A stretch of DNA of 49,476 nt from Thermoanaerobaculia bacterium (GTDB taxonomy: Bacteria; Acidobacteriota; Thermoanaerobaculia; Multivoradales; JAGPDF01): positions 1-49,476 of the forward strand of contig JAGPDF010000031.1 in the NCBI GenBank assembly GCA_018057705.1, written 5' to 3'. The position numbers and the translations under genes were made by a program. Positions within the stretch are counted from its first letter, which is position 1. Each line of letters begins with the position of its first letter. Positions 1-49,476 of this stretch are shown here, one piece after another. The notes under the pieces were generated by a model. The model was given only the letters and a program-made list of their open reading frames with translations, was not told the DNA's origin and ran no database searches.

Positions 1-233
1 TCCACCACATGACGCACGAACTTCATCGAGTGCGCCCGCTCCTCGTCCGCCTGCCGATAGAAAAACGCCGCCAACCGCGGCAGATTCTCCGCATCGAAAT
101 GCGCCGCGATCGCGATGTACTGCATCGAAGCATGCATCTCGTTGCCCACCTGGGCGTTCAGCGCCTTCAACAACTGGTCACTGCCCAACCGCTTCGGGGC
201 GAGATCGAGCTTCTTGGGTGCCTTCTTGGCCAT
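1..233 (-). CDS. Ferritin (non-haem iron storage protein), C-terminus cut off by window edge
   Basis: Only the first 77 codons are in the window. The start ATG (complement of 231-233) has an excellent Shine-Dalgarno, AGGAGG, about 5 bases upstream. After a Lys-rich N-terminal tail the protein shows a ferritin helix A with NEMHASMQY and a helix B with ADEERAH. These supply the family's ferroxidase ligands (the Glu of NEM, and the E and H of EERAH). Ferritins oxidise Fe(II) at this di-iron centre and store it as a mineral in a 24-mer shell. The gene is transcribed away from the kinase cluster and shares only the intergenic region 234-640 with it. The basic tail (MAKKAPKK) is slightly unusual and could bind nucleic acid, which is a guess. 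A Dps-type protein is less likely from the spacing of these motifs. Confidence 0.85.
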   Translation of the reverse strand, partial: MAKKAPKKLDLAPKRLGSDQLLKALNAQVGNEMHASMQYIAIAAHFDAENLPRLAAFFYRQADEERAHSMKFVRHVV

Positions 234-640
234 AGGTGCCTCCTTTGCAGGGGCTATTGTATCGGGAGGGGGGAAAGGGACAGTCTGCGGGGTTGGGAAT
301 CGGGCTGGAGTACCCGGGCGGAGCGGCTCTGAACGGAGGGCATCCGGCAGTACCCTCGATAGTCGAAGTAAAGAGTTGCGCCACTGCATTTGGCATCTGA
401 TGCCAAGTTGGTTGTCGCCCTGCGCACCAGCGTGGCATCTATCCGCTGCCGCTTTGTTCGACTTCTGGGGCCAGTTCATCTCGAGAACCGCCTCCAGTCA
501 GCGGGGGCTGAGAATTGGCACATCGGCAACTCCACTTCACCCAAGGCCCTGAAGCTGGAACACCCCTTGCTCTCTCCGGAATCGATGCTCTCTCGGTTCT
601 GGGTCGGGAATGGAAGCGGGGGACAGGTCTGTCCAGCTCG
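234..640. other. Divergent intergenic region
   Basis: About 400 bases between the divergently transcribed ferritin and kinase genes. No convincing coding sequence was found: the overlapping frames are short, mutually incompatible and lack start signals. It should hold the promoters of both genes, but I cannot pick -35/-10 elements with confidence. The one distinct signal is the palindrome at 390-406. Confidence 0.5.
390..406. promoter_or_regulatory. Perfect 17-nt palindrome, candidate operator
   Basis: TTGGCATCTGATGCCAA is an uninterrupted inverted repeat with 8-bp arms around one central base, in the only long intergenic space between the ferritin and kinase genes. This geometry fits a dimeric helix-turn-helix repressor site. 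No T-run follows it, so it does not look like a terminator. Which protein binds it, if any, is unknown. Confidence 0.4.
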
Positions 641-2272
641 TTGAGATCCTTCGCCACTCTTGCCTGTTTCGTTGTTCAGAGTCTGCTCTGGGCTGGCGCA
701 GCCCTGGCTCAGTCGATTTTCGTTGTCCAGACCTCGCCTCCAGTTGAAGGGATGGCGATCTTCATCGACGGATCGTTCGCCGGCCGGACGGATGAAGACG
801 GCCAGTTGGCGGTGTCTGGGGTCGGCATCGGCACCCACCGCGTCCGCGCCGAGGACGCGAGCGGCAGCGTCGGCGAGGGGGACTTCGACTTCGCGGATGA
901 CGTGAACCTGGTGCTGGTGCCGGTCCAGGGCGTCGGCCGCCTTGGCTCGACTCCGAAAGAGGTTCCCCGAGCGCGAAGGGAGATCGACTTCAAGATCGAC
1001 ACCAATGTGCCCCAGGCGCGCGTCCTGGTGGACGGCAGGCACGTGGGAACGACCAGTGCCCAGGACGGGAATCTCGTCCTGAGGCTGGTCGACGGCGCGA
1101 GCCTTGACATTTCGATTCAGCGCGACGGCTTCGTGGCGGAGACCCGGCGCGTGCAGGTGGCCGAGGTGCCCAACTTCGCGCAGTTTCGTCTTCGGACGAG
1201 CGGACCGGCAACACCGGCTTCCGGCCAGGAGCTCTCGAAGAAGGGGAGGAACCAGCTCCCGGCGATCTTCATAGCGCTGGTCGCGGTAGCTGTCCTCGCA
1301 GCCGCTGGCGCCCTCATCTACACGATGTGGACGAAGAGAACCGAAGTGGAGTCCGACCCGGCTTCGGAGGCGACCTCGTCGGGCACACCAGTCTCCTTCG
1401 ATCGCTATCGCGTGCAGGGAGTACTCGGACAGGGGGGCGTCGCGACGATCTATCGCGCGATCGACGCGACGGATGGGAGCGCCGTCGCGCTCAAGGTCCT
1501 CGATCCAAAGTGGATGGCAGATCCAGAGATGGTGCAGAAGTTCCTCGCAGAGGCTTCGGCCCTCGAAGCCCTCCACAGGCTCGATCAGAGCGCCCCGATC
1601 GTGCGAATGCATCGGAGTGGGCGGGAAGGCGACCGCATCAACGGCTGCCCCTTCATTGCCCTCGAACTCCTGGAGGGCGAGACAATCGAGCAGCGCCTGC
1701 GCCGCGCAGGGCCGTTCTCGGAGCTCGAGTCGGCCGGCATAGGAGCCCAGGTGGCGCGGGCTCTGTCTCTCGTCCACCGGGCTGGCATCGTGCACCGTGA
1801 CTTGACGCCCGACAATATCTTTCTCGTTCCCGGGGAGGTCCGGATCGGCAGTCGGGTGGTGCGAGGCGCACCCCGGGTGGTGGTCATCGACTTCGGCGTC
1901 GCGCGACAGGAGTTTCTCTCGCGGGTCACCATGGACGGCTCGATCGCCGGCAAGCCGCCGTATATGTCGCCAGAGCAGTGCAGTGGCGCCCGGATCGACT
2001 TTCGGAGCGATCTCTACGCGCTCGGGATCCTCTTGTACGCGATGGCCACCGGTCGCCCGCCGTTCGACGGCAAGAACCCATTCGAGGTGATGCGGGCGCA
2101 CCAGCACAGCCCGGTCCCAGCCTTGTCTGGGAACTACTCCGTCGAGCTCCGAAACCTCGTTGCCCACCTGCTCGAGAAAGACCCAACGGAGCGGCCAGGA
2201 GCAGCGGATCTGGTGGCCGCCCGGCTCGAGAGCCGGTTCGAAGAACTCTGGCGCGTCCCCGTGCCTTCATGA
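641..2272 (+). CDS. Single-span Ser/Thr protein kinase with periplasmic PEGA-like domains
   Basis: Predicted trans-envelope kinase of about 543 residues. From the TTG at 641 it begins with a typical signal peptide (charged start, hydrophobic core, ALA|Q cleavage site). A further in-frame TTG at 515 would add 42 residues lacking such features. Two PEGA-like beta domains (about 25-100 and 115-185) lie outside, then a membrane span (206-229), then a cytoplasmic Hanks-type kinase domain (about 257-535). Kinase motifs present are the GQGGVA loop, the catalytic Lys in VALKVL (about 285), HRDLTPDN (385-392) and DFG (417-419). In the catalytic loop the usual Lys after HRDL is Thr; type VI secretion PpkA-like kinases often have Ser there. 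It is followed after 30 bases by an FHA protein and then a PP2C phosphatase, a writer/reader/eraser set. Kinase assignment is firm; substrate and start codon are not. Confidence 0.85.
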   Translation: MRSFATLACFVVQSLLWAGAALAQSIFVVQTSPPVEGMAIFIDGSFAGRTDEDGQLAVSGVGIGTHRVRAEDASGSVGEGDFDFADDVNLVLVPVQGVGRLGSTPKEVPRARREIDFKIDTNVPQARVLVDGRHVGTTSAQDGNLVLRLVDGASLDISIQRDGFVAETRRVQVAEVPNFAQFRLRTSGPATPASGQELSKKGRNQLPAIFIALVAVAVLAAAGALIYTMWTKRTEVESDPASEATSSGTPVSFDRYRVQGVLGQGGVATIYRAIDATDGSAVALKVLDPKWMADPEMVQKFLAEASALEALHRLDQSAPIVRMHRSGREGDRINGCPFIALELLEGETIEQRLRRAGPFSELESAGIGAQVARALSLVHRAGIVHRDLTPDNIFLVPGEVRIGSRVVRGAPRVVVIDFGVARQEFLSRVTMDGSIAGKPPYMSPEQCSGARIDFRSDLYALGILLYAMATGRPPFDGKNPFEVMRAHQHSPVPALSGNYSVELRNLVAHLLEKDPTERPGAADLVAARLESRFEELWRVPVPS

Positions 2273-2302
2273 AGCCCAAGCGTGCCTTCCAGGGAGGATG
2301 AA

Positions 2303-3346
2303 ATGAAACGCCCAATCGTAGCCGTCTTCGCCGCAGTCCTTCTCGCCGCTTGCCTCGCTTCTGAGGGCCTGGCCCAGCTCCGGCCCAAGATTCGCGAGAT
2401 CCGCGAAGCCTCTCGCGCCTATGTCAACGAGGTCGTCGAACTCGATGGCTACGTTACCCAGCTGAGCGAGAACGAAGCGACGTCGACCCGGTTCTTCCTG
2501 CTCAAGGACGACTGGGGCGGCATCATCCGGGTGCGCACCAGTCGAGAGTATCCAGTCGTCGGTCAGCGCTACAAAGTCACTGGGGCAATTGGCGAAGATA
2601 CCCGGCTCAGGGACATCTTCCTCGCCGAAGAGAGCCGAATTTCGCTCGACGAGAGCTCCGCACTCGGTGGGCTGGCCCCTCACGGTGCAGCAGGTAGTGC
2701 TGACTCCGCCATCAGCACCAGTCCGAGCGCGGTCATCCCCGGAGAATCGGCTGTCGTGGACGAGGAGCCCGCACCGGCTCCCTGGTACGAAAGCACCCCG
2801 ATGCTGATTGCCATCGTCGTTCTCGGACTTCTCCTTGCGGGGCTGCTCTTCGCACTCGCCCTCACGCTGGGCCGCAAGAAGCAGGCTCGACCGCGTACGG
2901 GCGACTTCAACCTTGCCGCCGCCGTTCATTCCGAAGCGCTCCCGGTGCCACAGCAGGTCATCGAAGGGCGCACGATCAAGATGCATGCCCCGCCGCCGGG
3001 AACCCTCAAGCTGCTTCCCGGCTGGCTGGAGGTCACCTCGGGCGACGAGGCGGTGCGAGAAATCCGTTTCTATCGCTTGAAGGGCGACGTCCGGCCGGAG
3101 ATGACGTTTGGTCGCGCTACCGGCCGACCCTACGCTCATATTCAGCTGAAGCCGATGACCGTCTCGTCTAGGCAGGCCTCGATCTCATTCGACGGCGGAG
3201 CGCCGCAACTCATGAACCTCGCCTCTTCGGACAGCAACGCTACGCGCCTCAACGGACGCGAGCTGGGATTGAACGAAAGCGCGCCGCTAACCGAGGGCGA
3301 TCGAATCGAAATGGGCGAAGTCAAGTTCCTGTATCACGCGAACTAG
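2303..3346 (+). CDS. Membrane FHA-domain protein with periplasmic OB-like domain
   Basis: 347 residues. The ATG at 2303 is chosen over an upstream GTG (2282) because AGGGAGGA ends 4 bases before it and the protein then starts directly with a signal sequence. A lipobox-like LAAC (Cys17) competes with a signal peptidase I site near LAQ (23-25), so it may be a lipoprotein. Residues 25-115 look like an OB/BOF-type fold (VNEVVELDGYVTQ, GIIRVRTS, GQRYKVTGAI). After a low-complexity linker comes a membrane span (167-190), then an intracellular C-terminal FHA domain (265-347) with GR, SSRQAS (family usually SxRH), a conserved Asn (RLNGREL) and GDRIEMG. FHA domains bind phosphothreonine, so this is the likely reader of the adjacent kinase. 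The OB-fold call is from pattern only. Confidence 0.75.
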   Translation: MKRPIVAVFAAVLLAACLASEGLAQLRPKIREIREASRAYVNEVVELDGYVTQLSENEATSTRFFLLKDDWGGIIRVRTSREYPVVGQRYKVTGAIGEDTRLRDIFLAEESRISLDESSALGGLAPHGAAGSADSAISTSPSAVIPGESAVVDEEPAPAPWYESTPMLIAIVVLGLLLAGLLFALALTLGRKKQARPRTGDFNLAAAVHSEALPVPQQVIEGRTIKMHAPPPGTLKLLPGWLEVTSGDEAVREIRFYRLKGDVRPEMTFGRATGRPYAHIQLKPMTVSSRQASISFDGGAPQLMNLASSDSNATRLNGRELGLNESAPLTEGDRIEMGEVKFLYHAN

Positions 3347-3357
3347 GGCCCGCCTTC

Positions 3358-4908
3358 GTGCGAACACGTATTGCCGCCTTCTCGGCGCAGGGAAGGCGTA
3401 CTCGGAACGAGGACGCGGTCTTCGTGAGTCCGCTCCCGCGAAGAGGGTCGGCGCTTGCGGTGGCCGACGGCATGGGGGGGCACCGCGCCGGTGATGTCGC
3501 CAGCCGGGAGGCGACGGAGGCGTTCTCGCGCGCCGTGAAGTCGAGCCCCAAAGGGGAGACTCCCGAGGCTCGGCTCCGGCGGTCGTTTCGCGCCGCGGCA
3601 GTCGGGGTGGCCGCCGCCGCGGCGCGCGACAGCGGTAGTGGTGACATGGGAACTACGCTCGTCGCTGCGCTCTTCGATGGCGGCGAGGTCTGGGTGGCGC
3701 ATGCCGGCGACTCGCAGGCGGTGCTCGTCTGTGGCGACGAGGTGCATGTTCTGACACGCCCTCACACCCACGTCGAAGAGCAGCTCGCGCGGGGGGAGAT
3801 TTCCGAGACCCAGGCGCTGGCGAGCCCGTTTCGGCATGCAGTGGTCCGGGCTCTCGGCAAGGAACCCGTCGAGCCCGATATCGAGCGCGTCGACGAGAGC
3901 CTATGGGGTATGCCCCCAGGGGCGGTGTTGCTACTCGCGTCGGACGGCGTGATGAACCATGTTGGGCAGCCGGAGGTCATCGAGCTCTTGATGGGTGGCG
4001 CCGACCTCGACGCCGGCGTGAGGGCGATGGTCCTCCGCGCGATCGAGAACGGCAGTGACGACAATGCAACAGCCGCTGCCCTCGAGTTCGGGCGATTCCC
4101 GCGTCGCCGAGGCGCTCTCGCTGTGAGAGCGGCTGCGGTCCTCGGAGCTGTCGTTCTGGCGGTGGCCTTGGCGGCGGCCATTTTTGTCCTGCGGCGGGTC
4201 CCGGCCGGGCTATCGGCAGCGCCCTTGGGCGGAGATCGGACATCGCTTCAGGCTCAGGCAACTTCTGCGCCGGAAGCGACTACTGCGATTGGGACCGACC
4301 GACCCTCCGGTATGGGGCAGCTAGCGCTGGAACGCGAACAGTCGGAGCGCGAATTCAACGAGAAGCGAAAGAAGATCGATGCCGAGACCGCGGAGGAGGC
4401 GAGGCGCAACCAGGAGCGCTTCGCTCGAGAAGCGGCGGCGGCGAAGGCGGCTGAGGATCGAAAGGCGGAGGCGGCGAGGATCGCTGCGCTTCCGAAGCGA
4501 AAGATCCCCAGCCTGGCCGTGGCGCCGCGCGTAACGGCTATGGAGAGCCCCGGGAACGCGGCTGGGGCCAGCGTCGAGCCAGGCGCGGCAGCAATGCGAG
4601 TCCACGCGACGCGAAAGACGAAGGGCACGCTCAAGATCCTCCCGCCGAGGAGCCCCGGCGATCCGCTCGGTGGCACAGTCAGAATCAAGTTCAACGTGAG
4701 CGCCAGCGGCGAAGTCCAGGACGCGAGGATAGTGCAGTCCCCGAGCCTGAAGCCCGAGTTGCGGAAGCGCTTGGAAGGCACTGCAAAGGATCTCGCGTTC
4801 ATTCCGGCTAGCGACGTTGGCCTGGGCGACTCCGCGCACATCAAGCCGGTCCCTGTCGACGATGAGGTCACCCTCGACCTCGCCTGGGAATACTGGTCTC
4901 GCAATTGA
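3358..4908 (+). CDS. Membrane-anchored PP2C phosphatase with periplasmic coiled coil and TonB-C-like tail
   Basis: 516 residues from GTG 3358, 11 bases after the FHA gene. Residues 1-245 form a PP2C (PPM) phosphatase with the metal-binding motifs RNEDA, ADGMGGH (36-42), DMGTT, AGDS (116-119), SDG (195-197) and DDN (234-236). This family removes phosphate from Ser/Thr using two Mn/Mg ions. A membrane span (257-278) follows, then a charged coiled coil (about 322-370), then a C-terminal domain (about 410-516) resembling TonB-C: VRIKFNVSASGEV, QSPSLKPELRKRL. Topology would put the phosphatase inside and the TonB-C-like part in the periplasm, mirroring the kinase and FHA neighbours. The TonB-C likeness is moderate. 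The stop codon overlaps the next start (TTGA), so the downstream SUMF1 gene is translationally coupled. Confidence 0.85.
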   Translation: MRTRIAAFSAQGRRTRNEDAVFVSPLPRRGSALAVADGMGGHRAGDVASREATEAFSRAVKSSPKGETPEARLRRSFRAAAVGVAAAAARDSGSGDMGTTLVAALFDGGEVWVAHAGDSQAVLVCGDEVHVLTRPHTHVEEQLARGEISETQALASPFRHAVVRALGKEPVEPDIERVDESLWGMPPGAVLLLASDGVMNHVGQPEVIELLMGGADLDAGVRAMVLRAIENGSDDNATAAALEFGRFPRRRGALAVRAAAVLGAVVLAVALAAAIFVLRRVPAGLSAAPLGGDRTSLQAQATSAPEATTAIGTDRPSGMGQLALEREQSEREFNEKRKKIDAETAEEARRNQERFAREAAAAKAAEDRKAEAARIAALPKRKIPSLAVAPRVTAMESPGNAAGASVEPGAAAMRVHATRKTKGTLKILPPRSPGDPLGGTVRIKFNVSASGEVQDARIVQSPSLKPELRKRLEGTAKDLAFIPASDVGLGDSAHIKPVPVDDEVTLDLAWEYWSRN

Positions 4909-6584
4909 TCAGTCGGATACTCGTCGCCCTCGTCGGCATCGTCTTCGCGTTGGTCTCTCAAGGCCAGCCTCTCAACGCCCAAACGGTGGTCGCGGTCGCC
5001 GGTTCCACGGTCACGCTGTCCATGGGCTCCAAGCAGGGTGTCGTCATCGGGCAGACCGGCAAGCTCTGCGCCGCTGAAGAGGTCTCGGGCAAACAGTACG
5101 AGGTCTGCGCTGCGCGGTTCGAGGTTACCGCTGTCCGCGATGCGACCGCGACGGCGCAGATATCCGGCGGGAACGCGGCGATGGTCGGGAGCGGCCATCG
5201 GGCCGTCTTCAACGTACCGCTTGCCCCCCCACCTGTTCAGCCGGCCAAACCTCCTTCACAGAAGACGCAGGCAGCTGCGAGTGCCGCGGCCCCGGCACCG
5301 GGACCCATGAGTCCGCTCGCCTTGCTGGAAGCCGCCGACAGAGCTTTCGACGCCGGCCGTTTCCGCGACGCGATCGGGTTCTACGATCGCTTGCTCGTCG
5401 TTCGCCCGACCGACCGCTACGCGGCCCAGCGCCGTTCCGAAGCCCAGGCCGAGATCGAGCGCGAGTCGGCCGCCGCGCGTGATCGCGAAGAGGAGGCCAG
5501 GCGGGCGGCTGAAAGGGAGCTCACGCGACAGCGGGACGCTGAGGAACTTGCCTACCTGACTGGGGCGCTGAAGCGCGCCAAGGCATCCGGGAGCCTCGAG
5601 AGCATCCGTGACTATGCGCGGCAGATTCTAGCTTTGGATCCCCTCAATCCGGATGCCGACGGAGTTCGCTCCGGTGATCGCCAGGCTGCAGCGGTTTCAG
5701 CCAAGTCGAGTGCCGAGGCCGGTGACGTCGCGGCTTTCGATCGCGCGAGGAACGTCTACGAGAAGGAGTGGCCCGGAGACCCGCAATTCAACAAGCTCCT
5801 GGCAGAGTTGGAGAGAGGTTTCTCGGAGACACTTGGGGGACGGACAGTCTTGCCCTGGGTACATGTGCCGGCTGGGGCGTACATCATGGGTTGCGCCAGC
5901 GTGAAGAGTGCTTGTCATGGTTGCGTCGGTACGGAGAGTGAATGCCGGCCCGACGAGCAGCCCGCCCACCCGGTTACGATCTCCAACGGCTTCTACCTGT
6001 CAGCGACCGAGACAACGGTGGGTCAGTACAGAACTTTCAGCGTGGCAAAGCGAAAGCCGATGCCGCCCAAGCCCAAGTTTGGCCAGACCGACGATCACCC
6101 GGTGGTGAACATCAGCTGGTTCGAGGCCCGTGAGTATTGCGCCTGGCTCGGCGGGCGCCTTCCGACGGAGGCGGAGTGGGAGTACGCCGCGCGAGGCGGA
6201 TTGAAGACGGGGCGCTATGCATGGGGGGATTCGATTCGACGGAAAGACGCCAACTATGGGGCCGACGTTTGTTGTTCCGGGGTTGCGGCTGAGGAAGATC
6301 GCTGGACCAATACATCCCCGGTCGGGAGCTTTGGCGCGAACGGATTCGGGCTCCACGACATGGCCGGAAACGTCGGCGAATGGGTCGCCGATTGGTACGG
6401 GGACTACAGTCGGGTAGCGGAAGCGGACCCGAAGGGCCCCGCTGCGGGTACGGTGCGAGTCCTGCGAGGTGGCTCCTGGACCGATACGCCTGTGGGCCTG
6501 CGGCTCACTCAGCGAAACTGGAATGAACCAGGCAGTCGATATCTCAACAACGGCTTTCGCTGCGCTCGGGGAGAGGCCCCGTGA
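4905..6584 (+). CDS. Exported protein: array module + TPR/coiled coil + SUMF1 (FGE-like) domain, copy 1
   Basis: 559 residues from TTG 4905, which overlaps the phosphatase stop. A signal peptide ends near NAQ (about 26). The shared array module follows (about 26-105: VAVAGSTVTLSMGSKQGV, KLCAAEEVSGK, AARFEVTAV). Next come a Pro/Ala linker, TPR-like helices with a charged coiled coil, and a SUMF1/formylglycine-generating-enzyme-type domain (about 318-556). Signatures are HVPAGAYIMG, ETTVGQY, HPVVNISWFEAREYCAWL, RLPTEAEWEYAARGG, GLHDMAGNVGEWV, VLRGGSW and GFRCA. The pair of catalytic cysteines of true formylglycine-generating enzymes is not visible between GGSW and GFRCA. An adhesive, lectin-like or other non-FGE role is therefore more likely than sulfatase maturation. 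An extra Cys-rich insertion lies just after the domain start. Function in this context is unknown. Confidence 0.75.
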   Translation: MISRILVALVGIVFALVSQGQPLNAQTVVAVAGSTVTLSMGSKQGVVIGQTGKLCAAEEVSGKQYEVCAARFEVTAVRDATATAQISGGNAAMVGSGHRAVFNVPLAPPPVQPAKPPSQKTQAAASAAAPAPGPMSPLALLEAADRAFDAGRFRDAIGFYDRLLVVRPTDRYAAQRRSEAQAEIERESAAARDREEEARRAAERELTRQRDAEELAYLTGALKRAKASGSLESIRDYARQILALDPLNPDADGVRSGDRQAAAVSAKSSAEAGDVAAFDRARNVYEKEWPGDPQFNKLLAELERGFSETLGGRTVLPWVHVPAGAYIMGCASVKSACHGCVGTESECRPDEQPAHPVTISNGFYLSATETTVGQYRTFSVAKRKPMPPKPKFGQTDDHPVVNISWFEAREYCAWLGGRLPTEAEWEYAARGGLKTGRYAWGDSIRRKDANYGADVCCSGVAAEEDRWTNTSPVGSFGANGFGLHDMAGNVGEWVADWYGDYSRVAEADPKGPAAGTVRVLRGGSWTDTPVGLRLTQRNWNEPGSRYLNNGFRCARGEAP

Positions 6585-8047
6585 TGACTCTTGGCGCGAG
6601 GCAAGGTTGGATGGCGATCGGCATCGTCCTGGCGTTCGCGCCTTGTCCTGCAGGCGCTCAGACGGTGACGTCGATCGCCGGCTCGACGGTGACGATCTCC
6701 GCTGGCACGAAGCAGGGGGTCGCGAAGGGGATGACCGGCAAGTTGTGCGTGGACGAGATGGTCTCTGGCCAGAAGATGCCGGTGTGCGCGGCGACATTCG
6801 AGGTGGTCTCGGTAGCCGAGGGGAGCGCCACGGCGCGGATCACCGGGGGAGAAACTGCGGCGGTGACGGTTGGCCATCGAGTGACCTTAGAGCAGCCCCT
6901 AGATCCGGCAGCCGCGACCGCGGCGCCGGCCGCGAGGTTTGCCGCCGCGCCGGTGCCTTCGAAAGCCGCAACTGCGGAGGAGCTTCTCGCTGCGGGCAAT
7001 CGCCTCTACGACGGGAAGGACTGGTCTGGCGCCGCGACGAGGTTTCGCGAGCTCGAGCGTCGCTTTCCGCAACATGCGGAGGCCGGCTACGCTGCGAAGC
7101 TCGCAGCGACCTGCGAGGAACGCGCCGCGGTAGTGCGCGCGGAAACGGAACAGGCAGCGCGCTCCGCGATCGCCAGCGCGGGCGCGGCGGAGATCGTCGC
7201 CAAAGCGCGCCGTCTCCTCGACGCCGGCCTCTGGGCGGAGGCGAAGTCCGAAGCTGAACGGGCCCTCGCCCTCGATCCTGCGAGCCGCGAGGCGACGGTA
7301 CTGCGAGCCGAGGCGGAAAGTCACCTCGGCCCGCCGAAAGAGATTCAGGATAGGAGGACTGGCATTCGCTGGAAGCTGATTCCAGCGGGAGCGTTCACGA
7401 TTGGCTGTACAGCGGGAGACCCGGACTGCTACCCGGACGAGATCCCTGCGCACGCAGTGACAATCTCTCGGCCCTATTACCTGGCGGCAAGTGAAACGAC
7501 GGTTGGCCAGTACCGCCGTTTCGCGAACTCGGTGAGTGGGGTCACACCCACCCCGCCTGGGTTTTCTCAAGGCGAGGATCACCCTGTGGTGAAAGTGACG
7601 TGGGGCGACGCCGAGGCATTCTGCGGCTGGGCAGGGGGCCGCCTACCGACGGAGGCGGAGTGGGAATACGCGGCGCGCGCCGGCCGTTCGGACGGACGCT
7701 ACCCGTGGGGGAATCAGATATCGCACGAGAGTGCCAACTACGCTGGCACCGAAGGGCGAGACTCCTGGGCATACACCTCACCGGTGCAAGGCTTCGCTCC
7801 GAACGGCTACGGGCTCCACGATATGGCGGGGAATGCCTGGGAGTGGGTGCAGGACGGGTACGGCAGCTACTGGAGCGGCGCAGCAACGGATCCGACAGGG
7901 CCTTCTTCCTCCTCCAAGCGTGTCTTGCGGGGCGGCTCCTGGAGCCATCAATCGAGGTGGTTGCGCGTCTCGAACCGCCACAGCTACTTGTCGGGCGATC
8001 GAAACGACAACATCGGGTTTCGATGTGCGAAGACTGAAATTCCTTGA
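6584..8047 (+). CDS. Exported protein: array module + TPR-like repeats + SUMF1 domain, copy 2
   Basis: 487 residues. The ATG at 6584 shares its first base with the preceding stop (TGATG) and follows GGGAGAGG; a GTG at 6581 is possible. The order is a signal peptide ending PAGAQ, the array module (VTSIAGSTVTISAG, KQGVAKGMTGKL, VSGQKMPVCAATFEV, ARITGG), an Ala/Pro linker, a TPR-like helical block (AEELLAAGNRLYDGKDW) shared with the genes at 8476 and 10380, and a SUMF1 domain from about residue 260 (LIPAGAFTIGC, ETTVGQYRRF, RLPTEAEWEYAARAG, GLHDMAGNAWEWV, VLRGGSW, GFRCA). As in copy 1, the FGE catalytic cysteines are missing. The near-identical modules in neighbours point to recent tandem duplication. 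It is probably co-transcribed with 641-6584. Confidence 0.75.
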   Translation: MTLGARQGWMAIGIVLAFAPCPAGAQTVTSIAGSTVTISAGTKQGVAKGMTGKLCVDEMVSGQKMPVCAATFEVVSVAEGSATARITGGETAAVTVGHRVTLEQPLDPAAATAAPAARFAAAPVPSKAATAEELLAAGNRLYDGKDWSGAATRFRELERRFPQHAEAGYAAKLAATCEERAAVVRAETEQAARSAIASAGAAEIVAKARRLLDAGLWAEAKSEAERALALDPASREATVLRAEAESHLGPPKEIQDRRTGIRWKLIPAGAFTIGCTAGDPDCYPDEIPAHAVTISRPYYLAASETTVGQYRRFANSVSGVTPTPPGFSQGEDHPVVKVTWGDAEAFCGWAGGRLPTEAEWEYAARAGRSDGRYPWGNQISHESANYAGTEGRDSWAYTSPVQGFAPNGYGLHDMAGNAWEWVQDGYGSYWSGAATDPTGPSSSSKRVLRGGSWSHQSRWLRVSNRHSYLSGDRNDNIGFRCAKTEIP

Positions 8048-8081
8048 ACCTATGGACTCTTGAACGACTTGGAGGAATTGA

Positions 8082-8440
8082 ATGAAGCGTAAGGCTGTGG
8101 AGGCGAAACACATTTGGATTGGACTCGGGTTCTCTGGATAGTGATTGGGCTAGCCTGGTTGCTGATCCCACGGGCGGGCGCGGCGCAAAGCGTGACTTCG
8201 ATCTCGGGTTCGACGGTGACGATCTCCGCCGGCGCGAAGGCGGGTGTCGCGAAGGGGATGAGCGGCAATTCGTGCGTAGACGAGACGGTCTCCGGCCAGA
8301 TGATGCCGGTCTGTGCGGCGACGTTTGAAGTGGTCTCTGTGGCGGAGGGGAGCTCCACGGCGCGACTCGACCTGCAGATCGAGGTCAGAACCGCGAAGTC
8401 CTGCTGTGCTCCGGTGATAGAGAAGGTAACTGTCCAGTGA
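8082..8440 (+). pseudogene. Array paralogue shortened by internal deletion, with frameshifted signal peptide
   Basis: The only well-placed start is ATG 8082 behind GGAGGA, but that frame stops at 8141 after 19 codons. The homologous frame opens at TTG 8114 and encodes a hydrophobic signal segment and the array module (VTSISGSTVTISAGAKAGV...VVSVAEGSSTAR). At about 8365 the module jumps to a tail ending RTAKSCCAPVIEKVTVQ. That tail matches the end of the next gene (RTAKFMGSPVIESVAIE), so the linker, TPR block and most of the C-terminal domain are missing. The simplest history is a gene like 8476-9639 that suffered an internal deletion and a frameshift in the signal peptide. If the TTG at 8114 is used, a 108-residue mini-protein could still be made and exported, so loss of function is not certain. 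Confidence 0.65.
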
Positions 8441-8475
8441 TCAGGCGGCGATCCCCCAGAGGAAGGAGAAGTAGA

Positions 8476-9639
8476 GTGGTCCAGCCGAGTTGGATGCTGA
8501 CTGGCAAGAGCCTCGGCGCGATCTTGCTTGGAGTCCTCGTCGGAAGTAGCAGCTTCGGCCCCCAGTCTGCCTCTGCGCAGACGGTGACATCGATTTCGGA
8601 TTCCACGGCGAGGATCTCGGCAGGGTCCAGGCAGGGCGTTGCTAAAGGTATGACCGGCAAGCTCTGCGTAGACGAAGTGGTTTCGGGCCAGAGTTTGGAA
8701 GTGTGCGCAGCGACCTTCGAGGTGGTTTCGGTTGCCGATGTGAGCGCGACGGCGAAAATCACTGGCGGTGAGGCGCGGGCGGTTACGGTGGGTCACCTCG
8801 CCAGATTCGCTCAGCCGTTGAAGCCGGTGGAATCGGCGAGAGCGCCGGTCGCGAAGCTAGCCGCTGACTTGCCGTTAGCACCTCCAAAGAGTCCCGCCGC
8901 GGAGGAACTCCTCGCCCGTGGCAATCGGCTCTTCGACGTGAAGGATTGGAAAGGCGCGGCAATCGCTTTCGGCGACTTCGTTGCGCAATTTCCGGGCCAC
9001 GTCGACGTCGACTATGCTCGCAAGCTCCTTTCAGCTTGCGCGGAGCGCGAATTGGCCACTGCCGGCGAGGTCGCCGAAGCCAAACGGAAAGCAGCGGATG
9101 CCGCAAAGGCGGCCGACCTCATCGCTCGCGCGGAACGGCTGCTGGTTGCGGAAAAATGGGCGGAAACCAAAGCGCTCGCGGAGGAAGCAATTGCTCTTGA
9201 CCCTTCCCAAGAAAGGGCCCGCTCGTTGATGGCACTCGCCGAGCGGCAGCTCTCTGTTCCAGAGCGCACTGCGCCGGAGGTGGCGGTGCAACTGGTGATT
9301 TCCGCAGAAATGAGGAAGGCTGGCATGCCGAACCCGGATTCTCACTGGAAGTGTGCAGTCTTCGACGGCGCCGGAAACAACCTCTGCGAGACCGATGACC
9401 TCTACCTGAGCGGCGAGGACCGCGTCCACGCCAGTGGTACCTGTCCGATTGCTGCAAGGCGTATCGATTCACATCTCCTATGTGTGCAGTTTCAACCTGG
9501 CTACGGGCAGGTAGCGGCATCGAGGAGTTTTCCATTGGTTCTCGAAGGTAACCGATTCCCTCGAGTAGAGGTCAACGTGAAGTTCAGGACCGCGAAGTTC
9601 ATGGGTAGCCCGGTCATTGAATCGGTGGCCATCGAGTAG
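8476..9639 (+). CDS. Exported array paralogue with unknown C-terminal domain
   Basis: 387 residues. GTG 8476 is preferred because AAGGAG lies 7 bases upstream; an in-frame GTG at 8437 overlaps the preceding stop but adds an Arg-rich stretch ahead of the signal peptide. Signal peptide cleavage is expected at SASAQ. The array module follows, then a linker, then the shared TPR-like block (AEELLARGNRLFDVKDWKG). A C-terminal domain of about 120 residues is rich in beta-prone segments and has four Cys (SHWKCAVFDGAGNNLC, GTCPIAARR, HLLCVQF) that could form periplasmic disulfides. I do not recognise this domain. It is the intact counterpart of the shortened copy just upstream. Confidence 0.7.
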   Translation: MVQPSWMLTGKSLGAILLGVLVGSSSFGPQSASAQTVTSISDSTARISAGSRQGVAKGMTGKLCVDEVVSGQSLEVCAATFEVVSVADVSATAKITGGEARAVTVGHLARFAQPLKPVESARAPVAKLAADLPLAPPKSPAAEELLARGNRLFDVKDWKGAAIAFGDFVAQFPGHVDVDYARKLLSACAERELATAGEVAEAKRKAADAAKAADLIARAERLLVAEKWAETKALAEEAIALDPSQERARSLMALAERQLSVPERTAPEVAVQLVISAEMRKAGMPNPDSHWKCAVFDGAGNNLCETDDLYLSGEDRVHASGTCPIAARRIDSHLLCVQFQPGYGQVAASRSFPLVLEGNRFPRVEVNVKFRTAKFMGSPVIESVAIE

Positions 9640-9749
9640 TGGCGGCCGGGCTTGAGAGGGACAGGGTCAAACGGTGTTGTGCGGGGAATTGATGGACTAG
9701 GCGCTTGCGATAACGCACGAGTCGCGCCTGACCGACATTGAGCCGGAGT

Positions 9750-10317
9750 ATGAAACCAGCGGGGGCGTTTGTTGGAGGAGTCACGGTGGATCCCAAGTCG
9801 CCGGAGTCAGACCGTGCTCTCGCTTGCACTCGCGATAGTGGGCGGACACTTCGATCACGGCCCGCCGTGGCGCATACTGTAATTTCGATTTCGGGCTCGA
9901 CAATGACAACCTCCGCGGGAGCGAAGCAGAGTGTGGCGTAGGGGATGACCGGGAAGTTGTGCGTGGACGGGGTGGTATCCGGCAAGAGCATGCCGGTCTG
10001 TGCAGCGACAACGGAAGCGTTTGCGCCTCTATGCGGACGGCTCGTTTTCGCGAGAAGTTGGGGCAGGTGCATCCTCGCTTTCGTGGGAGGTAGGTCGCTG
10101 GATCTCGACGCACGAAGCTCATGCCACTCCCTCCGGTCAAGTCGTTCTGAACTACGTACAGCTCGCAGACGCGGAGGGATGGAACGCGATGGACTCACCT
10201 CGATTTGAGATCAAGGGCAAGGCTGCGGAGCTCTTCTACTTCCTCGACGGTGAGGGGCCGGAGGCACTCGTCAGGTTCCAGCGACTGGGAGAAGCGCCGG
10301 GGGCGCCGCCGAACTGA
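9750..10317 (+). pseudogene. Decayed array paralogue (nonsense codon plus frameshifts)
   Basis: ATG 9750 opens a frame that reaches the array module (VISISGSTMTTSAGAKQSVA), then stops at TAG 9940-9942 exactly where functional copies have Lys in GVAKGMTGKL (AAG to TAG). The same frame continues with MTGKLCVDGVVSGKSMPVCAAT, then loses homology near 10010. A shifted frame (10000-10317) carries an unrelated-looking tail (LYADGSFSREV, VVLNYVQLADAEGWNAMD). The signal peptide also seems shifted: the hydrophobic stretch VLSLALAIVGG is in a different frame from the start. At least three lesions make a functional product unlikely. Confidence 0.7.
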
Positions 10318-10379
10318 ACCCGGGAGAGAACCCGAAGGTTTGACGCTTAACCCATGAAGGCTGGCAAAGGAGACAGATT

Positions 10380-11540
10380 GTGAAGCTTTCGATCGACGAA
10401 TCGCCCCGACCGATGCGCCGCCAGCTCTGCGCTCTGCTGGCCGGCCTCGCCGTCCATTTCGCGCCTACACTGGTGTCAGCGCAGAGCGTGACCGCCATCT
10501 CGGGTTCGACGGTGACGCTCTCCGCCGGCGCGAAGCAGGGTGTCGCAAAGGGGATGACCGGGGTTCTCTACGTCGTCGACGACGTGGCCGGTCAGAAGAT
10601 GGAGGTCAAGGCAGCGCGTTTCGAAGTGACGGCCGTCGCGGACGGGAGCACCGCGGCGCGGATCACGGCTGGCGACGCGGGCGCGGTCTCCGTTGGGCAT
10701 CGGGCGCGGTTCGACCAGCCGCTCCAGCCGCCGGCGGCGACGACGGCCGCTCCGGCTGCGAAGCCCGCCCCGCCCGCGCAGGCGCGCGCCGCGACCGCAG
10801 AAGAACTCCTTGCAGCCGGCAATCGCCTCTACGACGCGCAGGACTGCGCGGGAGCCGCGGCGAAGTTCCGCGAGCTCGAGAATCGCTTCCCGCAGCATTC
10901 CGAGGCCGGCTATGCTGCGAAACTCGCCGCGACCTGCGAACAGCGTGCTGCCGCCGCCCACGCCGAAACAGAGAGAGCCGTCCGCGCCGCCACCGCCAGC
11001 GCCGGCGCGGACGAGATCGCAAATAGGTCGCGCCTCCTCCTCGGAGCCGGCCAGCTGGACGAAGCGGGAAGCGAGGCGAGACGCGCGCTCGACCTGGATC
11101 CCAAGAATGAAGTTGCAGTGGCTGTTCAACGTGAACTGAAGCAGTTCGAGTTTGGATATGTGGTTGTTTGTCAACCTCCGCTAGGGGTGACCACCAGCTG
11201 CGAGGCGTACGTAGATGGCGAGAGGATAGCTAATTTTGGGGGCAATAATTACGGAACTCATGTGACGTCGAAACAGTGTCACTGGTCAAAGGTGAAGCCC
11301 GGGCAGCATGACGTGGTGTTGCGCTGTGAGGACAAGAACTTCTTCGGCAAGCCGGAGTCGAACCTGCACGCAATCGTAACCAACGGGGGCTCGGTAGTTG
11401 TAGATTTCGGAGTCTGGGCTGACTTCAAACTCAAGATGCGGGCATGGATGGTTGAAGAGCGCGATTTCAAGGAATTTCTTCGTGGCGTGGAGGGCCTTCC
11501 TGGCGATGTTCTCAGAGGAATTGCCACTTCCAGCCAATGA
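10380..11540 (+). CDS. Exported array paralogue with PEGA-like C-terminal domain
   Basis: 386 residues from GTG 10380, preceded by AAAGGAGA at a good distance. A signal peptide ends VSAQ (about 35). It carries the array module (VTAISGSTVTLSAGAKQGVAKG, AARFEVTAVADGS), an Ala/Pro linker, the shared TPR-like block (AEELLAAGNRLYDAQDCAG...FRELENRFPQHSEAGYAAK) and a C-terminal segment (about 255-355). In that segment CEAYVDGERIANFGGN, VKPGQHDVVLRCEDKN and GGSVVVDFGVW follow the rhythm of PEGA or carboxypeptidase-regulatory-like beta sandwiches. In this copy the module's usual two Cys are lost (VLYVVDD instead of KLCVDE, VKAARFEV instead of VCAATFEV). It is the last gene of the plus-strand arm and faces the caspase operon. 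Confidence 0.7.
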   Translation: MKLSIDESPRPMRRQLCALLAGLAVHFAPTLVSAQSVTAISGSTVTLSAGAKQGVAKGMTGVLYVVDDVAGQKMEVKAARFEVTAVADGSTAARITAGDAGAVSVGHRARFDQPLQPPAATTAAPAAKPAPPAQARAATAEELLAAGNRLYDAQDCAGAAAKFRELENRFPQHSEAGYAAKLAATCEQRAAAAHAETERAVRAATASAGADEIANRSRLLLGAGQLDEAGSEARRALDLDPKNEVAVAVQRELKQFEFGYVVVCQPPLGVTTSCEAYVDGERIANFGGNNYGTHVTSKQCHWSKVKPGQHDVVLRCEDKNFFGKPESNLHAIVTNGGSVVVDFGVWADFKLKMRAWMVEERDFKEFLRGVEGLPGDVLRGIATSSQ

Positions 11541-11556
11541 CGCGGCGAATTGTGGC

Positions 11557-11752
11557 AAGTGCCGTACTTCGGCTACGACCGGCACCGGATTAGAGCGCTT
11601 CGGTGGGGGTCTTGCGCTCCTCGAGGGGGACCTGGATGGGGCGGAGGGGCGGCGCTGGGGAGCAGGAGATTGAGCGGACGTCCGTAAATGATGATGGCGT
11701 GCCAAGAGGTCCGGGTGCCTCTCTCGAGCTAGGCGACAAGGGGGAAAGCACC
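11557..11752 (-). pseudogene. Remnant of a second caspase-like gene (C-terminal end)
   Basis: Read on the minus strand, this stretch encodes LERGTRTSWHAIIIYGRPLN, which aligns with LESGTRTSWRALILQGSPLN near the C-terminus of the caspase-like protein at 12385-13587. After a frameshift it continues as PIQVPLEERKTPTEA (against PTQLTLEERLYTPDM), and after another as PVPVVAEV (against FVPVRVVEE). Differences between the two DNA copies fall mostly on third codon positions, so both evolved as proteins before this one broke. A stop lies just before LERGT. No caspase catalytic region could be found further upstream (11753-12384). Confidence 0.6.
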
Positions 11753-12384
11753 TATGGAATGCGCGCGGACGTCTCTACCTTCCTGGAGTGTCCGCGCCCG
11801 AGCCTCTCTCTCGCGAAGACTCTCGTTGCGCCGTCGGCTCGGGGCTGCCATTTCTTTGTGTTCATTGCGGCCCCTTTTGTGAGGCGAGTGCGCGAGAGAA
11901 CGATCGCGCGATGCGCGGGCGCTCCGCGGCCGAGTTGACCGAGTTCGCATCGAGGGCGACAAGCGTCAGGTGGTGAAGCGGCCTGTCGACCCATGCATCG
12001 CGCACGCCCTGGACGGTGCCTCGCTTCGCCTGCGGGAATCTGCACTGGGGGCGCCCGCCGACGGCGCTCTAGACGATCGGCCCGGAGGTCCGAGGTCCTA
12101 GTGTGCAGCAATGCGCGGAAGGCCGGACGATTCCAACCGCGCATTATGGGGCGGCTCCTGCCTGGGGCAACGACCCGAAGAGGTCGCGCGTCTCGAAGCG
12201 CAAAAACTATTCGCCACGCAACCGCGACGACAAGGACGGGCTAGGTTGTGCACGCACGAGCAATCCGGATCGATTCGGATCTGGCGGCCGGAACCGAGTC
12301 CCCCATGGCCGCTTCGAGACCACCTCCTTCCCGTTCTGCTCGTTGCGTGACGGCACCATTCTCGGTCGCTTGTGCTGGGCTGAA
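11753..12384. other. Intergenic region without a supported gene
   Basis: About 630 bases between the caspase remnant and the intact caspase gene. Both strands have only short frames with poor starts. The best is a minus-strand open frame at 11862-12068 containing WVDRPLHHLTLVALDANSVN, which looks protein-like but has no good start and no family I recognise. The area probably holds further decayed sequence. Confidence 0.45.
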
Positions 12385-13587
12385 TCAGTGCGCGGCTGCT
12401 GACTCTTCGACGACTCTGACAGGAACGAAGCTGGTCATGTCGGGGGTGTAGAGGCGCTCTTCTAGGGTGAGTTGGGTGGGGCGGGAGGGGAGGCGTTGGA
12501 GGGGGAGGAGGTTCAGGGGGCTTCCCTGGAGGATCAGGGCGCGCCAGGAGGTGCGGGTGCCGCTTTCGAGGGTGGCGGTAAAGGAGACGTAGCCCTTCCC
12601 TGGCGGCAGTCCTTCCGGGCGGATGGCGGCGCGGACGAGGAACTGATTGCCTTCGGGCTCCACCTTGAAGGTGACGTGGAGCGTACCCATGGCTTCGACG
12701 GACTTTGCCCGCGCACCGAAGATGTCGACTTCGGGGACCAGCGAGAGGGCGATAGGAGCGCTCGCCGAACCGGTGCGGATGAGCCAGGGCTGCTGCACTC
12801 TCCCGGCGGTCCGGCCCCATTCGAAAAGCCGGCGCTCGGTGTAGAGCGCCGCCTCGTCGAGAGAGATCCGGCCGTCGTGGTCACGGTCGACTCCGGCGGC
12901 GCCACCGAGCGCTTCGATCAGGTAGTGGGTGAACACCCCGCGGCGGAACTCGTCCGACTCGAAGCTCTCCTGCCCGAGGCGGGAGGAGGACAGAACCGCC
13001 GTTCCGGTAGCTCCCGACTCCAGAGCGTCGGCAAGTGTGTAACTCATTGCCCCGCTGGGCCCGCCTTTGGACATACCGCTGTGGCAGGCGTCCAGCACGA
13101 GCATCCGCGTCTTCACCGGCAGGCTCCGCAGAAGACGGAAGAGCTCGGGGACCGGGAGACCGGTAGTCTCGACCTGCTCGACGGTCGTCTCGTTCAATAC
13201 GAGTACCGGACCTGCGGCAGTTTCGACTCCGTGAGAAGAGACGAAGACGAAGAGGGTGTCCGAGAGGCCGACCTGAGTTCGCAGAAGCTCAATCTCCTCC
13301 TTCACGCGGGCCGCGGTGGCTTGGACACCGGCGTTTCCTGCCAGGAGCCGGATGCGCTCGGGGGCGTATCCCCCGTGTGGACTGGATAGCAGTGCCTCGG
13401 CCAGAGCGCCAGCGTCGCTGGCCGCAAAGCGGAGCGGCAGGATGCTCGAATCCCGATAGTCGGAGACTCCAACGAGCAGTGCCCACCGCTTCGCTGGCTC
13501 CTCCGCAGCAGGTGCAGTGGTTGCGCTGGCAAGGGCGAGGAGCAGAAGCGCACCGAGCGTGAGGCTCGGGTTCCGGCAGGAGAGCAT
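12385..13587 (-). CDS. Exported caspase-like (peptidase C14) protein
   Basis: 400 residues. A signal peptide ends near APAAE (about 28). The caspase/metacaspase p20-like domain follows (35-225): WALLVGVSDY opening strand, catalytic His119 in VSSHGVET, catalytic Cys168 in VLDACHSG, then VLSSSRLGQESFES and GVFTHYLIEAL. A perfect EF-hand-type loop, DRDHDGRISLDE (234-245), suggests Ca2+ binding, which activates several metacaspases. The last ~110 residues are beta-rich and unassigned; this part is duplicated as a remnant at 11557-11752. The family cleaves after Arg/Lys or Asp, but specificity cannot be read here. It is the last gene of a minus-strand operon, 8 bases after the propeller gene's stop. 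Export makes a periplasmic or extracellular role likely, unlike typical cytoplasmic bacterial caspases. Confidence 0.85.
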   Translation of the reverse strand: MLSCRNPSLTLGALLLLALASATTAPAAEEPAKRWALLVGVSDYRDSSILPLRFAASDAGALAEALLSSPHGGYAPERIRLLAGNAGVQATAARVKEEIELLRTQVGLSDTLFVFVSSHGVETAAGPVLVLNETTVEQVETTGLPVPELFRLLRSLPVKTRMLVLDACHSGMSKGGPSGAMSYTLADALESGATGTAVLSSSRLGQESFESDEFRRGVFTHYLIEALGGAAGVDRDHDGRISLDEAALYTERRLFEWGRTAGRVQQPWLIRTGSASAPIALSLVPEVDIFGARAKSVEAMGTLHVTFKVEPEGNQFLVRAAIRPEGLPPGKGYVSFTATLESGTRTSWRALILQGSPLNLLPLQRLPSRPTQLTLEERLYTPDMTSFVPVRVVEESAAAH

Positions 13588-13595
13588 TCGAAACC

Positions 13596-15704
13596 TCAGC
13601 CCCCGGTTGTCAGGACGGCGAAGTCGGCGAGCGTCTGGGACGAGAACCCGGCTACCGCATGGGCCCGAAGCGAGGTCCTCTTCTCCGAGGGTCGTTGATA
13701 GACGAGGCTGAACGCGACGTCGGCCTCGATCCGTCCTTGACTCGGCAACCGCATCTCATCGAGCAGTTCGCCGGTACGAAGGTCGACGCGCTGAATCGCG
13801 TGGCCCTTGCCATCTCCCGTCTGGACGATGTCGACCCGAACGAACGGGTCTATCAGGCGCTGCCGGGCCTGATAGCGGTCGAGCGCCCGTTTGCCGTAGT
13901 TCTGTGGGAGGCCCGAGGCGATCGCTTCCGGAGTGCGTGCCGAATCGGCCAGGAGTGCAAGTCCAGCCACGATGGCGACACTGCCGCCCACCAGCAGAAT
14001 GTCCTGGGCAATCTTGGATCCGACTTCGCCCGCACCGACAGCGAGAACGAGTCCTCCGATTGCCATTGCGATTGCGATCTTGCGCTGCTTCTTTTTGAGC
14101 TCCGCCGCAAGCTCGAGGTCCTCCGGGTAGACCGGGGGGCGCGGCTTGGCGCGGCTCCAGACACGTTCGAGACCACTGCCGGTCAGCGAGTAGGCCACGT
14201 CCTCGTCATCGGATTCGATGAGCACGCGGTCCTCGTCCAACCAGCGAACCCGGTGGTTCCGGTCGACGGAAGCGAAAGTGGGTTTGCCCTTGTCTGTTCG
14301 CTCCTGGGGGTAGCGCGCGATCTCCAGCCCGGTGGACGTATCGATCACCACCATTCGCACGAACGCCGGATTTCCCCATTGATAGAGAGTGCCGATCGCG
14401 CGGGTGCCGGCGGGGGAGCCGATGATGTAGCCCGGCATTCCCCGCTCGTCGATCTTGTGCGCCCAGAGCGGCTGGCCGCTCACCAGGTCGAGGCAGCCAA
14501 ATCCATCGTCTGCGGCGAGATAGACCTTGTTATCCGAAACGGCGAGGTTGTTGACGTCGTCCAGCTTGCCGGGCGTCTTGCCCTTCCAGAGTGGGTTCTT
14601 TTTGAGATCTTTCTTCGTGGCGGCGCGCAGGTCGAAAGCCTTCAGATCGTCGTCTTCGGCGAGAACCAGGACGTGCTCCTCAATGCCGATGTGCTTGTCT
14701 TCGACGCTGTACTCCCAGAGGTCTGCGCCGCTGAACAGGTCGAGAGCGTGCACGTCTTCAACCTCTTGTTCGATGATTCGCCCTTCGTGAAGGTAGTACT
14801 TGATGTTCTGAGGGTCGTTGATCTCGCGGCGCCATCGTGTCTCACCGGTCAGCAGATCGAGGAGGTAGGCACCGCCGCTGGGCTTCGAGAGCTCGTCTGC
14901 GGCGTAACCTCCGAAGGGGACGAAGGACTTGAGCAGGGATGCGCCAATGGACTTGCCGATCGTCTTGCTGACGGAGATCGGGTCGATCGTCTTGAGAAAG
15001 AGAGAGTGCTTGTCGTAGATCGGGAGAACCAGCAGGGGGTCCTCGATGATGGCGCCGGCATTCCTCCAAATAACTTCACCGGTAAACTGATCGATCGCCA
15101 TGGTCAGGCCGACCTTCTTCTCTTCCCCTTTGGCAGGCGGAGCGCCGGGGTTCTGGACGCCAAGGAAGACAATGATGCTGGTCTGGACGACCTCCAGGAG
15201 GGAGTCTAGCTCCGCGACGATGGGAAGTTCCCAGATCCGCTCGCCAGATCCGCCTTCCATGCCGACGACTCGCGACGAGAGGCCGACCACGACAACGCCG
15301 AGGCTCGTGCTGTGGAACCAACGGACCTCTTCGCCGAAGTCCTGTTCCCACACCTGTTGCCCGGCTTCGATCGCGGGCGGAACTACGGGAAGCTCGACCT
15401 CGGTGGCCTCGAGAGTGGCGGGCGGAATGTCGATCGGCGTGCCGAGAACGCTCTCGGCGCCCGCCGCGGAAGGATCCGGCAGGCTCTTGGCCGCAGGGTC
15501 TGTGGCTGCCGCTTCGGAGGGCACCTCCGGGGAGGGTGCGCTTGGCGGATCCTGGGCAGCCAGGCCAGGAGGAAGCGTTAGTGCCATAGCCACGAGAGCG
15601 AGATGAGCACCCAGGCGGGTGAACGGTCCGAACGAGCTCTTCCGCCATGAACCGAGCCAATCACGAGTAGCGGGTCCGGCCAGGAGTTGCCGATGAGCGT
15701 TCAT
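13596..15704 (-). CDS. Membrane protein with PQQ-type beta-propeller repeats
   Basis: 702 residues. An N-terminal hydrophobic segment (ALVAMALTLPPGLAAQ, about 35-50) acts as signal peptide or anchor. A Pro/Ala/Glu-rich linker follows, then PQQ/Trp-docking-like propeller blades in 115-480: WEQDFGEEVRW, DQFTGEVIWRN, LLTGETRWRREIN, LFSGADLWEYSV, LVSGQPLWAHKI. About residues 550-605 hold two hydrophobic helices (AIGGLVLAVGAGEVG; VGGSVAIVAGLALLA) and a short region follows with one more blade-like motif (VDLRTGELLDEMRL). Such propellers are mostly protein-interaction scaffolds (as in BamB) rather than enzymes. The operon order OmpA-like protein, propeller, caspase suggests an envelope complex. A soluble quinoprotein dehydrogenase is unlikely because its catalytic residues are not apparent. 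Confidence 0.7.
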   Translation of the reverse strand: MNAHRQLLAGPATRDWLGSWRKSSFGPFTRLGAHLALVAMALTLPPGLAAQDPPSAPSPEVPSEAAATDPAAKSLPDPSAAGAESVLGTPIDIPPATLEATEVELPVVPPAIEAGQQVWEQDFGEEVRWFHSTSLGVVVVGLSSRVVGMEGGSGERIWELPIVAELDSLLEVVQTSIIVFLGVQNPGAPPAKGEEKKVGLTMAIDQFTGEVIWRNAGAIIEDPLLVLPIYDKHSLFLKTIDPISVSKTIGKSIGASLLKSFVPFGGYAADELSKPSGGAYLLDLLTGETRWRREINDPQNIKYYLHEGRIIEQEVEDVHALDLFSGADLWEYSVEDKHIGIEEHVLVLAEDDDLKAFDLRAATKKDLKKNPLWKGKTPGKLDDVNNLAVSDNKVYLAADDGFGCLDLVSGQPLWAHKIDERGMPGYIIGSPAGTRAIGTLYQWGNPAFVRMVVIDTSTGLEIARYPQERTDKGKPTFASVDRNHRVRWLDEDRVLIESDDEDVAYSLTGSGLERVWSRAKPRPPVYPEDLELAAELKKKQRKIAIAMAIGGLVLAVGAGEVGSKIAQDILLVGGSVAIVAGLALLADSARTPEAIASGLPQNYGKRALDRYQARQRLIDPFVRVDIVQTGDGKGHAIQRVDLRTGELLDEMRLPSQGRIEADVAFSLVYQRPSEKRTSLRAHAVAGFSSQTLADFAVLTTGG

Positions 15705-15739
15705 GGAAGGCTCCCAGAAGCAGCAATAAATGATGCGAG

Positions 15740-16675
15740 TTAGTCGTAGGGACGGAGGATCGTGACCCGCCGGCTCTTTTCCCGGTTCTCTACACCCCTG
15801 TTGAGTACCGGTACCTCAGAGCCTCGGCCGGTCGGCTCGAGAGCGACGCTGACCTTTGCCTTCTGAAGGAAGGCGAGTACCGCGGCGGCTCGGGCGCGAG
15901 AAAGAGCTACGTTGTGAGGCTGAGAACCCTCGCTGCTCGAGTGCCCCTCGATGATGTAGCGCTCACCGCTCGAAGCCCGGCGAAGCGCTTTCGCGAGCTG
16001 ATCGAGCTGGCTGGTCGACAGGGGCAATAGCTTGTCGGAGTCGACATCGAACAGGACGGTCAGGTTGATTCCGAAGCCTTTCGCGCCCACGAAGTTCTCA
16101 TCGGTCGGCTTGCCGGCGAGGGCCTTGGGTCGAACGGACTTGCTGCCAATCTGGAGCTGCGAGGTGATCTCTTCGTCCGATTTGAAGGCGAACTGCGTCG
16201 CGCCGTCGGTTTCCCGGACGGTCTGGGGAGCGAACTGCGCCTCGATCACCTTCTGGTCTTCTGGGCTCTCCGCGAGGACCAGAGCCGACTGAAGGTAGAT
16301 CTCGGCGCCCTCGGCGTCGCCCTCCGCACGCGCGACTCTTGCCAGGCCGATCAGCGGCTGCGGATCGCCAGCGCGCAGCGCCAAAGCTGTCCGATAGGAC
16401 AACGAGGCGGGCTCGAGCTGGCCGAGCCGCTCCTGGGCTTCCCCGAGAGCAAGATGGGCGGCGGGGCTGCGAGCGCAGTTCAGGACCAGACTGCGCGCGC
16501 GAGCCTCATGGTCGGTCGGAGCTAGAGCTCGTAGGTCCCAGGCTGCGGCTGCGATGGCGGCCTCGCCGCAGTCGAGCGGCGCATCTGCTCGAGCCTGGAG
16601 CGCCCCGACGGAAAGCGTCAGGAAAGGCACAACGAGAGCAGCGCTGGTCAAGTCGGTTCTTGAGAATCGCGGCAT
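15740..16675 (-). CDS. Exported TPR protein with C-terminal OmpA-like peptidoglycan-binding domain
   Basis: 311 residues from the ATG at 16675, where a signal peptide begins (MPRFSRTDL..., cleavage near ARA|D). The frame stays open to 16999, but that extension has no signal features. Residues 35-160 contain TPR-like helices (AAHLALGEAQERLGQ, SYRTALALRAGDPQPL). The last ~115 residues form an OmpA/MotB domain: LFDVDSDKLLP, IIEGHSSSEGS, NVALSRARAAAVLAFL, GRGSEVP, EKSRRVTI. This domain binds diaminopimelate of peptidoglycan non-covalently. It is the first gene of the operon with the propeller and caspase-like genes (35-base gap to the propeller) and probably tethers their complex to the cell wall. 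Confidence 0.8.
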   Translation of the reverse strand: MPRFSRTDLTSAALVVPFLTLSVGALQARADAPLDCGEAAIAAAAWDLRALAPTDHEARARSLVLNCARSPAAHLALGEAQERLGQLEPASLSYRTALALRAGDPQPLIGLARVARAEGDAEGAEIYLQSALVLAESPEDQKVIEAQFAPQTVRETDGATQFAFKSDEEITSQLQIGSKSVRPKALAGKPTDENFVGAKGFGINLTVLFDVDSDKLLPLSTSQLDQLAKALRRASSGERYIIEGHSSSEGSQPHNVALSRARAAAVLAFLQKAKVSVALEPTGRGSEVPVLNRGVENREKSRRVTILRPYD

Positions 16676-17089
16676 GAAGCGGACAAAAGCAAGCACCGCG
16701 CCAGGAGAGTTGGGCTGCCTCTTTCCACCTTCCGGAGATCGAGGCGGTGGCCGTGCTTGCCCCAGGGAATCGAGTACTCGCAAGGTCTCGCGGTTCGGGT
16801 TTTCGGGTTTCGGGCACCAGGGCATCGAGCCGCGGGGGACTCGCTGCTCGGGAGCGCTTAGCGAGTGCGCGCCGACTGCCAAGTAGATGCGCGCGGAGTG
16901 AAGGTAGTGAGCGGCGCCCCATCGGCAGTTTCCAGTTGTTGCGCACCACTCATGGATGGTCGCCGTCTTGCAGCCCGGAGATCGGGAGGGGTCAGGCATG
17001 GCTTCGAATCTCCAGGCTGGAAAGCCGAAGGTCGAGATCGCCAGAGCTAGCCATCGATCGCGTCGAACAGAGCTGAGAGGGGGATCGCA
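16676..17089. other. Divergent intergenic region
   Basis: About 410 bases between the OmpA-TPR operon and the lipoprotein gene. It must contain both promoters. I could not identify convincing -35/-10 boxes, operators or a gene. Confidence 0.4.
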
Positions 17090-17899
17090 GTGAGTCGAGA
17101 ATTGAGCCGAATCCTATCGACGGTTGGAGGGATCTTTCTGGCGAGCTGCACGGTGTTGCGCGCATCGTCGCCTCCTCCCCCAGTGACCATCAAGGGCTGC
17201 CCCGCCGCGCGGACGCTTCTCGCGACCTTGGTCGAAGTTCAATGGGGCGTTCCGGCGAGTGGTCCGATCGAGTTTCGCTACAAGCTGGATGTCCCAGGCG
17301 ACTGGATGGGCGGCCTCGCCTATGCGATGAACAAGTGGTCCGATTGGGAGTCGACGCAGTCGGTCAGCTACAGGAACTTCGTCGTCGAAGGCGCCTACCG
17401 GTTCACAGTGCAATCGCGATGGAGCGGATCGACCGAGTCCGCGGAGGCTACTTGCAGCTGGCAGATCTACTGGGAGTATCCCGAGATCCGCGAAGCCGCG
17501 ATGACCATCGACTGGAACCGAGTGAACGCTGCTCCTGACAAACGGGAGCGCTATCGCCTCCTGGCTGAGGAGTACGGCCGGCAGTCGGAGATGGCTTTGC
17601 GCGAGTTCGATTACGAGGTTCGCATGTTGAAGCTCACGACCTCGCCGCGAGAGTTGGTCGACACTGTGGCCGGCGCCGTCACGGAGCAGGGTAACGGCAT
17701 GCTCCTGGAGTGGGCGGATCGTTCAACGGCAGCGGTCGCAGGCAAACTGCTCCTGCCCAAGACGATCTACGAAATTGTGCGCCAGGGCGCCGTGGACGTA
17801 GCTCTCGTCTATCGCAACGCCAGGGCCAACGCGGCCTGCTCGAAAGCAGTGGTGGCGGCCTATGCCGAGCGTTTCTATCGCGAGCTGGCCAGCCGCTGA
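17090..17899 (+). CDS. Predicted lipoprotein of unknown function
   Basis: 269 residues from GTG 17090. The N-terminus has a lipoprotein signal with lipobox LASC (Cys20), so the mature protein should be anchored by a lipidated Cys. Residues 30-125 are beta-rich with an aromatic-rich Ig/FN3-like pattern (PIEFRYKLDVPGDW, NFVVEGAYRFTVQSRW, ATCSWQIYW). The remainder is mainly helical (ERYRLLAEEYGRQSEMALRE, YNARANAACSKAVVAAYAERFY-type helices). I recognise no family. It lies between the OmpA operon and the exported protein at 18048 and may be a structural envelope partner. Confidence 0.6.
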   Translation: MSRELSRILSTVGGIFLASCTVLRASSPPPPVTIKGCPAARTLLATLVEVQWGVPASGPIEFRYKLDVPGDWMGGLAYAMNKWSDWESTQSVSYRNFVVEGAYRFTVQSRWSGSTESAEATCSWQIYWEYPEIREAAMTIDWNRVNAAPDKRERYRLLAEEYGRQSEMALREFDYEVRMLKLTTSPRELVDTVAGAVTEQGNGMLLEWADRSTAAVAGKLLLPKTIYEIVRQGAVDVALVYRNARANAACSKAVVAAYAERFYRELASR

Positions 17900-18047
17900 G
17901 CCTGAGACCTCGCGGTCGACCCCCGGCGCGCTCAGGTCATGGCGCAGGAATGGACGCCCGTCTTTGGTCTCGGGTTTGCCATGGAGAGTCGGAACCTGTT
18001 GGTGCGGGTAGCTCGCGCGCGGCTCAGGCAAAACAAAAGGAGGCAGT

Positions 18048-19043
18048 ATGGCGCGGTCGTTCGTTGCGAAGCTAGCACTCGGAGCGGTGCTGTCGACCCT
18101 CGCGGCACAGCCACTCCGAAGTGATGTCTTCAAGGATCTGCTCAAGGGCCTTGAGAACTCCGCCAAACAGGAGCTGCAGCGTCAGGTCGAGGCCGTGCGC
18201 ACCGAGGCGGCGACGAGCGCTCAGGTCGCTTCGTTCGACTACACCCTGCGACCCTCGCTCCTGGTTCGCACTTCGGACGGGAGGAGGTTTCAGCTGCGCG
18301 CCCTGAACTTCGCTGCGAGCAGAGACTTGACCAGTCCGCTCGCCATGGCGACCCGGGCGGACTTTCGCTATCTCGGCGGCCAGACCTACGATGTCTCCTT
18401 CGCCTTGCGCTCGATCCAGCCTGTCTCGGGCAGCTTCGTGGCTGGAGTTCTCGCAGGAGCGGCGAACGACTACGCCGAGAAGAACCTCTCGCGGGTGCGC
18501 TCCGACATTTCGGCCCTTCTCGGGCGCGCCCTGGACGGCAGCGACTGGGTTTTGCCGCTCGACAACTGCCGTATCGACTCGATAGAAGTGCTCGAAGGGG
18601 AAACGACGCCTCCGCCCGCGATGGAGGTGGCCAAGGCCGAAGCACCTACCAGCCACAGCGAGGAGGCCCCCCCAGCGCCGCGCCAGGCTCCGACTCCTGC
18701 TGCGCCTCCGGCACCGACGCCTGGGCCTCCTCCAGCCGTCGACGAAGTGCCCCGGCCTGCAGCCCACGTTGACCCCGCACCTACGCAAGTTGCAGCTCCT
18801 CCCCCCGTTCTGCTCCCCCGCGCGCGGCTGCGAAGCGTGGACGGGAGTTTCGCCACCTGCAACGTCGACCCGGGCTTCGACCTGAAATCTGGCATGACGG
18901 TCGTCGTGATCCGAGGTGGAACCCGGGTGGGGAAGGCGATTGTCATCGATCGACGAACCGGGGAGGCAGATCTCGAGATCACCGAGAGCTTCGCAGGGCG
19001 GGACCCTCAGGTCGGAGATCTCATTCGAGTCGAGGGGCGGTGA
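18048..19043 (+). CDS. Exported protein with Pro-rich linker and C-terminal FlgT-C/MreC-like module
   Basis: 331 residues; start fixed by AAAGGAGG seven bases before ATG 18048. A signal-like N-terminus (cleavage near PLRSD) is followed by an amphipathic helix and a beta-rich domain (about 50-185: SLLVRTSDGRRFQLRALNF, GGQTYDVSFALRSI). A Pro/Ala-rich linker of about 65 residues comes next. The final domain (about 250-331: RLRSVDGSFATCNVDPGFD, LKSGMTVVVIRGG, RVGKAIV, VGDLIRVEG) has the G-x-V-G-M-x-V pattern of FlgT-C/MreC-type beta barrels. Its spacing resembles the array module of the genes at 4905-11540, so the two may be related. Function unknown; context suggests it belongs to the same envelope system. 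Confidence 0.65.
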   Translation: MARSFVAKLALGAVLSTLAAQPLRSDVFKDLLKGLENSAKQELQRQVEAVRTEAATSAQVASFDYTLRPSLLVRTSDGRRFQLRALNFAASRDLTSPLAMATRADFRYLGGQTYDVSFALRSIQPVSGSFVAGVLAGAANDYAEKNLSRVRSDISALLGRALDGSDWVLPLDNCRIDSIEVLEGETTPPPAMEVAKAEAPTSHSEEAPPAPRQAPTPAAPPAPTPGPPPAVDEVPRPAAHVDPAPTQVAAPPPVLLPRARLRSVDGSFATCNVDPGFDLKSGMTVVVIRGGTRVGKAIVIDRRTGEADLEITESFAGRDPQVGDLIRVEGR

Positions 19044-19234
19044 CGGCTTCGACATGCCGGGTGTTTTCGAACGTCCTGCGCTGGTCAGTGTGGAAGACCT
19101 TGGGCGTCGGGTCTCAAGTCCGGGACGCGGGGGCAGAGGTGTCGGAGTGTGACCTCGTCGAGCGCCCGGCCAGGCCTATGCTGTCGCTTCGCGGAGGCAG
19201 GTTCCGTAGACGGAAGTGAGGCGCAGCTCGAGCG

Positions 19235-21133
19235 TCAGAGCTTCAAGCGCTTCATCTTGAGCGCCAGCCCGTTGCGGGTTATTCCGAGAATCTGGGCCGC
19301 CTTCGACTTGTTGCCTTGCGCGGATCGGAGGGCTTCGGCGATCGCTTCTCGCTCGACGGCGTCGACTCGGCCGTGAAGGGCGCCGTGGGCCTGGGCGTTG
19401 TCGAGGTGCGGCGCTTGGGGGGCAGGCGCAGCGGCGGGCTCGATGTGCTGTACGGGTGACTTTGTGTGCTCGACCGAGTACTTCACCGGCCCGAAGTGAT
19501 CTTCCTGCAGATGCCCGCCATCCGTCGCCAGTAGCACCGCGCGATCGACTTCGTTCTTCAATTCCCGCACATTCCCCGGCCACTCGTAGGCAGTGAGGAG
19601 GTCGAGGGCTTTGCGGCTGACGCCGTGGATCTCTTTCTGGTAGCGCTGGGCGGCTTCGTGGGCGAAGGCCAGGACTAAGGCCGGGAGGTCCTCCTTGCGC
19701 TCGCGCAGGGGCGGGAGATGGAACTGGAGGCCTTTCAGGCGGTAGTAGAGATCGGCGCGGAAGGTGCCGGCTTCGACGCGTTGGGCGAGGTTCTGGTTGC
19801 TGGCGGAGATGACGCGGACGTGGATCTTCTTCGGGTGGTGGGCGCCGACGGGGAGGACTTCGCGCTCCTGGAGGACGCGGAGGAGCTTCGCCTGCAGGCG
19901 CTCGGCCATGTCGCCGATCTCGTCGAGGAAGACGGTGCCGCCTTCGGCTTTGGCGAAGAGGCCGGGGCGGGGATCGACGCCGGTCGCGACTCTCGCCTCG
20001 ACGCCGAAGAGCTCGGCTTCGAGGAGCTCGGCGGGGATCGCGGCGCAGTTGATGGCGAGGAACGGGCCTTTCGCCGAGTGCCCCGAGGCGTGGACGAGCT
20101 TCGCGATCAGCTCTTTGCCGGTGCCGGTTTCGCCGAGGAGGAGGACATCCATTGTGCTCTGCACCGTCGCGCGCAGGTGGTGGAACAGCTTCTCCATCGC
20201 GACCGAGCCGCCGTGGACCAGCTCGGGCGGGAAGCGCAGCGGATCGGAGCCCATCCCGCCATTCGCGCCGATCGCGACCGCCGCGCCGCGGCGCGCGGGG
20301 GTGGGTGGGGCGGCGGGTTTGCGGTGGGCGGGCACGAGCTTTTCCGCCAGGTAGTCGAAGAAATCGAGCTTCCACCCGGCGGGCTTGCCGGAGTGGGGAG
20401 GCAAGACCGCTGCCAGGACGACGTCGTGCGGCTTCCTGGGGAGACGCCGGGCGAGGGCGAGACGGTTCTCGACGAGCGCGACGAGGGGCAGGCCGTCGCC
20501 GGGCGCGGAGATCGATTCGAGGAGGACCGGACAGAGCGGGGCGCCGGCGTGGACCGGGCCCGCGATCGCCTCGATCGCCGGCTCGGCGTGGTCGCCTTGC
20601 GGTGAGTACACCAGCAGCAGCTCCGCGCCCAGCGTCTGGCGGGCGCGCTCCATGAGGTCGGAGGTCGTGGCGCTGCCGAGCTCGAGGCGCGATGACGTCT
20701 CGATGCGGCGCACCAGCGCGAGGGCGCTTCCGGGGGTGCCGTAGCCGCCGGTTTCGAAGAGTGGATCGGTGTCGCTCGACCGCGGGGCGCCGGGGCGGGT
20801 TCGGCCCTTCGGCGGCGGCAGGATGAGCGTGATGTCGGCGTCCGAGGAGGAGACCTCCTCGAGCCCGACAGAGGCCTTGCCGATCTGCAGCGTCTCACCG
20901 GGGAGGAGGAGGAGCTCGGCGTGGCGCTGGTCGCCGCGCAGCAGGCCGTTCTTCGAGCCGAGGTCCGAGATCCAGAGGCCGCCCGGGCGGGAGACGAACT
21001 GCGCATGGCGACGCGAGATGCCCGGGAAGGGGACGACGAAGTCGTTCTCCTTCGCGGCGCCGAGAGTGGCCACTTCGGACGGCGGTGAGAAGAAGAGCGC
21101 CTGGTTCGCGTAGCGAACGGCGATGCGCAGCAT
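19235..21133 (-). CDS. FHA-linked AAA+ (NtrC-like) transcription regulator
   Basis: 632 residues; the ATG at 21133 follows GAGGAA by 7 bases and starts directly with the first FHA strand. N-terminal FHA domain (1-105: FPGISRRHAQF, DLGSKNGLL, LLPGETLQIG) replaces the usual response-regulator receiver. A GAF-like region (about 130-290) follows. The AAA+ ATPase domain (about 325-565) has Walker A GETGTGKE, Walker B GGTVFLDEIG and WPGNVREL. A Fis-type helix-turn-helix is at the C-terminus (GNKSKAAQILGITRN). The sigma-54-contacting GAFTGA loop is changed to ARVATGV, so classical sigma-54 activation is uncertain. The FHA domain would let phosphothreonine signals from kinases in this region control it. 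It lies just downstream of, and convergent to, the envelope island. Confidence 0.85.
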   Translation of the reverse strand: MLRIAVRYANQALFFSPPSEVATLGAAKENDFVVPFPGISRRHAQFVSRPGGLWISDLGSKNGLLRGDQRHAELLLLPGETLQIGKASVGLEEVSSSDADITLILPPPKGRTRPGAPRSSDTDPLFETGGYGTPGSALALVRRIETSSRLELGSATTSDLMERARQTLGAELLLVYSPQGDHAEPAIEAIAGPVHAGAPLCPVLLESISAPGDGLPLVALVENRLALARRLPRKPHDVVLAAVLPPHSGKPAGWKLDFFDYLAEKLVPAHRKPAAPPTPARRGAAVAIGANGGMGSDPLRFPPELVHGGSVAMEKLFHHLRATVQSTMDVLLLGETGTGKELIAKLVHASGHSAKGPFLAINCAAIPAELLEAELFGVEARVATGVDPRPGLFAKAEGGTVFLDEIGDMAERLQAKLLRVLQEREVLPVGAHHPKKIHVRVISASNQNLAQRVEAGTFRADLYYRLKGLQFHLPPLRERKEDLPALVLAFAHEAAQRYQKEIHGVSRKALDLLTAYEWPGNVRELKNEVDRAVLLATDGGHLQEDHFGPVKYSVEHTKSPVQHIEPAAAPAPQAPHLDNAQAHGALHGRVDAVEREAIAEALRSAQGNKSKAAQILGITRNGLALKMKRLKL

Positions 21134-21335
21134 GTGGATGTTCCTCACGCAGGATTTTGGCAGCAGTCGGCGGAGGGTGGCAATCACCCGAAAAGGTGGC
21201 GAGCGAGGGAACGAACGAGAAGGGAAAAGCGAACAGGATCGTTGGAAAAAGGGAAGAGAATCTTCGCAGGGGTGGACGTGGTGGTTGGGTATGCCGTGGT
21301 GCGGGGGCTCGGGCGCGGCGACGGCCCTCTGTCCG

Positions 21336-21767
21336 TCAGGGTTCAGCGAGCGGATCGAACACGCGATCGAAACCCAAGCCCTGAAAAGCGCCGACGTTGC
21401 GCGTCGCGAGCTCGGTGACTCCCTGGCGGACGAGCGACACGCCGATCCTGGCGTCGAAGATCCTGCGGCGACCGAAGCCGGGTTCAGCGGCCTTCTTCCA
21501 GATCGTCGCCATGACTCCCTCGGGTGCATCGAGCAGGCGCCAGCGCGGATTCGTCCGCAGGGTCTCGATCAGGGCGACCGCCTGGGCAGCTGCGAGCGGG
21601 CGGGCCGCGATCGCCGGATTCCTGACCAGAACGTAGAGCTCCATCAGCACCAGCTCCGAGATCGCGACGTCTCCGTCGAGCGCCGTGATCCAGAGCTTGG
21701 CTGCCGTGTGATCGCGATGCGACGGTTCGAGCGCCGGGAAGAGGAGATTGGTGTCGAACGCGATCAT
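21336..21767 (-). CDS. PIN-domain toxin (VapC-like)
   Basis: 143 residues from ATG 21767, which overlaps the antitoxin stop by 4 bases (ATGA). PIN-domain acidic residues are visible: Asp5 in MIAFDTN, Glu in ISELVLMELYVLV, and Asp in RRIFDARIG, with a late Asn/Asp-like strand (TRNVGAF). VapC toxins are Mg2+-dependent ribonucleases, commonly cutting tRNA or the sarcin-ricin loop. The overlap with an upstream ribbon-helix-helix gene is the standard toxin-antitoxin layout. Length is normal for the family. Confidence 0.8.
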   Translation of the reverse strand: MIAFDTNLLFPALEPSHRDHTAAKLWITALDGDVAISELVLMELYVLVRNPAIAARPLAAAQAVALIETLRTNPRWRLLDAPEGVMATIWKKAAEPGFGRRRIFDARIGVSLVRQGVTELATRNVGAFQGLGFDRVFDPLAEP

Positions 21768-22060
21768 CGCGGCTTCCTGGGCCGAGCGGCCTCCTTCGAT
21801 GCGGCCGGTTCGTGGACGTAAGACGGACTGTCGTAGAGCGAAGCTCGCCAATCCGGATCCGTAAACGGATCGGTCTGCAGGCCGAGGTCGAGCTGCGGCA
21901 GCTTCCAATGGGCCGGCGGCTCAGCGCGCGGCGGGAAGGACGGGACGACCCCCTCGAGCCCTCGCCGAACGACATCGGCGAAACTCATCTCGTACTCGGC
22001 TGCAATCCGTTTCGCCTCCCGGTAGAGATGATCCGGGATCTGAATCTGGGTCTTGATCAT
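21764..22060 (-). CDS. Ribbon-helix-helix antitoxin (VapB-like)
   Basis: 98 residues. The N-terminal 35 residues fit a ribbon-helix-helix DNA-binding fold: MIKTQIQIPDHLYREAKR strand and helix, then YEMSFADVVRRGLE. The Pro-rich C-terminal part (PPAHWKLPQLDLGL, FTDPDWRASLYD) is the expected toxin-neutralising tail. It precedes and overlaps the PIN toxin gene, so it likely represses its own operon and binds the toxin. A palindromic repeat lies about 75 bases upstream. Confidence 0.75.
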   Translation of the reverse strand: MIKTQIQIPDHLYREAKRIAAEYEMSFADVVRRGLEGVVPSFPPRAEPPAHWKLPQLDLGLQTDPFTDPDWRASLYDSPSYVHEPAASKEAARPRKPR

Positions 22061-22136
22061 GCTGGCATTTTGCCATGTGGGCTATTCGCCAGCAATCTGG
22101 AGGCCGCGAGAGGGAACTCGATCAGGTCCGGGACGC

Positions 22137-22172
22137 GATCGATGCGTTTCGCTTCGCTCGACGCATCCTACA
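22137..22172. repeat. REP-like palindromic repeat, copy 1
   Basis: The sequence contains GATGCGT (22141-22147) and its inverse ACGCATC (22161-22167) around a TTCGCTTCGCTCG loop, followed by CTAC. A second copy with the same arms lies at 25020-25055. Elements of this form recur between genes in many bacterial genomes. It sits between the VapB start and the end of the kinase gene at 22195. Confidence 0.65.
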
Positions 22173-22194
22173 TTTGGATATTTGGGGTGAGGGG

Positions 22195-24843
22195 TCAGGG
22201 GGTCAGAGCGGCGAGGCGGTCTTCGAGGATCGCCAGGTGGACGCGGTAGGTGGGGTCGGTGCGCTGCAGGCGACGGGCGTCCTCGGCGGCGGCTCGCAAC
22301 CGTGGCAAGGCCTCGCGGGAACTCCCGTTCTGGGCGAGGAGGTGGCCTGCGAGGCCGTCGAAGAGCGGCCCGTACTCCGAAACCGCCGAACGCCCCGCGC
22401 GGAGCTCGGCGAGAAGCATCGCGGGGTCCTCTCCGCTCGCCAGGCGGAGCTCGTACCACCAGTAGCGGTGCAGGTCCTGGAAGCCGCTGGCAGCGAATAC
22501 CACATCCGGACGAGGTGGCCGGCCGGCACGCCATTCGACGAAGGCGCGTTCGGGAGCGGCCTCCTGATTGGGATAGGCCTGCGCGAACCGGTCGAGCTCG
22601 GTGAGTGCCTGTTGCCATTGCCCGCGCTCGCCGAGAACGAGAATGAGGCCGCGCAGCGTGAAGATCCGCGAACGCCCGAGAGTCAGCGAAGCTCCGGCCC
22701 CCAGCCCGCGCCGGTACCAGGCGGCCGCGAGGTCGAGCTGACCCTGGGAGTGCAGGTAGCGCGCCGCATCGAAGGCGATCTCCGGCGCGTTGTGCGAGGA
22801 GGACCAGAGCGCGTCGTAGCGCGCCAGGGCCTTGGCCGTCTCACCCCCCTCGAGGAGGGCCTGGGCACGCAGGCGCTCGAGCCACTCCTCGAGCGCCGGT
22901 ACTCCGGCGGCGCGCGCCGCGCCGGCAGCCTGTTCGAGCTCGACGACGGCGAGTCCGGCGTCGCCGGCGGCGAGCAGGCGCGCGCCTTCGCGCATGCCCT
23001 TCCAGGCCGCGTCGCGCAGCTGCCGACGGCGAGCCGGTGCGAGCCCGGAAGGGAGGTCGACCAGGAAGCCGTCGAAGTCGAGCACGAGCGGGCCGGAGCC
23101 GTCCTGCTTCTGCAGCGAAAGCTGGCGCCGGATCGGATCGATGCTGATCGCGAACTGATCGACGAAACGCTGGTTCGAGGGCAGCAACGAGTACCAGTAG
23201 AGAGGCTGGAGGGAACCGCCGATGTCCGCGAGGTCCGGAGCGTAGACCGCGCTCCCGGAGCGCCGGTCCAGGGTTGGATCGTCGAGCGGCGGATCGATCC
23301 GCACCGCGGCGATGCCGGCACTCCACCCCATCCGGTTGTTGATCCCCAGCAGGAGGACCTCGTCGCGTCCGTCACCGTCGAGATCGGTGGCGCCGGCGAA
23401 GCGATGGTGACCTGCGCTCACGAGGAGAGTGCGTGAGCGGCGCAGGCGGGGCTCGTAGAGCACGACATAGCCAGGGTAGTAGGGATCGTGAGTGAAGCTG
23501 AGGACCAGCTCGTCGATGCCGTCGCGGTCCAGGTCACAGCGATTGATCGTGAAGCCATAGGTATCCGAGAACTCGACGAACTGGAGGGCCGACGAAGGGA
23601 CCAGGACCTCCTCGATCTTCGCCCCCGATTGCGGATCGAGGAAGTGAAGAATGCTGGTGGAGCGGTTGAGCGGCTCGAACGCCCCGCCGAGGAAGGCTGC
23701 CAGCCGCAGATCGCCGCCGGCCGCGCGGAAGGGCACGAAGTTCCCCTGCGGACGAATATCGTCCCGCTGCCAGAGGGTCCGCCCGCTGCGGTCGACGGCC
23801 CGCACTCCGGTATTGCCATCCACCACCATGTGGGAGAAGCGCGCGGCGTTGTACTGGCGAACCCAGAAGCTCGTCGCCGCCAGGCCGAGCGCGGCGAGCG
23901 TCGCTGCCAGCCAGAGGCCTCGGCGCGGGCGAAAGCGCGAGCGGACCCTGCGGGATTCGAGGTCGGCGAGCACGGCGGCGGCGGAAGAGTAGCGCTGCAA
24001 CGGATCCCGCTCGAGCAGGCGCCGGACGACGGCGGCGAGCCAGGCGGGGGTGTCGGCGCGGAGGTCGGCGAGGTCCGGTGTCGCGTCCTGGCGCAGCCGT
24101 TCGAGGAGCGACCCCAGCGACGACTGGGTGACGAACGGCAGCCGCCCGGCGACCATCTCGAACAGCACGACGCCCAGCGAGTAGAGGTCCGAGCGCGCGT
24201 CGACCGGCTGGCCGAGAGCCTGCTCGGGCGAGAGGTACTCGAGCGTGCCGAGGACCGATTCGTGGGTCGTGGCGCGGGTCTCGTCGCGCTCGAGATGGAG
24301 TGCCAAGCCGAAGTCGGAGAGCTTCACCTCGTCGTCCGCGGTCAAGAGAAGGTTGCCCGGCTTGATGTCGCGATGGAGGATGCCCATCGTGTGCAGGGTG
24401 GCGAGCCCTTCGAGCGCCTGCGACGCCCACTTCACGGCGTCGTCAATGGCCACCGGATTCGCCGAGGAATGGCGCGTCAGGCGATCGCCGAGCGAGCCCC
24501 CTTCGACGATCTCCATGGTGAGGAAGACGGTTTCGCCGGCCTCCTCGATGTCGAAGACCCGGACGATGCGCGGATGGACGACGTCGCGGGCGATCGCAGC
24601 CTCGCGCCGCAGGCGCAGGAGCGCCCCAGGCGAGAGCCGGTCGCGGCGCAGGACTTTGAGCGCGACTTCGCGCTTCAGGAAGCGGTCGAAGGCGCGGTAG
24701 ACCACCGCATACCCGCCGGTGCCGAGGACCTCGCGCACCTCGAAGCGGTTGGCGAGCTCGGTGCCGCCGGCGAGGAGCTCGATGCGTCCGGGCGGCCTCT
24801 CGCCGCCCGGTCCGACGCTCTCCGTGCGTGGGTTCTGGCTCAT
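22195..24843 (-). CDS. Ser/Thr protein kinase with extracytoplasmic FG-GAP-like and TPR-like regions
   Basis: 882 residues. Cytoplasmic kinase domain 34-300: GTGGYAVVY loop, Lys63 (VALKVL), HRDIKPGN (157-164), DFG (177-179), LEYLSPEQAL activation segment, SDLYSLGVVLFEM. A membrane span at 310-328 follows. The outer part has FG-GAP/VCBS-like calcium repeats (DLDRDGIDELVLSF about 437-450; DLDGDGRDEVLLLG about 487-500) forming a probable propeller. A C-terminal helical TPR-like region (about 620-880: ALARYDALWSSSHN, AWYRRGLGAG, LTELDRFAQAYPN) completes it. Such kinases sense extracellular or periplasmic ligands. No clear Shine-Dalgarno precedes ATG 24843. All catalytic residues look intact. Confidence 0.85.
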   Translation of the reverse strand: MSQNPRTESVGPGGERPPGRIELLAGGTELANRFEVREVLGTGGYAVVYRAFDRFLKREVALKVLRRDRLSPGALLRLRREAAIARDVVHPRIVRVFDIEEAGETVFLTMEIVEGGSLGDRLTRHSSANPVAIDDAVKWASQALEGLATLHTMGILHRDIKPGNLLLTADDEVKLSDFGLALHLERDETRATTHESVLGTLEYLSPEQALGQPVDARSDLYSLGVVLFEMVAGRLPFVTQSSLGSLLERLRQDATPDLADLRADTPAWLAAVVRRLLERDPLQRYSSAAAVLADLESRRVRSRFRPRRGLWLAATLAALGLAATSFWVRQYNAARFSHMVVDGNTGVRAVDRSGRTLWQRDDIRPQGNFVPFRAAGGDLRLAAFLGGAFEPLNRSTSILHFLDPQSGAKIEEVLVPSSALQFVEFSDTYGFTINRCDLDRDGIDELVLSFTHDPYYPGYVVLYEPRLRRSRTLLVSAGHHRFAGATDLDGDGRDEVLLLGINNRMGWSAGIAAVRIDPPLDDPTLDRRSGSAVYAPDLADIGGSLQPLYWYSLLPSNQRFVDQFAISIDPIRRQLSLQKQDGSGPLVLDFDGFLVDLPSGLAPARRRQLRDAAWKGMREGARLLAAGDAGLAVVELEQAAGAARAAGVPALEEWLERLRAQALLEGGETAKALARYDALWSSSHNAPEIAFDAARYLHSQGQLDLAAAWYRRGLGAGASLTLGRSRIFTLRGLILVLGERGQWQQALTELDRFAQAYPNQEAAPERAFVEWRAGRPPRPDVVFAASGFQDLHRYWWYELRLASGEDPAMLLAELRAGRSAVSEYGPLFDGLAGHLLAQNGSSREALPRLRAAAEDARRLQRTDPTYRVHLAILEDRLAALTP

Positions 24844-25019
24844 CGCATCGTTCGTACAGCCGGTGTTGCCGGCGCCGTGGTTAAGATGCGACGAAGTCTA
24901 GCTGGGAAACGAGGGACTCCACCCGACCGGCGGGGTGGGCCGGGCGGGCGGAGGGTTGGAGGGGAGCGGCCAAGGCCGTTCGTTCTCCGGGTCGTTCCGG
25001 GGGTGGCTGTTCAGGCGGC

Positions 25020-25055
25020 GATCGATGCGTTTCGCTGGGCTCAACGCATCCTACG
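25020..25055. repeat. REP-like palindromic repeat, copy 2
   Basis: It has the same arms as copy 1: GATGCGTTTCGCT (25024-25036) and AACGCATC (25043-25050), then CTACGATT. Arms pair over GATGCGTT/AACGCATC. It is located in the 240-base gap between the kinase start at 24843 and the end of the gene at 25085. Confidence 0.65.
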
Positions 25056-25084
25056 ATTCGCAGCCCGCGATTCGCGGGCGGCGG

Positions 25085-25591
25085 TCAGCGCAGCGAGATG
25101 TGGACGTTGCTGTCTTCGTCCTGGACGCGGATGGAGAAGGTCCCGGCCTCGAGGGCGCGATCGATCTCCCTACGCGACAGGTCCTCGCCGCCGAGGACGC
25201 AGCGGGCGAGTGACCAGGGGAGAGTGAGATCGACTGTGTCGCCGTCTTCTTCGCGGATCTTCATCTCGAGGAGCTTGCCGGCGCGCCGGGCGTCGATCCG
25301 CTTTTCGTCGTCCCAGATGCTGCCGCGCGTGCCGTCGCCGCCGCGATCGAGGGTGAGGTAGAGGGAGCGCATCTTGGGATCGTCGTCGTGGTCGTCGCAC
25401 TCGATGTCGATCGGCGTCATCGCGCGGACGATGCCGTTGAGGAGGCCGCCGCCGAAGGTCATGTGGAGGTCCTCGCCCTCTTCGCTGTCGATATCGATCC
25501 GGAGCGTCGGGCTGTCGGCCAGCGCCGGAACGGGCGCGAGGGCGAAAGGCAGGGTCAGCAGGGCGGCGACGAGCAGGGGGCGGGTGCGCAT
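25085..25591 (-). CDS. Small exported protein of unknown function
   Basis: 168 residues from ATG 25591, preceded by CGGAGGATT. The signal peptide is clear (MRTRPLLVAALLTLPFALA...ALA|D, about 25). The mature part is strongly acidic (IDIDSEEGED, DIECDDHDDDPKMRSL, EDGDTVDLTLPWSLARCVLGG) and beta-prone. I recognise no domain; acidic loops could bind divalent metal. No operon partner is evident: its neighbours are separated by repeats at 25020-25055 and 25719-25784. Confidence 0.65.
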   Translation of the reverse strand: MRTRPLLVAALLTLPFALAPVPALADSPTLRIDIDSEEGEDLHMTFGGGLLNGIVRAMTPIDIECDDHDDDPKMRSLYLTLDRGGDGTRGSIWDDEKRIDARRAGKLLEMKIREEDGDTVDLTLPWSLARCVLGGEDLSRREIDRALEAGTFSIRVQDEDSNVHISLR

Positions 25592-25718
25592 GGTCGAATC
25601 CTCCGAGAAATGCTCCTGAGGATCCCTACGGCAGTTGGGGGCGGCGAGTTTCGAAACGGCTCGAGCCCGGGACAGGGGATTGCTCGGGGTCCTGTCTGGC
25701 CCGCTTCCTAGCGGTTCC

Positions 25719-25784
25719 GGGGACACATAGCGGCTTCAGCGCCCGTGGGCCGCCTGAGCTCCCGAGCGGCCGCAATATGTCCCC
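25719..25784. repeat. Imperfect inverted repeat with GGGGACA ends
   Basis: GGGGACACATAGCGGC at 25719-25734 pairs with the inverse of GCGGCCGCAATATGTCCCC ending at 25784 (GGGGACA/TGTCCCC perfect, then partly mismatched to CGGC). It resembles the palindromic intergenic elements associated with IS200-like or REP transposases. No transposase gene is nearby. It lies in the roughly 290-base gap between the genes at 25085 and 25886, in which nothing else was seen. Confidence 0.45.
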
Positions 25785-25885
25785 AACTTTCGCCAGCCAC
25801 CCCTCGTCGGTACAGCAGCGAGAGAAGCTCCTACCTCCGCTTCACCGCGACGCGAGTGCCGGAGCACGCGACCACCGCCGTGACG

Positions 25886-27256
25886 TCAGTGGTCGACGGG
25901 GTGCCCGATCTTTGCGACCAGGTCGGCGAAGTAGCGATCGAGGTCGGCCTGGGTGCGGGCTTCGACCACCAGGCGGAGGAGCGGCTCGGTGTTCGACGGC
26001 CGGACGTTGAACCACCAGTCGGGAAACTGCACGGTGATGCCGTCCAACCAGTCGACCTCGCCTTCGGGGTACGCTGCCGCGAGCTGGCGCATCTTGCCGG
26101 CCTTGTCCTCGACCTCGAAATTGGTCTCGGGGCTCTTGGCGTAGCGCAGGAGCGGCGCCACGAGCTCGGACATCTTCTTCCCGGAATGCCAGAGGAGATT
26201 GAGGACCTCGACGACCGCGAGGATCGCGCAGTCGGCATAGAAGTTGTCGCGGAAGTAGTAGTGACCGGCGAGCTCGCCGCCGAAGATCCCGTGATTGCCG
26301 CGCATGGTTGCCTTGATGAACGAGTGGCCGACGCGCTCGCGCACCGGCACGCCGCCGTGCTCGCGGATCCACTCGGCGACGGCGCGCGACGAGCGCAGGT
26401 CGTAGGTCACATGTTTGCCCGGCTCGCGCTCGAGGAGCTCGCCGGCGATGAGCGCCGTCGTCAGATCGCTGCCGACCGGTTCGCCCTTCTCGTCGATGAA
26501 CGCCGCGCGATCGAAATCGCCGTCGCACGAGATCCCGAGATCGGCGCCGACTTCGCGCACCTTGGCCTGCAGGTCGCGGAGGTTCTCGAGCTTGAGCGGA
26601 TTCGCCTCGTGATTCGGGAACGATCCGTCGAGCTCGAAGTAGAGCGGCACGAGCTCGATCCCGAGGGCATCCCAGATCGCGCGGTCGACGACCGCCATGC
26701 CGTTCGAGGCGTCGACGACCACCTTCAGACGGCGAGCGGTCGCGGAGCCCGCGGCTGGTCGCAGAAACGACAGCACGTGCTGCGCATATGCGGCCGAGAC
26801 GTCGGCGGTCGAGACCGTTCCGGGCCGGGTCGAAGCCGGGAGCTCGTTGTTCTTGACCAACTTCTCGAGCAGCGCGATGCCGTGATCGCCGGAGACCGGC
26901 CGCGCCTCGTGCTTGCTGAACTTGAGCCCGTTGTATTGCGCCGGGTTGTGCGACGCTGTGACCTGCGCGCCGCCCGCCGTCTTCAGATGGCCGATGGCGA
27001 AGTAGTTCATCGGCGTGGTGGCGAGACCGATGTCGATGACATCGAGGCCGGCCGCAGTCAGCCCCTCGATGAGCGCCCGCGCGAGCGGCACCGACGACGG
27101 CCGCATGTCGCGCGACACCACGACGCTGTTGGAATTCGCGAGATCGTCCTCGTCGAGGACAGTGCGGAACGCTTGCCCGATCTTGCGGGCCGTGCTCTCG
27201 TCGAGCTCCGTCGGATAGATGCCGCGGACGTCGTATGCCTTGAAGATGCCTGCCAT
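25886..27256 (-). CDS. Phosphomannomutase/phosphoglucomutase (alpha-D-phosphohexomutase)
   Basis: 456 residues, the normal length. It interconverts hexose 1- and 6-phosphates to supply GDP-mannose or UDP-glucose for envelope polysaccharides. All four signature loops are present: YDVRGIYP at the N-terminus, catalytic phosphoserine loop TASHNPAQYNG (about 105-115), metal loop CDGDFDR, sugar loop GGELAGHYYF, and phosphate-binding RPSNTEPLLRL near the end. ATG 27256 follows GAGGA at short spacing. Sequence pattern fits the AlgC/ManB type (single-domain bifunctional PMM/PGM), not GlmM. It is followed on the same strand by no obvious operon partner; upstream (27307) is a kinase gene 50 bases away. 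Confidence 0.9.
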   Translation of the reverse strand: MAGIFKAYDVRGIYPTELDESTARKIGQAFRTVLDEDDLANSNSVVVSRDMRPSSVPLARALIEGLTAAGLDVIDIGLATTPMNYFAIGHLKTAGGAQVTASHNPAQYNGLKFSKHEARPVSGDHGIALLEKLVKNNELPASTRPGTVSTADVSAAYAQHVLSFLRPAAGSATARRLKVVVDASNGMAVVDRAIWDALGIELVPLYFELDGSFPNHEANPLKLENLRDLQAKVREVGADLGISCDGDFDRAAFIDEKGEPVGSDLTTALIAGELLEREPGKHVTYDLRSSRAVAEWIREHGGVPVRERVGHSFIKATMRGNHGIFGGELAGHYYFRDNFYADCAILAVVEVLNLLWHSGKKMSELVAPLLRYAKSPETNFEVEDKAGKMRQLAAAYPEGEVDWLDGITVQFPDWWFNVRPSNTEPLLRLVVEARTQADLDRYFADLVAKIGHPVDH

Positions 27257-27306
27257 AAGTCCTCGCTCGGGTTCAGTCGTGGAGCTCCAAGCCTATCAGC
27301 GGGGGA

Positions 27307-30099
27307 TCAGGGACTCGGCGACAGCGAGAGCGCCGCGAGATGCCGGGAGATCATCTGCTCGAGGCGCGGTGTCGCCGGCCGGAGCTCCGCCGCGGCCGCT
27401 GCGGGCCCCGGGAGAGGCCCCTCCTGTCCGGGCGGGTCGGCCTCGCCGGCCCCGGCCAGGCGGGCGCGGGCGAAGGCGGCGAGGAATCGGGCCTCGAGGG
27501 CCGGGCGGAGGCGGGCGTCGCCGAGCCGGCGCTGGGCTTCCACGACGCGTCCGAATTCGCCGAGGGCGGCGCGGTCGCGACCCGCCGCGAGCTCCATGCG
27601 GCCGAGCAGGAGCGCCGCGAGAACCTGATCGCTCGCGAGGCCCCGGGCCGCCACCGCTTCCGCGAGCGGGCGCAGGGTCTCCGCTTCCGCCAGTCGCCCG
27701 AGGTCGACGAGAACGTGGCCCCGGTGCAGCTCGTTGAGGCGATAGCGGCGGTGACTCTCTCCAAAAGCGCGTCGCAGCCCGTCTCCGGCGAGGACGAGAT
27801 TGCGCAGCGCCGCGTCGGGCCGCAGCTGCTCGCGCTCGACCGTGGCGAGCAGGGTGCGCGCGGCGGCGGTATCCGGGTGCTCTTCTCCGAGCTGCTTCTC
27901 GCGCGCGGCAAGCGTCTCGCGCGCCAGCGTCTCGGCTGTGTCGACCTCGCCGACGACGAGACAGATCCGGGCCATGTTCAGCGGCGCGACCGAGTAGCGC
28001 GGATGGTCCTCGCCGAGGAGCTTCTTGCGCATCGCAAGGGCCGTCGAGAAGAGCTCGTAGGCCTCCTCGGTCCTGCCGCGGACCTCGAGCACGCGCGCCA
28101 GATTGCTGCGCACCCAGTTCGTGCGCGGGTCGGTGGCGCCATAGGCGCGGACGGCGAGATCGAAGGCTCGCCGGGTGGCCGCTTCGGCGGGCTCGAACTC
28201 GTCCTGCGCGAGATGCGCGAGCCCGAGGACCTGAAGCGGTCCGGCGAGTGCACGCGGCTCGACCTCCGGCTGCGCTTCGAGGATCGCCAGCGCTTCGGCG
28301 ATCGCCTCCTCCGCTTCCGCCGGACGGTCGAGCGCGCCCACGATCTCGGCGAGCACGGTCAGGGCGCGCGGGAGGTCCGGATGGCCCGGATCCAGGTGAC
28401 GTCGGCGCAAATCGACACTGCGCCGGGCGAGCGGTTCCGCAGCGGCAGTCTCCCCGCGCACGTCGGCGACCACGGCCAGAACGTAAAGGGCCTGCGCCTC
28501 GAAGAGCTCACTGTTCGGCAGGCGCGCGGTCACTTCGAGACCGCGCCGGGCGAGCTTCTCGGCGGTCGACCAGTGACCGAGCCCGTAGTTCATCTCGGCG
28601 ATCTGCAGGATCATCGGAACGAACAGCGCGGGCTCGTCGGCGAGCTCGCCTTCCAGGCGCTCCTCGCCCCGGCGCAGGAGCTCGCCGGCGGTCGGGTCCT
28701 CGCCGCTGTTCTCGAGCGGGCTCGAGGCGCGGAAGATGCTGACGAGGAAGCGCGAGACCTCTTCGGAGCGCCGCGCTTCGCTCCGCGCGCGATCGCGTTC
28801 GGCGGCGACTTGTCGCGACTGCAGCAGGACGACGATCGTTGCCGCGAGCACGAGCAGCGCGACCAGACTGGCGGAGCCGACCGCCAACCGGTGCCGCCGA
28901 ACGAACTTCCGGGCGCGATAGCGGATGGTGTCGGGTCGCGCCAGGACCGGCTGATCGGCCAGGAAGCGTTCGACGTCGTCGGCCAGGCGATCGGCCGAGC
29001 CGTACCGGCGTTCGGGGTCCTTCTGCAGCGCCTTGCGCACGATGGTCTCGAGGTCGGCGGGGATCCGGGCGAGCCCGGTCGATGTGCCGCCTGCGCCGGG
29101 CTGGCTCCGGCGATTCGACGGCGCGAGTGGCGGCGGATCGGCCTCGCAGACGACACGTTCGAGCTCGCGCCAGCTGTCCTCCCGGAAGAGGTGCGCCGGC
29201 CGGCCGGCGAGCATTTCATAGAGCAGGAGGCCGAGCTGGTAGACGTCCGACGCGGTCTGGACAGGCTCTCCGCGGATCTGCTCGGGCGAGGCATAGGCCG
29301 GAGTCAGCGGCCGGGTCGTCGTGCGCGTCTCGGGCGCCGAGAGCTCCAGACCGTCGAGTGCCCGGGAGCCCGCGAGTACTTTGGCGATGCCGAAATCGAG
29401 GAGCTTGACGACGCCGGACCGGTCGACGAGGAGATTCGACGGCTTGAGGTCGCGATGCACGATGAGGTGGGAATGCGCATGCTGCACGGCCCGGGCCGCG
29501 GTGGCGAAGAGCTGGAGCCGTTCGGTGAGCGACGGGTTCCGGGAGGCGCACCAGCGATCGATCGCTTCGCCATCGATGAGCTCGAGGACGAGGTACGGCC
29601 GCCCGTCGTCGGCGACGCCGCCATCGAGCACGCGAGCGATGTTCGGATGGGCCAGCGTCGCGAGGATCTGGCGCTCCTGCTCGAAGCGCTGTACGAGCTC
29701 GGAGTCGCGATCGGGGGAGCGTTCGAAGAGCTTGAGGGCTGCCCGCTGCCGGAATCCTCCCGCGACACGCTCGGCGACGAAGACGCGCGACATGCCGCCA
29801 CGGGCGAGGGGCTCGACGATCCTCCAGGCGCCGACGCGCGAGCCGGCGGCAAACGCGTCCGCGGCTTCGGGACGGGCGCGCGCCGCGAGGATGGCACCCT
29901 GGCGGAGAGCCTGGTCGAGACTGGCTTCGGTGCCGCAACGGGCGGCGTCGAGCAGCCGGTCGAGCAGGGCGGCGACGGCTGCGTCCTCCCCGCGCAGGAG
30001 CTCCAGCTGTTCGCCGCGCCGGACTTCGTCGAGATCGAGCAACTCGGCGAACAGCCGGTCGGCCCGGCGGGCGCGCTCGAGGTCGAGGTCGCCGATCAC
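27307..30099 (-). CDS. Ser/Thr protein kinase with C-terminal tetratricopeptide region
   Basis: 930 residues from GTG 30099, whose first bases overlap the sigma-factor stop (GTGA). The frame is open to 30147, but the overlap makes 30099 the natural start. A helical N-terminal region is followed by the kinase domain (about 90-345): ARGGMSRVF loop, Lys123 in AALKLF, HRDLKPSN (215-222), DFG (235-237), YASPEQIRGE. Then come a membrane span near 415-435 (ASLVALLVLAATIVVLLQ) and about 450 residues of TPR/SEL-like helices (ARRGLEVTARLPNSELFEAQ, YELFSTALAMRKKLLG, RETLAAREKQLGEEHPDTA). Pairing of this kinase type with an ECF sigma factor is very common in Acidobacteriota and Planctomycetota. The TPR region probably lies outside the membrane. 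Confidence 0.9.
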   Translation of the reverse strand: MIGDLDLERARRADRLFAELLDLDEVRRGEQLELLRGEDAAVAALLDRLLDAARCGTEASLDQALRQGAILAARARPEAADAFAAGSRVGAWRIVEPLARGGMSRVFVAERVAGGFRQRAALKLFERSPDRDSELVQRFEQERQILATLAHPNIARVLDGGVADDGRPYLVLELIDGEAIDRWCASRNPSLTERLQLFATAARAVQHAHSHLIVHRDLKPSNLLVDRSGVVKLLDFGIAKVLAGSRALDGLELSAPETRTTTRPLTPAYASPEQIRGEPVQTASDVYQLGLLLYEMLAGRPAHLFREDSWRELERVVCEADPPPLAPSNRRSQPGAGGTSTGLARIPADLETIVRKALQKDPERRYGSADRLADDVERFLADQPVLARPDTIRYRARKFVRRHRLAVGSASLVALLVLAATIVVLLQSRQVAAERDRARSEARRSEEVSRFLVSIFRASSPLENSGEDPTAGELLRRGEERLEGELADEPALFVPMILQIAEMNYGLGHWSTAEKLARRGLEVTARLPNSELFEAQALYVLAVVADVRGETAAAEPLARRSVDLRRRHLDPGHPDLPRALTVLAEIVGALDRPAEAEEAIAEALAILEAQPEVEPRALAGPLQVLGLAHLAQDEFEPAEAATRRAFDLAVRAYGATDPRTNWVRSNLARVLEVRGRTEEAYELFSTALAMRKKLLGEDHPRYSVAPLNMARICLVVGEVDTAETLARETLAAREKQLGEEHPDTAAARTLLATVEREQLRPDAALRNLVLAGDGLRRAFGESHRRYRLNELHRGHVLVDLGRLAEAETLRPLAEAVAARGLASDQVLAALLLGRMELAAGRDRAALGEFGRVVEAQRRLGDARLRPALEARFLAAFARARLAGAGEADPPGQEGPLPGPAAAAAELRPATPRLEQMISRHLAALSLSPSP

Positions 30100-30662
30100 C
30101 TCGACGCTTCCAGGTCGAGCCGCAGCCAGGCGCGGGCGCGTTGCCACTCGCGCTGGGCCGTGCGCAGCGGCAGGCCGAGCGTGGCGGCGGTTTCGGCTTC
30201 GGTGAGACCGGCGAAGACGCGCAGCTCGACCAGTCGGACGAGTTGGGGATTGATCTCCTCGAGGCGTTCGAGCGCGTCGTGCACCCGCTCGAGGTCCGTG
30301 GCGCCGACGTCCAGGATGTGGACCCCTGTATCGAGCGGCAGGTGGACGATCCCCTCGCCGCGCTTGCCGGCGTTCGCCGCGCGATGTTGATCGATCACCA
30401 GTTGCCGCATGGCGCGCGCGCAGACGGCGAAGAAGTGCTCGCGATCGCGCGCCGGAGTCGCTGCGCTCGCGGCGAGCTTCATATAGGCCTCGTGCACGAG
30501 CGCGGTGGTCTCGAGTCCTGCCGGGCGCCCGGCCCGCAGCTGCGAGCGGGCGATGCGTTTGAGCTCAGCGTAGAGCAGCTCGACCAGCGCCGGAAAGGCG
30601 CTACTGTCCCCAGAGCCATAGGCGGAGAAGAGTCTGTCGAGCTCGACAGTGCCCCCGGTCAT
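30096..30662 (-). CDS. ECF sigma factor (kinase-associated, TIGR02999-like)
   Basis: 188 residues from ATG 30662 (frame open to 30704). Sigma region 2 is seen in ELLYAELKRIARSQL...LETTALVHEAYMKL and the following HFFAVCARAMRQLVIDQHRA. Region 4 HTH is in LVRLVELRVFAGLTEAETAATLGLPLRTAQREWQRARAWLR, split by the usual linker. The REWQRARAWL ending is typical of the sigma-70 family that is encoded next to kinase-TPR genes. It redirects RNA polymerase, probably to the operon containing the downstream kinase. The stop overlaps the kinase start, so expression is coupled. No anti-sigma gene is adjacent; the kinase is the expected regulator. Confidence 0.9.
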   Translation of the reverse strand: MTGGTVELDRLFSAYGSGDSSAFPALVELLYAELKRIARSQLRAGRPAGLETTALVHEAYMKLAASAATPARDREHFFAVCARAMRQLVIDQHRAANAGKRGEGIVHLPLDTGVHILDVGATDLERVHDALERLEEINPQLVRLVELRVFAGLTEAETAATLGLPLRTAQREWQRARAWLRLDLEASR

Positions 30663-30740
30663 CAATTTCTGGCTTCCCCCGGCGATTTCGGCAGACGCTA
30701 TCAAAGCGCCGTACCGGGCGGGAGCCGGTCCGGGAACGCG

Positions 30741-32021
30741 TCACGGGACGACGTCGCTCCAGGCGGCATCGCCGCCGGACTCGAAGTCGTCGGTGAAGAG
30801 GACGCGCCGGGCGAACCGGCGGACCAGGACGTCGTCGCTGTCGTCGAGCCCGAAATCGGGAGCGTTCCAGACCACCGCGAAAGTCGCCGGCCCCACAGCC
30901 ACGTCGGGGCGCTCGGGGGAGCCAAACGCCGCGCCGAGGACGGAGAACGAGCTTCCCACGGGCTGGCCCGACTTCGTGAACTCCCGCGCCAGGATGTCGT
31001 TCGCAGACTGCAGAATGTCCCACACCACGACGAAGGCACCGTCGGCGGCCATGCCGATCCGGAAGCCCGAACTCGGAATGGTCGGCGCATCGTCCACGAC
31101 CCACTCCGGGCCGAGGGCGTCGCAGTCGCGATCGAAGAAGCGGGCTCGAAGGTGGAAGTCGCCGATGGATGTGTACCAGACGACGGCAAAGTGCCCGTCC
31201 GCGGCGGCGGCGATCTGGGGGCCGTACTGGTTGCCCTGAGTCGTCTGGTTGACCGGGATTGCAGGTCCGAAGACCTGCGTATCGGTCACACAGCGCAATG
31301 CGACTCCCTTGCCTTCGCCGTCGAAGTCGGTCCAGGCGACGACCGCCCGGTCGTCGCCCAGGGCCGCGACGGCGACATCCCGATCGCCCGAGTTGCTGAT
31401 GCCCACCGGAAACTCGCCCATCCCCACCCCGGCCGGTGTCGAGCGCTCGAACCAGACCGTGTCGCTCCAGGCCGACCAGGCCACGACCATCTCATCGTTG
31501 GCATCGATGTCCACGGCATGAAAGGCAACGGATGCCGTCTCGAGAGGATCATCGATCGCCAGCTCTCCGGACAGAAGGGTCCCGTCGGCGGACGTTCGCC
31601 GCGCATAGAGGTGATTTCCGTTGCCGGGACCGAGCGGCTCGAGACTCAACCAGATGGCCGCCCAATCGGCGCTTCCATTCATGGCGAGGTCCGGCCGATT
31701 CTGGTTGCCGGCGACGACCGCATTGAGCGTCGACTCGCTCCCAAAGGTACCGTTGGCCTGAAGGCGGCGGCTCCGGATGTCCTGCGCGTTGGTGACGAAG
31801 GACTGATACCAGGCAATCCGAAAGGCGCCGTTGTCGGCCGCACCGACGCGCGCCCAGCGAGCCTCGAAGTCGAGCTCCGTGTTGACGATCGTGGCACTGC
31901 CCAGCGGAAGAGGCTGAGCGGCGGCCGGCGCCAGGGCGGCGGATGCGAGGAACAGACCGGACAGGAGCGCAGCAATTGGACTCAAGGAAACAATGGGATT
32001 CATGGAAGCAATGGGGTTCAT
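30741..32021 (-). CDS. Secreted beta-propeller-like protein with C-terminal FESG...W motif, paralogue A
   Basis: 426 residues from ATG 32021, which has GGAGGGT about 7 bases upstream. The start region repeats MNPIASMNPIVSL and runs into a signal peptide ending AAAQ. The body consists of repeated blade-like units with an aromatic-rich AVVW core (FRIAWYQSFV, AAIWLSLEP, MVVAWSAWSD, AVVAWTDFDG, FAVVWYTSIG, FVVVWDILQS, FAVVWNAPDF). The end is RRVLFTDDFESGGDAAWSDV, a C-terminal signature shared with the neighbour at 32105 and with many secreted proteins of Xanthomonadales-like and Acidobacteriota genomes. It may mark a sorting or anchoring signal; that is inference. No enzymatic motif seen. Confidence 0.65.
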   Translation of the reverse strand: MNPIASMNPIVSLSPIAALLSGLFLASAALAPAAAQPLPLGSATIVNTELDFEARWARVGAADNGAFRIAWYQSFVTNAQDIRSRRLQANGTFGSESTLNAVVAGNQNRPDLAMNGSADWAAIWLSLEPLGPGNGNHLYARRTSADGTLLSGELAIDDPLETASVAFHAVDIDANDEMVVAWSAWSDTVWFERSTPAGVGMGEFPVGISNSGDRDVAVAALGDDRAVVAWTDFDGEGKGVALRCVTDTQVFGPAIPVNQTTQGNQYGPQIAAAADGHFAVVWYTSIGDFHLRARFFDRDCDALGPEWVVDDAPTIPSSGFRIGMAADGAFVVVWDILQSANDILAREFTKSGQPVGSSFSVLGAAFGSPERPDVAVGPATFAVVWNAPDFGLDDSDDVLVRRFARRVLFTDDFESGGDAAWSDVVP

Positions 32022-32022
32022 G

Positions 32023-32071
32023 GAAGACCCTCCTGCCTCGCTCCACGGATTCGGGCGGGCGATCCCGCCAG
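32023..32071 (-). promoter_or_regulatory. Conserved upstream element with hairpin (copy B)
   Basis: The 49 bases ahead of the gene at 30741-32021 match those ahead of its paralogue (33351-33399), including CGGATTCGG and GATCCCGCCAG. In this copy GGCGGG (32054-32059) and CCCGCC (32064-32069) can form a tight hairpin just upstream of the ribosome-binding site. This may be a 5' leader regulating translation or simply a remnant of gene duplication. Confidence 0.4.
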
Positions 32072-32104
32072 GACGGAGGTGCCAGGAGAGCCCTGAACGA
32101 GCGG

Positions 32105-33349
32105 TCATGGCGTGACCGCGCTCCAGGCCGTGAAGTCGAGGGACTCGAAGCCGTCGGTGAAGACAACCCGGCGTGCGAAGCGGCGGACGACGATGTTACG
32201 CGGCCCGGCGGCGCCGCTGTCGGGAGTCGTCCAGACCGCCCCGAAGGTTCCGGCGGAGATGGCGACCGCGGGGTTCGCCTGCACACCGAGGGTTGTCGCG
32301 TTGACGGCAAAAGGCGCTCCGGCCGGTAATCCCACCTTGGTGTACTCCCGGGCGGCGATGCCGTTGTCGGCGTCGAACTCCTGCGAGTACCAGACCACCA
32401 CGAAGGCGCCGTCGGCCGCCATATCCACACGGGGAAAGGCCGCAGGCTCACCCGGGGTGCTGACGGTGAACTCGTTCCCGATCGGCGCACAATCGGTCCC
32501 CCCTCCGTCGATGGTGAAGAGCCGCGCCCGGATCTCGAGCTCGTGCTGCCAGACGATGACGAAGCGGAACTGGCCGTCCGACGCTACTGCGGGAAAGGTC
32601 TGGTCACCGGTCACGACGGCGTGCGCAATCGTCCCGGGTTCGAGCGCGAGGGCGAGCTCGTGGCAACGAAAGTAGGCGCCGCTCCCTTGTCCGTCGCTCG
32701 CGTGCCAGACGGCCACCCATTGATCCCCGTAGAGGCCGGCAGCATCCGGAGCCGAGCCTGGCGCACTCGCGGCTATGGCCGAGCCGGCGAACTGAACCCC
32801 GGAACGGTCGCGGAATCTGCCTTCGATGGAATTGCCGTCGCTTTCGTTGCGCCAGACGCCGACGAAGGAGTCGTCGCCCACCGCGGCCACCGCCGGGAAG
32901 GAGATGTCTGCCGGCAAGTCGACTGCGAACTGGGATTCGGCGCCGAGGATCGTGCCGCCAGCGGTGGTCCAACGCCCGAACGGCAAGTCGACTCCGACGG
33001 CTGCCTGATCGGTCGACCAGCTGGCGACCCAGTCGCCGCCAGCGGTCGAATCGACGCTCGGGGACTTCTGGTCGAGGGTCGTCGTCTCGGAGAGCAGAGA
33101 GTCGCTGCCGAGCGACCCGTTGACCTGCAGGCGGCGGATCCGGACATCCCAATGGGCCGGATCGCCCACCTGTGTGCTCCAGACGATGCGGAAGTTGTCG
33201 GCGCCGTCGGCCGCAATGTCGGGCGACGTCTGTTCGCCCGCGACGGTGGCGTTCACCGTCACTTCGCCGCCGATCGGGAGCGGCTGGGCGGGAGAAATGG
33301 TGGACAGCGCAAGCGACAGTCCGAGAGAGAGCGCGATGCATCGGTTCAT
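32105..33349 (-). CDS. Secreted beta-propeller-like protein with C-terminal DGFES...W motif, paralogue B
   Basis: 414 residues from ATG 33349 (GGAGG 7 bases upstream). A signal peptide ends SPAQ. It shares architecture and sequence with the gene at 30741: starts PLPIGGEVTVNATVAGEQTS, has repeated AVVW-type blades (FRIVWSTQVGD, WVASWSTDQ, FVGVWRNES, WVAVWHASDG, FVIVWQHELE, FVVVWYSQEF, FGAVWTTPDS), and ends RRVVFTDGFESLDFTAWSAV. Tandem duplication including the 5' leader is the simplest explanation. Repeats of this kind form propellers that often mediate binding. Function is unknown. Confidence 0.65.
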   Translation of the reverse strand: MNRCIALSLGLSLALSTISPAQPLPIGGEVTVNATVAGEQTSPDIAADGADNFRIVWSTQVGDPAHWDVRIRRLQVNGSLGSDSLLSETTTLDQKSPSVDSTAGGDWVASWSTDQAAVGVDLPFGRWTTAGGTILGAESQFAVDLPADISFPAVAAVGDDSFVGVWRNESDGNSIEGRFRDRSGVQFAGSAIAASAPGSAPDAAGLYGDQWVAVWHASDGQGSGAYFRCHELALALEPGTIAHAVVTGDQTFPAVASDGQFRFVIVWQHELEIRARLFTIDGGGTDCAPIGNEFTVSTPGEPAAFPRVDMAADGAFVVVWYSQEFDADNGIAAREYTKVGLPAGAPFAVNATTLGVQANPAVAISAGTFGAVWTTPDSGAAGPRNIVVRRFARRVVFTDGFESLDFTAWSAVTP

Positions 33350-33350
33350 G

Positions 33351-33399
33351 GGAAGCCTCCTGCAACCTCCCACGGATTCGGTCGGTGGATCCCGCCAGC
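33351..33399 (-). promoter_or_regulatory. Conserved upstream element (copy A)
   Basis: It shares CGGATTCGG, GATCCCGCCAG and flanking CTCC/CCTCCTGC with 32023-32071. The hairpin is weaker here, because GGTCGG replaces one arm. It lies between the amidohydrolase stop (33425) and the start of the paralogue at 33349. A shared leader of unknown function. Confidence 0.4.
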
Positions 33400-33424
33400 G
33401 GCCTGAGGGAATCTTGCGCCGAAC

Positions 33425-34738
33425 CTAGAGCGGAACCCGCTTTCCGCCGACCATGACGAAGCTCGGATGGGTGAGGAGGCCCAGGTCGCCCAGTGGGTCG
33501 CCGGGGACGGCGACGAGGTCGGCGAGCTTGCCGGGTTCGAGCGTGCCGATCCGATCCTCCCAGCCGAGGAGCTCGGCGCCGACGCGGGTCGCCGCCTGGA
33601 TCGCCTGCATCGGCGTCATGCCGGCGCGGTGGAGCGCCGCGATCTCGCCCACATTGATCTCCTGCGTATAGCCGCCGAAGTCGCTGCCGGCGGCGATCTT
33701 CACGCCGGCGCGGATCGCCTTGCCGACCCAGGCGTACTGTTCGTCCTTGTAACGCTTCGAAAGCTCGATCATCTTTGCCTGCGCGCCGGTCGGGTCGCCG
33801 TGCTCGATGTAGTAGTCGCCGATGTAGAGCGTCGGGACCAGCCAGACACCGCTCTCGACCAGCATGCCGATCGCCTCGTCGTCGAGAAAGGTACCGTGCT
33901 CGATCGAGCGCACGCCGGCGCGGATCGCGGCCTTGATCCCATCGGTGGCGTGGGCGTGGGCCATCACGGGGACGCCGTGGCGCTTCGCCTCGTCGACGGC
34001 GACGCGGAGCTCCTCCGGGGAAAAGTGCACATCCTGCGGTCGGTCGCCGGCCGACATGAAGGCGCCGGTCACCAGGAGCTTCACCCAGTCGCTGCCGTAC
34101 TTGATCTCCTCGCGCACGGCCTTCCTCACCTCTTCGACGCCGTCGGCGATGCGGCCGTCGGCCGCGACGCGGACCTCGGGCGCGAGGAAGTTGATGTCGC
34201 CGCCGCCGCCGGTGGTCGAGAGGTAGTGGGCCGCGCCGGTGAGCCGGGGCCCGAGGAAGAGCCCGGCGTCGATCGCCTTGCGCAGGTCGGTCACAGCGTA
34301 GGCAACGTCGGCGTCCCCCGCGATACGCAGCGTCGTCCAGCCGGCGCGCAGGTTGTCCTGCACCGCCTTCATGCCGCGCAACGCCTTGAACGCCGAAGAG
34401 TGCTTGAGATGGTCGATCTGGTAGTCGTCGACCGTGATCAGCGGATGCGAATGCGCGTCGACGAGCCCCGGGAGGAGCGTCGCGTCGCCGAGGTCGAGCG
34501 TCTCGAGCCCCGGCGTGAGGAGCTCTCTTCCGCCGACCGCCACGATCCGCTCGCCTTCGACGACGACCACGGCGTCTTGCTTCACCTGGTCGCTGCGCCC
34601 GTCGATCAAACGGGCGGCGCGGACAGCGATACGAGAAGAAGCTGCTGGTAGAGGAGAGGCGGTTGCAGCGCTGGCGGCTGTCGACGGGGCGAGTGTGGCG
34701 GCGGCGATCCAGGCCAGGGTTCGCAGATGGGCTCGCAT
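33425..34738 (-). CDS. Exported metal-dependent amidohydrolase (imidazolonepropionase/prolidase-like)
   Basis: About 437 residues from ATG 34738 (an adjacent GTG at 34741 is also possible). A signal peptide precedes the domain (ATLAPSTAASA, about 25). The amidohydrolase barrel follows: LPGLVDAHSHP (first metal His pair), Lys in SDWVKLLVTG that is carboxylated in this family, MAHAHATDG and SIEHGTF (two His), and AGSDFGG (catalytic Asp). The final GTLEPGKLADLVAVPGDPL is the usual closing beta element. Members hydrolyse cyclic amides or Xaa-Pro-type dipeptides; substrate cannot be read from sequence. The periplasmic location fits nutrient or peptide degradation. It is preceded by no operon partner and followed by the secreted paralogues. 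Confidence 0.85.
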   Translation of the reverse strand: MRAHLRTLAWIAAATLAPSTAASAATASPLPAASSRIAVRAARLIDGRSDQVKQDAVVVVEGERIVAVGGRELLTPGLETLDLGDATLLPGLVDAHSHPLITVDDYQIDHLKHSSAFKALRGMKAVQDNLRAGWTTLRIAGDADVAYAVTDLRKAIDAGLFLGPRLTGAAHYLSTTGGGGDINFLAPEVRVAADGRIADGVEEVRKAVREEIKYGSDWVKLLVTGAFMSAGDRPQDVHFSPEELRVAVDEAKRHGVPVMAHAHATDGIKAAIRAGVRSIEHGTFLDDEAIGMLVESGVWLVPTLYIGDYYIEHGDPTGAQAKMIELSKRYKDEQYAWVGKAIRAGVKIAAGSDFGGYTQEINVGEIAALHRAGMTPMQAIQAATRVGAELLGWEDRIGTLEPGKLADLVAVPGDPLGDLGLLTHPSFVMVGGKRVPL

Positions 34739-34781
34739 CACGGGACGGTAACAGATCCTCGTGGCGACGCCGGGGGGGCTG

Positions 34782-36548
34782 CTAGGGGTCGCGGAAGCGG
34801 GCTTCGATCTTCGTGGGGCCCCATACGGTGAAGTGGAGCGTCGGGCTCGTGGCGGGCTGGGCGAGCGGTGGGGTGGTCTCGATCTGCCAGCCGAGGAAGC
34901 GGTCGCGGGCTGACGGCTCGACTTCGGCTTCGAGGGCGAGGCCGGCGGGGTAGGTGCCGGTGTAGCTGGCGCCGATGTCGAAACCGTCCACCTTCACCGT
35001 TCCCTCCGGGGCACTGAGCTCGACCGGCATCGGCTCGCCGGCACCGAGCATCTTCTGGAGCTGGTTCCGGATCGCCTGTGGGCGCCAGGCGAAGTAGTCG
35101 CGGAGTTTCCCGGCCCAGTCGAGGTCGGTGACGCCGAGGGTCTTAGCAGTCTGCTCGTAGCGCACGACCAGGCTCTCGAGGTAATCGGGGGTGAGCTGAT
35201 GGTTGAGCGCCTGCGTCGTGCGGCGGACGATCTCTGTGCTGTACTCCGGGTCCTCCTCGACGAGTCGGTGCAGGAGAGCTTGCTGCGGCGAGCGCAGCTC
35301 TCGCTGGTTGTCGAGCACGTAGGGCAGCACGTCGCGCTTGTTGCCGAAGCGCGAGTTTCGCGGCGGCGTGCGGAAGCTCATGTCGTGGTCCCAGTGAACC
35401 CAGGTCCAGCGGCCGGAGGCGAGCTCGCCGCGGCGGTCGCGGAGCATCGCCTCCTGGTAGAGGTCGCCGGTGCCGTTGAAGAGCACCGTGACCAGCCAGG
35501 TGGTGAGCCTGTCGAGGTCGTAGTGCTCGGCCGCGCCGGCGCGCGTGAACGGCGCCGGCGCGGCGGCGATCCAGGCCATTTCGCTCGCCCAGAAGCGGTC
35601 GCTCGCCGCGCTCTCGCGGCGCGGGTCGCCGGCGTGGCGCTTGCCGCGGTGGAGCTCGAAGTCTTCGTGGCCGAAATGGCGGCGCACGAAGTCGGCGTCG
35701 ATGTGCTCGCTGATCGAGTAGACGCTCGCCGGTGCGCCGTTGAGACTGAAGCCGACCGGGCGTGTGCGCGGCGTGAAGGCGCCGAGACGGCGGCCGATCT
35801 CGTACGCCACCTCGCCCGGAAAGGCCCAGACCGAGCCGTCGGTGTCTTCGTCGTCGAGCTCCGAGATGACGAAACGGGCGAGCGGCAGGAGGGGTGTCGC
35901 CAACTCGGGCGAAACGAGGCGTCCCGGGAGTCCCGCCGCGCCGTGCTCGCTGCGGAAGGAGAAGCGGTACCCGTAGGGCGGGTAGCGCCGGCTCACGCCG
36001 CCGTGGATCCGGACGCCGACCGGCGCGGCGAACTGGAGCTTGCCGTGCTCGAAGAACGAGATCCAGCCGGTCTCCTCGGTCTCACGCCCCGGCATCCACG
36101 GCCGGCTGTGCACCCGGGCGGTGCGGCAGGGATCGAGCCAGAGCGAGACCAGAGGCGGGCCGGCGTCGCGCCACGGGGCCGGGGCGAGCCGGCTGCTCGG
36201 AAGCTCGGCCAGGGGGAGCTGGCGGCCGGCGAGCTCGAGCTCCGGGCACTTGCCCTCGGGCGCGAGCTGCTTTGGCGTGACCGGTGCTGCCAGGACCTGG
36301 GCGCCGGGCGGTTGCACCACCAGCTCGCCCGAGCGCGCGAGGAGCGTCGTCATCCGCGCCGAGTCGAGCTCGGAGCGCGTGGCGTGGGTGCGCGCGAGCC
36401 GGGAGCGCAACTGTTTCCCGGGTTCCGTCGCCGCGAGGCCGACGAGGATCAGGGCAACCAGGAGGGCGGCGCCGGCCGCCGGCAGCCAGCGATGCCGGCG
36501 ATCCCAGCGCTGCCTGCGGTCTCCGCGGCTTCCGCGGCCGGCGGTCAC
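34782..36548 (-). CDS. CotH-like kinase-fold protein, membrane anchored
   Basis: 588 residues from GTG 36548, whose GTGA overlaps the stop of the DUF4956 gene. After an Arg-rich N-terminus one membrane span is seen (about 23-41: LPAAGAALLVALILVGLAA), so most of the protein is outside. The CotH kinase-like region is recognised by VRIHGGVSRRYPPYGYRFSF, VYSISEHIDADFVRRHFG, NGTGDLYQEAMLRDRR and WVHWDHDMSFRT. CotH proteins are atypical kinases that phosphorylate spore coat proteins in Bacillus; bacterial homologues beside VTC and DUF4956 genes are widespread but poorly understood. A C-terminal beta domain (APEGTVKVDGFDIGASYTG...) is probably for binding. The linked trio suggests an extracellular phosphate or polyphosphate function, which is inference. 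Confidence 0.75.
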   Translation of the reverse strand: MTAGRGSRGDRRQRWDRRHRWLPAAGAALLVALILVGLAATEPGKQLRSRLARTHATRSELDSARMTTLLARSGELVVQPPGAQVLAAPVTPKQLAPEGKCPELELAGRQLPLAELPSSRLAPAPWRDAGPPLVSLWLDPCRTARVHSRPWMPGRETEETGWISFFEHGKLQFAAPVGVRIHGGVSRRYPPYGYRFSFRSEHGAAGLPGRLVSPELATPLLPLARFVISELDDEDTDGSVWAFPGEVAYEIGRRLGAFTPRTRPVGFSLNGAPASVYSISEHIDADFVRRHFGHEDFELHRGKRHAGDPRRESAASDRFWASEMAWIAAAPAPFTRAGAAEHYDLDRLTTWLVTVLFNGTGDLYQEAMLRDRRGELASGRWTWVHWDHDMSFRTPPRNSRFGNKRDVLPYVLDNQRELRSPQQALLHRLVEEDPEYSTEIVRRTTQALNHQLTPDYLESLVVRYEQTAKTLGVTDLDWAGKLRDYFAWRPQAIRNQLQKMLGAGEPMPVELSAPEGTVKVDGFDIGASYTGTYPAGLALEAEVEPSARDRFLGWQIETTPPLAQPATSPTLHFTVWGPTKIEARFRDP

Positions 36549-37246
36549 CGGCTGCTGGCGCTCTGGGGGTAGACGATGGCGAGGCTCTGCGGTGCGGCGC
36601 GCTCCTGCAGCAGCCGCTCGACGGCGGGCGCCTCCGAGCTCTTCAAGCCCGCGAAACGCCAGGTGACCGAGACCCGCCCGTCGAGGCGCGTCAGGCTCTC
36701 GAGGACCCCCGACCGGCCGGAGGCCGCGAGCGCCGCGAAGAACGCCTCACTGTGAGCCGCATAGCCGACCTCGTCGAAGGTCGCGATCACCAGACCGGTC
36801 GAGCTGCCCCGGCGGAAGACCGGACGCACCAGCTCCTGCACCAGGAGGACGAGCACCGCGGCGGCGAGCAGGGCGCCGAGGAAGCCCAGCAGCCCGGTCG
36901 CCGCGGCGAGCGAGGTGGCGATGACGACCATCAGGAAGCCGATCTCTTCGGGCTCCTTGATCGGCGTCCGGAAGCGCACGATCGAGAGCGCGCCCAGGAG
37001 GCCGAGCGAGAGCGGCAACGAGAACTGGATGCAGATGAAGATCGCCGTCACCGCGATGGCGATGAGCGGAAAGGCGCGGTGGATCTCGCTGCCGGTGGCG
37101 CGACGGCCGTAGAACTGAACGTAGAGCTGGGCGACGACGATCGCCGCGATGGCCGAGATGGCGAGCAGGAGGAGGAACGAGCCGACACCGAGCGGCGGTC
37201 CCTTGCCCTCCCAGGCGGCGGTCAGCTTGCCGAACATCTCCCCCAT
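36545..37246 (-). CDS. DUF4956-family membrane protein
   Basis: 233 residues from ATG 37246, after GGGAGGG. Four membrane helices are predicted: about 22-43, 60-80, 82-95 with LGALSIVRFRTPIKEPEEIG next to it, and 104-140 region (LMVVIATSLAAATGLLG, LLAAAVLVLLVQELV). LGALSIVRFRTxIKxP is the DUF4956 signature. The final ~80 residues form a soluble ferredoxin-like domain (TGLVIATFDEVGY, RVSVTWRFAG). In many bacteria this gene sits between VTC-domain and CotH-like genes, as here. Function is not established; a channel or polyphosphate-linked role is speculative. Confidence 0.75.
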   Translation of the reverse strand: MGEMFGKLTAAWEGKGPPLGVGSFLLLLAISAIAAIVVAQLYVQFYGRRATGSEIHRAFPLIAIAVTAIFICIQFSLPLSLGLLGALSIVRFRTPIKEPEEIGFLMVVIATSLAAATGLLGFLGALLAAAVLVLLVQELVRPVFRRGSSTGLVIATFDEVGYAAHSEAFFAALAASGRSGVLESLTRLDGRVSVTWRFAGLKSSEAPAVERLLQERAAPQSLAIVYPQSASSR

Positions 37247-37303
37247 GCGAAACCCTCCCCGTGCGAAGCGGTCGTAGCGCTCGCAGCGATCGTAGCGAGC
37301 GAC

Positions 37304-38008
37304 TCAGTCGAGCAGACAGAAACTGTACTTGGAAAACGACTCGCGACGGCCGCCGAGCGCCGCGAGCCCTGCGAGCCCCGGCGGCAGGTCGCGGTTCCCG
37401 CCCTTGAGCTCGACCAGGAACGGCGAGCGCAGGTTCCCGGGGAGTTGCCGGATCCCGGGCGCTGCTGAGGCCCAGTCCGCGATCCGCAGGGCGGTGATCT
37501 CGCTGTCGAGGGCGATCCGCAGACCCGAAGCGGGCTCGACGAAGCGCTCCCGGCGATAGGTGAGGTGCACCGCCGGCCGCAGCCCTGCCGGTACGGCCTC
37601 GCGGGCGTCCGCGAGGAGCGCCGGAATCCGGGTGAGGGCGGGCGAATCGAGACTCCGGCGCGAGAGCTCGCGGCCGTCGATCGCCTTCGCTGCCACCGGG
37701 AGCCGCAGCTTCTCGCGCCGGCTGCCGACCCGGCGCTTGACCTCCAGCCAGACCGCCGGCGAGTGGTCGTACCAGCGCAGGCGGATCTTGGTCTTCAGAT
37801 AGTCGCTGCCGAGCTTCTCCGCCAGCGACTCGAGCCCCGGACCGTCGAAGTAGATCGTCTCGACGAGGCTCGCGGCGTGCGGCTCCTCCCGCCGGCAGGC
37901 GCCCGAGAGGATCGCCCGCGCCACGGCGAGCGTGGCGCCCGGGAAGACGAACTTGACCTCGTGGTCGAGCGCCTGCAGTGGCTCTGCGGAGAGCGTGACG
38001 CCGGGCAC
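37304..38008 (-). CDS. VTC-domain protein (polyphosphate polymerase family)
   Basis: About 234 residues from GTG 38008, which lies 7 bases after the ileS stop; an ATG at 38056 inside ileS is an alternative. The VTC domain is seen in HEVKFVFPG, ETIYFDGPGLESL, KTKIRLRWYD, VWLEVKRRVGSRREKLRL, HLTYRRERFV, RIALDSEIT and FLVELKGGN. Basic and acidic residues in these strands line the triphosphate tunnel of the CYTH/VTC fold. Yeast Vtc4 makes polyphosphate from ATP with this domain; bacterial members are mostly annotated polyphosphate-polymerase-domain proteins. It leads the DUF4956 and CotH genes. Confidence 0.8.
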   Translation of the reverse strand: MPGVTLSAEPLQALDHEVKFVFPGATLAVARAILSGACRREEPHAASLVETIYFDGPGLESLAEKLGSDYLKTKIRLRWYDHSPAVWLEVKRRVGSRREKLRLPVAAKAIDGRELSRRSLDSPALTRIPALLADAREAVPAGLRPAVHLTYRRERFVEPASGLRIALDSEITALRIADWASAAPGIRQLPGNLRSPFLVELKGGNRDLPPGLAGLAALGGRRESFSKYSFCLLD

Positions 38009-38015
38009 GACCGCC

Positions 38016-41000
38016 TCAGGAGGCGCGAACGATGGCGAAGGCGAAGCCGAGGTCATCGATCGGCGCCGGGGCCAGGCCGTCGCCGTTGCCGCTTTCGGCA
38101 TCGCCGCTCTGCCAGTCGACGGCGAGCGTCTCGCCCGAGATCCAGTCGCGATGCGTGGCGATCGCCGCCTCGAGCTCGGGCGCGGCGCTGTAACGCACGC
38201 GGATCCGGTCGGCATAGTCGAGCCCGGCCTCCTTGCGCGCTGTCTGCAGGCGATTGACCACCTCGCGCGCGCGGCCCTCGCAGATGAGCGCCGGGGTGAG
38301 CTGCGGGTCGAGAGCGACGAGGAGCTCGCCGTCGTTCGCCGTCGCCATCCCCTCCTTCTCGATCAGCCGGACCTCGAGATCCTCGGGCAGCAACACCAAC
38401 GCCCCGCCGTCGGCCAGGATCTCGATCCGGCCGTCGCGCGCGAGGGTTTCGGCGAGGACATCGCCGTCGGCTGCGAGGAGCGCCGCCTGTGCGGACTTCA
38501 TCCTCCCGCCGAGCTTCTTGCCGAGGACGCGGAAGTTGGGCCGCACCTCGTGGGTGACGAAATCGCCACGACGTTCGGCGAAGAAGATGTCCTTCACGTT
38601 CAGCTCGTCGAGGACGAGCCCGCGCACACGCTCGAGCTGTGGCCGCACGTCGACGCCGAAGATCTCCGGGGCGAGGACGAGCGTCGCCGAGGCGAGCGGC
38701 TGGCGGTTCTTCAGGTCGTGCTCCGCCCGCGCCACGCGCCCGAGGCCGACGATGCGCTTCGCGAGGCCCATTGCGCCGACGAGCGCGAGAAGGCTGCGAT
38801 CCCGCTCCAGGATACCTGTCGCCTCGGGCCAGTCCTCGAGATGAACGCTCACGGGAGCGTCGGGATTCACGGACCGCACGAGGTGCTCGTGAAGCGTCTC
38901 GGCGAGGAAAGGAGTGAAGGGAGCGATCAGCCGGGCAAGGGTGGTCAGGACCGTGTACAGCGTCTGATAGGCAGCTTCCTTGTTCGAGCTTTTCGCGTCC
39001 GGCTCCGCGACCCCGTCGGCCGTAGCCGCACTCCAGAAGCGATCCCGGCTGCGGCGGATATACCAGTTGTTCAGGTCGTCGACGAAGGCCTCGAGCCGGC
39101 GGGCCGGTTCGGCGATCCGATAGCCCTCGAGCAGCAGCGCGATCTGCTCGATCTCGGTATCGAGGCGTCCGAGGATCCATCGGTCCAGATCCGCCCGATT
39201 CTCGACCGGTATGGCGCGGTCGGGGCGCGGCTGCCAGCCGTCGAGATTGGCGTAGATCGTGAAGAAAGAGAGAGCGTTCCAGATCGGCAGCTGCAACCCC
39301 TGCGCCGCTTCGCGCACCAGCTTCGCCGAGAAGCGCGAGGTCTGCTCGGGGTCGTTGACGTAGAAGTACCAGCGCATCGCGTCGGCGCCGGTCTCGGCGA
39401 TGACGCCCAGCGGATCGACGACGTTGCCGAGGCGTTTCGACATCTTGCGGCCCTGGTCGTCGTTGACGTGCCCCATGACGATGCAGTGCTCGAAGGCGAC
39501 CGAGTCGAAGAGGGCGCAGGCGAGGACGTGCAGGGTGTAGAACCAGCCGCGGGTCTGGTCCACGGCCTCCGAGATGAAGTCGGCGGGGGCGAACTTGCCC
39601 CCTGGCGCGACCAGCTCGGCGTTCTCGAACGGGTAGTGATGCTGAGCGAACGGCATCGCGCCGGAATCGAACCAGGCGTCGATGACATCCTCGACCCTGC
39701 GGAAGACGCCGTTCCTGCCCTCGTCCCGGCAGCCGTAGCACTCCCAGGTCAGGTCGTCGATCATCGGGCGATGCGGATCGAACTGGGCGCGATCGTAGAG
39801 GTCATCCGGCACTCTCTTGCCGGCCTCGTGGAAAAGCTCGGTAAAGGAGGAAAAGACGCGCTCGGCGGGGCAGAGGTCGCACTTCCAGATCGGCAGCGGT
39901 GTGCCCCAATAGCGCTTGCGGGAAAGGGCCCAGTCGACCACGCCTTCGAGCCAGTTGCCGAAGCGGCCCTTGCCGATCGCCTCCGGATGCCAGTCGATCG
40001 TCAGATTCTTGGCCACCAAACGGTCGCGGATCGCGGTCGTCTTGACGAACCAGCTCTTGGAGGCGAACTGGAGGAGTGGCGTATCGCAGCGCCAGCAGAA
40101 CGGGTAACTGTGCTTGTAGCGCTCGGAGTGCAACAGGAGCTGACGCTCCTTGAGGTCGCGGAGGATCTCCTTGTCCGCATCCTTGAACCATGTTCCGGCG
40201 AAGCGCTCGAGCCCCGCCTTCGCCGCGATCTTGCCGTCGGCCTCGACCGTCTTGAACAGGGGCAGGCCGTACTTCTGCCCCGTCGCGTAGTCGTCGGCGC
40301 CGAAGGCCGGCGCCGTGTGCACGAGGCCCGTGCCGTCGCTCGCGGTGACGTAGTCGGCAGTGACCACCAGCCAGCCGTCCTCGTCGGAGGGCGGCGGCTG
40401 CGGGGCGAGATCGGGACGCTGTCGCTCGTCGAAAGGTCCGGTGCGATACGGCCGGTCGTATCGGAGGCCCTGGAGCGTATCGCCGCTGAAACGCGCGAGC
40501 GCCGGCTGATCGCGGAGATCCCGTTTCTGGCGCTTGCCGTCGATCTCGACCTCGTACGGAATCGGGATCTCGATCTGGTCGGCGAAGAGGAGGCGGGCTC
40601 CGGGTCGAGTCGGATGCTCGACGACGCGATAGACGAGTCCGGGATGAACCGCCAGGCCCGAGTGGCCCGGCATCGTCCATGGGGTTGTTGTCCAGGCGAC
40701 GAGATAGAAGTCGGTGGGAACGACGAACTCCCTGCCCTCGACGGTCGAAAGACGCCGTCCGGGTCGGGCCGGGAAGAGCACCCAAATCGACGGGTCCTCG
40801 ATCTCCTTGTAGTTCTGTGCGACCTCGTGAGAGGAGAGCGTCGTGCCGCAGCGGGCGCAATAGGGCTGAACTTTGTGCCCCTCGAAGAGGAGCTTCTTGT
40901 CGTAGAGCTCGCCCAACGCCCACCAGACCGACTCGACGTAGCGGTTCGAGTAGGTGAAGTAGGCGTCGTCGAGATCCACCCAGTAGCCGACGCGCTCGGT

Positions 41001-41435
41001 CATCGCTCGCCACTGGCGCTCATAGGTCATCACTGAGTCGTAGCAGGCGCGGTTGAACTGTTCGATCGAGGCGCGGGGGTCGCCGGGGACGAGTTGCTCG
41101 ATGTCGCGCTTGCCGGCGAGACCGAGCCGCTTCTCGACCTCGATCTCGACCGCCAGGCCGTGGGTGTCCCAGCCGGCCTTCCTGGCGACCCGTTTGCCGC
41201 GCATGGTCTGGAAGCGCGGGAAGAGGTCCTTGACCACCCGGGTCAGCACGTGCCCGACGTGCGGCGTGTTGTTGGCGGTCGGCGGGCCTTCGAAGAAGGT
41301 GAACTCGGGGCCGCCGGCGTTCTTCCCGACCGATCGCGAAAAGACGGCCTCACGGCGCCAGAGGTCGAGCACGGCCTCTTCGAGCTGCGGGAACGGATAG
41401 CCCGCTGGCACCCGCGGGAATCTGGGGGTCGTCAT
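38016..41435 (-). CDS. ileS: Isoleucyl-tRNA synthetase, type 2-like
   Basis: 1139 residues; start ATG 41435 overlaps the preceding hydrolase stop (ATGA). The frame stays open further upstream, but only through that other gene. It charges tRNA-Ile. Catalytic motifs are HVGH (59-62) and KMSKR (664-668). The sequence GWDTHGLAVEIEVEKRLGL after motif 1 is typical of the eukaryote-like, mupirocin-tolerant type 2 enzymes, not the common bacterial GWDCHGLPIE. An editing domain is present (VAWTTTPWTMPGHSGL), along with Cys pairs in YCARCG, CWRCD, CDLCP and CYGC. The anticodon-binding region is at 730-880 (DLNNWYIRRSRDRFW). It is followed 7 bases later by the VTC gene, so the VTC-DUF4956-CotH genes may share its transcript. 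Confidence 0.95.
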   Translation of the reverse strand: MTTPRFPRVPAGYPFPQLEEAVLDLWRREAVFSRSVGKNAGGPEFTFFEGPPTANNTPHVGHVLTRVVKDLFPRFQTMRGKRVARKAGWDTHGLAVEIEVEKRLGLAGKRDIEQLVPGDPRASIEQFNRACYDSVMTYERQWRAMTERVGYWVDLDDAYFTYSNRYVESVWWALGELYDKKLLFEGHKVQPYCARCGTTLSSHEVAQNYKEIEDPSIWVLFPARPGRRLSTVEGREFVVPTDFYLVAWTTTPWTMPGHSGLAVHPGLVYRVVEHPTRPGARLLFADQIEIPIPYEVEIDGKRQKRDLRDQPALARFSGDTLQGLRYDRPYRTGPFDERQRPDLAPQPPPSDEDGWLVVTADYVTASDGTGLVHTAPAFGADDYATGQKYGLPLFKTVEADGKIAAKAGLERFAGTWFKDADKEILRDLKERQLLLHSERYKHSYPFCWRCDTPLLQFASKSWFVKTTAIRDRLVAKNLTIDWHPEAIGKGRFGNWLEGVVDWALSRKRYWGTPLPIWKCDLCPAERVFSSFTELFHEAGKRVPDDLYDRAQFDPHRPMIDDLTWECYGCRDEGRNGVFRRVEDVIDAWFDSGAMPFAQHHYPFENAELVAPGGKFAPADFISEAVDQTRGWFYTLHVLACALFDSVAFEHCIVMGHVNDDQGRKMSKRLGNVVDPLGVIAETGADAMRWYFYVNDPEQTSRFSAKLVREAAQGLQLPIWNALSFFTIYANLDGWQPRPDRAIPVENRADLDRWILGRLDTEIEQIALLLEGYRIAEPARRLEAFVDDLNNWYIRRSRDRFWSAATADGVAEPDAKSSNKEAAYQTLYTVLTTLARLIAPFTPFLAETLHEHLVRSVNPDAPVSVHLEDWPEATGILERDRSLLALVGAMGLAKRIVGLGRVARAEHDLKNRQPLASATLVLAPEIFGVDVRPQLERVRGLVLDELNVKDIFFAERRGDFVTHEVRPNFRVLGKKLGGRMKSAQAALLAADGDVLAETLARDGRIEILADGGALVLLPEDLEVRLIEKEGMATANDGELLVALDPQLTPALICEGRAREVVNRLQTARKEAGLDYADRIRVRYSAAPELEAAIATHRDWISGETLAVDWQSGDAESGNGDGLAPAPIDDLGFAFAIVRAS

Positions 41436-42430
41436 CCGGCCGGCAGCTGATCGGCGAACAGCGCGAGACGTTCCGCGAAGGCCGCCGCCGCTTCGTTGTG
41501 CGGCAGGGTGCCGGCGCCCTCCAGCACCTCGAGCTCGGCGTTGCCGACCGCCTGGAGCCATAGGTCGGCCGATTCGACCGGCGGATTCGCCGCTTCCCGG
41601 CCCCAGACGAGCAGTGTCGGGGTGGCGAGGCGCGAGAGCGCCGGACCGATGCGGTGGTTGAGATAGCCCGAAAGATAGGCGGCGAGCGCCGCCCGATTGG
41701 CGGGCTCGTGGGCACCCCGGTAGTGATGGTCGACGAGCGAGTCGGTTACCAGCGCCGGATCGGAATAGACCTCTTCGCAGAGGTAGCGCTGGATGCCCTT
41801 CCTCGTCGTGTAGAGGTTCAGGGCCGAGGTACCGAAGATCGGCAGCTTCAGAAGGCGGTGGATGACGGCGTCCTTGAGGTCGGGTTCCTCGCTCGCGAGG
41901 TCGATCCCGACCGGGCAGGAGAGCACCAGGCCGCGCACCAGCTCGGGGTGGTCGACCGCCACCTGCACGGCGTAGGCGGCGGTGAGGCCGGAGGCGACGA
42001 GCACCGCCCGGCGCCGCACGACGTCGTCCAGGAAGTCGAGCAGAAACTCGATGTAGAGCTCGCCGTCGAGCGCCGTCGGCGGGCGCTCCGACCGGCCCCA
42101 GCCGGGAAAGTCGGGGGCGAAGACCTGGAAGTCTTCGGACAGCCTCTCCGCCGCCCGGCGCCACTCGAGCGAATCGTGCCCTGGACCGAACGAATGCAGC
42201 AGGACGATCGGCTCTCCCGATCCGAGGCGCTGAAACACGACGTCCGCGAGGTCCCAGGCGTAGCGGTGCCGGCGGCCCCAGACGGTCGGCTCGAGCTTCC
42301 GCGCGCGGCGTGCGATGGACGCGTTGATGACCGCCGGCAGGCCGATCGCCGCGCCACCCAGGAGCAGGCCCCGGAGGATCCGCTGGCGCCGCTTTCGCCG
42401 CTGTTCTTCTTCGCTGGTCCAGGCCGTCAT
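41432..42430 (-). CDS. Alpha/beta-hydrolase-fold protein lacking the catalytic serine
   Basis: 332 residues with a basic N-terminus and a hydrophobic segment (LRGLLLGGAAIGLPAV, about 19-34) that may anchor it to the membrane. The fold is clear: GEPIVLLHSFGPGHDSLEW (oxyanion), FAPDFPGWGRSERP, VDHPELVRGLVLSCPVG, TPTLLVWGREA, GTLPHNEAAAAFAERL (catalytic-type His). At the nucleophile elbow the sequence reads VLVASGLTAAYAV where active hydrolases have VLVGHSLGG, so the Ser is replaced by Gly and the preceding His by Ser. The acid position is also altered (WGREAA). It is probably not a classical hydrolase. The gene is translationally coupled to ileS, an arrangement of unknown meaning. Confidence 0.75.
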   Translation of the reverse strand: MTAWTSEEEQRRKRRQRILRGLLLGGAAIGLPAVINASIARRARKLEPTVWGRRHRYAWDLADVVFQRLGSGEPIVLLHSFGPGHDSLEWRRAAERLSEDFQVFAPDFPGWGRSERPPTALDGELYIEFLLDFLDDVVRRRAVLVASGLTAAYAVQVAVDHPELVRGLVLSCPVGIDLASEEPDLKDAVIHRLLKLPIFGTSALNLYTTRKGIQRYLCEEVYSDPALVTDSLVDHHYRGAHEPANRAALAAYLSGYLNHRIGPALSRLATPTLLVWGREAANPPVESADLWLQAVGNAELEVLEGAGTLPHNEAAAAFAERLALFADQLPAG

Positions 42431-42498
42431 CGCAGGGCCAGAATACCATGGCGCCTGCCGCCTCCCCGAGGCGTTAGGATGCGTCGCCAGGGGGTCCT

Positions 42499-43086
42499 AT
42501 GGCTGTTCTGCCGATCGTTCGAATGGGGAATCCGGTGCTGCGCACACCGGCGGCGCCGGTGCCGCCGGAGGCGCTCGCTGAGCCTGCGACACAGCAGTGG
42601 ATCGACGACATGGTCGAGACGATGCTCGAGGCCGACGGGGTCGGACTCGCCGCGCCGCAGGTCGGCGTCGATTGGCAGCTGTTCGTCTACCAGGCGGAGG
42701 ACGACGACGACCCGCAGGGCGGAATCCCGCTCTGCGTCGTGGTCAACCCGGAGCTCGAGGCTCTGCCGGGCGAACGGGTCGTCGACTGGGAGGGCTGCCT
42801 TTCGATACCGGATCTGCGCGGGCTCGTGCCGCGCCACCCGGCGGTGCGCCTGCGCGGCCTGGACCGCGAAGGCAGTCCCGTGGATCGCGTCGTCGCAGGT
42901 TTCGAAGCGCGCATCGTGCAGCACGAGTTCGACCACCTGCACGGCGTCCTCTTCCTCGACCGGATGCGCGACCTCGCCTCGCTCGCTTTCCTCGACGAGT
43001 GGCAGGAGTTCGTGGGCGCGGTCGGACCGGAGGCCGAGCCCGCCGTTTCCCGGACGCCGACGGGCGCCGCGCAAGCCACAAGTTGA
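42499..43086 (+). CDS. def: Peptide deformylase
   Basis: 195 residues. It removes the formyl group from the N-terminal methionine of new proteins in the cytoplasm. All three metal motifs are intact: GVGLAAPQVG (about 47-56), EGCLSIP with metal Cys, and QHEFDHLHGVLF with the HExxH-type metal ligands (here HEFDH). It has a normal length with a ~20-residue C-terminal extension rich in Ala/Pro. It is divergent from the hydrolase/ileS genes across about 70 bases and overlaps the rlmH start by 4 bases (TTGA). Confidence 0.95.
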   Translation: MAVLPIVRMGNPVLRTPAAPVPPEALAEPATQQWIDDMVETMLEADGVGLAAPQVGVDWQLFVYQAEDDDDPQGGIPLCVVVNPELEALPGERVVDWEGCLSIPDLRGLVPRHPAVRLRGLDREGSPVDRVVAGFEARIVQHEFDHLHGVLFLDRMRDLASLAFLDEWQEFVGAVGPEAEPAVSRTPTGAAQATS

Positions 43087-43571
43087 GCCTCAGGTTCCAT
43101 CTGCTTTGGGCCGGCCGGCACTCGCCGGAGCCATGGGAGTCGCTGTCGGCGGACTACCGTCGCCGGATCGAGGGCTTCGTTCCGATCCGCGAACAGGCGA
43201 TCCGGGTCGCCGCCTCTGGCGAGGACCGGGCGCGGCGACGGCTCGAAGGGGAGGCTCTCTCGGCCGCGGCAGCGAAGCCGGCGTATCTCGTGGCGCTCGA
43301 CGAACGCGGTGCGCTGTGGACTTCGGAGGAGCTGGCGCAGCAGGTCGAGCGCTGGCGCGCGGAGTGGCCGCACCCGGTCGTCTTCTTTCTCGGCAGCGAT
43401 GTCGGACTCGACCCGGCGCTCCTCGAATCGTGCCGGTTGCGCCTCGCTTTCGGGCGCATGACGCTGCCCCACCATCTGGCGCGGCTGGTGCTTCTCGAAC
43501 AGCTCTACAGGGCGCTTTCGATCGTCGCTGGAATCAACTATCATCGCGCGACGTTGAAGCAGGACCAGTAG
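43083..43571 (+). CDS. rlmH: 23S rRNA pseudouridine-1915 N3-methyltransferase
   Basis: 162 residues from TTG 43083, overlapping the def stop. RlmH is a SPOUT-class methyltransferase acting on helix 69 of 23S rRNA in 70S ribosomes. The SAM-binding knot is recognised by VVFFLGSDVGLDP, followed by RLRLAFGRMTLPHHLARLVL and LEQLYRALSIVAGINYH, nearly matching the family C-terminus (MTLPHQLARVLLxEQLYRAxxI...YH). Start choice rests on MSLRFHLLWAGR, the expected first strand. def and rlmH are commonly neighbours in bacteria. Confidence 0.92.
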   Translation: MSLRFHLLWAGRHSPEPWESLSADYRRRIEGFVPIREQAIRVAASGEDRARRRLEGEALSAAAAKPAYLVALDERGALWTSEELAQQVERWRAEWPHPVVFFLGSDVGLDPALLESCRLRLAFGRMTLPHHLARLVLLEQLYRALSIVAGINYHRATLKQDQ

Positions 43572-43604
43572 CCCGGTGGAAGGGCAGTTGCGAGGAGGCA
43601 GTAG

Positions 43605-44582
43605 GTGGCACCCAAAACGGTGAGAACTTCCGGTAAGAGCGTCAAGCAGGGGACGAAGACCCGAGGGGGGGCTCAGCCGGTGCGCAAGTCTGCCGCCAAG
43701 GCGGTGAAGACGCCGACGGCTCCGGCGCACGGCAAGAAGGCCGCCAAACCTGCTGCCCGGCCGGCCACGAAGGCGCCGGCGAAGAAGGTGGCCGCGGCGC
43801 CAGCCAAGGCCGCGCCGCGGGCGGCGAAGCCCGCCGCGAAGAAGCCCGTCGCCAAGGTCGCGGTCAAGCCCGCCGGCAAGAAGGCCGCGAAGCCTGCGAT
43901 CCCCGCGAAGCCCGCGGCCAGGAAGCCCACAGCGGCGAAGGCTACGGCGATGAAGCCGAAGGCGGTCGCGGCGAGCACGACGCCAGCGAAGGCGCCCGGC
44001 CCCCGGCATCCGCAGCGCACGCCGGCGCCGCCCGCGCCCGCTGCCGAGGGGGGCGTCCGGGCGAAGCCCGCGGCCGCAGAGGTCGCGCCGGCCGTTCTTC
44101 CCGTCGCCCGTCCGGTCTCTGCGATGCGGCCCGTACCGGCGCTCAAGCGTCCGTTCTCCCGCGAGTCCGTGCGGGTCGGCGAGTCGAAGGCTGCGCATCC
44201 CACGGGCGCCCGGCCGGTCTTCCCGGCGGAGTTCCTCCAGCATCAGCGCGAACGTCTCCTGGTCAAGAAGCAGGAGATCCTCGCGATGTACCAGAAGGAT
44301 CTGAAGAGCGGGCAGGAGTCCAACGACAGCCCGACCGAGGACCTGGTCGATCGCGCCAACAACGCCTACACGCGCGAGTTGGCCTTCTCGATCTCGGACA
44401 GCGAGCGCGAGCTCATGCACCAGATCGATCTGGCGATCGAGCGTTTGAACAGCGGCGCCTACGGATTCTGCCTGCACACCGGCCAGCAGATCGGACAGGC
44501 ACGCCTCGAGGCGATTCCATGGGCCAAGTACAGCGTCGAGGCCCAGGAGCTGCTCGAGAAAGGCCTGCTTTCGGAGGCTTGA
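43605..44582 (+). CDS. DksA/TraR-like protein with histone-H1-like basic tail and degenerate zinc finger
   Basis: 325 residues; start GTG 43605 has GAGGAGG 6 bases upstream. Residues 1-200 are an Ala/Lys/Pro-rich tail with repeated AKKP/AAKPA motifs similar to histone H1 tails, likely to bind nucleic acid. Residues 205-325 form a DksA/TraR-like coiled coil and globular end: FLQHQRERLLVKKQEILAM, EDLVDRANNAYTRELAF, QIDLAIERLNSGAYGFC, ARLEAIPWAKYSVEAQELLE. The family's C4 zinc finger keeps one Cys only (GFCLHTGQQIGQ, then YSVEAQ), as in Cys-poor DksA variants. DksA-type proteins act on RNA polymerase secondary channel with ppGpp. The charged tail is odd and may add DNA binding. Confidence 0.8.
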   Translation: MAPKTVRTSGKSVKQGTKTRGGAQPVRKSAAKAVKTPTAPAHGKKAAKPAARPATKAPAKKVAAAPAKAAPRAAKPAAKKPVAKVAVKPAGKKAAKPAIPAKPAARKPTAAKATAMKPKAVAASTTPAKAPGPRHPQRTPAPPAPAAEGGVRAKPAAAEVAPAVLPVARPVSAMRPVPALKRPFSRESVRVGESKAAHPTGARPVFPAEFLQHQRERLLVKKQEILAMYQKDLKSGQESNDSPTEDLVDRANNAYTRELAFSISDSERELMHQIDLAIERLNSGAYGFCLHTGQQIGQARLEAIPWAKYSVEAQELLEKGLLSEA

Positions 44583-44621
44583 CCGGGGGCCCTCCCGGCC
44601 CACGGGCGGCCGTTGCCCCCC

Positions 44622-46064
44622 ATGCGCGTCCGCTCCTTCATCGGGCTCCTGGCTGCGGTCGCGGTCGTCGTCTACGCGGTCGTACTGCATACCAACAACC
44701 GCGAGCTATTCCAGCAGCGCTTCCACCTCGGGCCGGAAACGTCGATCCCGCTCTGGGGAGCGCTGCTGGCGATCTTCCTTCTGGGCTTCCTGCCGACCGG
44801 GGTGACGCTCGTCATCGACACCCTGCGCCTCGATCTCAGCCAGCGGCGTGACCGCCGGCGCCAACGCGAAGACGACAGCCTCGAGGCCACCCTGCGCCGC
44901 GCCGTCGACTTCCAGGCCGACGGCCAGTGGGGGAAGGCCGCGGCAGAGCTCGAGACCTACCTCGCCGCGAAGCCCGACCACTTCGCCGGGCAGTTGCGCT
45001 ACGGCGAAGTCCTGCGCCAGCTCGGGCGCTCCGCCGAGGCGATCGAGGTGCATCGCCGCGCCGCGGTGACCTACCCGCGCTCGGTCAGCCTCCTCTACTA
45101 TCTCGCTGCCGACTATCGCGAGCGCGGCGACGTCGAGATCGCCCGCGAGACCGAGTCGCGGATCGTGCGCGACTTCCCAGGCTTCGGCCTCGAGGTGCTG
45201 CGCGACCGGCGTGCGACGGCCCTCACGGCCCGCGAGTTCGGCACCGCCCGGGAGTTGCACGAGCGCATCACCGAGCTCCTGAACGAGAGCGGCGATTCGG
45301 CGGCGCTGGCGCGAGAGTCGAGCCTCGCCCAGGGTCTCACCTACCAGCAGGGCGTGCGCATGCTGGAGGAGGACAGGGCGACCGAAGCGGCGACCCTCTT
45401 CCGTGGACTCCTGGCGCACGAGCCGAGGTTCATCCCGGCGCGCATCATGCTCGGCGAAGCGGAGCTCCTCGAGGACCGCGAGGCGGAGGCGATCGCAGCC
45501 TGGCGGGCCGGCTACCAGGAGACCGGCAGCCCGGTCTTCCTGCAGCGGATCGAGGACTATTTCATCGAGCAGGAAGAGCCGATGCGCGCCATCGAGACCC
45601 TGCGCGCGCTCATCGCGACGGCCGGCAACGATCTGCTGCCGCGCTTCTACCTCGGCCGTCTCTACTTTCGGCTCGAAATGCTCGAAGAGGCGACGAAGCA
45701 GCTCGGAGCGATCGAGGAGCGCATCAAGTCGTCTCCCACCTACCACTTCCTGCTCGGCCGGATTCACCATCGCCGCGGCGATCTGCAGAAGGCCGTCGAG
45801 TCGTTCGGCGCCTGCCTGCGGCAGCTCGACGTCGGCAGCGCCGAGTATCTCTGCCGCGTCTGCCACCAGCGCTACGCCGACTGGCGCGACTCCTGCTCGC
45901 GCTGCGGCTCGTGGAATTCGGTCGACCTCAACTTCGAAGAGGAGCGGCTGTCGGCGGAGGAGCTCGGAGTCCTCGCGGTCCCGGTTTGGGGGCCAGCGGA
46001 GGACTCCGGCGAGTACTCGCTCGCGGCCATCTCGGTCCCCGCGGACCTCGAGCCGGAGAAGTAG
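44622..46064 (+). CDS. LapA-LapB fusion-like envelope protein (TPR with rubredoxin-type end)
   Basis: 480 residues from ATG 44622. The N-terminal 85 residues have two membrane spans around a short loop (FIGLLAAVAVVVYAVVLHTNN; IPLWGALLAIFLLGFLPTGV), like LapA/YciS. Then come TPR repeats (about 95-385: RAVDFQADGQWGKAAAELE, YLGRLYFRLEMLEEATKQL, FLLGRIHHRRGDLQKAVES). A C-terminal zinc ribbon follows: YLCRVCHQRYADWRDSCSRC, as in LapB/YciM. In E. coli lapA and lapB are separate adjacent genes; LapB controls LpxC turnover and hence lipopolysaccharide synthesis at the inner membrane. Here both are in one chain. The C-terminus (about 430-480) has no recognised motif. Confidence 0.85.
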   Translation: MRVRSFIGLLAAVAVVVYAVVLHTNNRELFQQRFHLGPETSIPLWGALLAIFLLGFLPTGVTLVIDTLRLDLSQRRDRRRQREDDSLEATLRRAVDFQADGQWGKAAAELETYLAAKPDHFAGQLRYGEVLRQLGRSAEAIEVHRRAAVTYPRSVSLLYYLAADYRERGDVEIARETESRIVRDFPGFGLEVLRDRRATALTAREFGTARELHERITELLNESGDSAALARESSLAQGLTYQQGVRMLEEDRATEAATLFRGLLAHEPRFIPARIMLGEAELLEDREAEAIAAWRAGYQETGSPVFLQRIEDYFIEQEEPMRAIETLRALIATAGNDLLPRFYLGRLYFRLEMLEEATKQLGAIEERIKSSPTYHFLLGRIHHRRGDLQKAVESFGACLRQLDVGSAEYLCRVCHQRYADWRDSCSRCGSWNSVDLNFEEERLSAEELGVLAVPVWGPAEDSGEYSLAAISVPADLEPEK

Positions 46065-46067
46065 CTC

Positions 46068-47489
46068 CTGCAAGCGATCCTCAAGGCCATCGCGGCGGGG
46101 CGCCTGCAACCGGTCTATCTCGTCCACGGCAGCCGCGCGCTCGCCGAACCCTCCGGCCTCCGCCTGGCGGAGGCGCTCGGCGGGGCCCTCGGCTGCGCCC
46201 CGCAAGTCGTGCGCCGGCCGGACGAGATCGCCGACGTCGCGGCCGACCTCCGGACCTTCTCGCTCTTCGCCGATGGCAAGGTCGTCGCGGTGGTCGAGAG
46301 CGGTGTGTTCGCCGATCGCGCGACCGCGGCGGCGCTGTTCGACGAAGTCCGCCAGCAGCTGCCCTGGAGCGGTGGCCCCGACGACCTCTCCGGCAAAGCG
46401 CGGGACGCAGCAACGCGGCTGCTCCAGGTCTTGCGGCTGTTCGATCTCGACCCGGGTGCGCTCGGCTTCGAGCGCGCGATCGCCGGGCTGCCGGAAGCAC
46501 TTCTTGCCGGCAAGGCGGCTCGCGGCAGTGGCAAGGGGAAGGGCAGCGTGGAGGAGACCCGCGCCGCGCTCCTGCCGATGCTTGCGGCGGCGGTCGGGTC
46601 GGGCCTGCGCGGCCTCGGTGAGAGCGCCGCGTCGCTGGTGGCCGATCTGGTGCGCGACGGCCTGCCGGACCGCCACGCCCTGGTGTTGATCGAGAGCGCC
46701 GTCGCCGACGGCCACCCGGTCGTCGAAGCGCTCACCCGCCGTGAAGCGGTCGCCTTCGCTGGCGAGATCACCGCCGGCAAGCAGGGCTTCGACGGCCTTC
46801 CGGCGCTGGCGAGCGAGCTCCAACGCGAGACCGGGGTGGAGATCGATCGCGCGGCGCTCGCGGCGCTGGCGAAACGGACCTTGCGCTTCGAGGAGGGCTT
46901 CGGCGAGGGTCGGGATGTCGACGCGGACTCGATGGCGCGCTTCGCCGGCGAATATCGCAAGCTCGCCGCGCTCTCTGGCGGGGCGAAGATCCAGATCGCC
47001 CAGGTCGAGAAGAACGTCGAGGACCGCGGCCAGGAAGACACCTTCCAGATCCTCGACGCGATCGGCGAAGGCCGCGCTGCGGAGGCACTCGCCAAACTCG
47101 ACCGTTATCTGGGCAGCGCCGAGGACCCGCTCGCCGCCCGCCTCATGTTCTTCGGCAGTCTGGCCGGCTTTTGCCGCCGCATCGTCGCCGTGCGCGGTGT
47201 CGCCACGACCCTGCGCATCCCGACCAACGAGCGCAACTACGGTCGCTTCAGCACCCAGTGGGCACCGAAGCTGCAGAGTGAGATCCCCGGCCTCGCCAAG
47301 AACCCGCTTGCCGGAATGAAACCCTTTCCGATCTTCAAGGCCTACCTCGCCGCCGGCCGGATTCCCGCCGCGACGCTCGATAGTCTGCCGGCGAGGGTGC
47401 TCGAGACCGAGCGCCGTCTGAAAGGCGACTCCGGCGATCCGGACGCCGCCCTCGCCGCCCTCGTTCTCGCCCTGGCGAAGCCCGGCTGA
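46068..47489 (+). CDS. holA: DNA polymerase III delta subunit (clamp loader), probable CTG start
   Basis: About 473 residues if read from CTG 46068, which follows GGAGAAG and lies 3 bases after the LapAB-like stop (46064). No ATG, GTG or TTG is in frame until GTG 46209. The region before 46209 codes for the expected first strand (LQPVYLVHGSRALAEPSGLR), so a start near 46068 is likely. Domain III features are QIAQVEKNVEDRGQEDTFQILDAI, AEALAKLDRYLGSAEDPLAARLMFFGSLAGFCRR and a terminal helical bundle (PFPIFKAYLAAGRIP). The delta subunit opens the beta clamp during loading. It is longer than the usual ~340 residues because of an Ala/Gly-rich insertion (about 150-270). Convergent with the WD40 gene at 47496. 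Confidence 0.75.
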   Translation: MQAILKAIAAGRLQPVYLVHGSRALAEPSGLRLAEALGGALGCAPQVVRRPDEIADVAADLRTFSLFADGKVVAVVESGVFADRATAAALFDEVRQQLPWSGGPDDLSGKARDAATRLLQVLRLFDLDPGALGFERAIAGLPEALLAGKAARGSGKGKGSVEETRAALLPMLAAAVGSGLRGLGESAASLVADLVRDGLPDRHALVLIESAVADGHPVVEALTRREAVAFAGEITAGKQGFDGLPALASELQRETGVEIDRAALAALAKRTLRFEEGFGEGRDVDADSMARFAGEYRKLAALSGGAKIQIAQVEKNVEDRGQEDTFQILDAIGEGRAAEALAKLDRYLGSAEDPLAARLMFFGSLAGFCRRIVAVRGVATTLRIPTNERNYGRFSTQWAPKLQSEIPGLAKNPLAGMKPFPIFKAYLAAGRIPAATLDSLPARVLETERRLKGDSGDPDAALAALVLALAKPG

Positions 47490-47507
47490 TCCCGGCTAAT
47501 CCGGGCT
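47479..47507. terminator. Possible bidirectional hairpin between convergent genes
   Basis: AGCCCGG (47479-47485) can pair with CCGGGCT (47501-47507) across the ends of holA and the WD40 gene. GGC/CCGG repeats make alternative pairings possible, and no T-run follows, so an intrinsic terminator is only weakly supported. Confidence 0.3.
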
Positions 47508-49476
47508 GGGCCCGGCGGATCCCGGCGAGCCGGGGGCCGCGCTGCCGTCGAGCCAGACCAGCGTGCGGTCGAGAACGACGACGGCGAGGCGCTCGCCGTC
47601 GGGACTCCAGGCGAGGTTGTACGGTGTCTCGGGGAAGGGGATCGTGAGCAGCAGGCGACCGGTCGCCGGCTCCCAGATCCGCGCGGTGTGATCCGACGAG
47701 ACGCTCGCCAGCCGTCGGCCGTCCGGCGAGAAGGCGACGTTGTGCACGATCTCGCCGTGCCCCTCGAGGGTCTGCAGGCGTTGCCCGGTCTCGACGTTCC
47801 ACAGCGTGATCGACCGGTCCGAGGAGCCTGCGGCGAGCGTCCGGCCCGTGGGGTCGAAGGCGAGCATCAGGGCTCCCTTGCCGTGCGCCATCCGCCCGCG
47901 GATCGTGCGCGCCTCGAAGTCCCAGAGTCGGAGGACGCCATCGGCGGTGCCTACCGCGAGGAGCGTCCCGTCCGGGCTCCAGGCGAGGTCGGTGATGGTG
48001 GCGTCGGCATCGGCGCCGTCGGCGAGCGCCGCCTCGGGGGCGCCGTCCGGCAACCGCCAGACCCTGGCCACTCCTCCGGGTGCGGCGCCGGCCACGAAGC
48101 TCGAGTCGGGGTGGAAGGCGATCGGTTCGACGCGGCCCTCCTCGAGTGCGAGGAGCTCGGCCCGCCTCTCTCCGGTTGGCGCGTCCCACAGCACCGTCCT
48201 GCCGTCGTTCCCGGTCGTCGCGAGGTACTTCCCGTCGCGACTCCAGCCCACACGCACTCCCGATTGCCCGTGCCCGACGAAGCTGGTGATCTCGCGGTTC
48301 GTGCGCGTGTCGATGGTGCGGATGAGTCCGGTCCACCCGGTCATGGCCAGGCGGGACCCATCCGGCGAGAAGGCCAGGCCGTACATGGCTTCGGTCGTCG
48401 ACGTCGCCGTCGACAGGGTCGGATCCCATGTCCTGAGACTGCCTTCGAGCCCGCCCGTGATCAGGCGCCCGTCGCGATGGCGGGCGACGGCCGTGACGCC
48501 GCTGGTGTGGCCGTGGCGGAGGGCCCGCTGCTCGCCGGTGCGCGCGTCCCAGACGCGCAGCGTCCCGTCCTGCGAAACCGAGGCCAGGCGGGCCTCGTCG
48601 AGGAAGACAGCATCGTTGATCCACTGCGACTGACCTTCTGCCTGGCCGACGAGCGTGCGCTCGAGGGCGCCCGTGGCGACAGCCCAGACGCGGATCGTCC
48701 CGTCTTTCGCCATGACGGCGAGCCGACCGCCGTCGGTCGAGAAGGCGACGCCCTGTACGGCCTTGTAGGGCTCTTTCTCCGCCGGTTGGAGGCGCTTCGC
48801 CATCGTCCAGTCCTTCGACCACCAGAGTGTGGCGTCGTCGTCCCACGTTCCGGTGGCGAGCAGCGCGCCGTCGGGCGACCAGGCCACCGTCACGATCGGC
48901 TTGACGCCGTGCTCCCACGAGGCGACGAGGCGGCCGTCCCGGGGATCCCAGATCTTGACGACGCCCCACACGCCGCGCTCGGAGGTCCGGTCCCAGGAGG
49001 TCGTCGCCAGCCGGCTGCCGTCCGGATGAAAGGCGACGGCGGTGATGCCGCGGCCGGTGGGCGCGAGGGTGCGCACTGCGGCGCCGGTGCCGGCGTCCCA
49101 GATCCGGACCGTGCCGTCGCTCGACCCGGAAGCCACGACCCCGCCGTCGGGCGAAAACGCGACGCCCCAGGCCGCTGCGGCGTGGCCGGCCGTCGAGCGG
49201 AGGGCTTTCAGGGTCTCGCCGTCCCACAACTTCACCGAACCGTTGCGCCCGGTGGTCGCGATGAGTGTGCCGTCCGGGCTCACCGCCAGATCGCTCACCG
49301 GCTCTCCGGTGTCGGTAGAGGCGAGGCTCTCGTCGGCGCGACCGTCGAGGTAACGCCATTCGAAGCCGCGCAGCGCCGCCGGCGCCTCCGCGAGCCAGCG
49401 CTTCGCGGCCTGGGTGTCGTGGAGGCGCAAGTTCGCATCCGCCGCCGCGATGGCTGCCGCGTAGAGCCGCTCGTCG
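47496..49476 (-). CDS. WD40-repeat protein, N-terminus beyond window edge
   Basis: At least 659 residues; the 5' end lies outside the window. Roughly a dozen WD40 repeats are visible, with the usual LAVSPDGTLIATTGRNGSV, LWD and GH patterns (e.g. VAFSPDGGVVASGSSDGTV, LAWSPDGTLLAVGTADGV, NVAFSPDGRRLASVSSDHT). The first visible segment, RLYAAAIAAADANLRLHDTQ followed by LRGFEWRYLDG, is the linker often seen between a Ser/Thr kinase or CHAT domain and WD40 propellers in Acidobacteriota. The missing part may therefore encode a kinase. Propellers of this type are protein-interaction platforms. The C-terminus ends in a short Gly/Pro-rich tail. Confidence 0.8.
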   Translation of the reverse strand, partial: DERLYAAAIAAADANLRLHDTQAAKRWLAEAPAALRGFEWRYLDGRADESLASTDTGEPVSDLAVSPDGTLIATTGRNGSVKLWDGETLKALRSTAGHAAAAWGVAFSPDGGVVASGSSDGTVRIWDAGTGAAVRTLAPTGRGITAVAFHPDGSRLATTSWDRTSERGVWGVVKIWDPRDGRLVASWEHGVKPIVTVAWSPDGALLATGTWDDDATLWWSKDWTMAKRLQPAEKEPYKAVQGVAFSTDGGRLAVMAKDGTIRVWAVATGALERTLVGQAEGQSQWINDAVFLDEARLASVSQDGTLRVWDARTGEQRALRHGHTSGVTAVARHRDGRLITGGLEGSLRTWDPTLSTATSTTEAMYGLAFSPDGSRLAMTGWTGLIRTIDTRTNREITSFVGHGQSGVRVGWSRDGKYLATTGNDGRTVLWDAPTGERRAELLALEEGRVEPIAFHPDSSFVAGAAPGGVARVWRLPDGAPEAALADGADADATITDLAWSPDGTLLAVGTADGVLRLWDFEARTIRGRMAHGKGALMLAFDPTGRTLAAGSSDRSITLWNVETGQRLQTLEGHGEIVHNVAFSPDGRRLASVSSDHTARIWEPATGRLLLTIPFPETPYNLAWSPDGERLAVVVLDRTLVWLDGSAAPGSPGSAGPSPD

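Follow-up and report, generated by a model that had tools for sequence, protein, structure and literature searches.

What might a membrane Ser/Thr kinase, an FHA protein and a PP2C phosphatase do together, when they are encoded in a row and followed by a family of exported proteins? This question is raised by a contig of a Thermoanaerobaculia bacterium, of which a stretch of 49,476 nucleotides (hereafter the window) was analysed.

The kinase, FHA and PP2C genes

Pfam matches at positions 641-4908 of the window identify a Ser/Thr kinase (PF00069, E=4e-39), an FHA protein (PF00498, E=8e-8) and a PP2C phosphatase (PP2C_2, PF13672, E=7e-18), tightly packed on one strand, and thus bear out the gene trio of the original prediction. 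The gaps between the first five genes (641-8047) measure 9, 11, -4 and -4 bases, which marks these genes as a single operon. The trio consists of:

641..2272, + strand: membrane Ser/Thr kinase, with a signal peptide, periplasmic PEGA/carboxypeptidase-regulatory-like domains, one transmembrane (TM) segment and a C-terminal cytoplasmic kinase domain
2282..3346, + strand: membrane FHA protein, with a signal peptide, a periplasmic OB-like domain, one TM segment and a C-terminal cytoplasmic FHA domain
3358..4908, + strand: membrane PP2C phosphatase, with a cytoplasmic PP2C domain, one TM segment and a periplasmic tail with a TonB-C-like domain at its end

Both enzymes have intact catalytic motifs, as the Lys, HRD, DFG and SPEQ motifs are all found in the kinase, and NED, DGMGG, GDS, SDG and DNxT in the phosphatase. 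The start of the kinase is ambiguous (TTG at 515 or TTG at 641). Its layout is inverted relative to PknB-type kinases, with the kinase domain C-terminal of the TM segment; a Pfam scan found no PASTA domain in it, and it scores 210 bits against NF033483, where the cut-off is 450. As such, it shows neither of the two features of PASTA/PknB-type kinases, a PASTA domain and a kinase domain N-terminal of the TM segment. In the FHA domain, G277, R278, S295 and N319 are kept and a Gln replaces the His of SxxH; these are the positions at which FHA domains usually contact phosphothreonine. The signal peptide of the FHA protein includes a possible lipobox, LAAC, and the protein had no match in a plasmid collection.

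Besides signal peptides, hydropathy reveals a single hydrophobic segment in each of the three proteins: residues 250-268 of the kinase (numbered from 515), 174-192 of the FHA protein and 260-278 of the phosphatase. Flanking K/R counts place the FHA domain inside (0 outside, 5 inside), and likewise the PP2C domain (5 versus 2), whereas they are ambiguous for the window kinase (3 versus 2) and clear for its orthologue (2 versus 5). Therefore, all three proteins are predicted to cross the membrane once with their signalling domain inside, in agreement with what had been proposed from the sequence, the topology being derived solely from hydropathy and K/R flank counts. Each protein had also been assigned a different sensor-like domain in the periplasm. 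For the PEGA domain of the kinase (22.9 bits, Pfam cut-off 20.8) and the TonB C-terminal domain of the phosphatase tail (27.1 bits, reaching the NCBIfam cut-off) this assignment stands; the OB-like domain of the FHA protein is plausible but unproven, since it rests on a five-strand pattern in an AlphaFold model with a pLDDT of about 57-77.

Exported proteins with FlgT-like and FGE-type domains

Exported proteins continue downstream on the same strand as the trio, and a further one is found at the far end of the region:

4905..6584, + strand: exported protein with a FlgT-like module, a TPR/coiled region and an FGE-sulfatase-fold domain in which the catalytic Cys pair is missing
6581..8047, + strand: exported protein of the same three-part architecture, 44% identical to 4905-6584
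8114..8440, + strand: internally deleted copy of the module family, in which the module (8186-8368) is fused to a tail resembling the one in 8437-9639
8437..9639, + strand: exported protein with a FlgT-like module, a TPR region and a C-terminal domain without assignment
9876..10019, + strand: degenerate module copy with an in-frame TAG, a pseudogene fragment
10380..11540, + strand: exported protein with a FlgT-like module, a TPR region and a C-terminal region that is PEGA-like by eye alone
18048..19043, + strand: exported protein whose C-terminus weakly resembles that of the gene just upstream of the kinase in L046, a related locus described below (27.5% over 69 aa, E=2e-5)

The family of exported modular proteins that had been noted is thus real and comprises four intact genes and two degenerate copies. 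Common to the four is a 76-residue N-terminal module, with 55-58% identity to the first, which had no sequence match in the PDB. Its AlphaFold model (pLDDT about 75-90) has a weak structural match to FlgT (Foldseek, 3w1e, E=2.5e-4). No Pfam match to PEGA was found in the C-terminal region of 10380-11540, whose PEGA-like nature we infer.

Two of the four proteins end in an FGE-sulfatase-fold domain (Pfam, E=1e-58 and 4e-56). Compared with C336/C341 of human FGE, neither domain has a Cys between RGGSW and GFRCA, so that, judged by sequence, these domains more probably bind or scaffold than catalyse formylglycine formation. Their fold is like that of PorK/GldK, but the score against the NCBIfam GldK model, 115 bits, is well short of the cut-off of 350. 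Among the five FGE matches in the whole 5.1 Mb genome, two lie inside the trio operon.

Several pairs of module copies in 8114-10380 are 70-85% identical in DNA over their 5' part, and at about 12132-12251 lies a sequence similar to the terminal part of an FGE gene. With the two decayed module copies (8186-8368 and 9876-10019) and this FGE-tail remnant, the array is a tandem family that has both expanded and partly decayed. The exported family extends beyond the trio, given that a full module-TPR-FGE protein is encoded in another genome (G084, L018 12105-13814; FGE part 54% identical to that of 6581-8047) with no trio genes detected by tblastn within the surrounding 18 kb.

Occurrence in other genomes

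Named relatives place the host in the class Thermoanaerobaculia of the phylum Acidobacteriota. The FHA subfamily is rare: of 149 Thermoanaerobaculia genomes 4 have it, as do 2 of 396 drawn across the phylum, with one further member on a Gemmatimonadota contig (L047). In all four class genomes that have it, the FHA gene is directly followed by the PP2C gene. A check for co-occurrence had been proposed along with the original prediction, and its outcome is positive, as is best seen in L046, from Thermoanaerobaculia bacterium Chersky.15_12 (genome G458), where a kinase, an FHA protein, a PP2C phosphatase and a module protein follow one another in the same order as in the window. Identity to the window is 42.5% for the kinase (over 534 aligned columns, including the PEGA part), 46% for the FHA protein and 43% for the PP2C domain. 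In L046, the contig ends within the module protein, ahead of the point at which an FGE domain might be seen. Contig C344 of the same genome, which starts with half an FGE domain, was considered as its continuation and rejected, the gene being EgtB-like and followed by a superoxide-dismutase-like gene.

In G080 (locus L034), the adjacent FHA and PP2C genes are followed by two secreted proteins and, about 2 kb on, by a kinase of the inverted layout; this genome also encodes an exported TPR-FGE protein, one of its two FGE matches, about 7.5 kb from the kinase. G490 (L049) likewise has adjacent FHA and PP2C genes, and its neighbouring kinase has ordinary topology and lies on the opposite strand. 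Similar-looking, possibly kinase-like proteins are encoded upstream of the pair in both genomes (L034 7210-8010 and L049 5837-6760). In a tree of 21 kinase domains, the inverted kinases of the window, L046, L061 and L034 group together (support 94/92; 92% of bootstrap trees), a grouping to be read with the caveat that the G080 kinase forms a long branch. A kinase orthologue in G476 lies on a 5.6 kb contig without FHA or PP2C genes, and the Gemmatimonadota contig encodes a short TM-FHA protein followed by an ordinary kinase, with no PP2C.

An OB-TM-FHA-like protein beside a kinase in G118 (L035) was rejected as a member of the same system, because its FHA domain belongs to another subfamily and its kinase has ordinary topology; only the architecture is similar. 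At L035 6844-9266, which comes from an acidobacterial family outside the class, two exported OB-like proteins lie beside the kinase, and one of the two is the OB-TM-FHA protein. BLAST matches among the Pro/Ala-rich periplasmic tails were mostly lost after composition correction, which left a domain common to the two G080 secreted proteins and one short PP2C-tail match.

Known systems and the possible role of the island

So what could such a set of proteins do? In Pseudomonas, TagQ and the periplasmic activator TagR act upstream of PpkA, which phosphorylates Fha1, and PppA reverses this (PMC6657622, PMC10482370). The annotation of TagR1 (PA0071) names an FGE-sulfatase domain (PMC7253367, PMC13411936). 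As with the TagQRST-PpkA-Fha1-PppA genes of P. aeruginosa, a membrane kinase, an FHA protein, a PP2C phosphatase and an exported FGE-domain protein are encoded together in the window. Given that annotation of TagR, exported FGE proteins beside the trio are the arrangement expected of a TagR-type input, and that two exported partners have this fold is a concrete argument for their feeding into the kinase. This link between FGE and TagR was absent from the earlier reading and is added here. The likeness to TagR consists of an FGE domain and predicted export, and since the FGE fold also occurs in EgtB, PvdO and PorK/GldK, which have unrelated roles, the fold alone does not mean TagR.

There are clear differences from the P. 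aeruginosa pathway. VipB/TssC, the core marker and sheath gene of the type VI secretion system (T6SS), had no match in the window genome (96% complete; the E. coli control was positive), so that the trio is probably not a T6SS regulator, and the operon is without a TagST-like ABC transporter. Moreover, the window kinase is inverted, with its periplasmic domain N-terminal, whereas that of PpkA is C-terminal. A C-terminal periplasmic domain is also described for Serratia PpkA (PMC6082577). The FHA and PP2C proteins of the window are predicted to span the membrane, unlike Fha1 and PppA, which have been described as proteins of the cytoplasm (PMC10482370). The RtkS-PpkA-Fha-PppA pathway of S. marcescens differs in being T6SS-bound, and for RtkS no FGE or FlgT-like domain is reported.

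Kinase, PP2C and FHA genes are also clustered in the actinobacterial PknA/PknB-PstP-FhaA/FhaB systems. Of these proteins, PstP spans the membrane, and FhaA and FhaB are not known to be of the kind that joins a periplasmic domain, a TM segment and an FHA domain. The actinobacterial cluster has PASTA where the window has PEGA and is without FGE partners, and the window is without the RodA/PBP genes. The extracytoplasmic domain of the actinobacterial kinase is thought to sense the envelope (PMC3989709). An FHA domain fused to a TM segment and a periplasmic part is known from the inner-membrane proteins of type III secretion (YscD/CdsD-type), against whose model, PF16697, the window FHA protein scores 16 bits (cut-off 33.2). 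The chain order is opposite, however, with the FHA domain C-terminal in the window protein and the domain order of YscD the reverse. A limited literature search found no paper on a system of this kind in Acidobacteriota, which does not by itself prove novelty.

With moderate confidence, we therefore propose a relay of threonine phosphorylation at the inner membrane that is independent of T6SS and arranged in the manner of TagR-PpkA-Fha-PppA; by analogy, the island may work as that pathway does, but outside the T6SS. The original prediction of a distinct membrane-spanning kinase/FHA/PP2C system is supported by its conservation with an exported partner in L046, and by the lack of VipB in the window genome. 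In such a relay, the exported FlgT-module/TPR/FGE proteins would be periplasmic ligands or scaffolds comparable to TagR, those of FGE type acting on the PEGA domains of the kinase. The kinase would autophosphorylate and phosphorylate partners, and the membrane FHA protein would bind the phosphothreonine product and might use its TM segment and OB-like domain to hold an envelope assembly or send it a signal, with the membrane PP2C resetting phosphorylation. The output would be an envelope process, and the neighbouring caspase is probably not the target. We offer as a tentative and less likely extension that writer, reader and eraser are all single-pass proteins with different periplasmic domains, that periplasmic TagR-like proteins and cytoplasmic phosphorylation are thereby coupled in both directions across the membrane, that the machine controlled is a non-T6SS envelope machine, and that the exported partners diversified through tandem duplication. 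If the relay proposed here exists, the logic of TagR-PpkA-Fha-PppA would reach beyond T6SS and offer a more general route by which envelope events are passed into, or out of, threonine phosphorylation.

The relay could also run inside-out, cytoplasmic phosphorylation being the input, and the periplasmic domains of FHA and PP2C together with the exported proteins the output, for instance in assembling or anchoring an envelope complex. A reader that crosses the membrane is unusual and makes this a testable claim; the L046 orthologue retains its OB-like region, and the exported partners combine TPR with FlgT-like and FGE folds, of which the last two resemble FlgT of the flagellar H-ring and PorK/GldK of the T9SS ring, both used in periplasmic rings. 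However, the kinase also has periplasmic domains, the usual place for an input, and in G080 and G490 the FHA proteins have no OB-like domain. This direction of signalling is rather unlikely. It is more doubtful still that these are lineage-specific genes of kinase signalling that happen to be neighbours and belong to no common pathway. The genome is rich in kinases (78 Pkinase matches) and the distribution is rare and patchy, so an incidental arrangement is conceivable, but order and composition are kept in L046 at 42-46% identity, and the operon is tightly spaced.

A T6SS regulatory module, with its T6SS elsewhere or lost, is a very improbable reading and for the window genome largely refuted. 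Although VipB genes are present in two carriers of the FHA-PP2C pair, G080 and G490, they lie on contigs other than that of the pair, and VipB was not found in G458 (87% complete), G084 or G118, in addition to the window genome. Furthermore, the FHA protein scores 16.1 bits against the TagH model TIGR03354 (cut-off 120.25) and thus falls outside the TagH/Fha family.

The OmpA, propeller and caspase genes that had been noted beside the trio are indeed there (Pfam), in an operon (12385-16999) on the opposite strand and convergent with it:

12385..13587, - strand: exported caspase-like protease carrying the dyad motifs SSHG and DACHSG, a neighbour without demonstrated link to the trio
13596..15704, - strand: PQQ/BamB-like propeller protein whose two hydrophobic segments are located toward the C-terminus, a neighbour only
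15740..16999, - strand: exported protein with TPR and OmpA domains, its listed start probably too far upstream, a neighbour only

The peptidase matches Pfam C14 (E=7e-12) and keeps its His-Cys dyad (SSHG at 117, DACHSG at 166). That the trio would regulate this exported caspase through the operon, as had been suggested, is scarcely credible and the coupling was rejected: adjacency and a low G+C of both halves (0.644 and 0.643, against 0.695 in the rest of the window) might point to joint arrival, but the operon is convergent, it is not beside the trio genes in the sequenced flanks of L046, L034 and L049, and neither propeller (E<=1e-12) nor caspase (E<=1e-25) has a homologue in the 148 other class genomes, which include three carriers of the FHA-PP2C pair, two of these being only 87% complete.

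That the two halves agree in their low G+C suggests, at most, that they were acquired as one island. Over 515-19043, G+C is 0.64 against 0.695 downstream, and third-position G+C is lower in most genes, which makes this segment a candidate acquired island. Adjoining it is an FHA-containing sigma-54 activator (19235-21529, - strand), and further along the same strand are two more Ser/Thr kinases with TPR domains (22195-24843 and 27307-30147) and a row of CotH kinase, DUF4956 and VTC-domain genes (34782-38215).

Follow-up and report, generated by a model that had tools for sequence, protein, structure and literature searches.

Tandem exported proteins with a FlgT_C-like module and variable tails behind a kinase-FHA-PP2C operon in a Thermoanaerobaculia bacterium

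The stretch of 49,476 nucleotides analyzed here (the window), from a Thermoanaerobaculia bacterium, carries six tandem copies (c1 to c6) of an exported module of about 83 residues at positions 4905 to 11540, with all genes in one direction and directly behind genes for a membrane Ser/Thr kinase, an FHA protein and a PP2C phosphatase. The best explanation of the locus, which we consider somewhat better than an even bet, is that the array encodes exported binding proteins that feed the kinase relay and are of the retroelement-diversified kind, here without the retroelement. Taken as a whole and with the same modest confidence, this explanation holds that tandem duplication creates the copies, which then diverge as tails are swapped or lost, and that c1 and c2 carry SUMF1 tails that do not activate sulfatases but serve as binding domains of the retroelement-diversified sort. 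Neither the upstream operon nor the link between SUMF1 and retroelements could be seen by the first-pass annotation of this DNA.

The module copies were located by a five-row profile and a single-sequence search of the bacterium's own 5.08-Mb genome, where the profile retrieved only six matches, all of them in the window (E values from 3e-46 to 3e-19). Together with DNA repeats at 60 to 80% identity, which agree with the six copies, this confirms the tandem exported family of the first-pass annotation, although its extent (4980 to 10727) fell short of the true span given above. Copies c1 (4905-6584, module at 4974-5222) and c2 (6581-8047, module at 6653-6901) encode a signal peptide, the FlgT_C-like module, TPR-like helices and an FGE-sulfatase (CLec) tail that matches PF03781 (SUMF1) with E values of 1.4e-58 and 3.9e-56, respectively, and their VR-equivalent stretches lie at 6477-6566 and 7940-8029. 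Copy c3 (8114-8440, module at 8180-8368) carries an internal deletion: it retains the signal peptide, of the 83 module residues roughly the first 63 remain, and a short tail resembling that of c4 follows. Copies c4 (8437-9639, module at 8572-8820) and c6 (10380-11540, module at 10476-10724) have a signal peptide, the module and TPR helices, and end in C-termini without an assigned family, beta-rich in c4. Copy c5 (9870-10317) is decayed; its module remnant (9870-10019) is similar to the module only over profile positions 2 to 51 and contains one in-frame TAG, after which a C-terminal piece continues in another frame. The ends of c1 and c3 overlap the starts of c2 and c4. The C-termini thus differ, and copies have been lost, as had been proposed.

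The C-termini of c4 and c6 gave no convincing Pfam match. Relatives of the c4 tail in the class search came from the own genome only (1 of 148), and the c6 tail had no match in plasmids. Immunoglobulin light chains retrieved with the c6 tail from PDB sequences (E values of 0.07 to 1.5) were taken as noise. No fold was assigned to the c4 tail because its model has a pLDDT of about 60. Between modules, dN/dS was 0.12 to 0.59 (10 pairs, several with dS values near saturation), so the module appears to be under purifying selection, and the rapid change once suggested for the family is not supported for the module itself. The G+C content is 60 to 66% over window positions 1-20000, which hold the array and the signaling genes, versus 67 to 72% over 20001-49476, and this could mark an acquired region. 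Convergent with the array is a gene (12385-13587, minus strand) for a caspase of the EACC1 type that has a hydrophobic segment at its N-terminus; genes for a PQQ/BamB-like and a TPR-OmpA protein follow.

The module had been left without a domain name by the first-pass annotation. Structure models now predict that it has the C-terminal barrel fold of FlgT, followed by TPR-like helices. In the AlphaFold model of c6, the best structural match of the module block (pLDDT of 75 to 92) was FlgT (3w1e; Z = 12.4; rmsd of 1.9 Å over 83 residues). The N-terminal barrels of F1-ATPase ranked close behind (Z of 11.x, within about 1 Z unit), which makes this a common small barrel fold. FlgT_C is nevertheless favored, since the matched segment of FlgT (chain 266-355) lies at its end and FlgT ranked first in the Foldseek listing for the c4 model, which also holds TPR, F1-ATPase and CBM41 rows. 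The window proteins had no match to PF16538 (FlgT_C) at E ≤ 1, and sub-threshold matches were obtained in relatives (E values of 0.19, 0.0062 and 4.9e-5), the best of them in L036 with 24.1 bits versus a Pfam gathering score of 27.

A profile built from the window alone revealed no direct module relatives in genome contigs, viral contigs or PDB sequences (one chance row, E = 0.74). In the class search, matches to the module at E ≤ 0.001 came from 44 of 148 genomes, and many of the matching ORFs were of CsgG-like length. Searches of seven further genomes from the bacterium's genus or family gave no module match in six and, in the seventh (G002), a match to a LysM protein only. Module-TPR-SUMF1 proteins recur in the phylum: in a census of loci picked from the best matches, which is not a random sample, 14 of the 21 distinct module ORFs outside the window also carried SUMF1, 1 had a propeller-like tail (weak PF25174 match, E = 0.015), 2 were cut by contig ends, and 4 were LysM (1), caspase (2) or CsgG (1) proteins. 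Since the same module type occurs within CsgG-like, LysM and caspase proteins of the phylum, it is a general adapter. In two of the loci (L106, 6459-9029, and L108, 6671-8866, both minus strand), the FlgT_C-like module follows the protease domain of a caspase protein, and the L108 protein adjoins a caspase-nSTAND1-WD40 protein.

Variation between genomes, another expectation of the first-pass annotation, was borne out by these missing matches and by a relative, G472, whose independent array carries SUMF1 and propeller-like tails. An unrooted tree built from 21 modules separated the six copies of the window from the five of G472 by one branch in 200 of 200 bootstrap trees. This is consistent with separate expansions of the two arrays; good support was obtained for only 1 of the tree's 18 inner branches, and a further 10 rows, which were not grouped, may fall between the two sets.

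Upstream of the array, three genes on the plus strand form the signaling set. The kinase (515-2272; PF00069, E = 4.1e-39), which has a partner in L104, is predicted to have periplasmic repeats, a transmembrane helix at about residues 250-268 and a cytoplasmic kinase domain. The FHA protein (2282-3346; PF00498, E = 8.4e-8) shows a signal peptide, a periplasmic domain, a transmembrane helix and a cytoplasmic FHA domain. The PP2C phosphatase (3358-4908; PF13672, E = 6.8e-18; NF033484) has a transmembrane helix at residues 260-278 and a periplasmic tail with a weakly TonB_C-like end. Hydropathy profiles place one central helix in each of the three proteins, and N-terminal hydrophobic segments also in the kinase and the FHA protein. 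The genes are tightly packed, with gaps of 9 nt (kinase-FHA) and 11 nt (FHA-PP2C) and an overlap of 4 nt between the PP2C gene and c1. Two more ORFs containing Ser/Thr kinase domains lie elsewhere in the window (22198-24897 and 27310-30564, both minus strand).

This gene order is partly conserved. In G440, from another family of the class, the order kinase, FHA protein (47% identical to that of the window), PP2C and module protein is repeated on contig C418 (8350 bases), which then ends, and in L097 a kinase gene lies immediately 5' of a module-SUMF1 gene. The full FHA protein is rare, with matches at E ≤ 1e-15 in 4 of 148 class genomes, two of them over the C-terminal part only. In these two, G225 (L103, 7052-11240) and G489 (L107, 6729-9176), FHA and PP2C genes are neighbors with a kinase nearby, and the stretches covered yielded no module protein; these loci are a more divergent form of the same signaling set. 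Within the family of the bacterium, the best rows for the PP2C phosphatase were matches to the catalytic domain only (36 to 40% identity), and no orthologous locus was found among them.

The relative G472 provides the link to retroelements. Its contig L084 carries, in order, array copy A, bAvd (2297-2680; E = 1.8e-18), a reverse transcriptase (RT; 2707-3744; RVT_1, E = 1.9e-21), a template (3746-3886) and copies B and C. Positions 2297-3886 are thus a complete diversity-generating retroelement (DGR) inside a second, independent module-SUMF1 tandem array. The template is Asn-rich, its 30 codons reading WNNNPDNLRVSNRNHNDPSNRNNNIGFRCA. Differences from it concentrate at adenines: copy A kept 13 of 26 template A versus 58 of 64 other bases (P = 6e-5), and copy E kept 11 of 26 versus 51 of 64 (P = 9e-4). 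In gapped alignments of copies D and F, which have indels, differences fell on 17 of 31 A versus 19 of 123 other bases (D) and on 14 of 26 versus 20 of 91 (F). Identity between the G472 paralogs drops from 64 to 89% in the rest of SUMF1 to 38 to 50% in the 30-codon end; for the closest pair, it is 44% in the VR versus 89% elsewhere. In genus g38, which has one array-type copy per genome, the same end is 57 to 97% identical versus 77 to 94% elsewhere. The retroelement appears to hypermutate its array. Tails are also swapped in G472, where SUMF1 tails occur with a propeller-like tail on the next copy after the retroelement. No match for the FHA protein was found in G472, so the retroelement and the kinase operon were never seen together. 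More widely, RT matches at E ≤ 1e-8 occur in 47 of 148 class genomes, by no means all of them DGRs, and a SUMF1 ORF lies near the RT in 12 of 13 RT loci chosen from the best matches. Two RT-Avd-SUMF1 cassettes and a third, apparently broken, stand in a row in a single-contig genome (L130, G047:C1:2187000-2206000).

Downstream of the window array, at 12132-12251 (plus strand), the 3' end of c2 is repeated as an isolated fragment that is out of frame (about 120 bp at about 68% identity). It covers roughly the part of the gene that corresponds to the G472 template. Searched with the c2 3' end, the own genome returned this fragment (E = 4e-4) and otherwise only a 19-base match (E = 0.41). Among the 14 module-SUMF1 loci, only the RT-bearing L084 and the window have an isolated 3'-end copy of more than 100 bp; L085 gave matches to neighboring array copies only, and 11 single-copy loci gave none over 22 bases. 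We call the fragment template-like and not a template because it has a 4-nt insertion relative to c2 and neither copy shows adenine bias against it (A versus non-A kept: 11 of 24 versus 34 of 66 in c1, P = 0.81; 13 of 24 versus 47 of 66 in c2, P = 0.14). No match to RVT_1 or to the L084 RT was found in the own genome, a draft that is 96% complete. Two collinear weak tblastn matches to the G472 RT (11729-11905 and 11985-12053; E = 0.21 each) were considered as an RT relic upstream of 12132 and dropped because a frameshift-aware RT profile scored 21.5 over 11541-12132, below the null mean of 23.0 from window-wide controls. A seventh, decayed gene at 11541-12132 was likewise rejected (SUMF1, 27 versus a null mean of 34; module, 17.3 versus 18.5), in a scan where the c5 region, the positive control for the module, scored 90. 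A cyanobacterial paralog with remnant TR-VR homology and no nearby RT is described in the available part of PMC7517822.

From this, we propose that the kinase, FHA protein and PP2C phosphatase would sit in the inner membrane and that the locus would act as one signaling unit. The tandem genes would make exported proteins composed of a FlgT_C-like barrel, a TPR stalk and a variable tail, duplicated in tandem and with tails later swapped or lost. The SUMF1/CLec tails would bind ligands, and the operon partners would relay the signal. What the sequences establish are the copies, their domains, the gene order with its partial conservation, and the retroelement signature in G472; ligand binding, coupling to the kinase and descent of the array from a diversified one are what we infer. 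Most cellular retroelement targets have an N-terminal membrane segment or signal peptide, according to the part of PMC8144416 available. The window array may be a frozen self-diversifying sensor repertoire, because a similar array of a distant relative is still accompanied by an apparently hypermutating RT; the window would have lost such an element, with sequences that look frozen and a possible template relic downstream. More tentatively, and with clearly less confidence than the explanation above, one could see here a two-part receptor repertoire, in which a transmembrane kinase-FHA-PP2C relay is fed by tandem exported barrel-TPR-CLec binders. These would diversify by duplication and tail exchange, to which some lineages add hypermutation by a retroelement, and the window would be a frozen repertoire with an orphan template. 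If the coupling is real, the sensor libraries of these bacteria would be separable units that connect to a single kinase, and the window would offer a case for studying how a library of this kind becomes fixed once its mutator has been lost.

The strongest alternative, which we find rather unlikely, is an ordinary tandem family of exported FlgT_C-TPR-SUMF1 envelope proteins, which would have a structural or assembly role as GldK/PorK do; some copies would be decaying, and 12132-12251 would be stray SUMF1 debris unrelated to retroelements. This alternative fits the existence of SUMF1-fold relatives such as GldK and PvdO, the own genome without RT, c1 and c2 without adenine bias, and the single-copy relatives in genus g38, which largely keep the tail end. 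However, two families have independent arrays with swapped tails, and a complete retroelement accompanies one of these arrays; the module proteins stand behind kinase-FHA-PP2C in two families; and the NCBIfam GldK scores (115 to 119) are far under the cutoff of 350. A role of the tails as exported SUMF1 oxidases with periplasmic substrates, formylglycine-generating or other, is improbable: the PF03781 matches are strong, but unrelated domains replace the tail in c4 and c6, and active-site cysteines are absent from both SUMF1 tails. The latter was seen in an alignment including human FGE chains mutated at one or the other of two cysteines, which we take to be the catalytic pair; these positions are non-Cys in the aligned c2, and c1 has no Cys there by sequence. 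The polymorphic effector reading of the first-pass annotation, taken here as a toxin/effector system whose copies would have the export module in common and alternate in their toxic tails, would account for the common N-terminus, differing C-termini and broken copies but is very improbable, as no toxin domain was recognized in the tails, SUMF1 is the commonest tail, and the overlapping ends of c1/c2 and c3/c4 hold no small immunity genes.

The explanation we favor, exported binders feeding a kinase relay, brings together three elements that were not found in combination in the literature searched: an exported scaffold of the FlgT_C-like type, a relay through a transmembrane Ser/Thr kinase, and retroelement-type CLec tails. 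The FlgT C-terminal domain (PF16538; PDB 3w1e) has the same small beta-barrel fold, as predicted, and an exported context, whereas the module lies under the Pfam cutoff in sequence and belongs to a TPR-tailed protein, not to FlgT. The SUMF1/EgtB/PvdO family and GldK/PorK share the FGE-sulfatase fold and export; c1 and c2 differ from them in lacking the FGE active-site cysteines and in scoring far below equivalog cutoffs. The variable proteins of DGRs (Mtd, TvpA and TaqVP) resemble the window proteins in their C-terminal FGE-type CLec tail and the G472 system in RT, bAvd, Asn-rich TR and adenine-biased VR differences. In contrast, no RT was found in the genome of the window and no bias in c1 and c2, and the window proteins have an export signal and a FlgT_C-TPR stalk, in tandem copies some of which bear non-CLec tails. 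Closest in the tie between CLec tails and Ser/Thr kinases are the cyanobacterial variable proteins of PMC7517822, in which, as far as the available part of that source describes them, kinase and CLec form one fused and mostly cytosolic protein; in the window they are encoded by separate genes, one for an exported CLec protein and the other for a transmembrane kinase.
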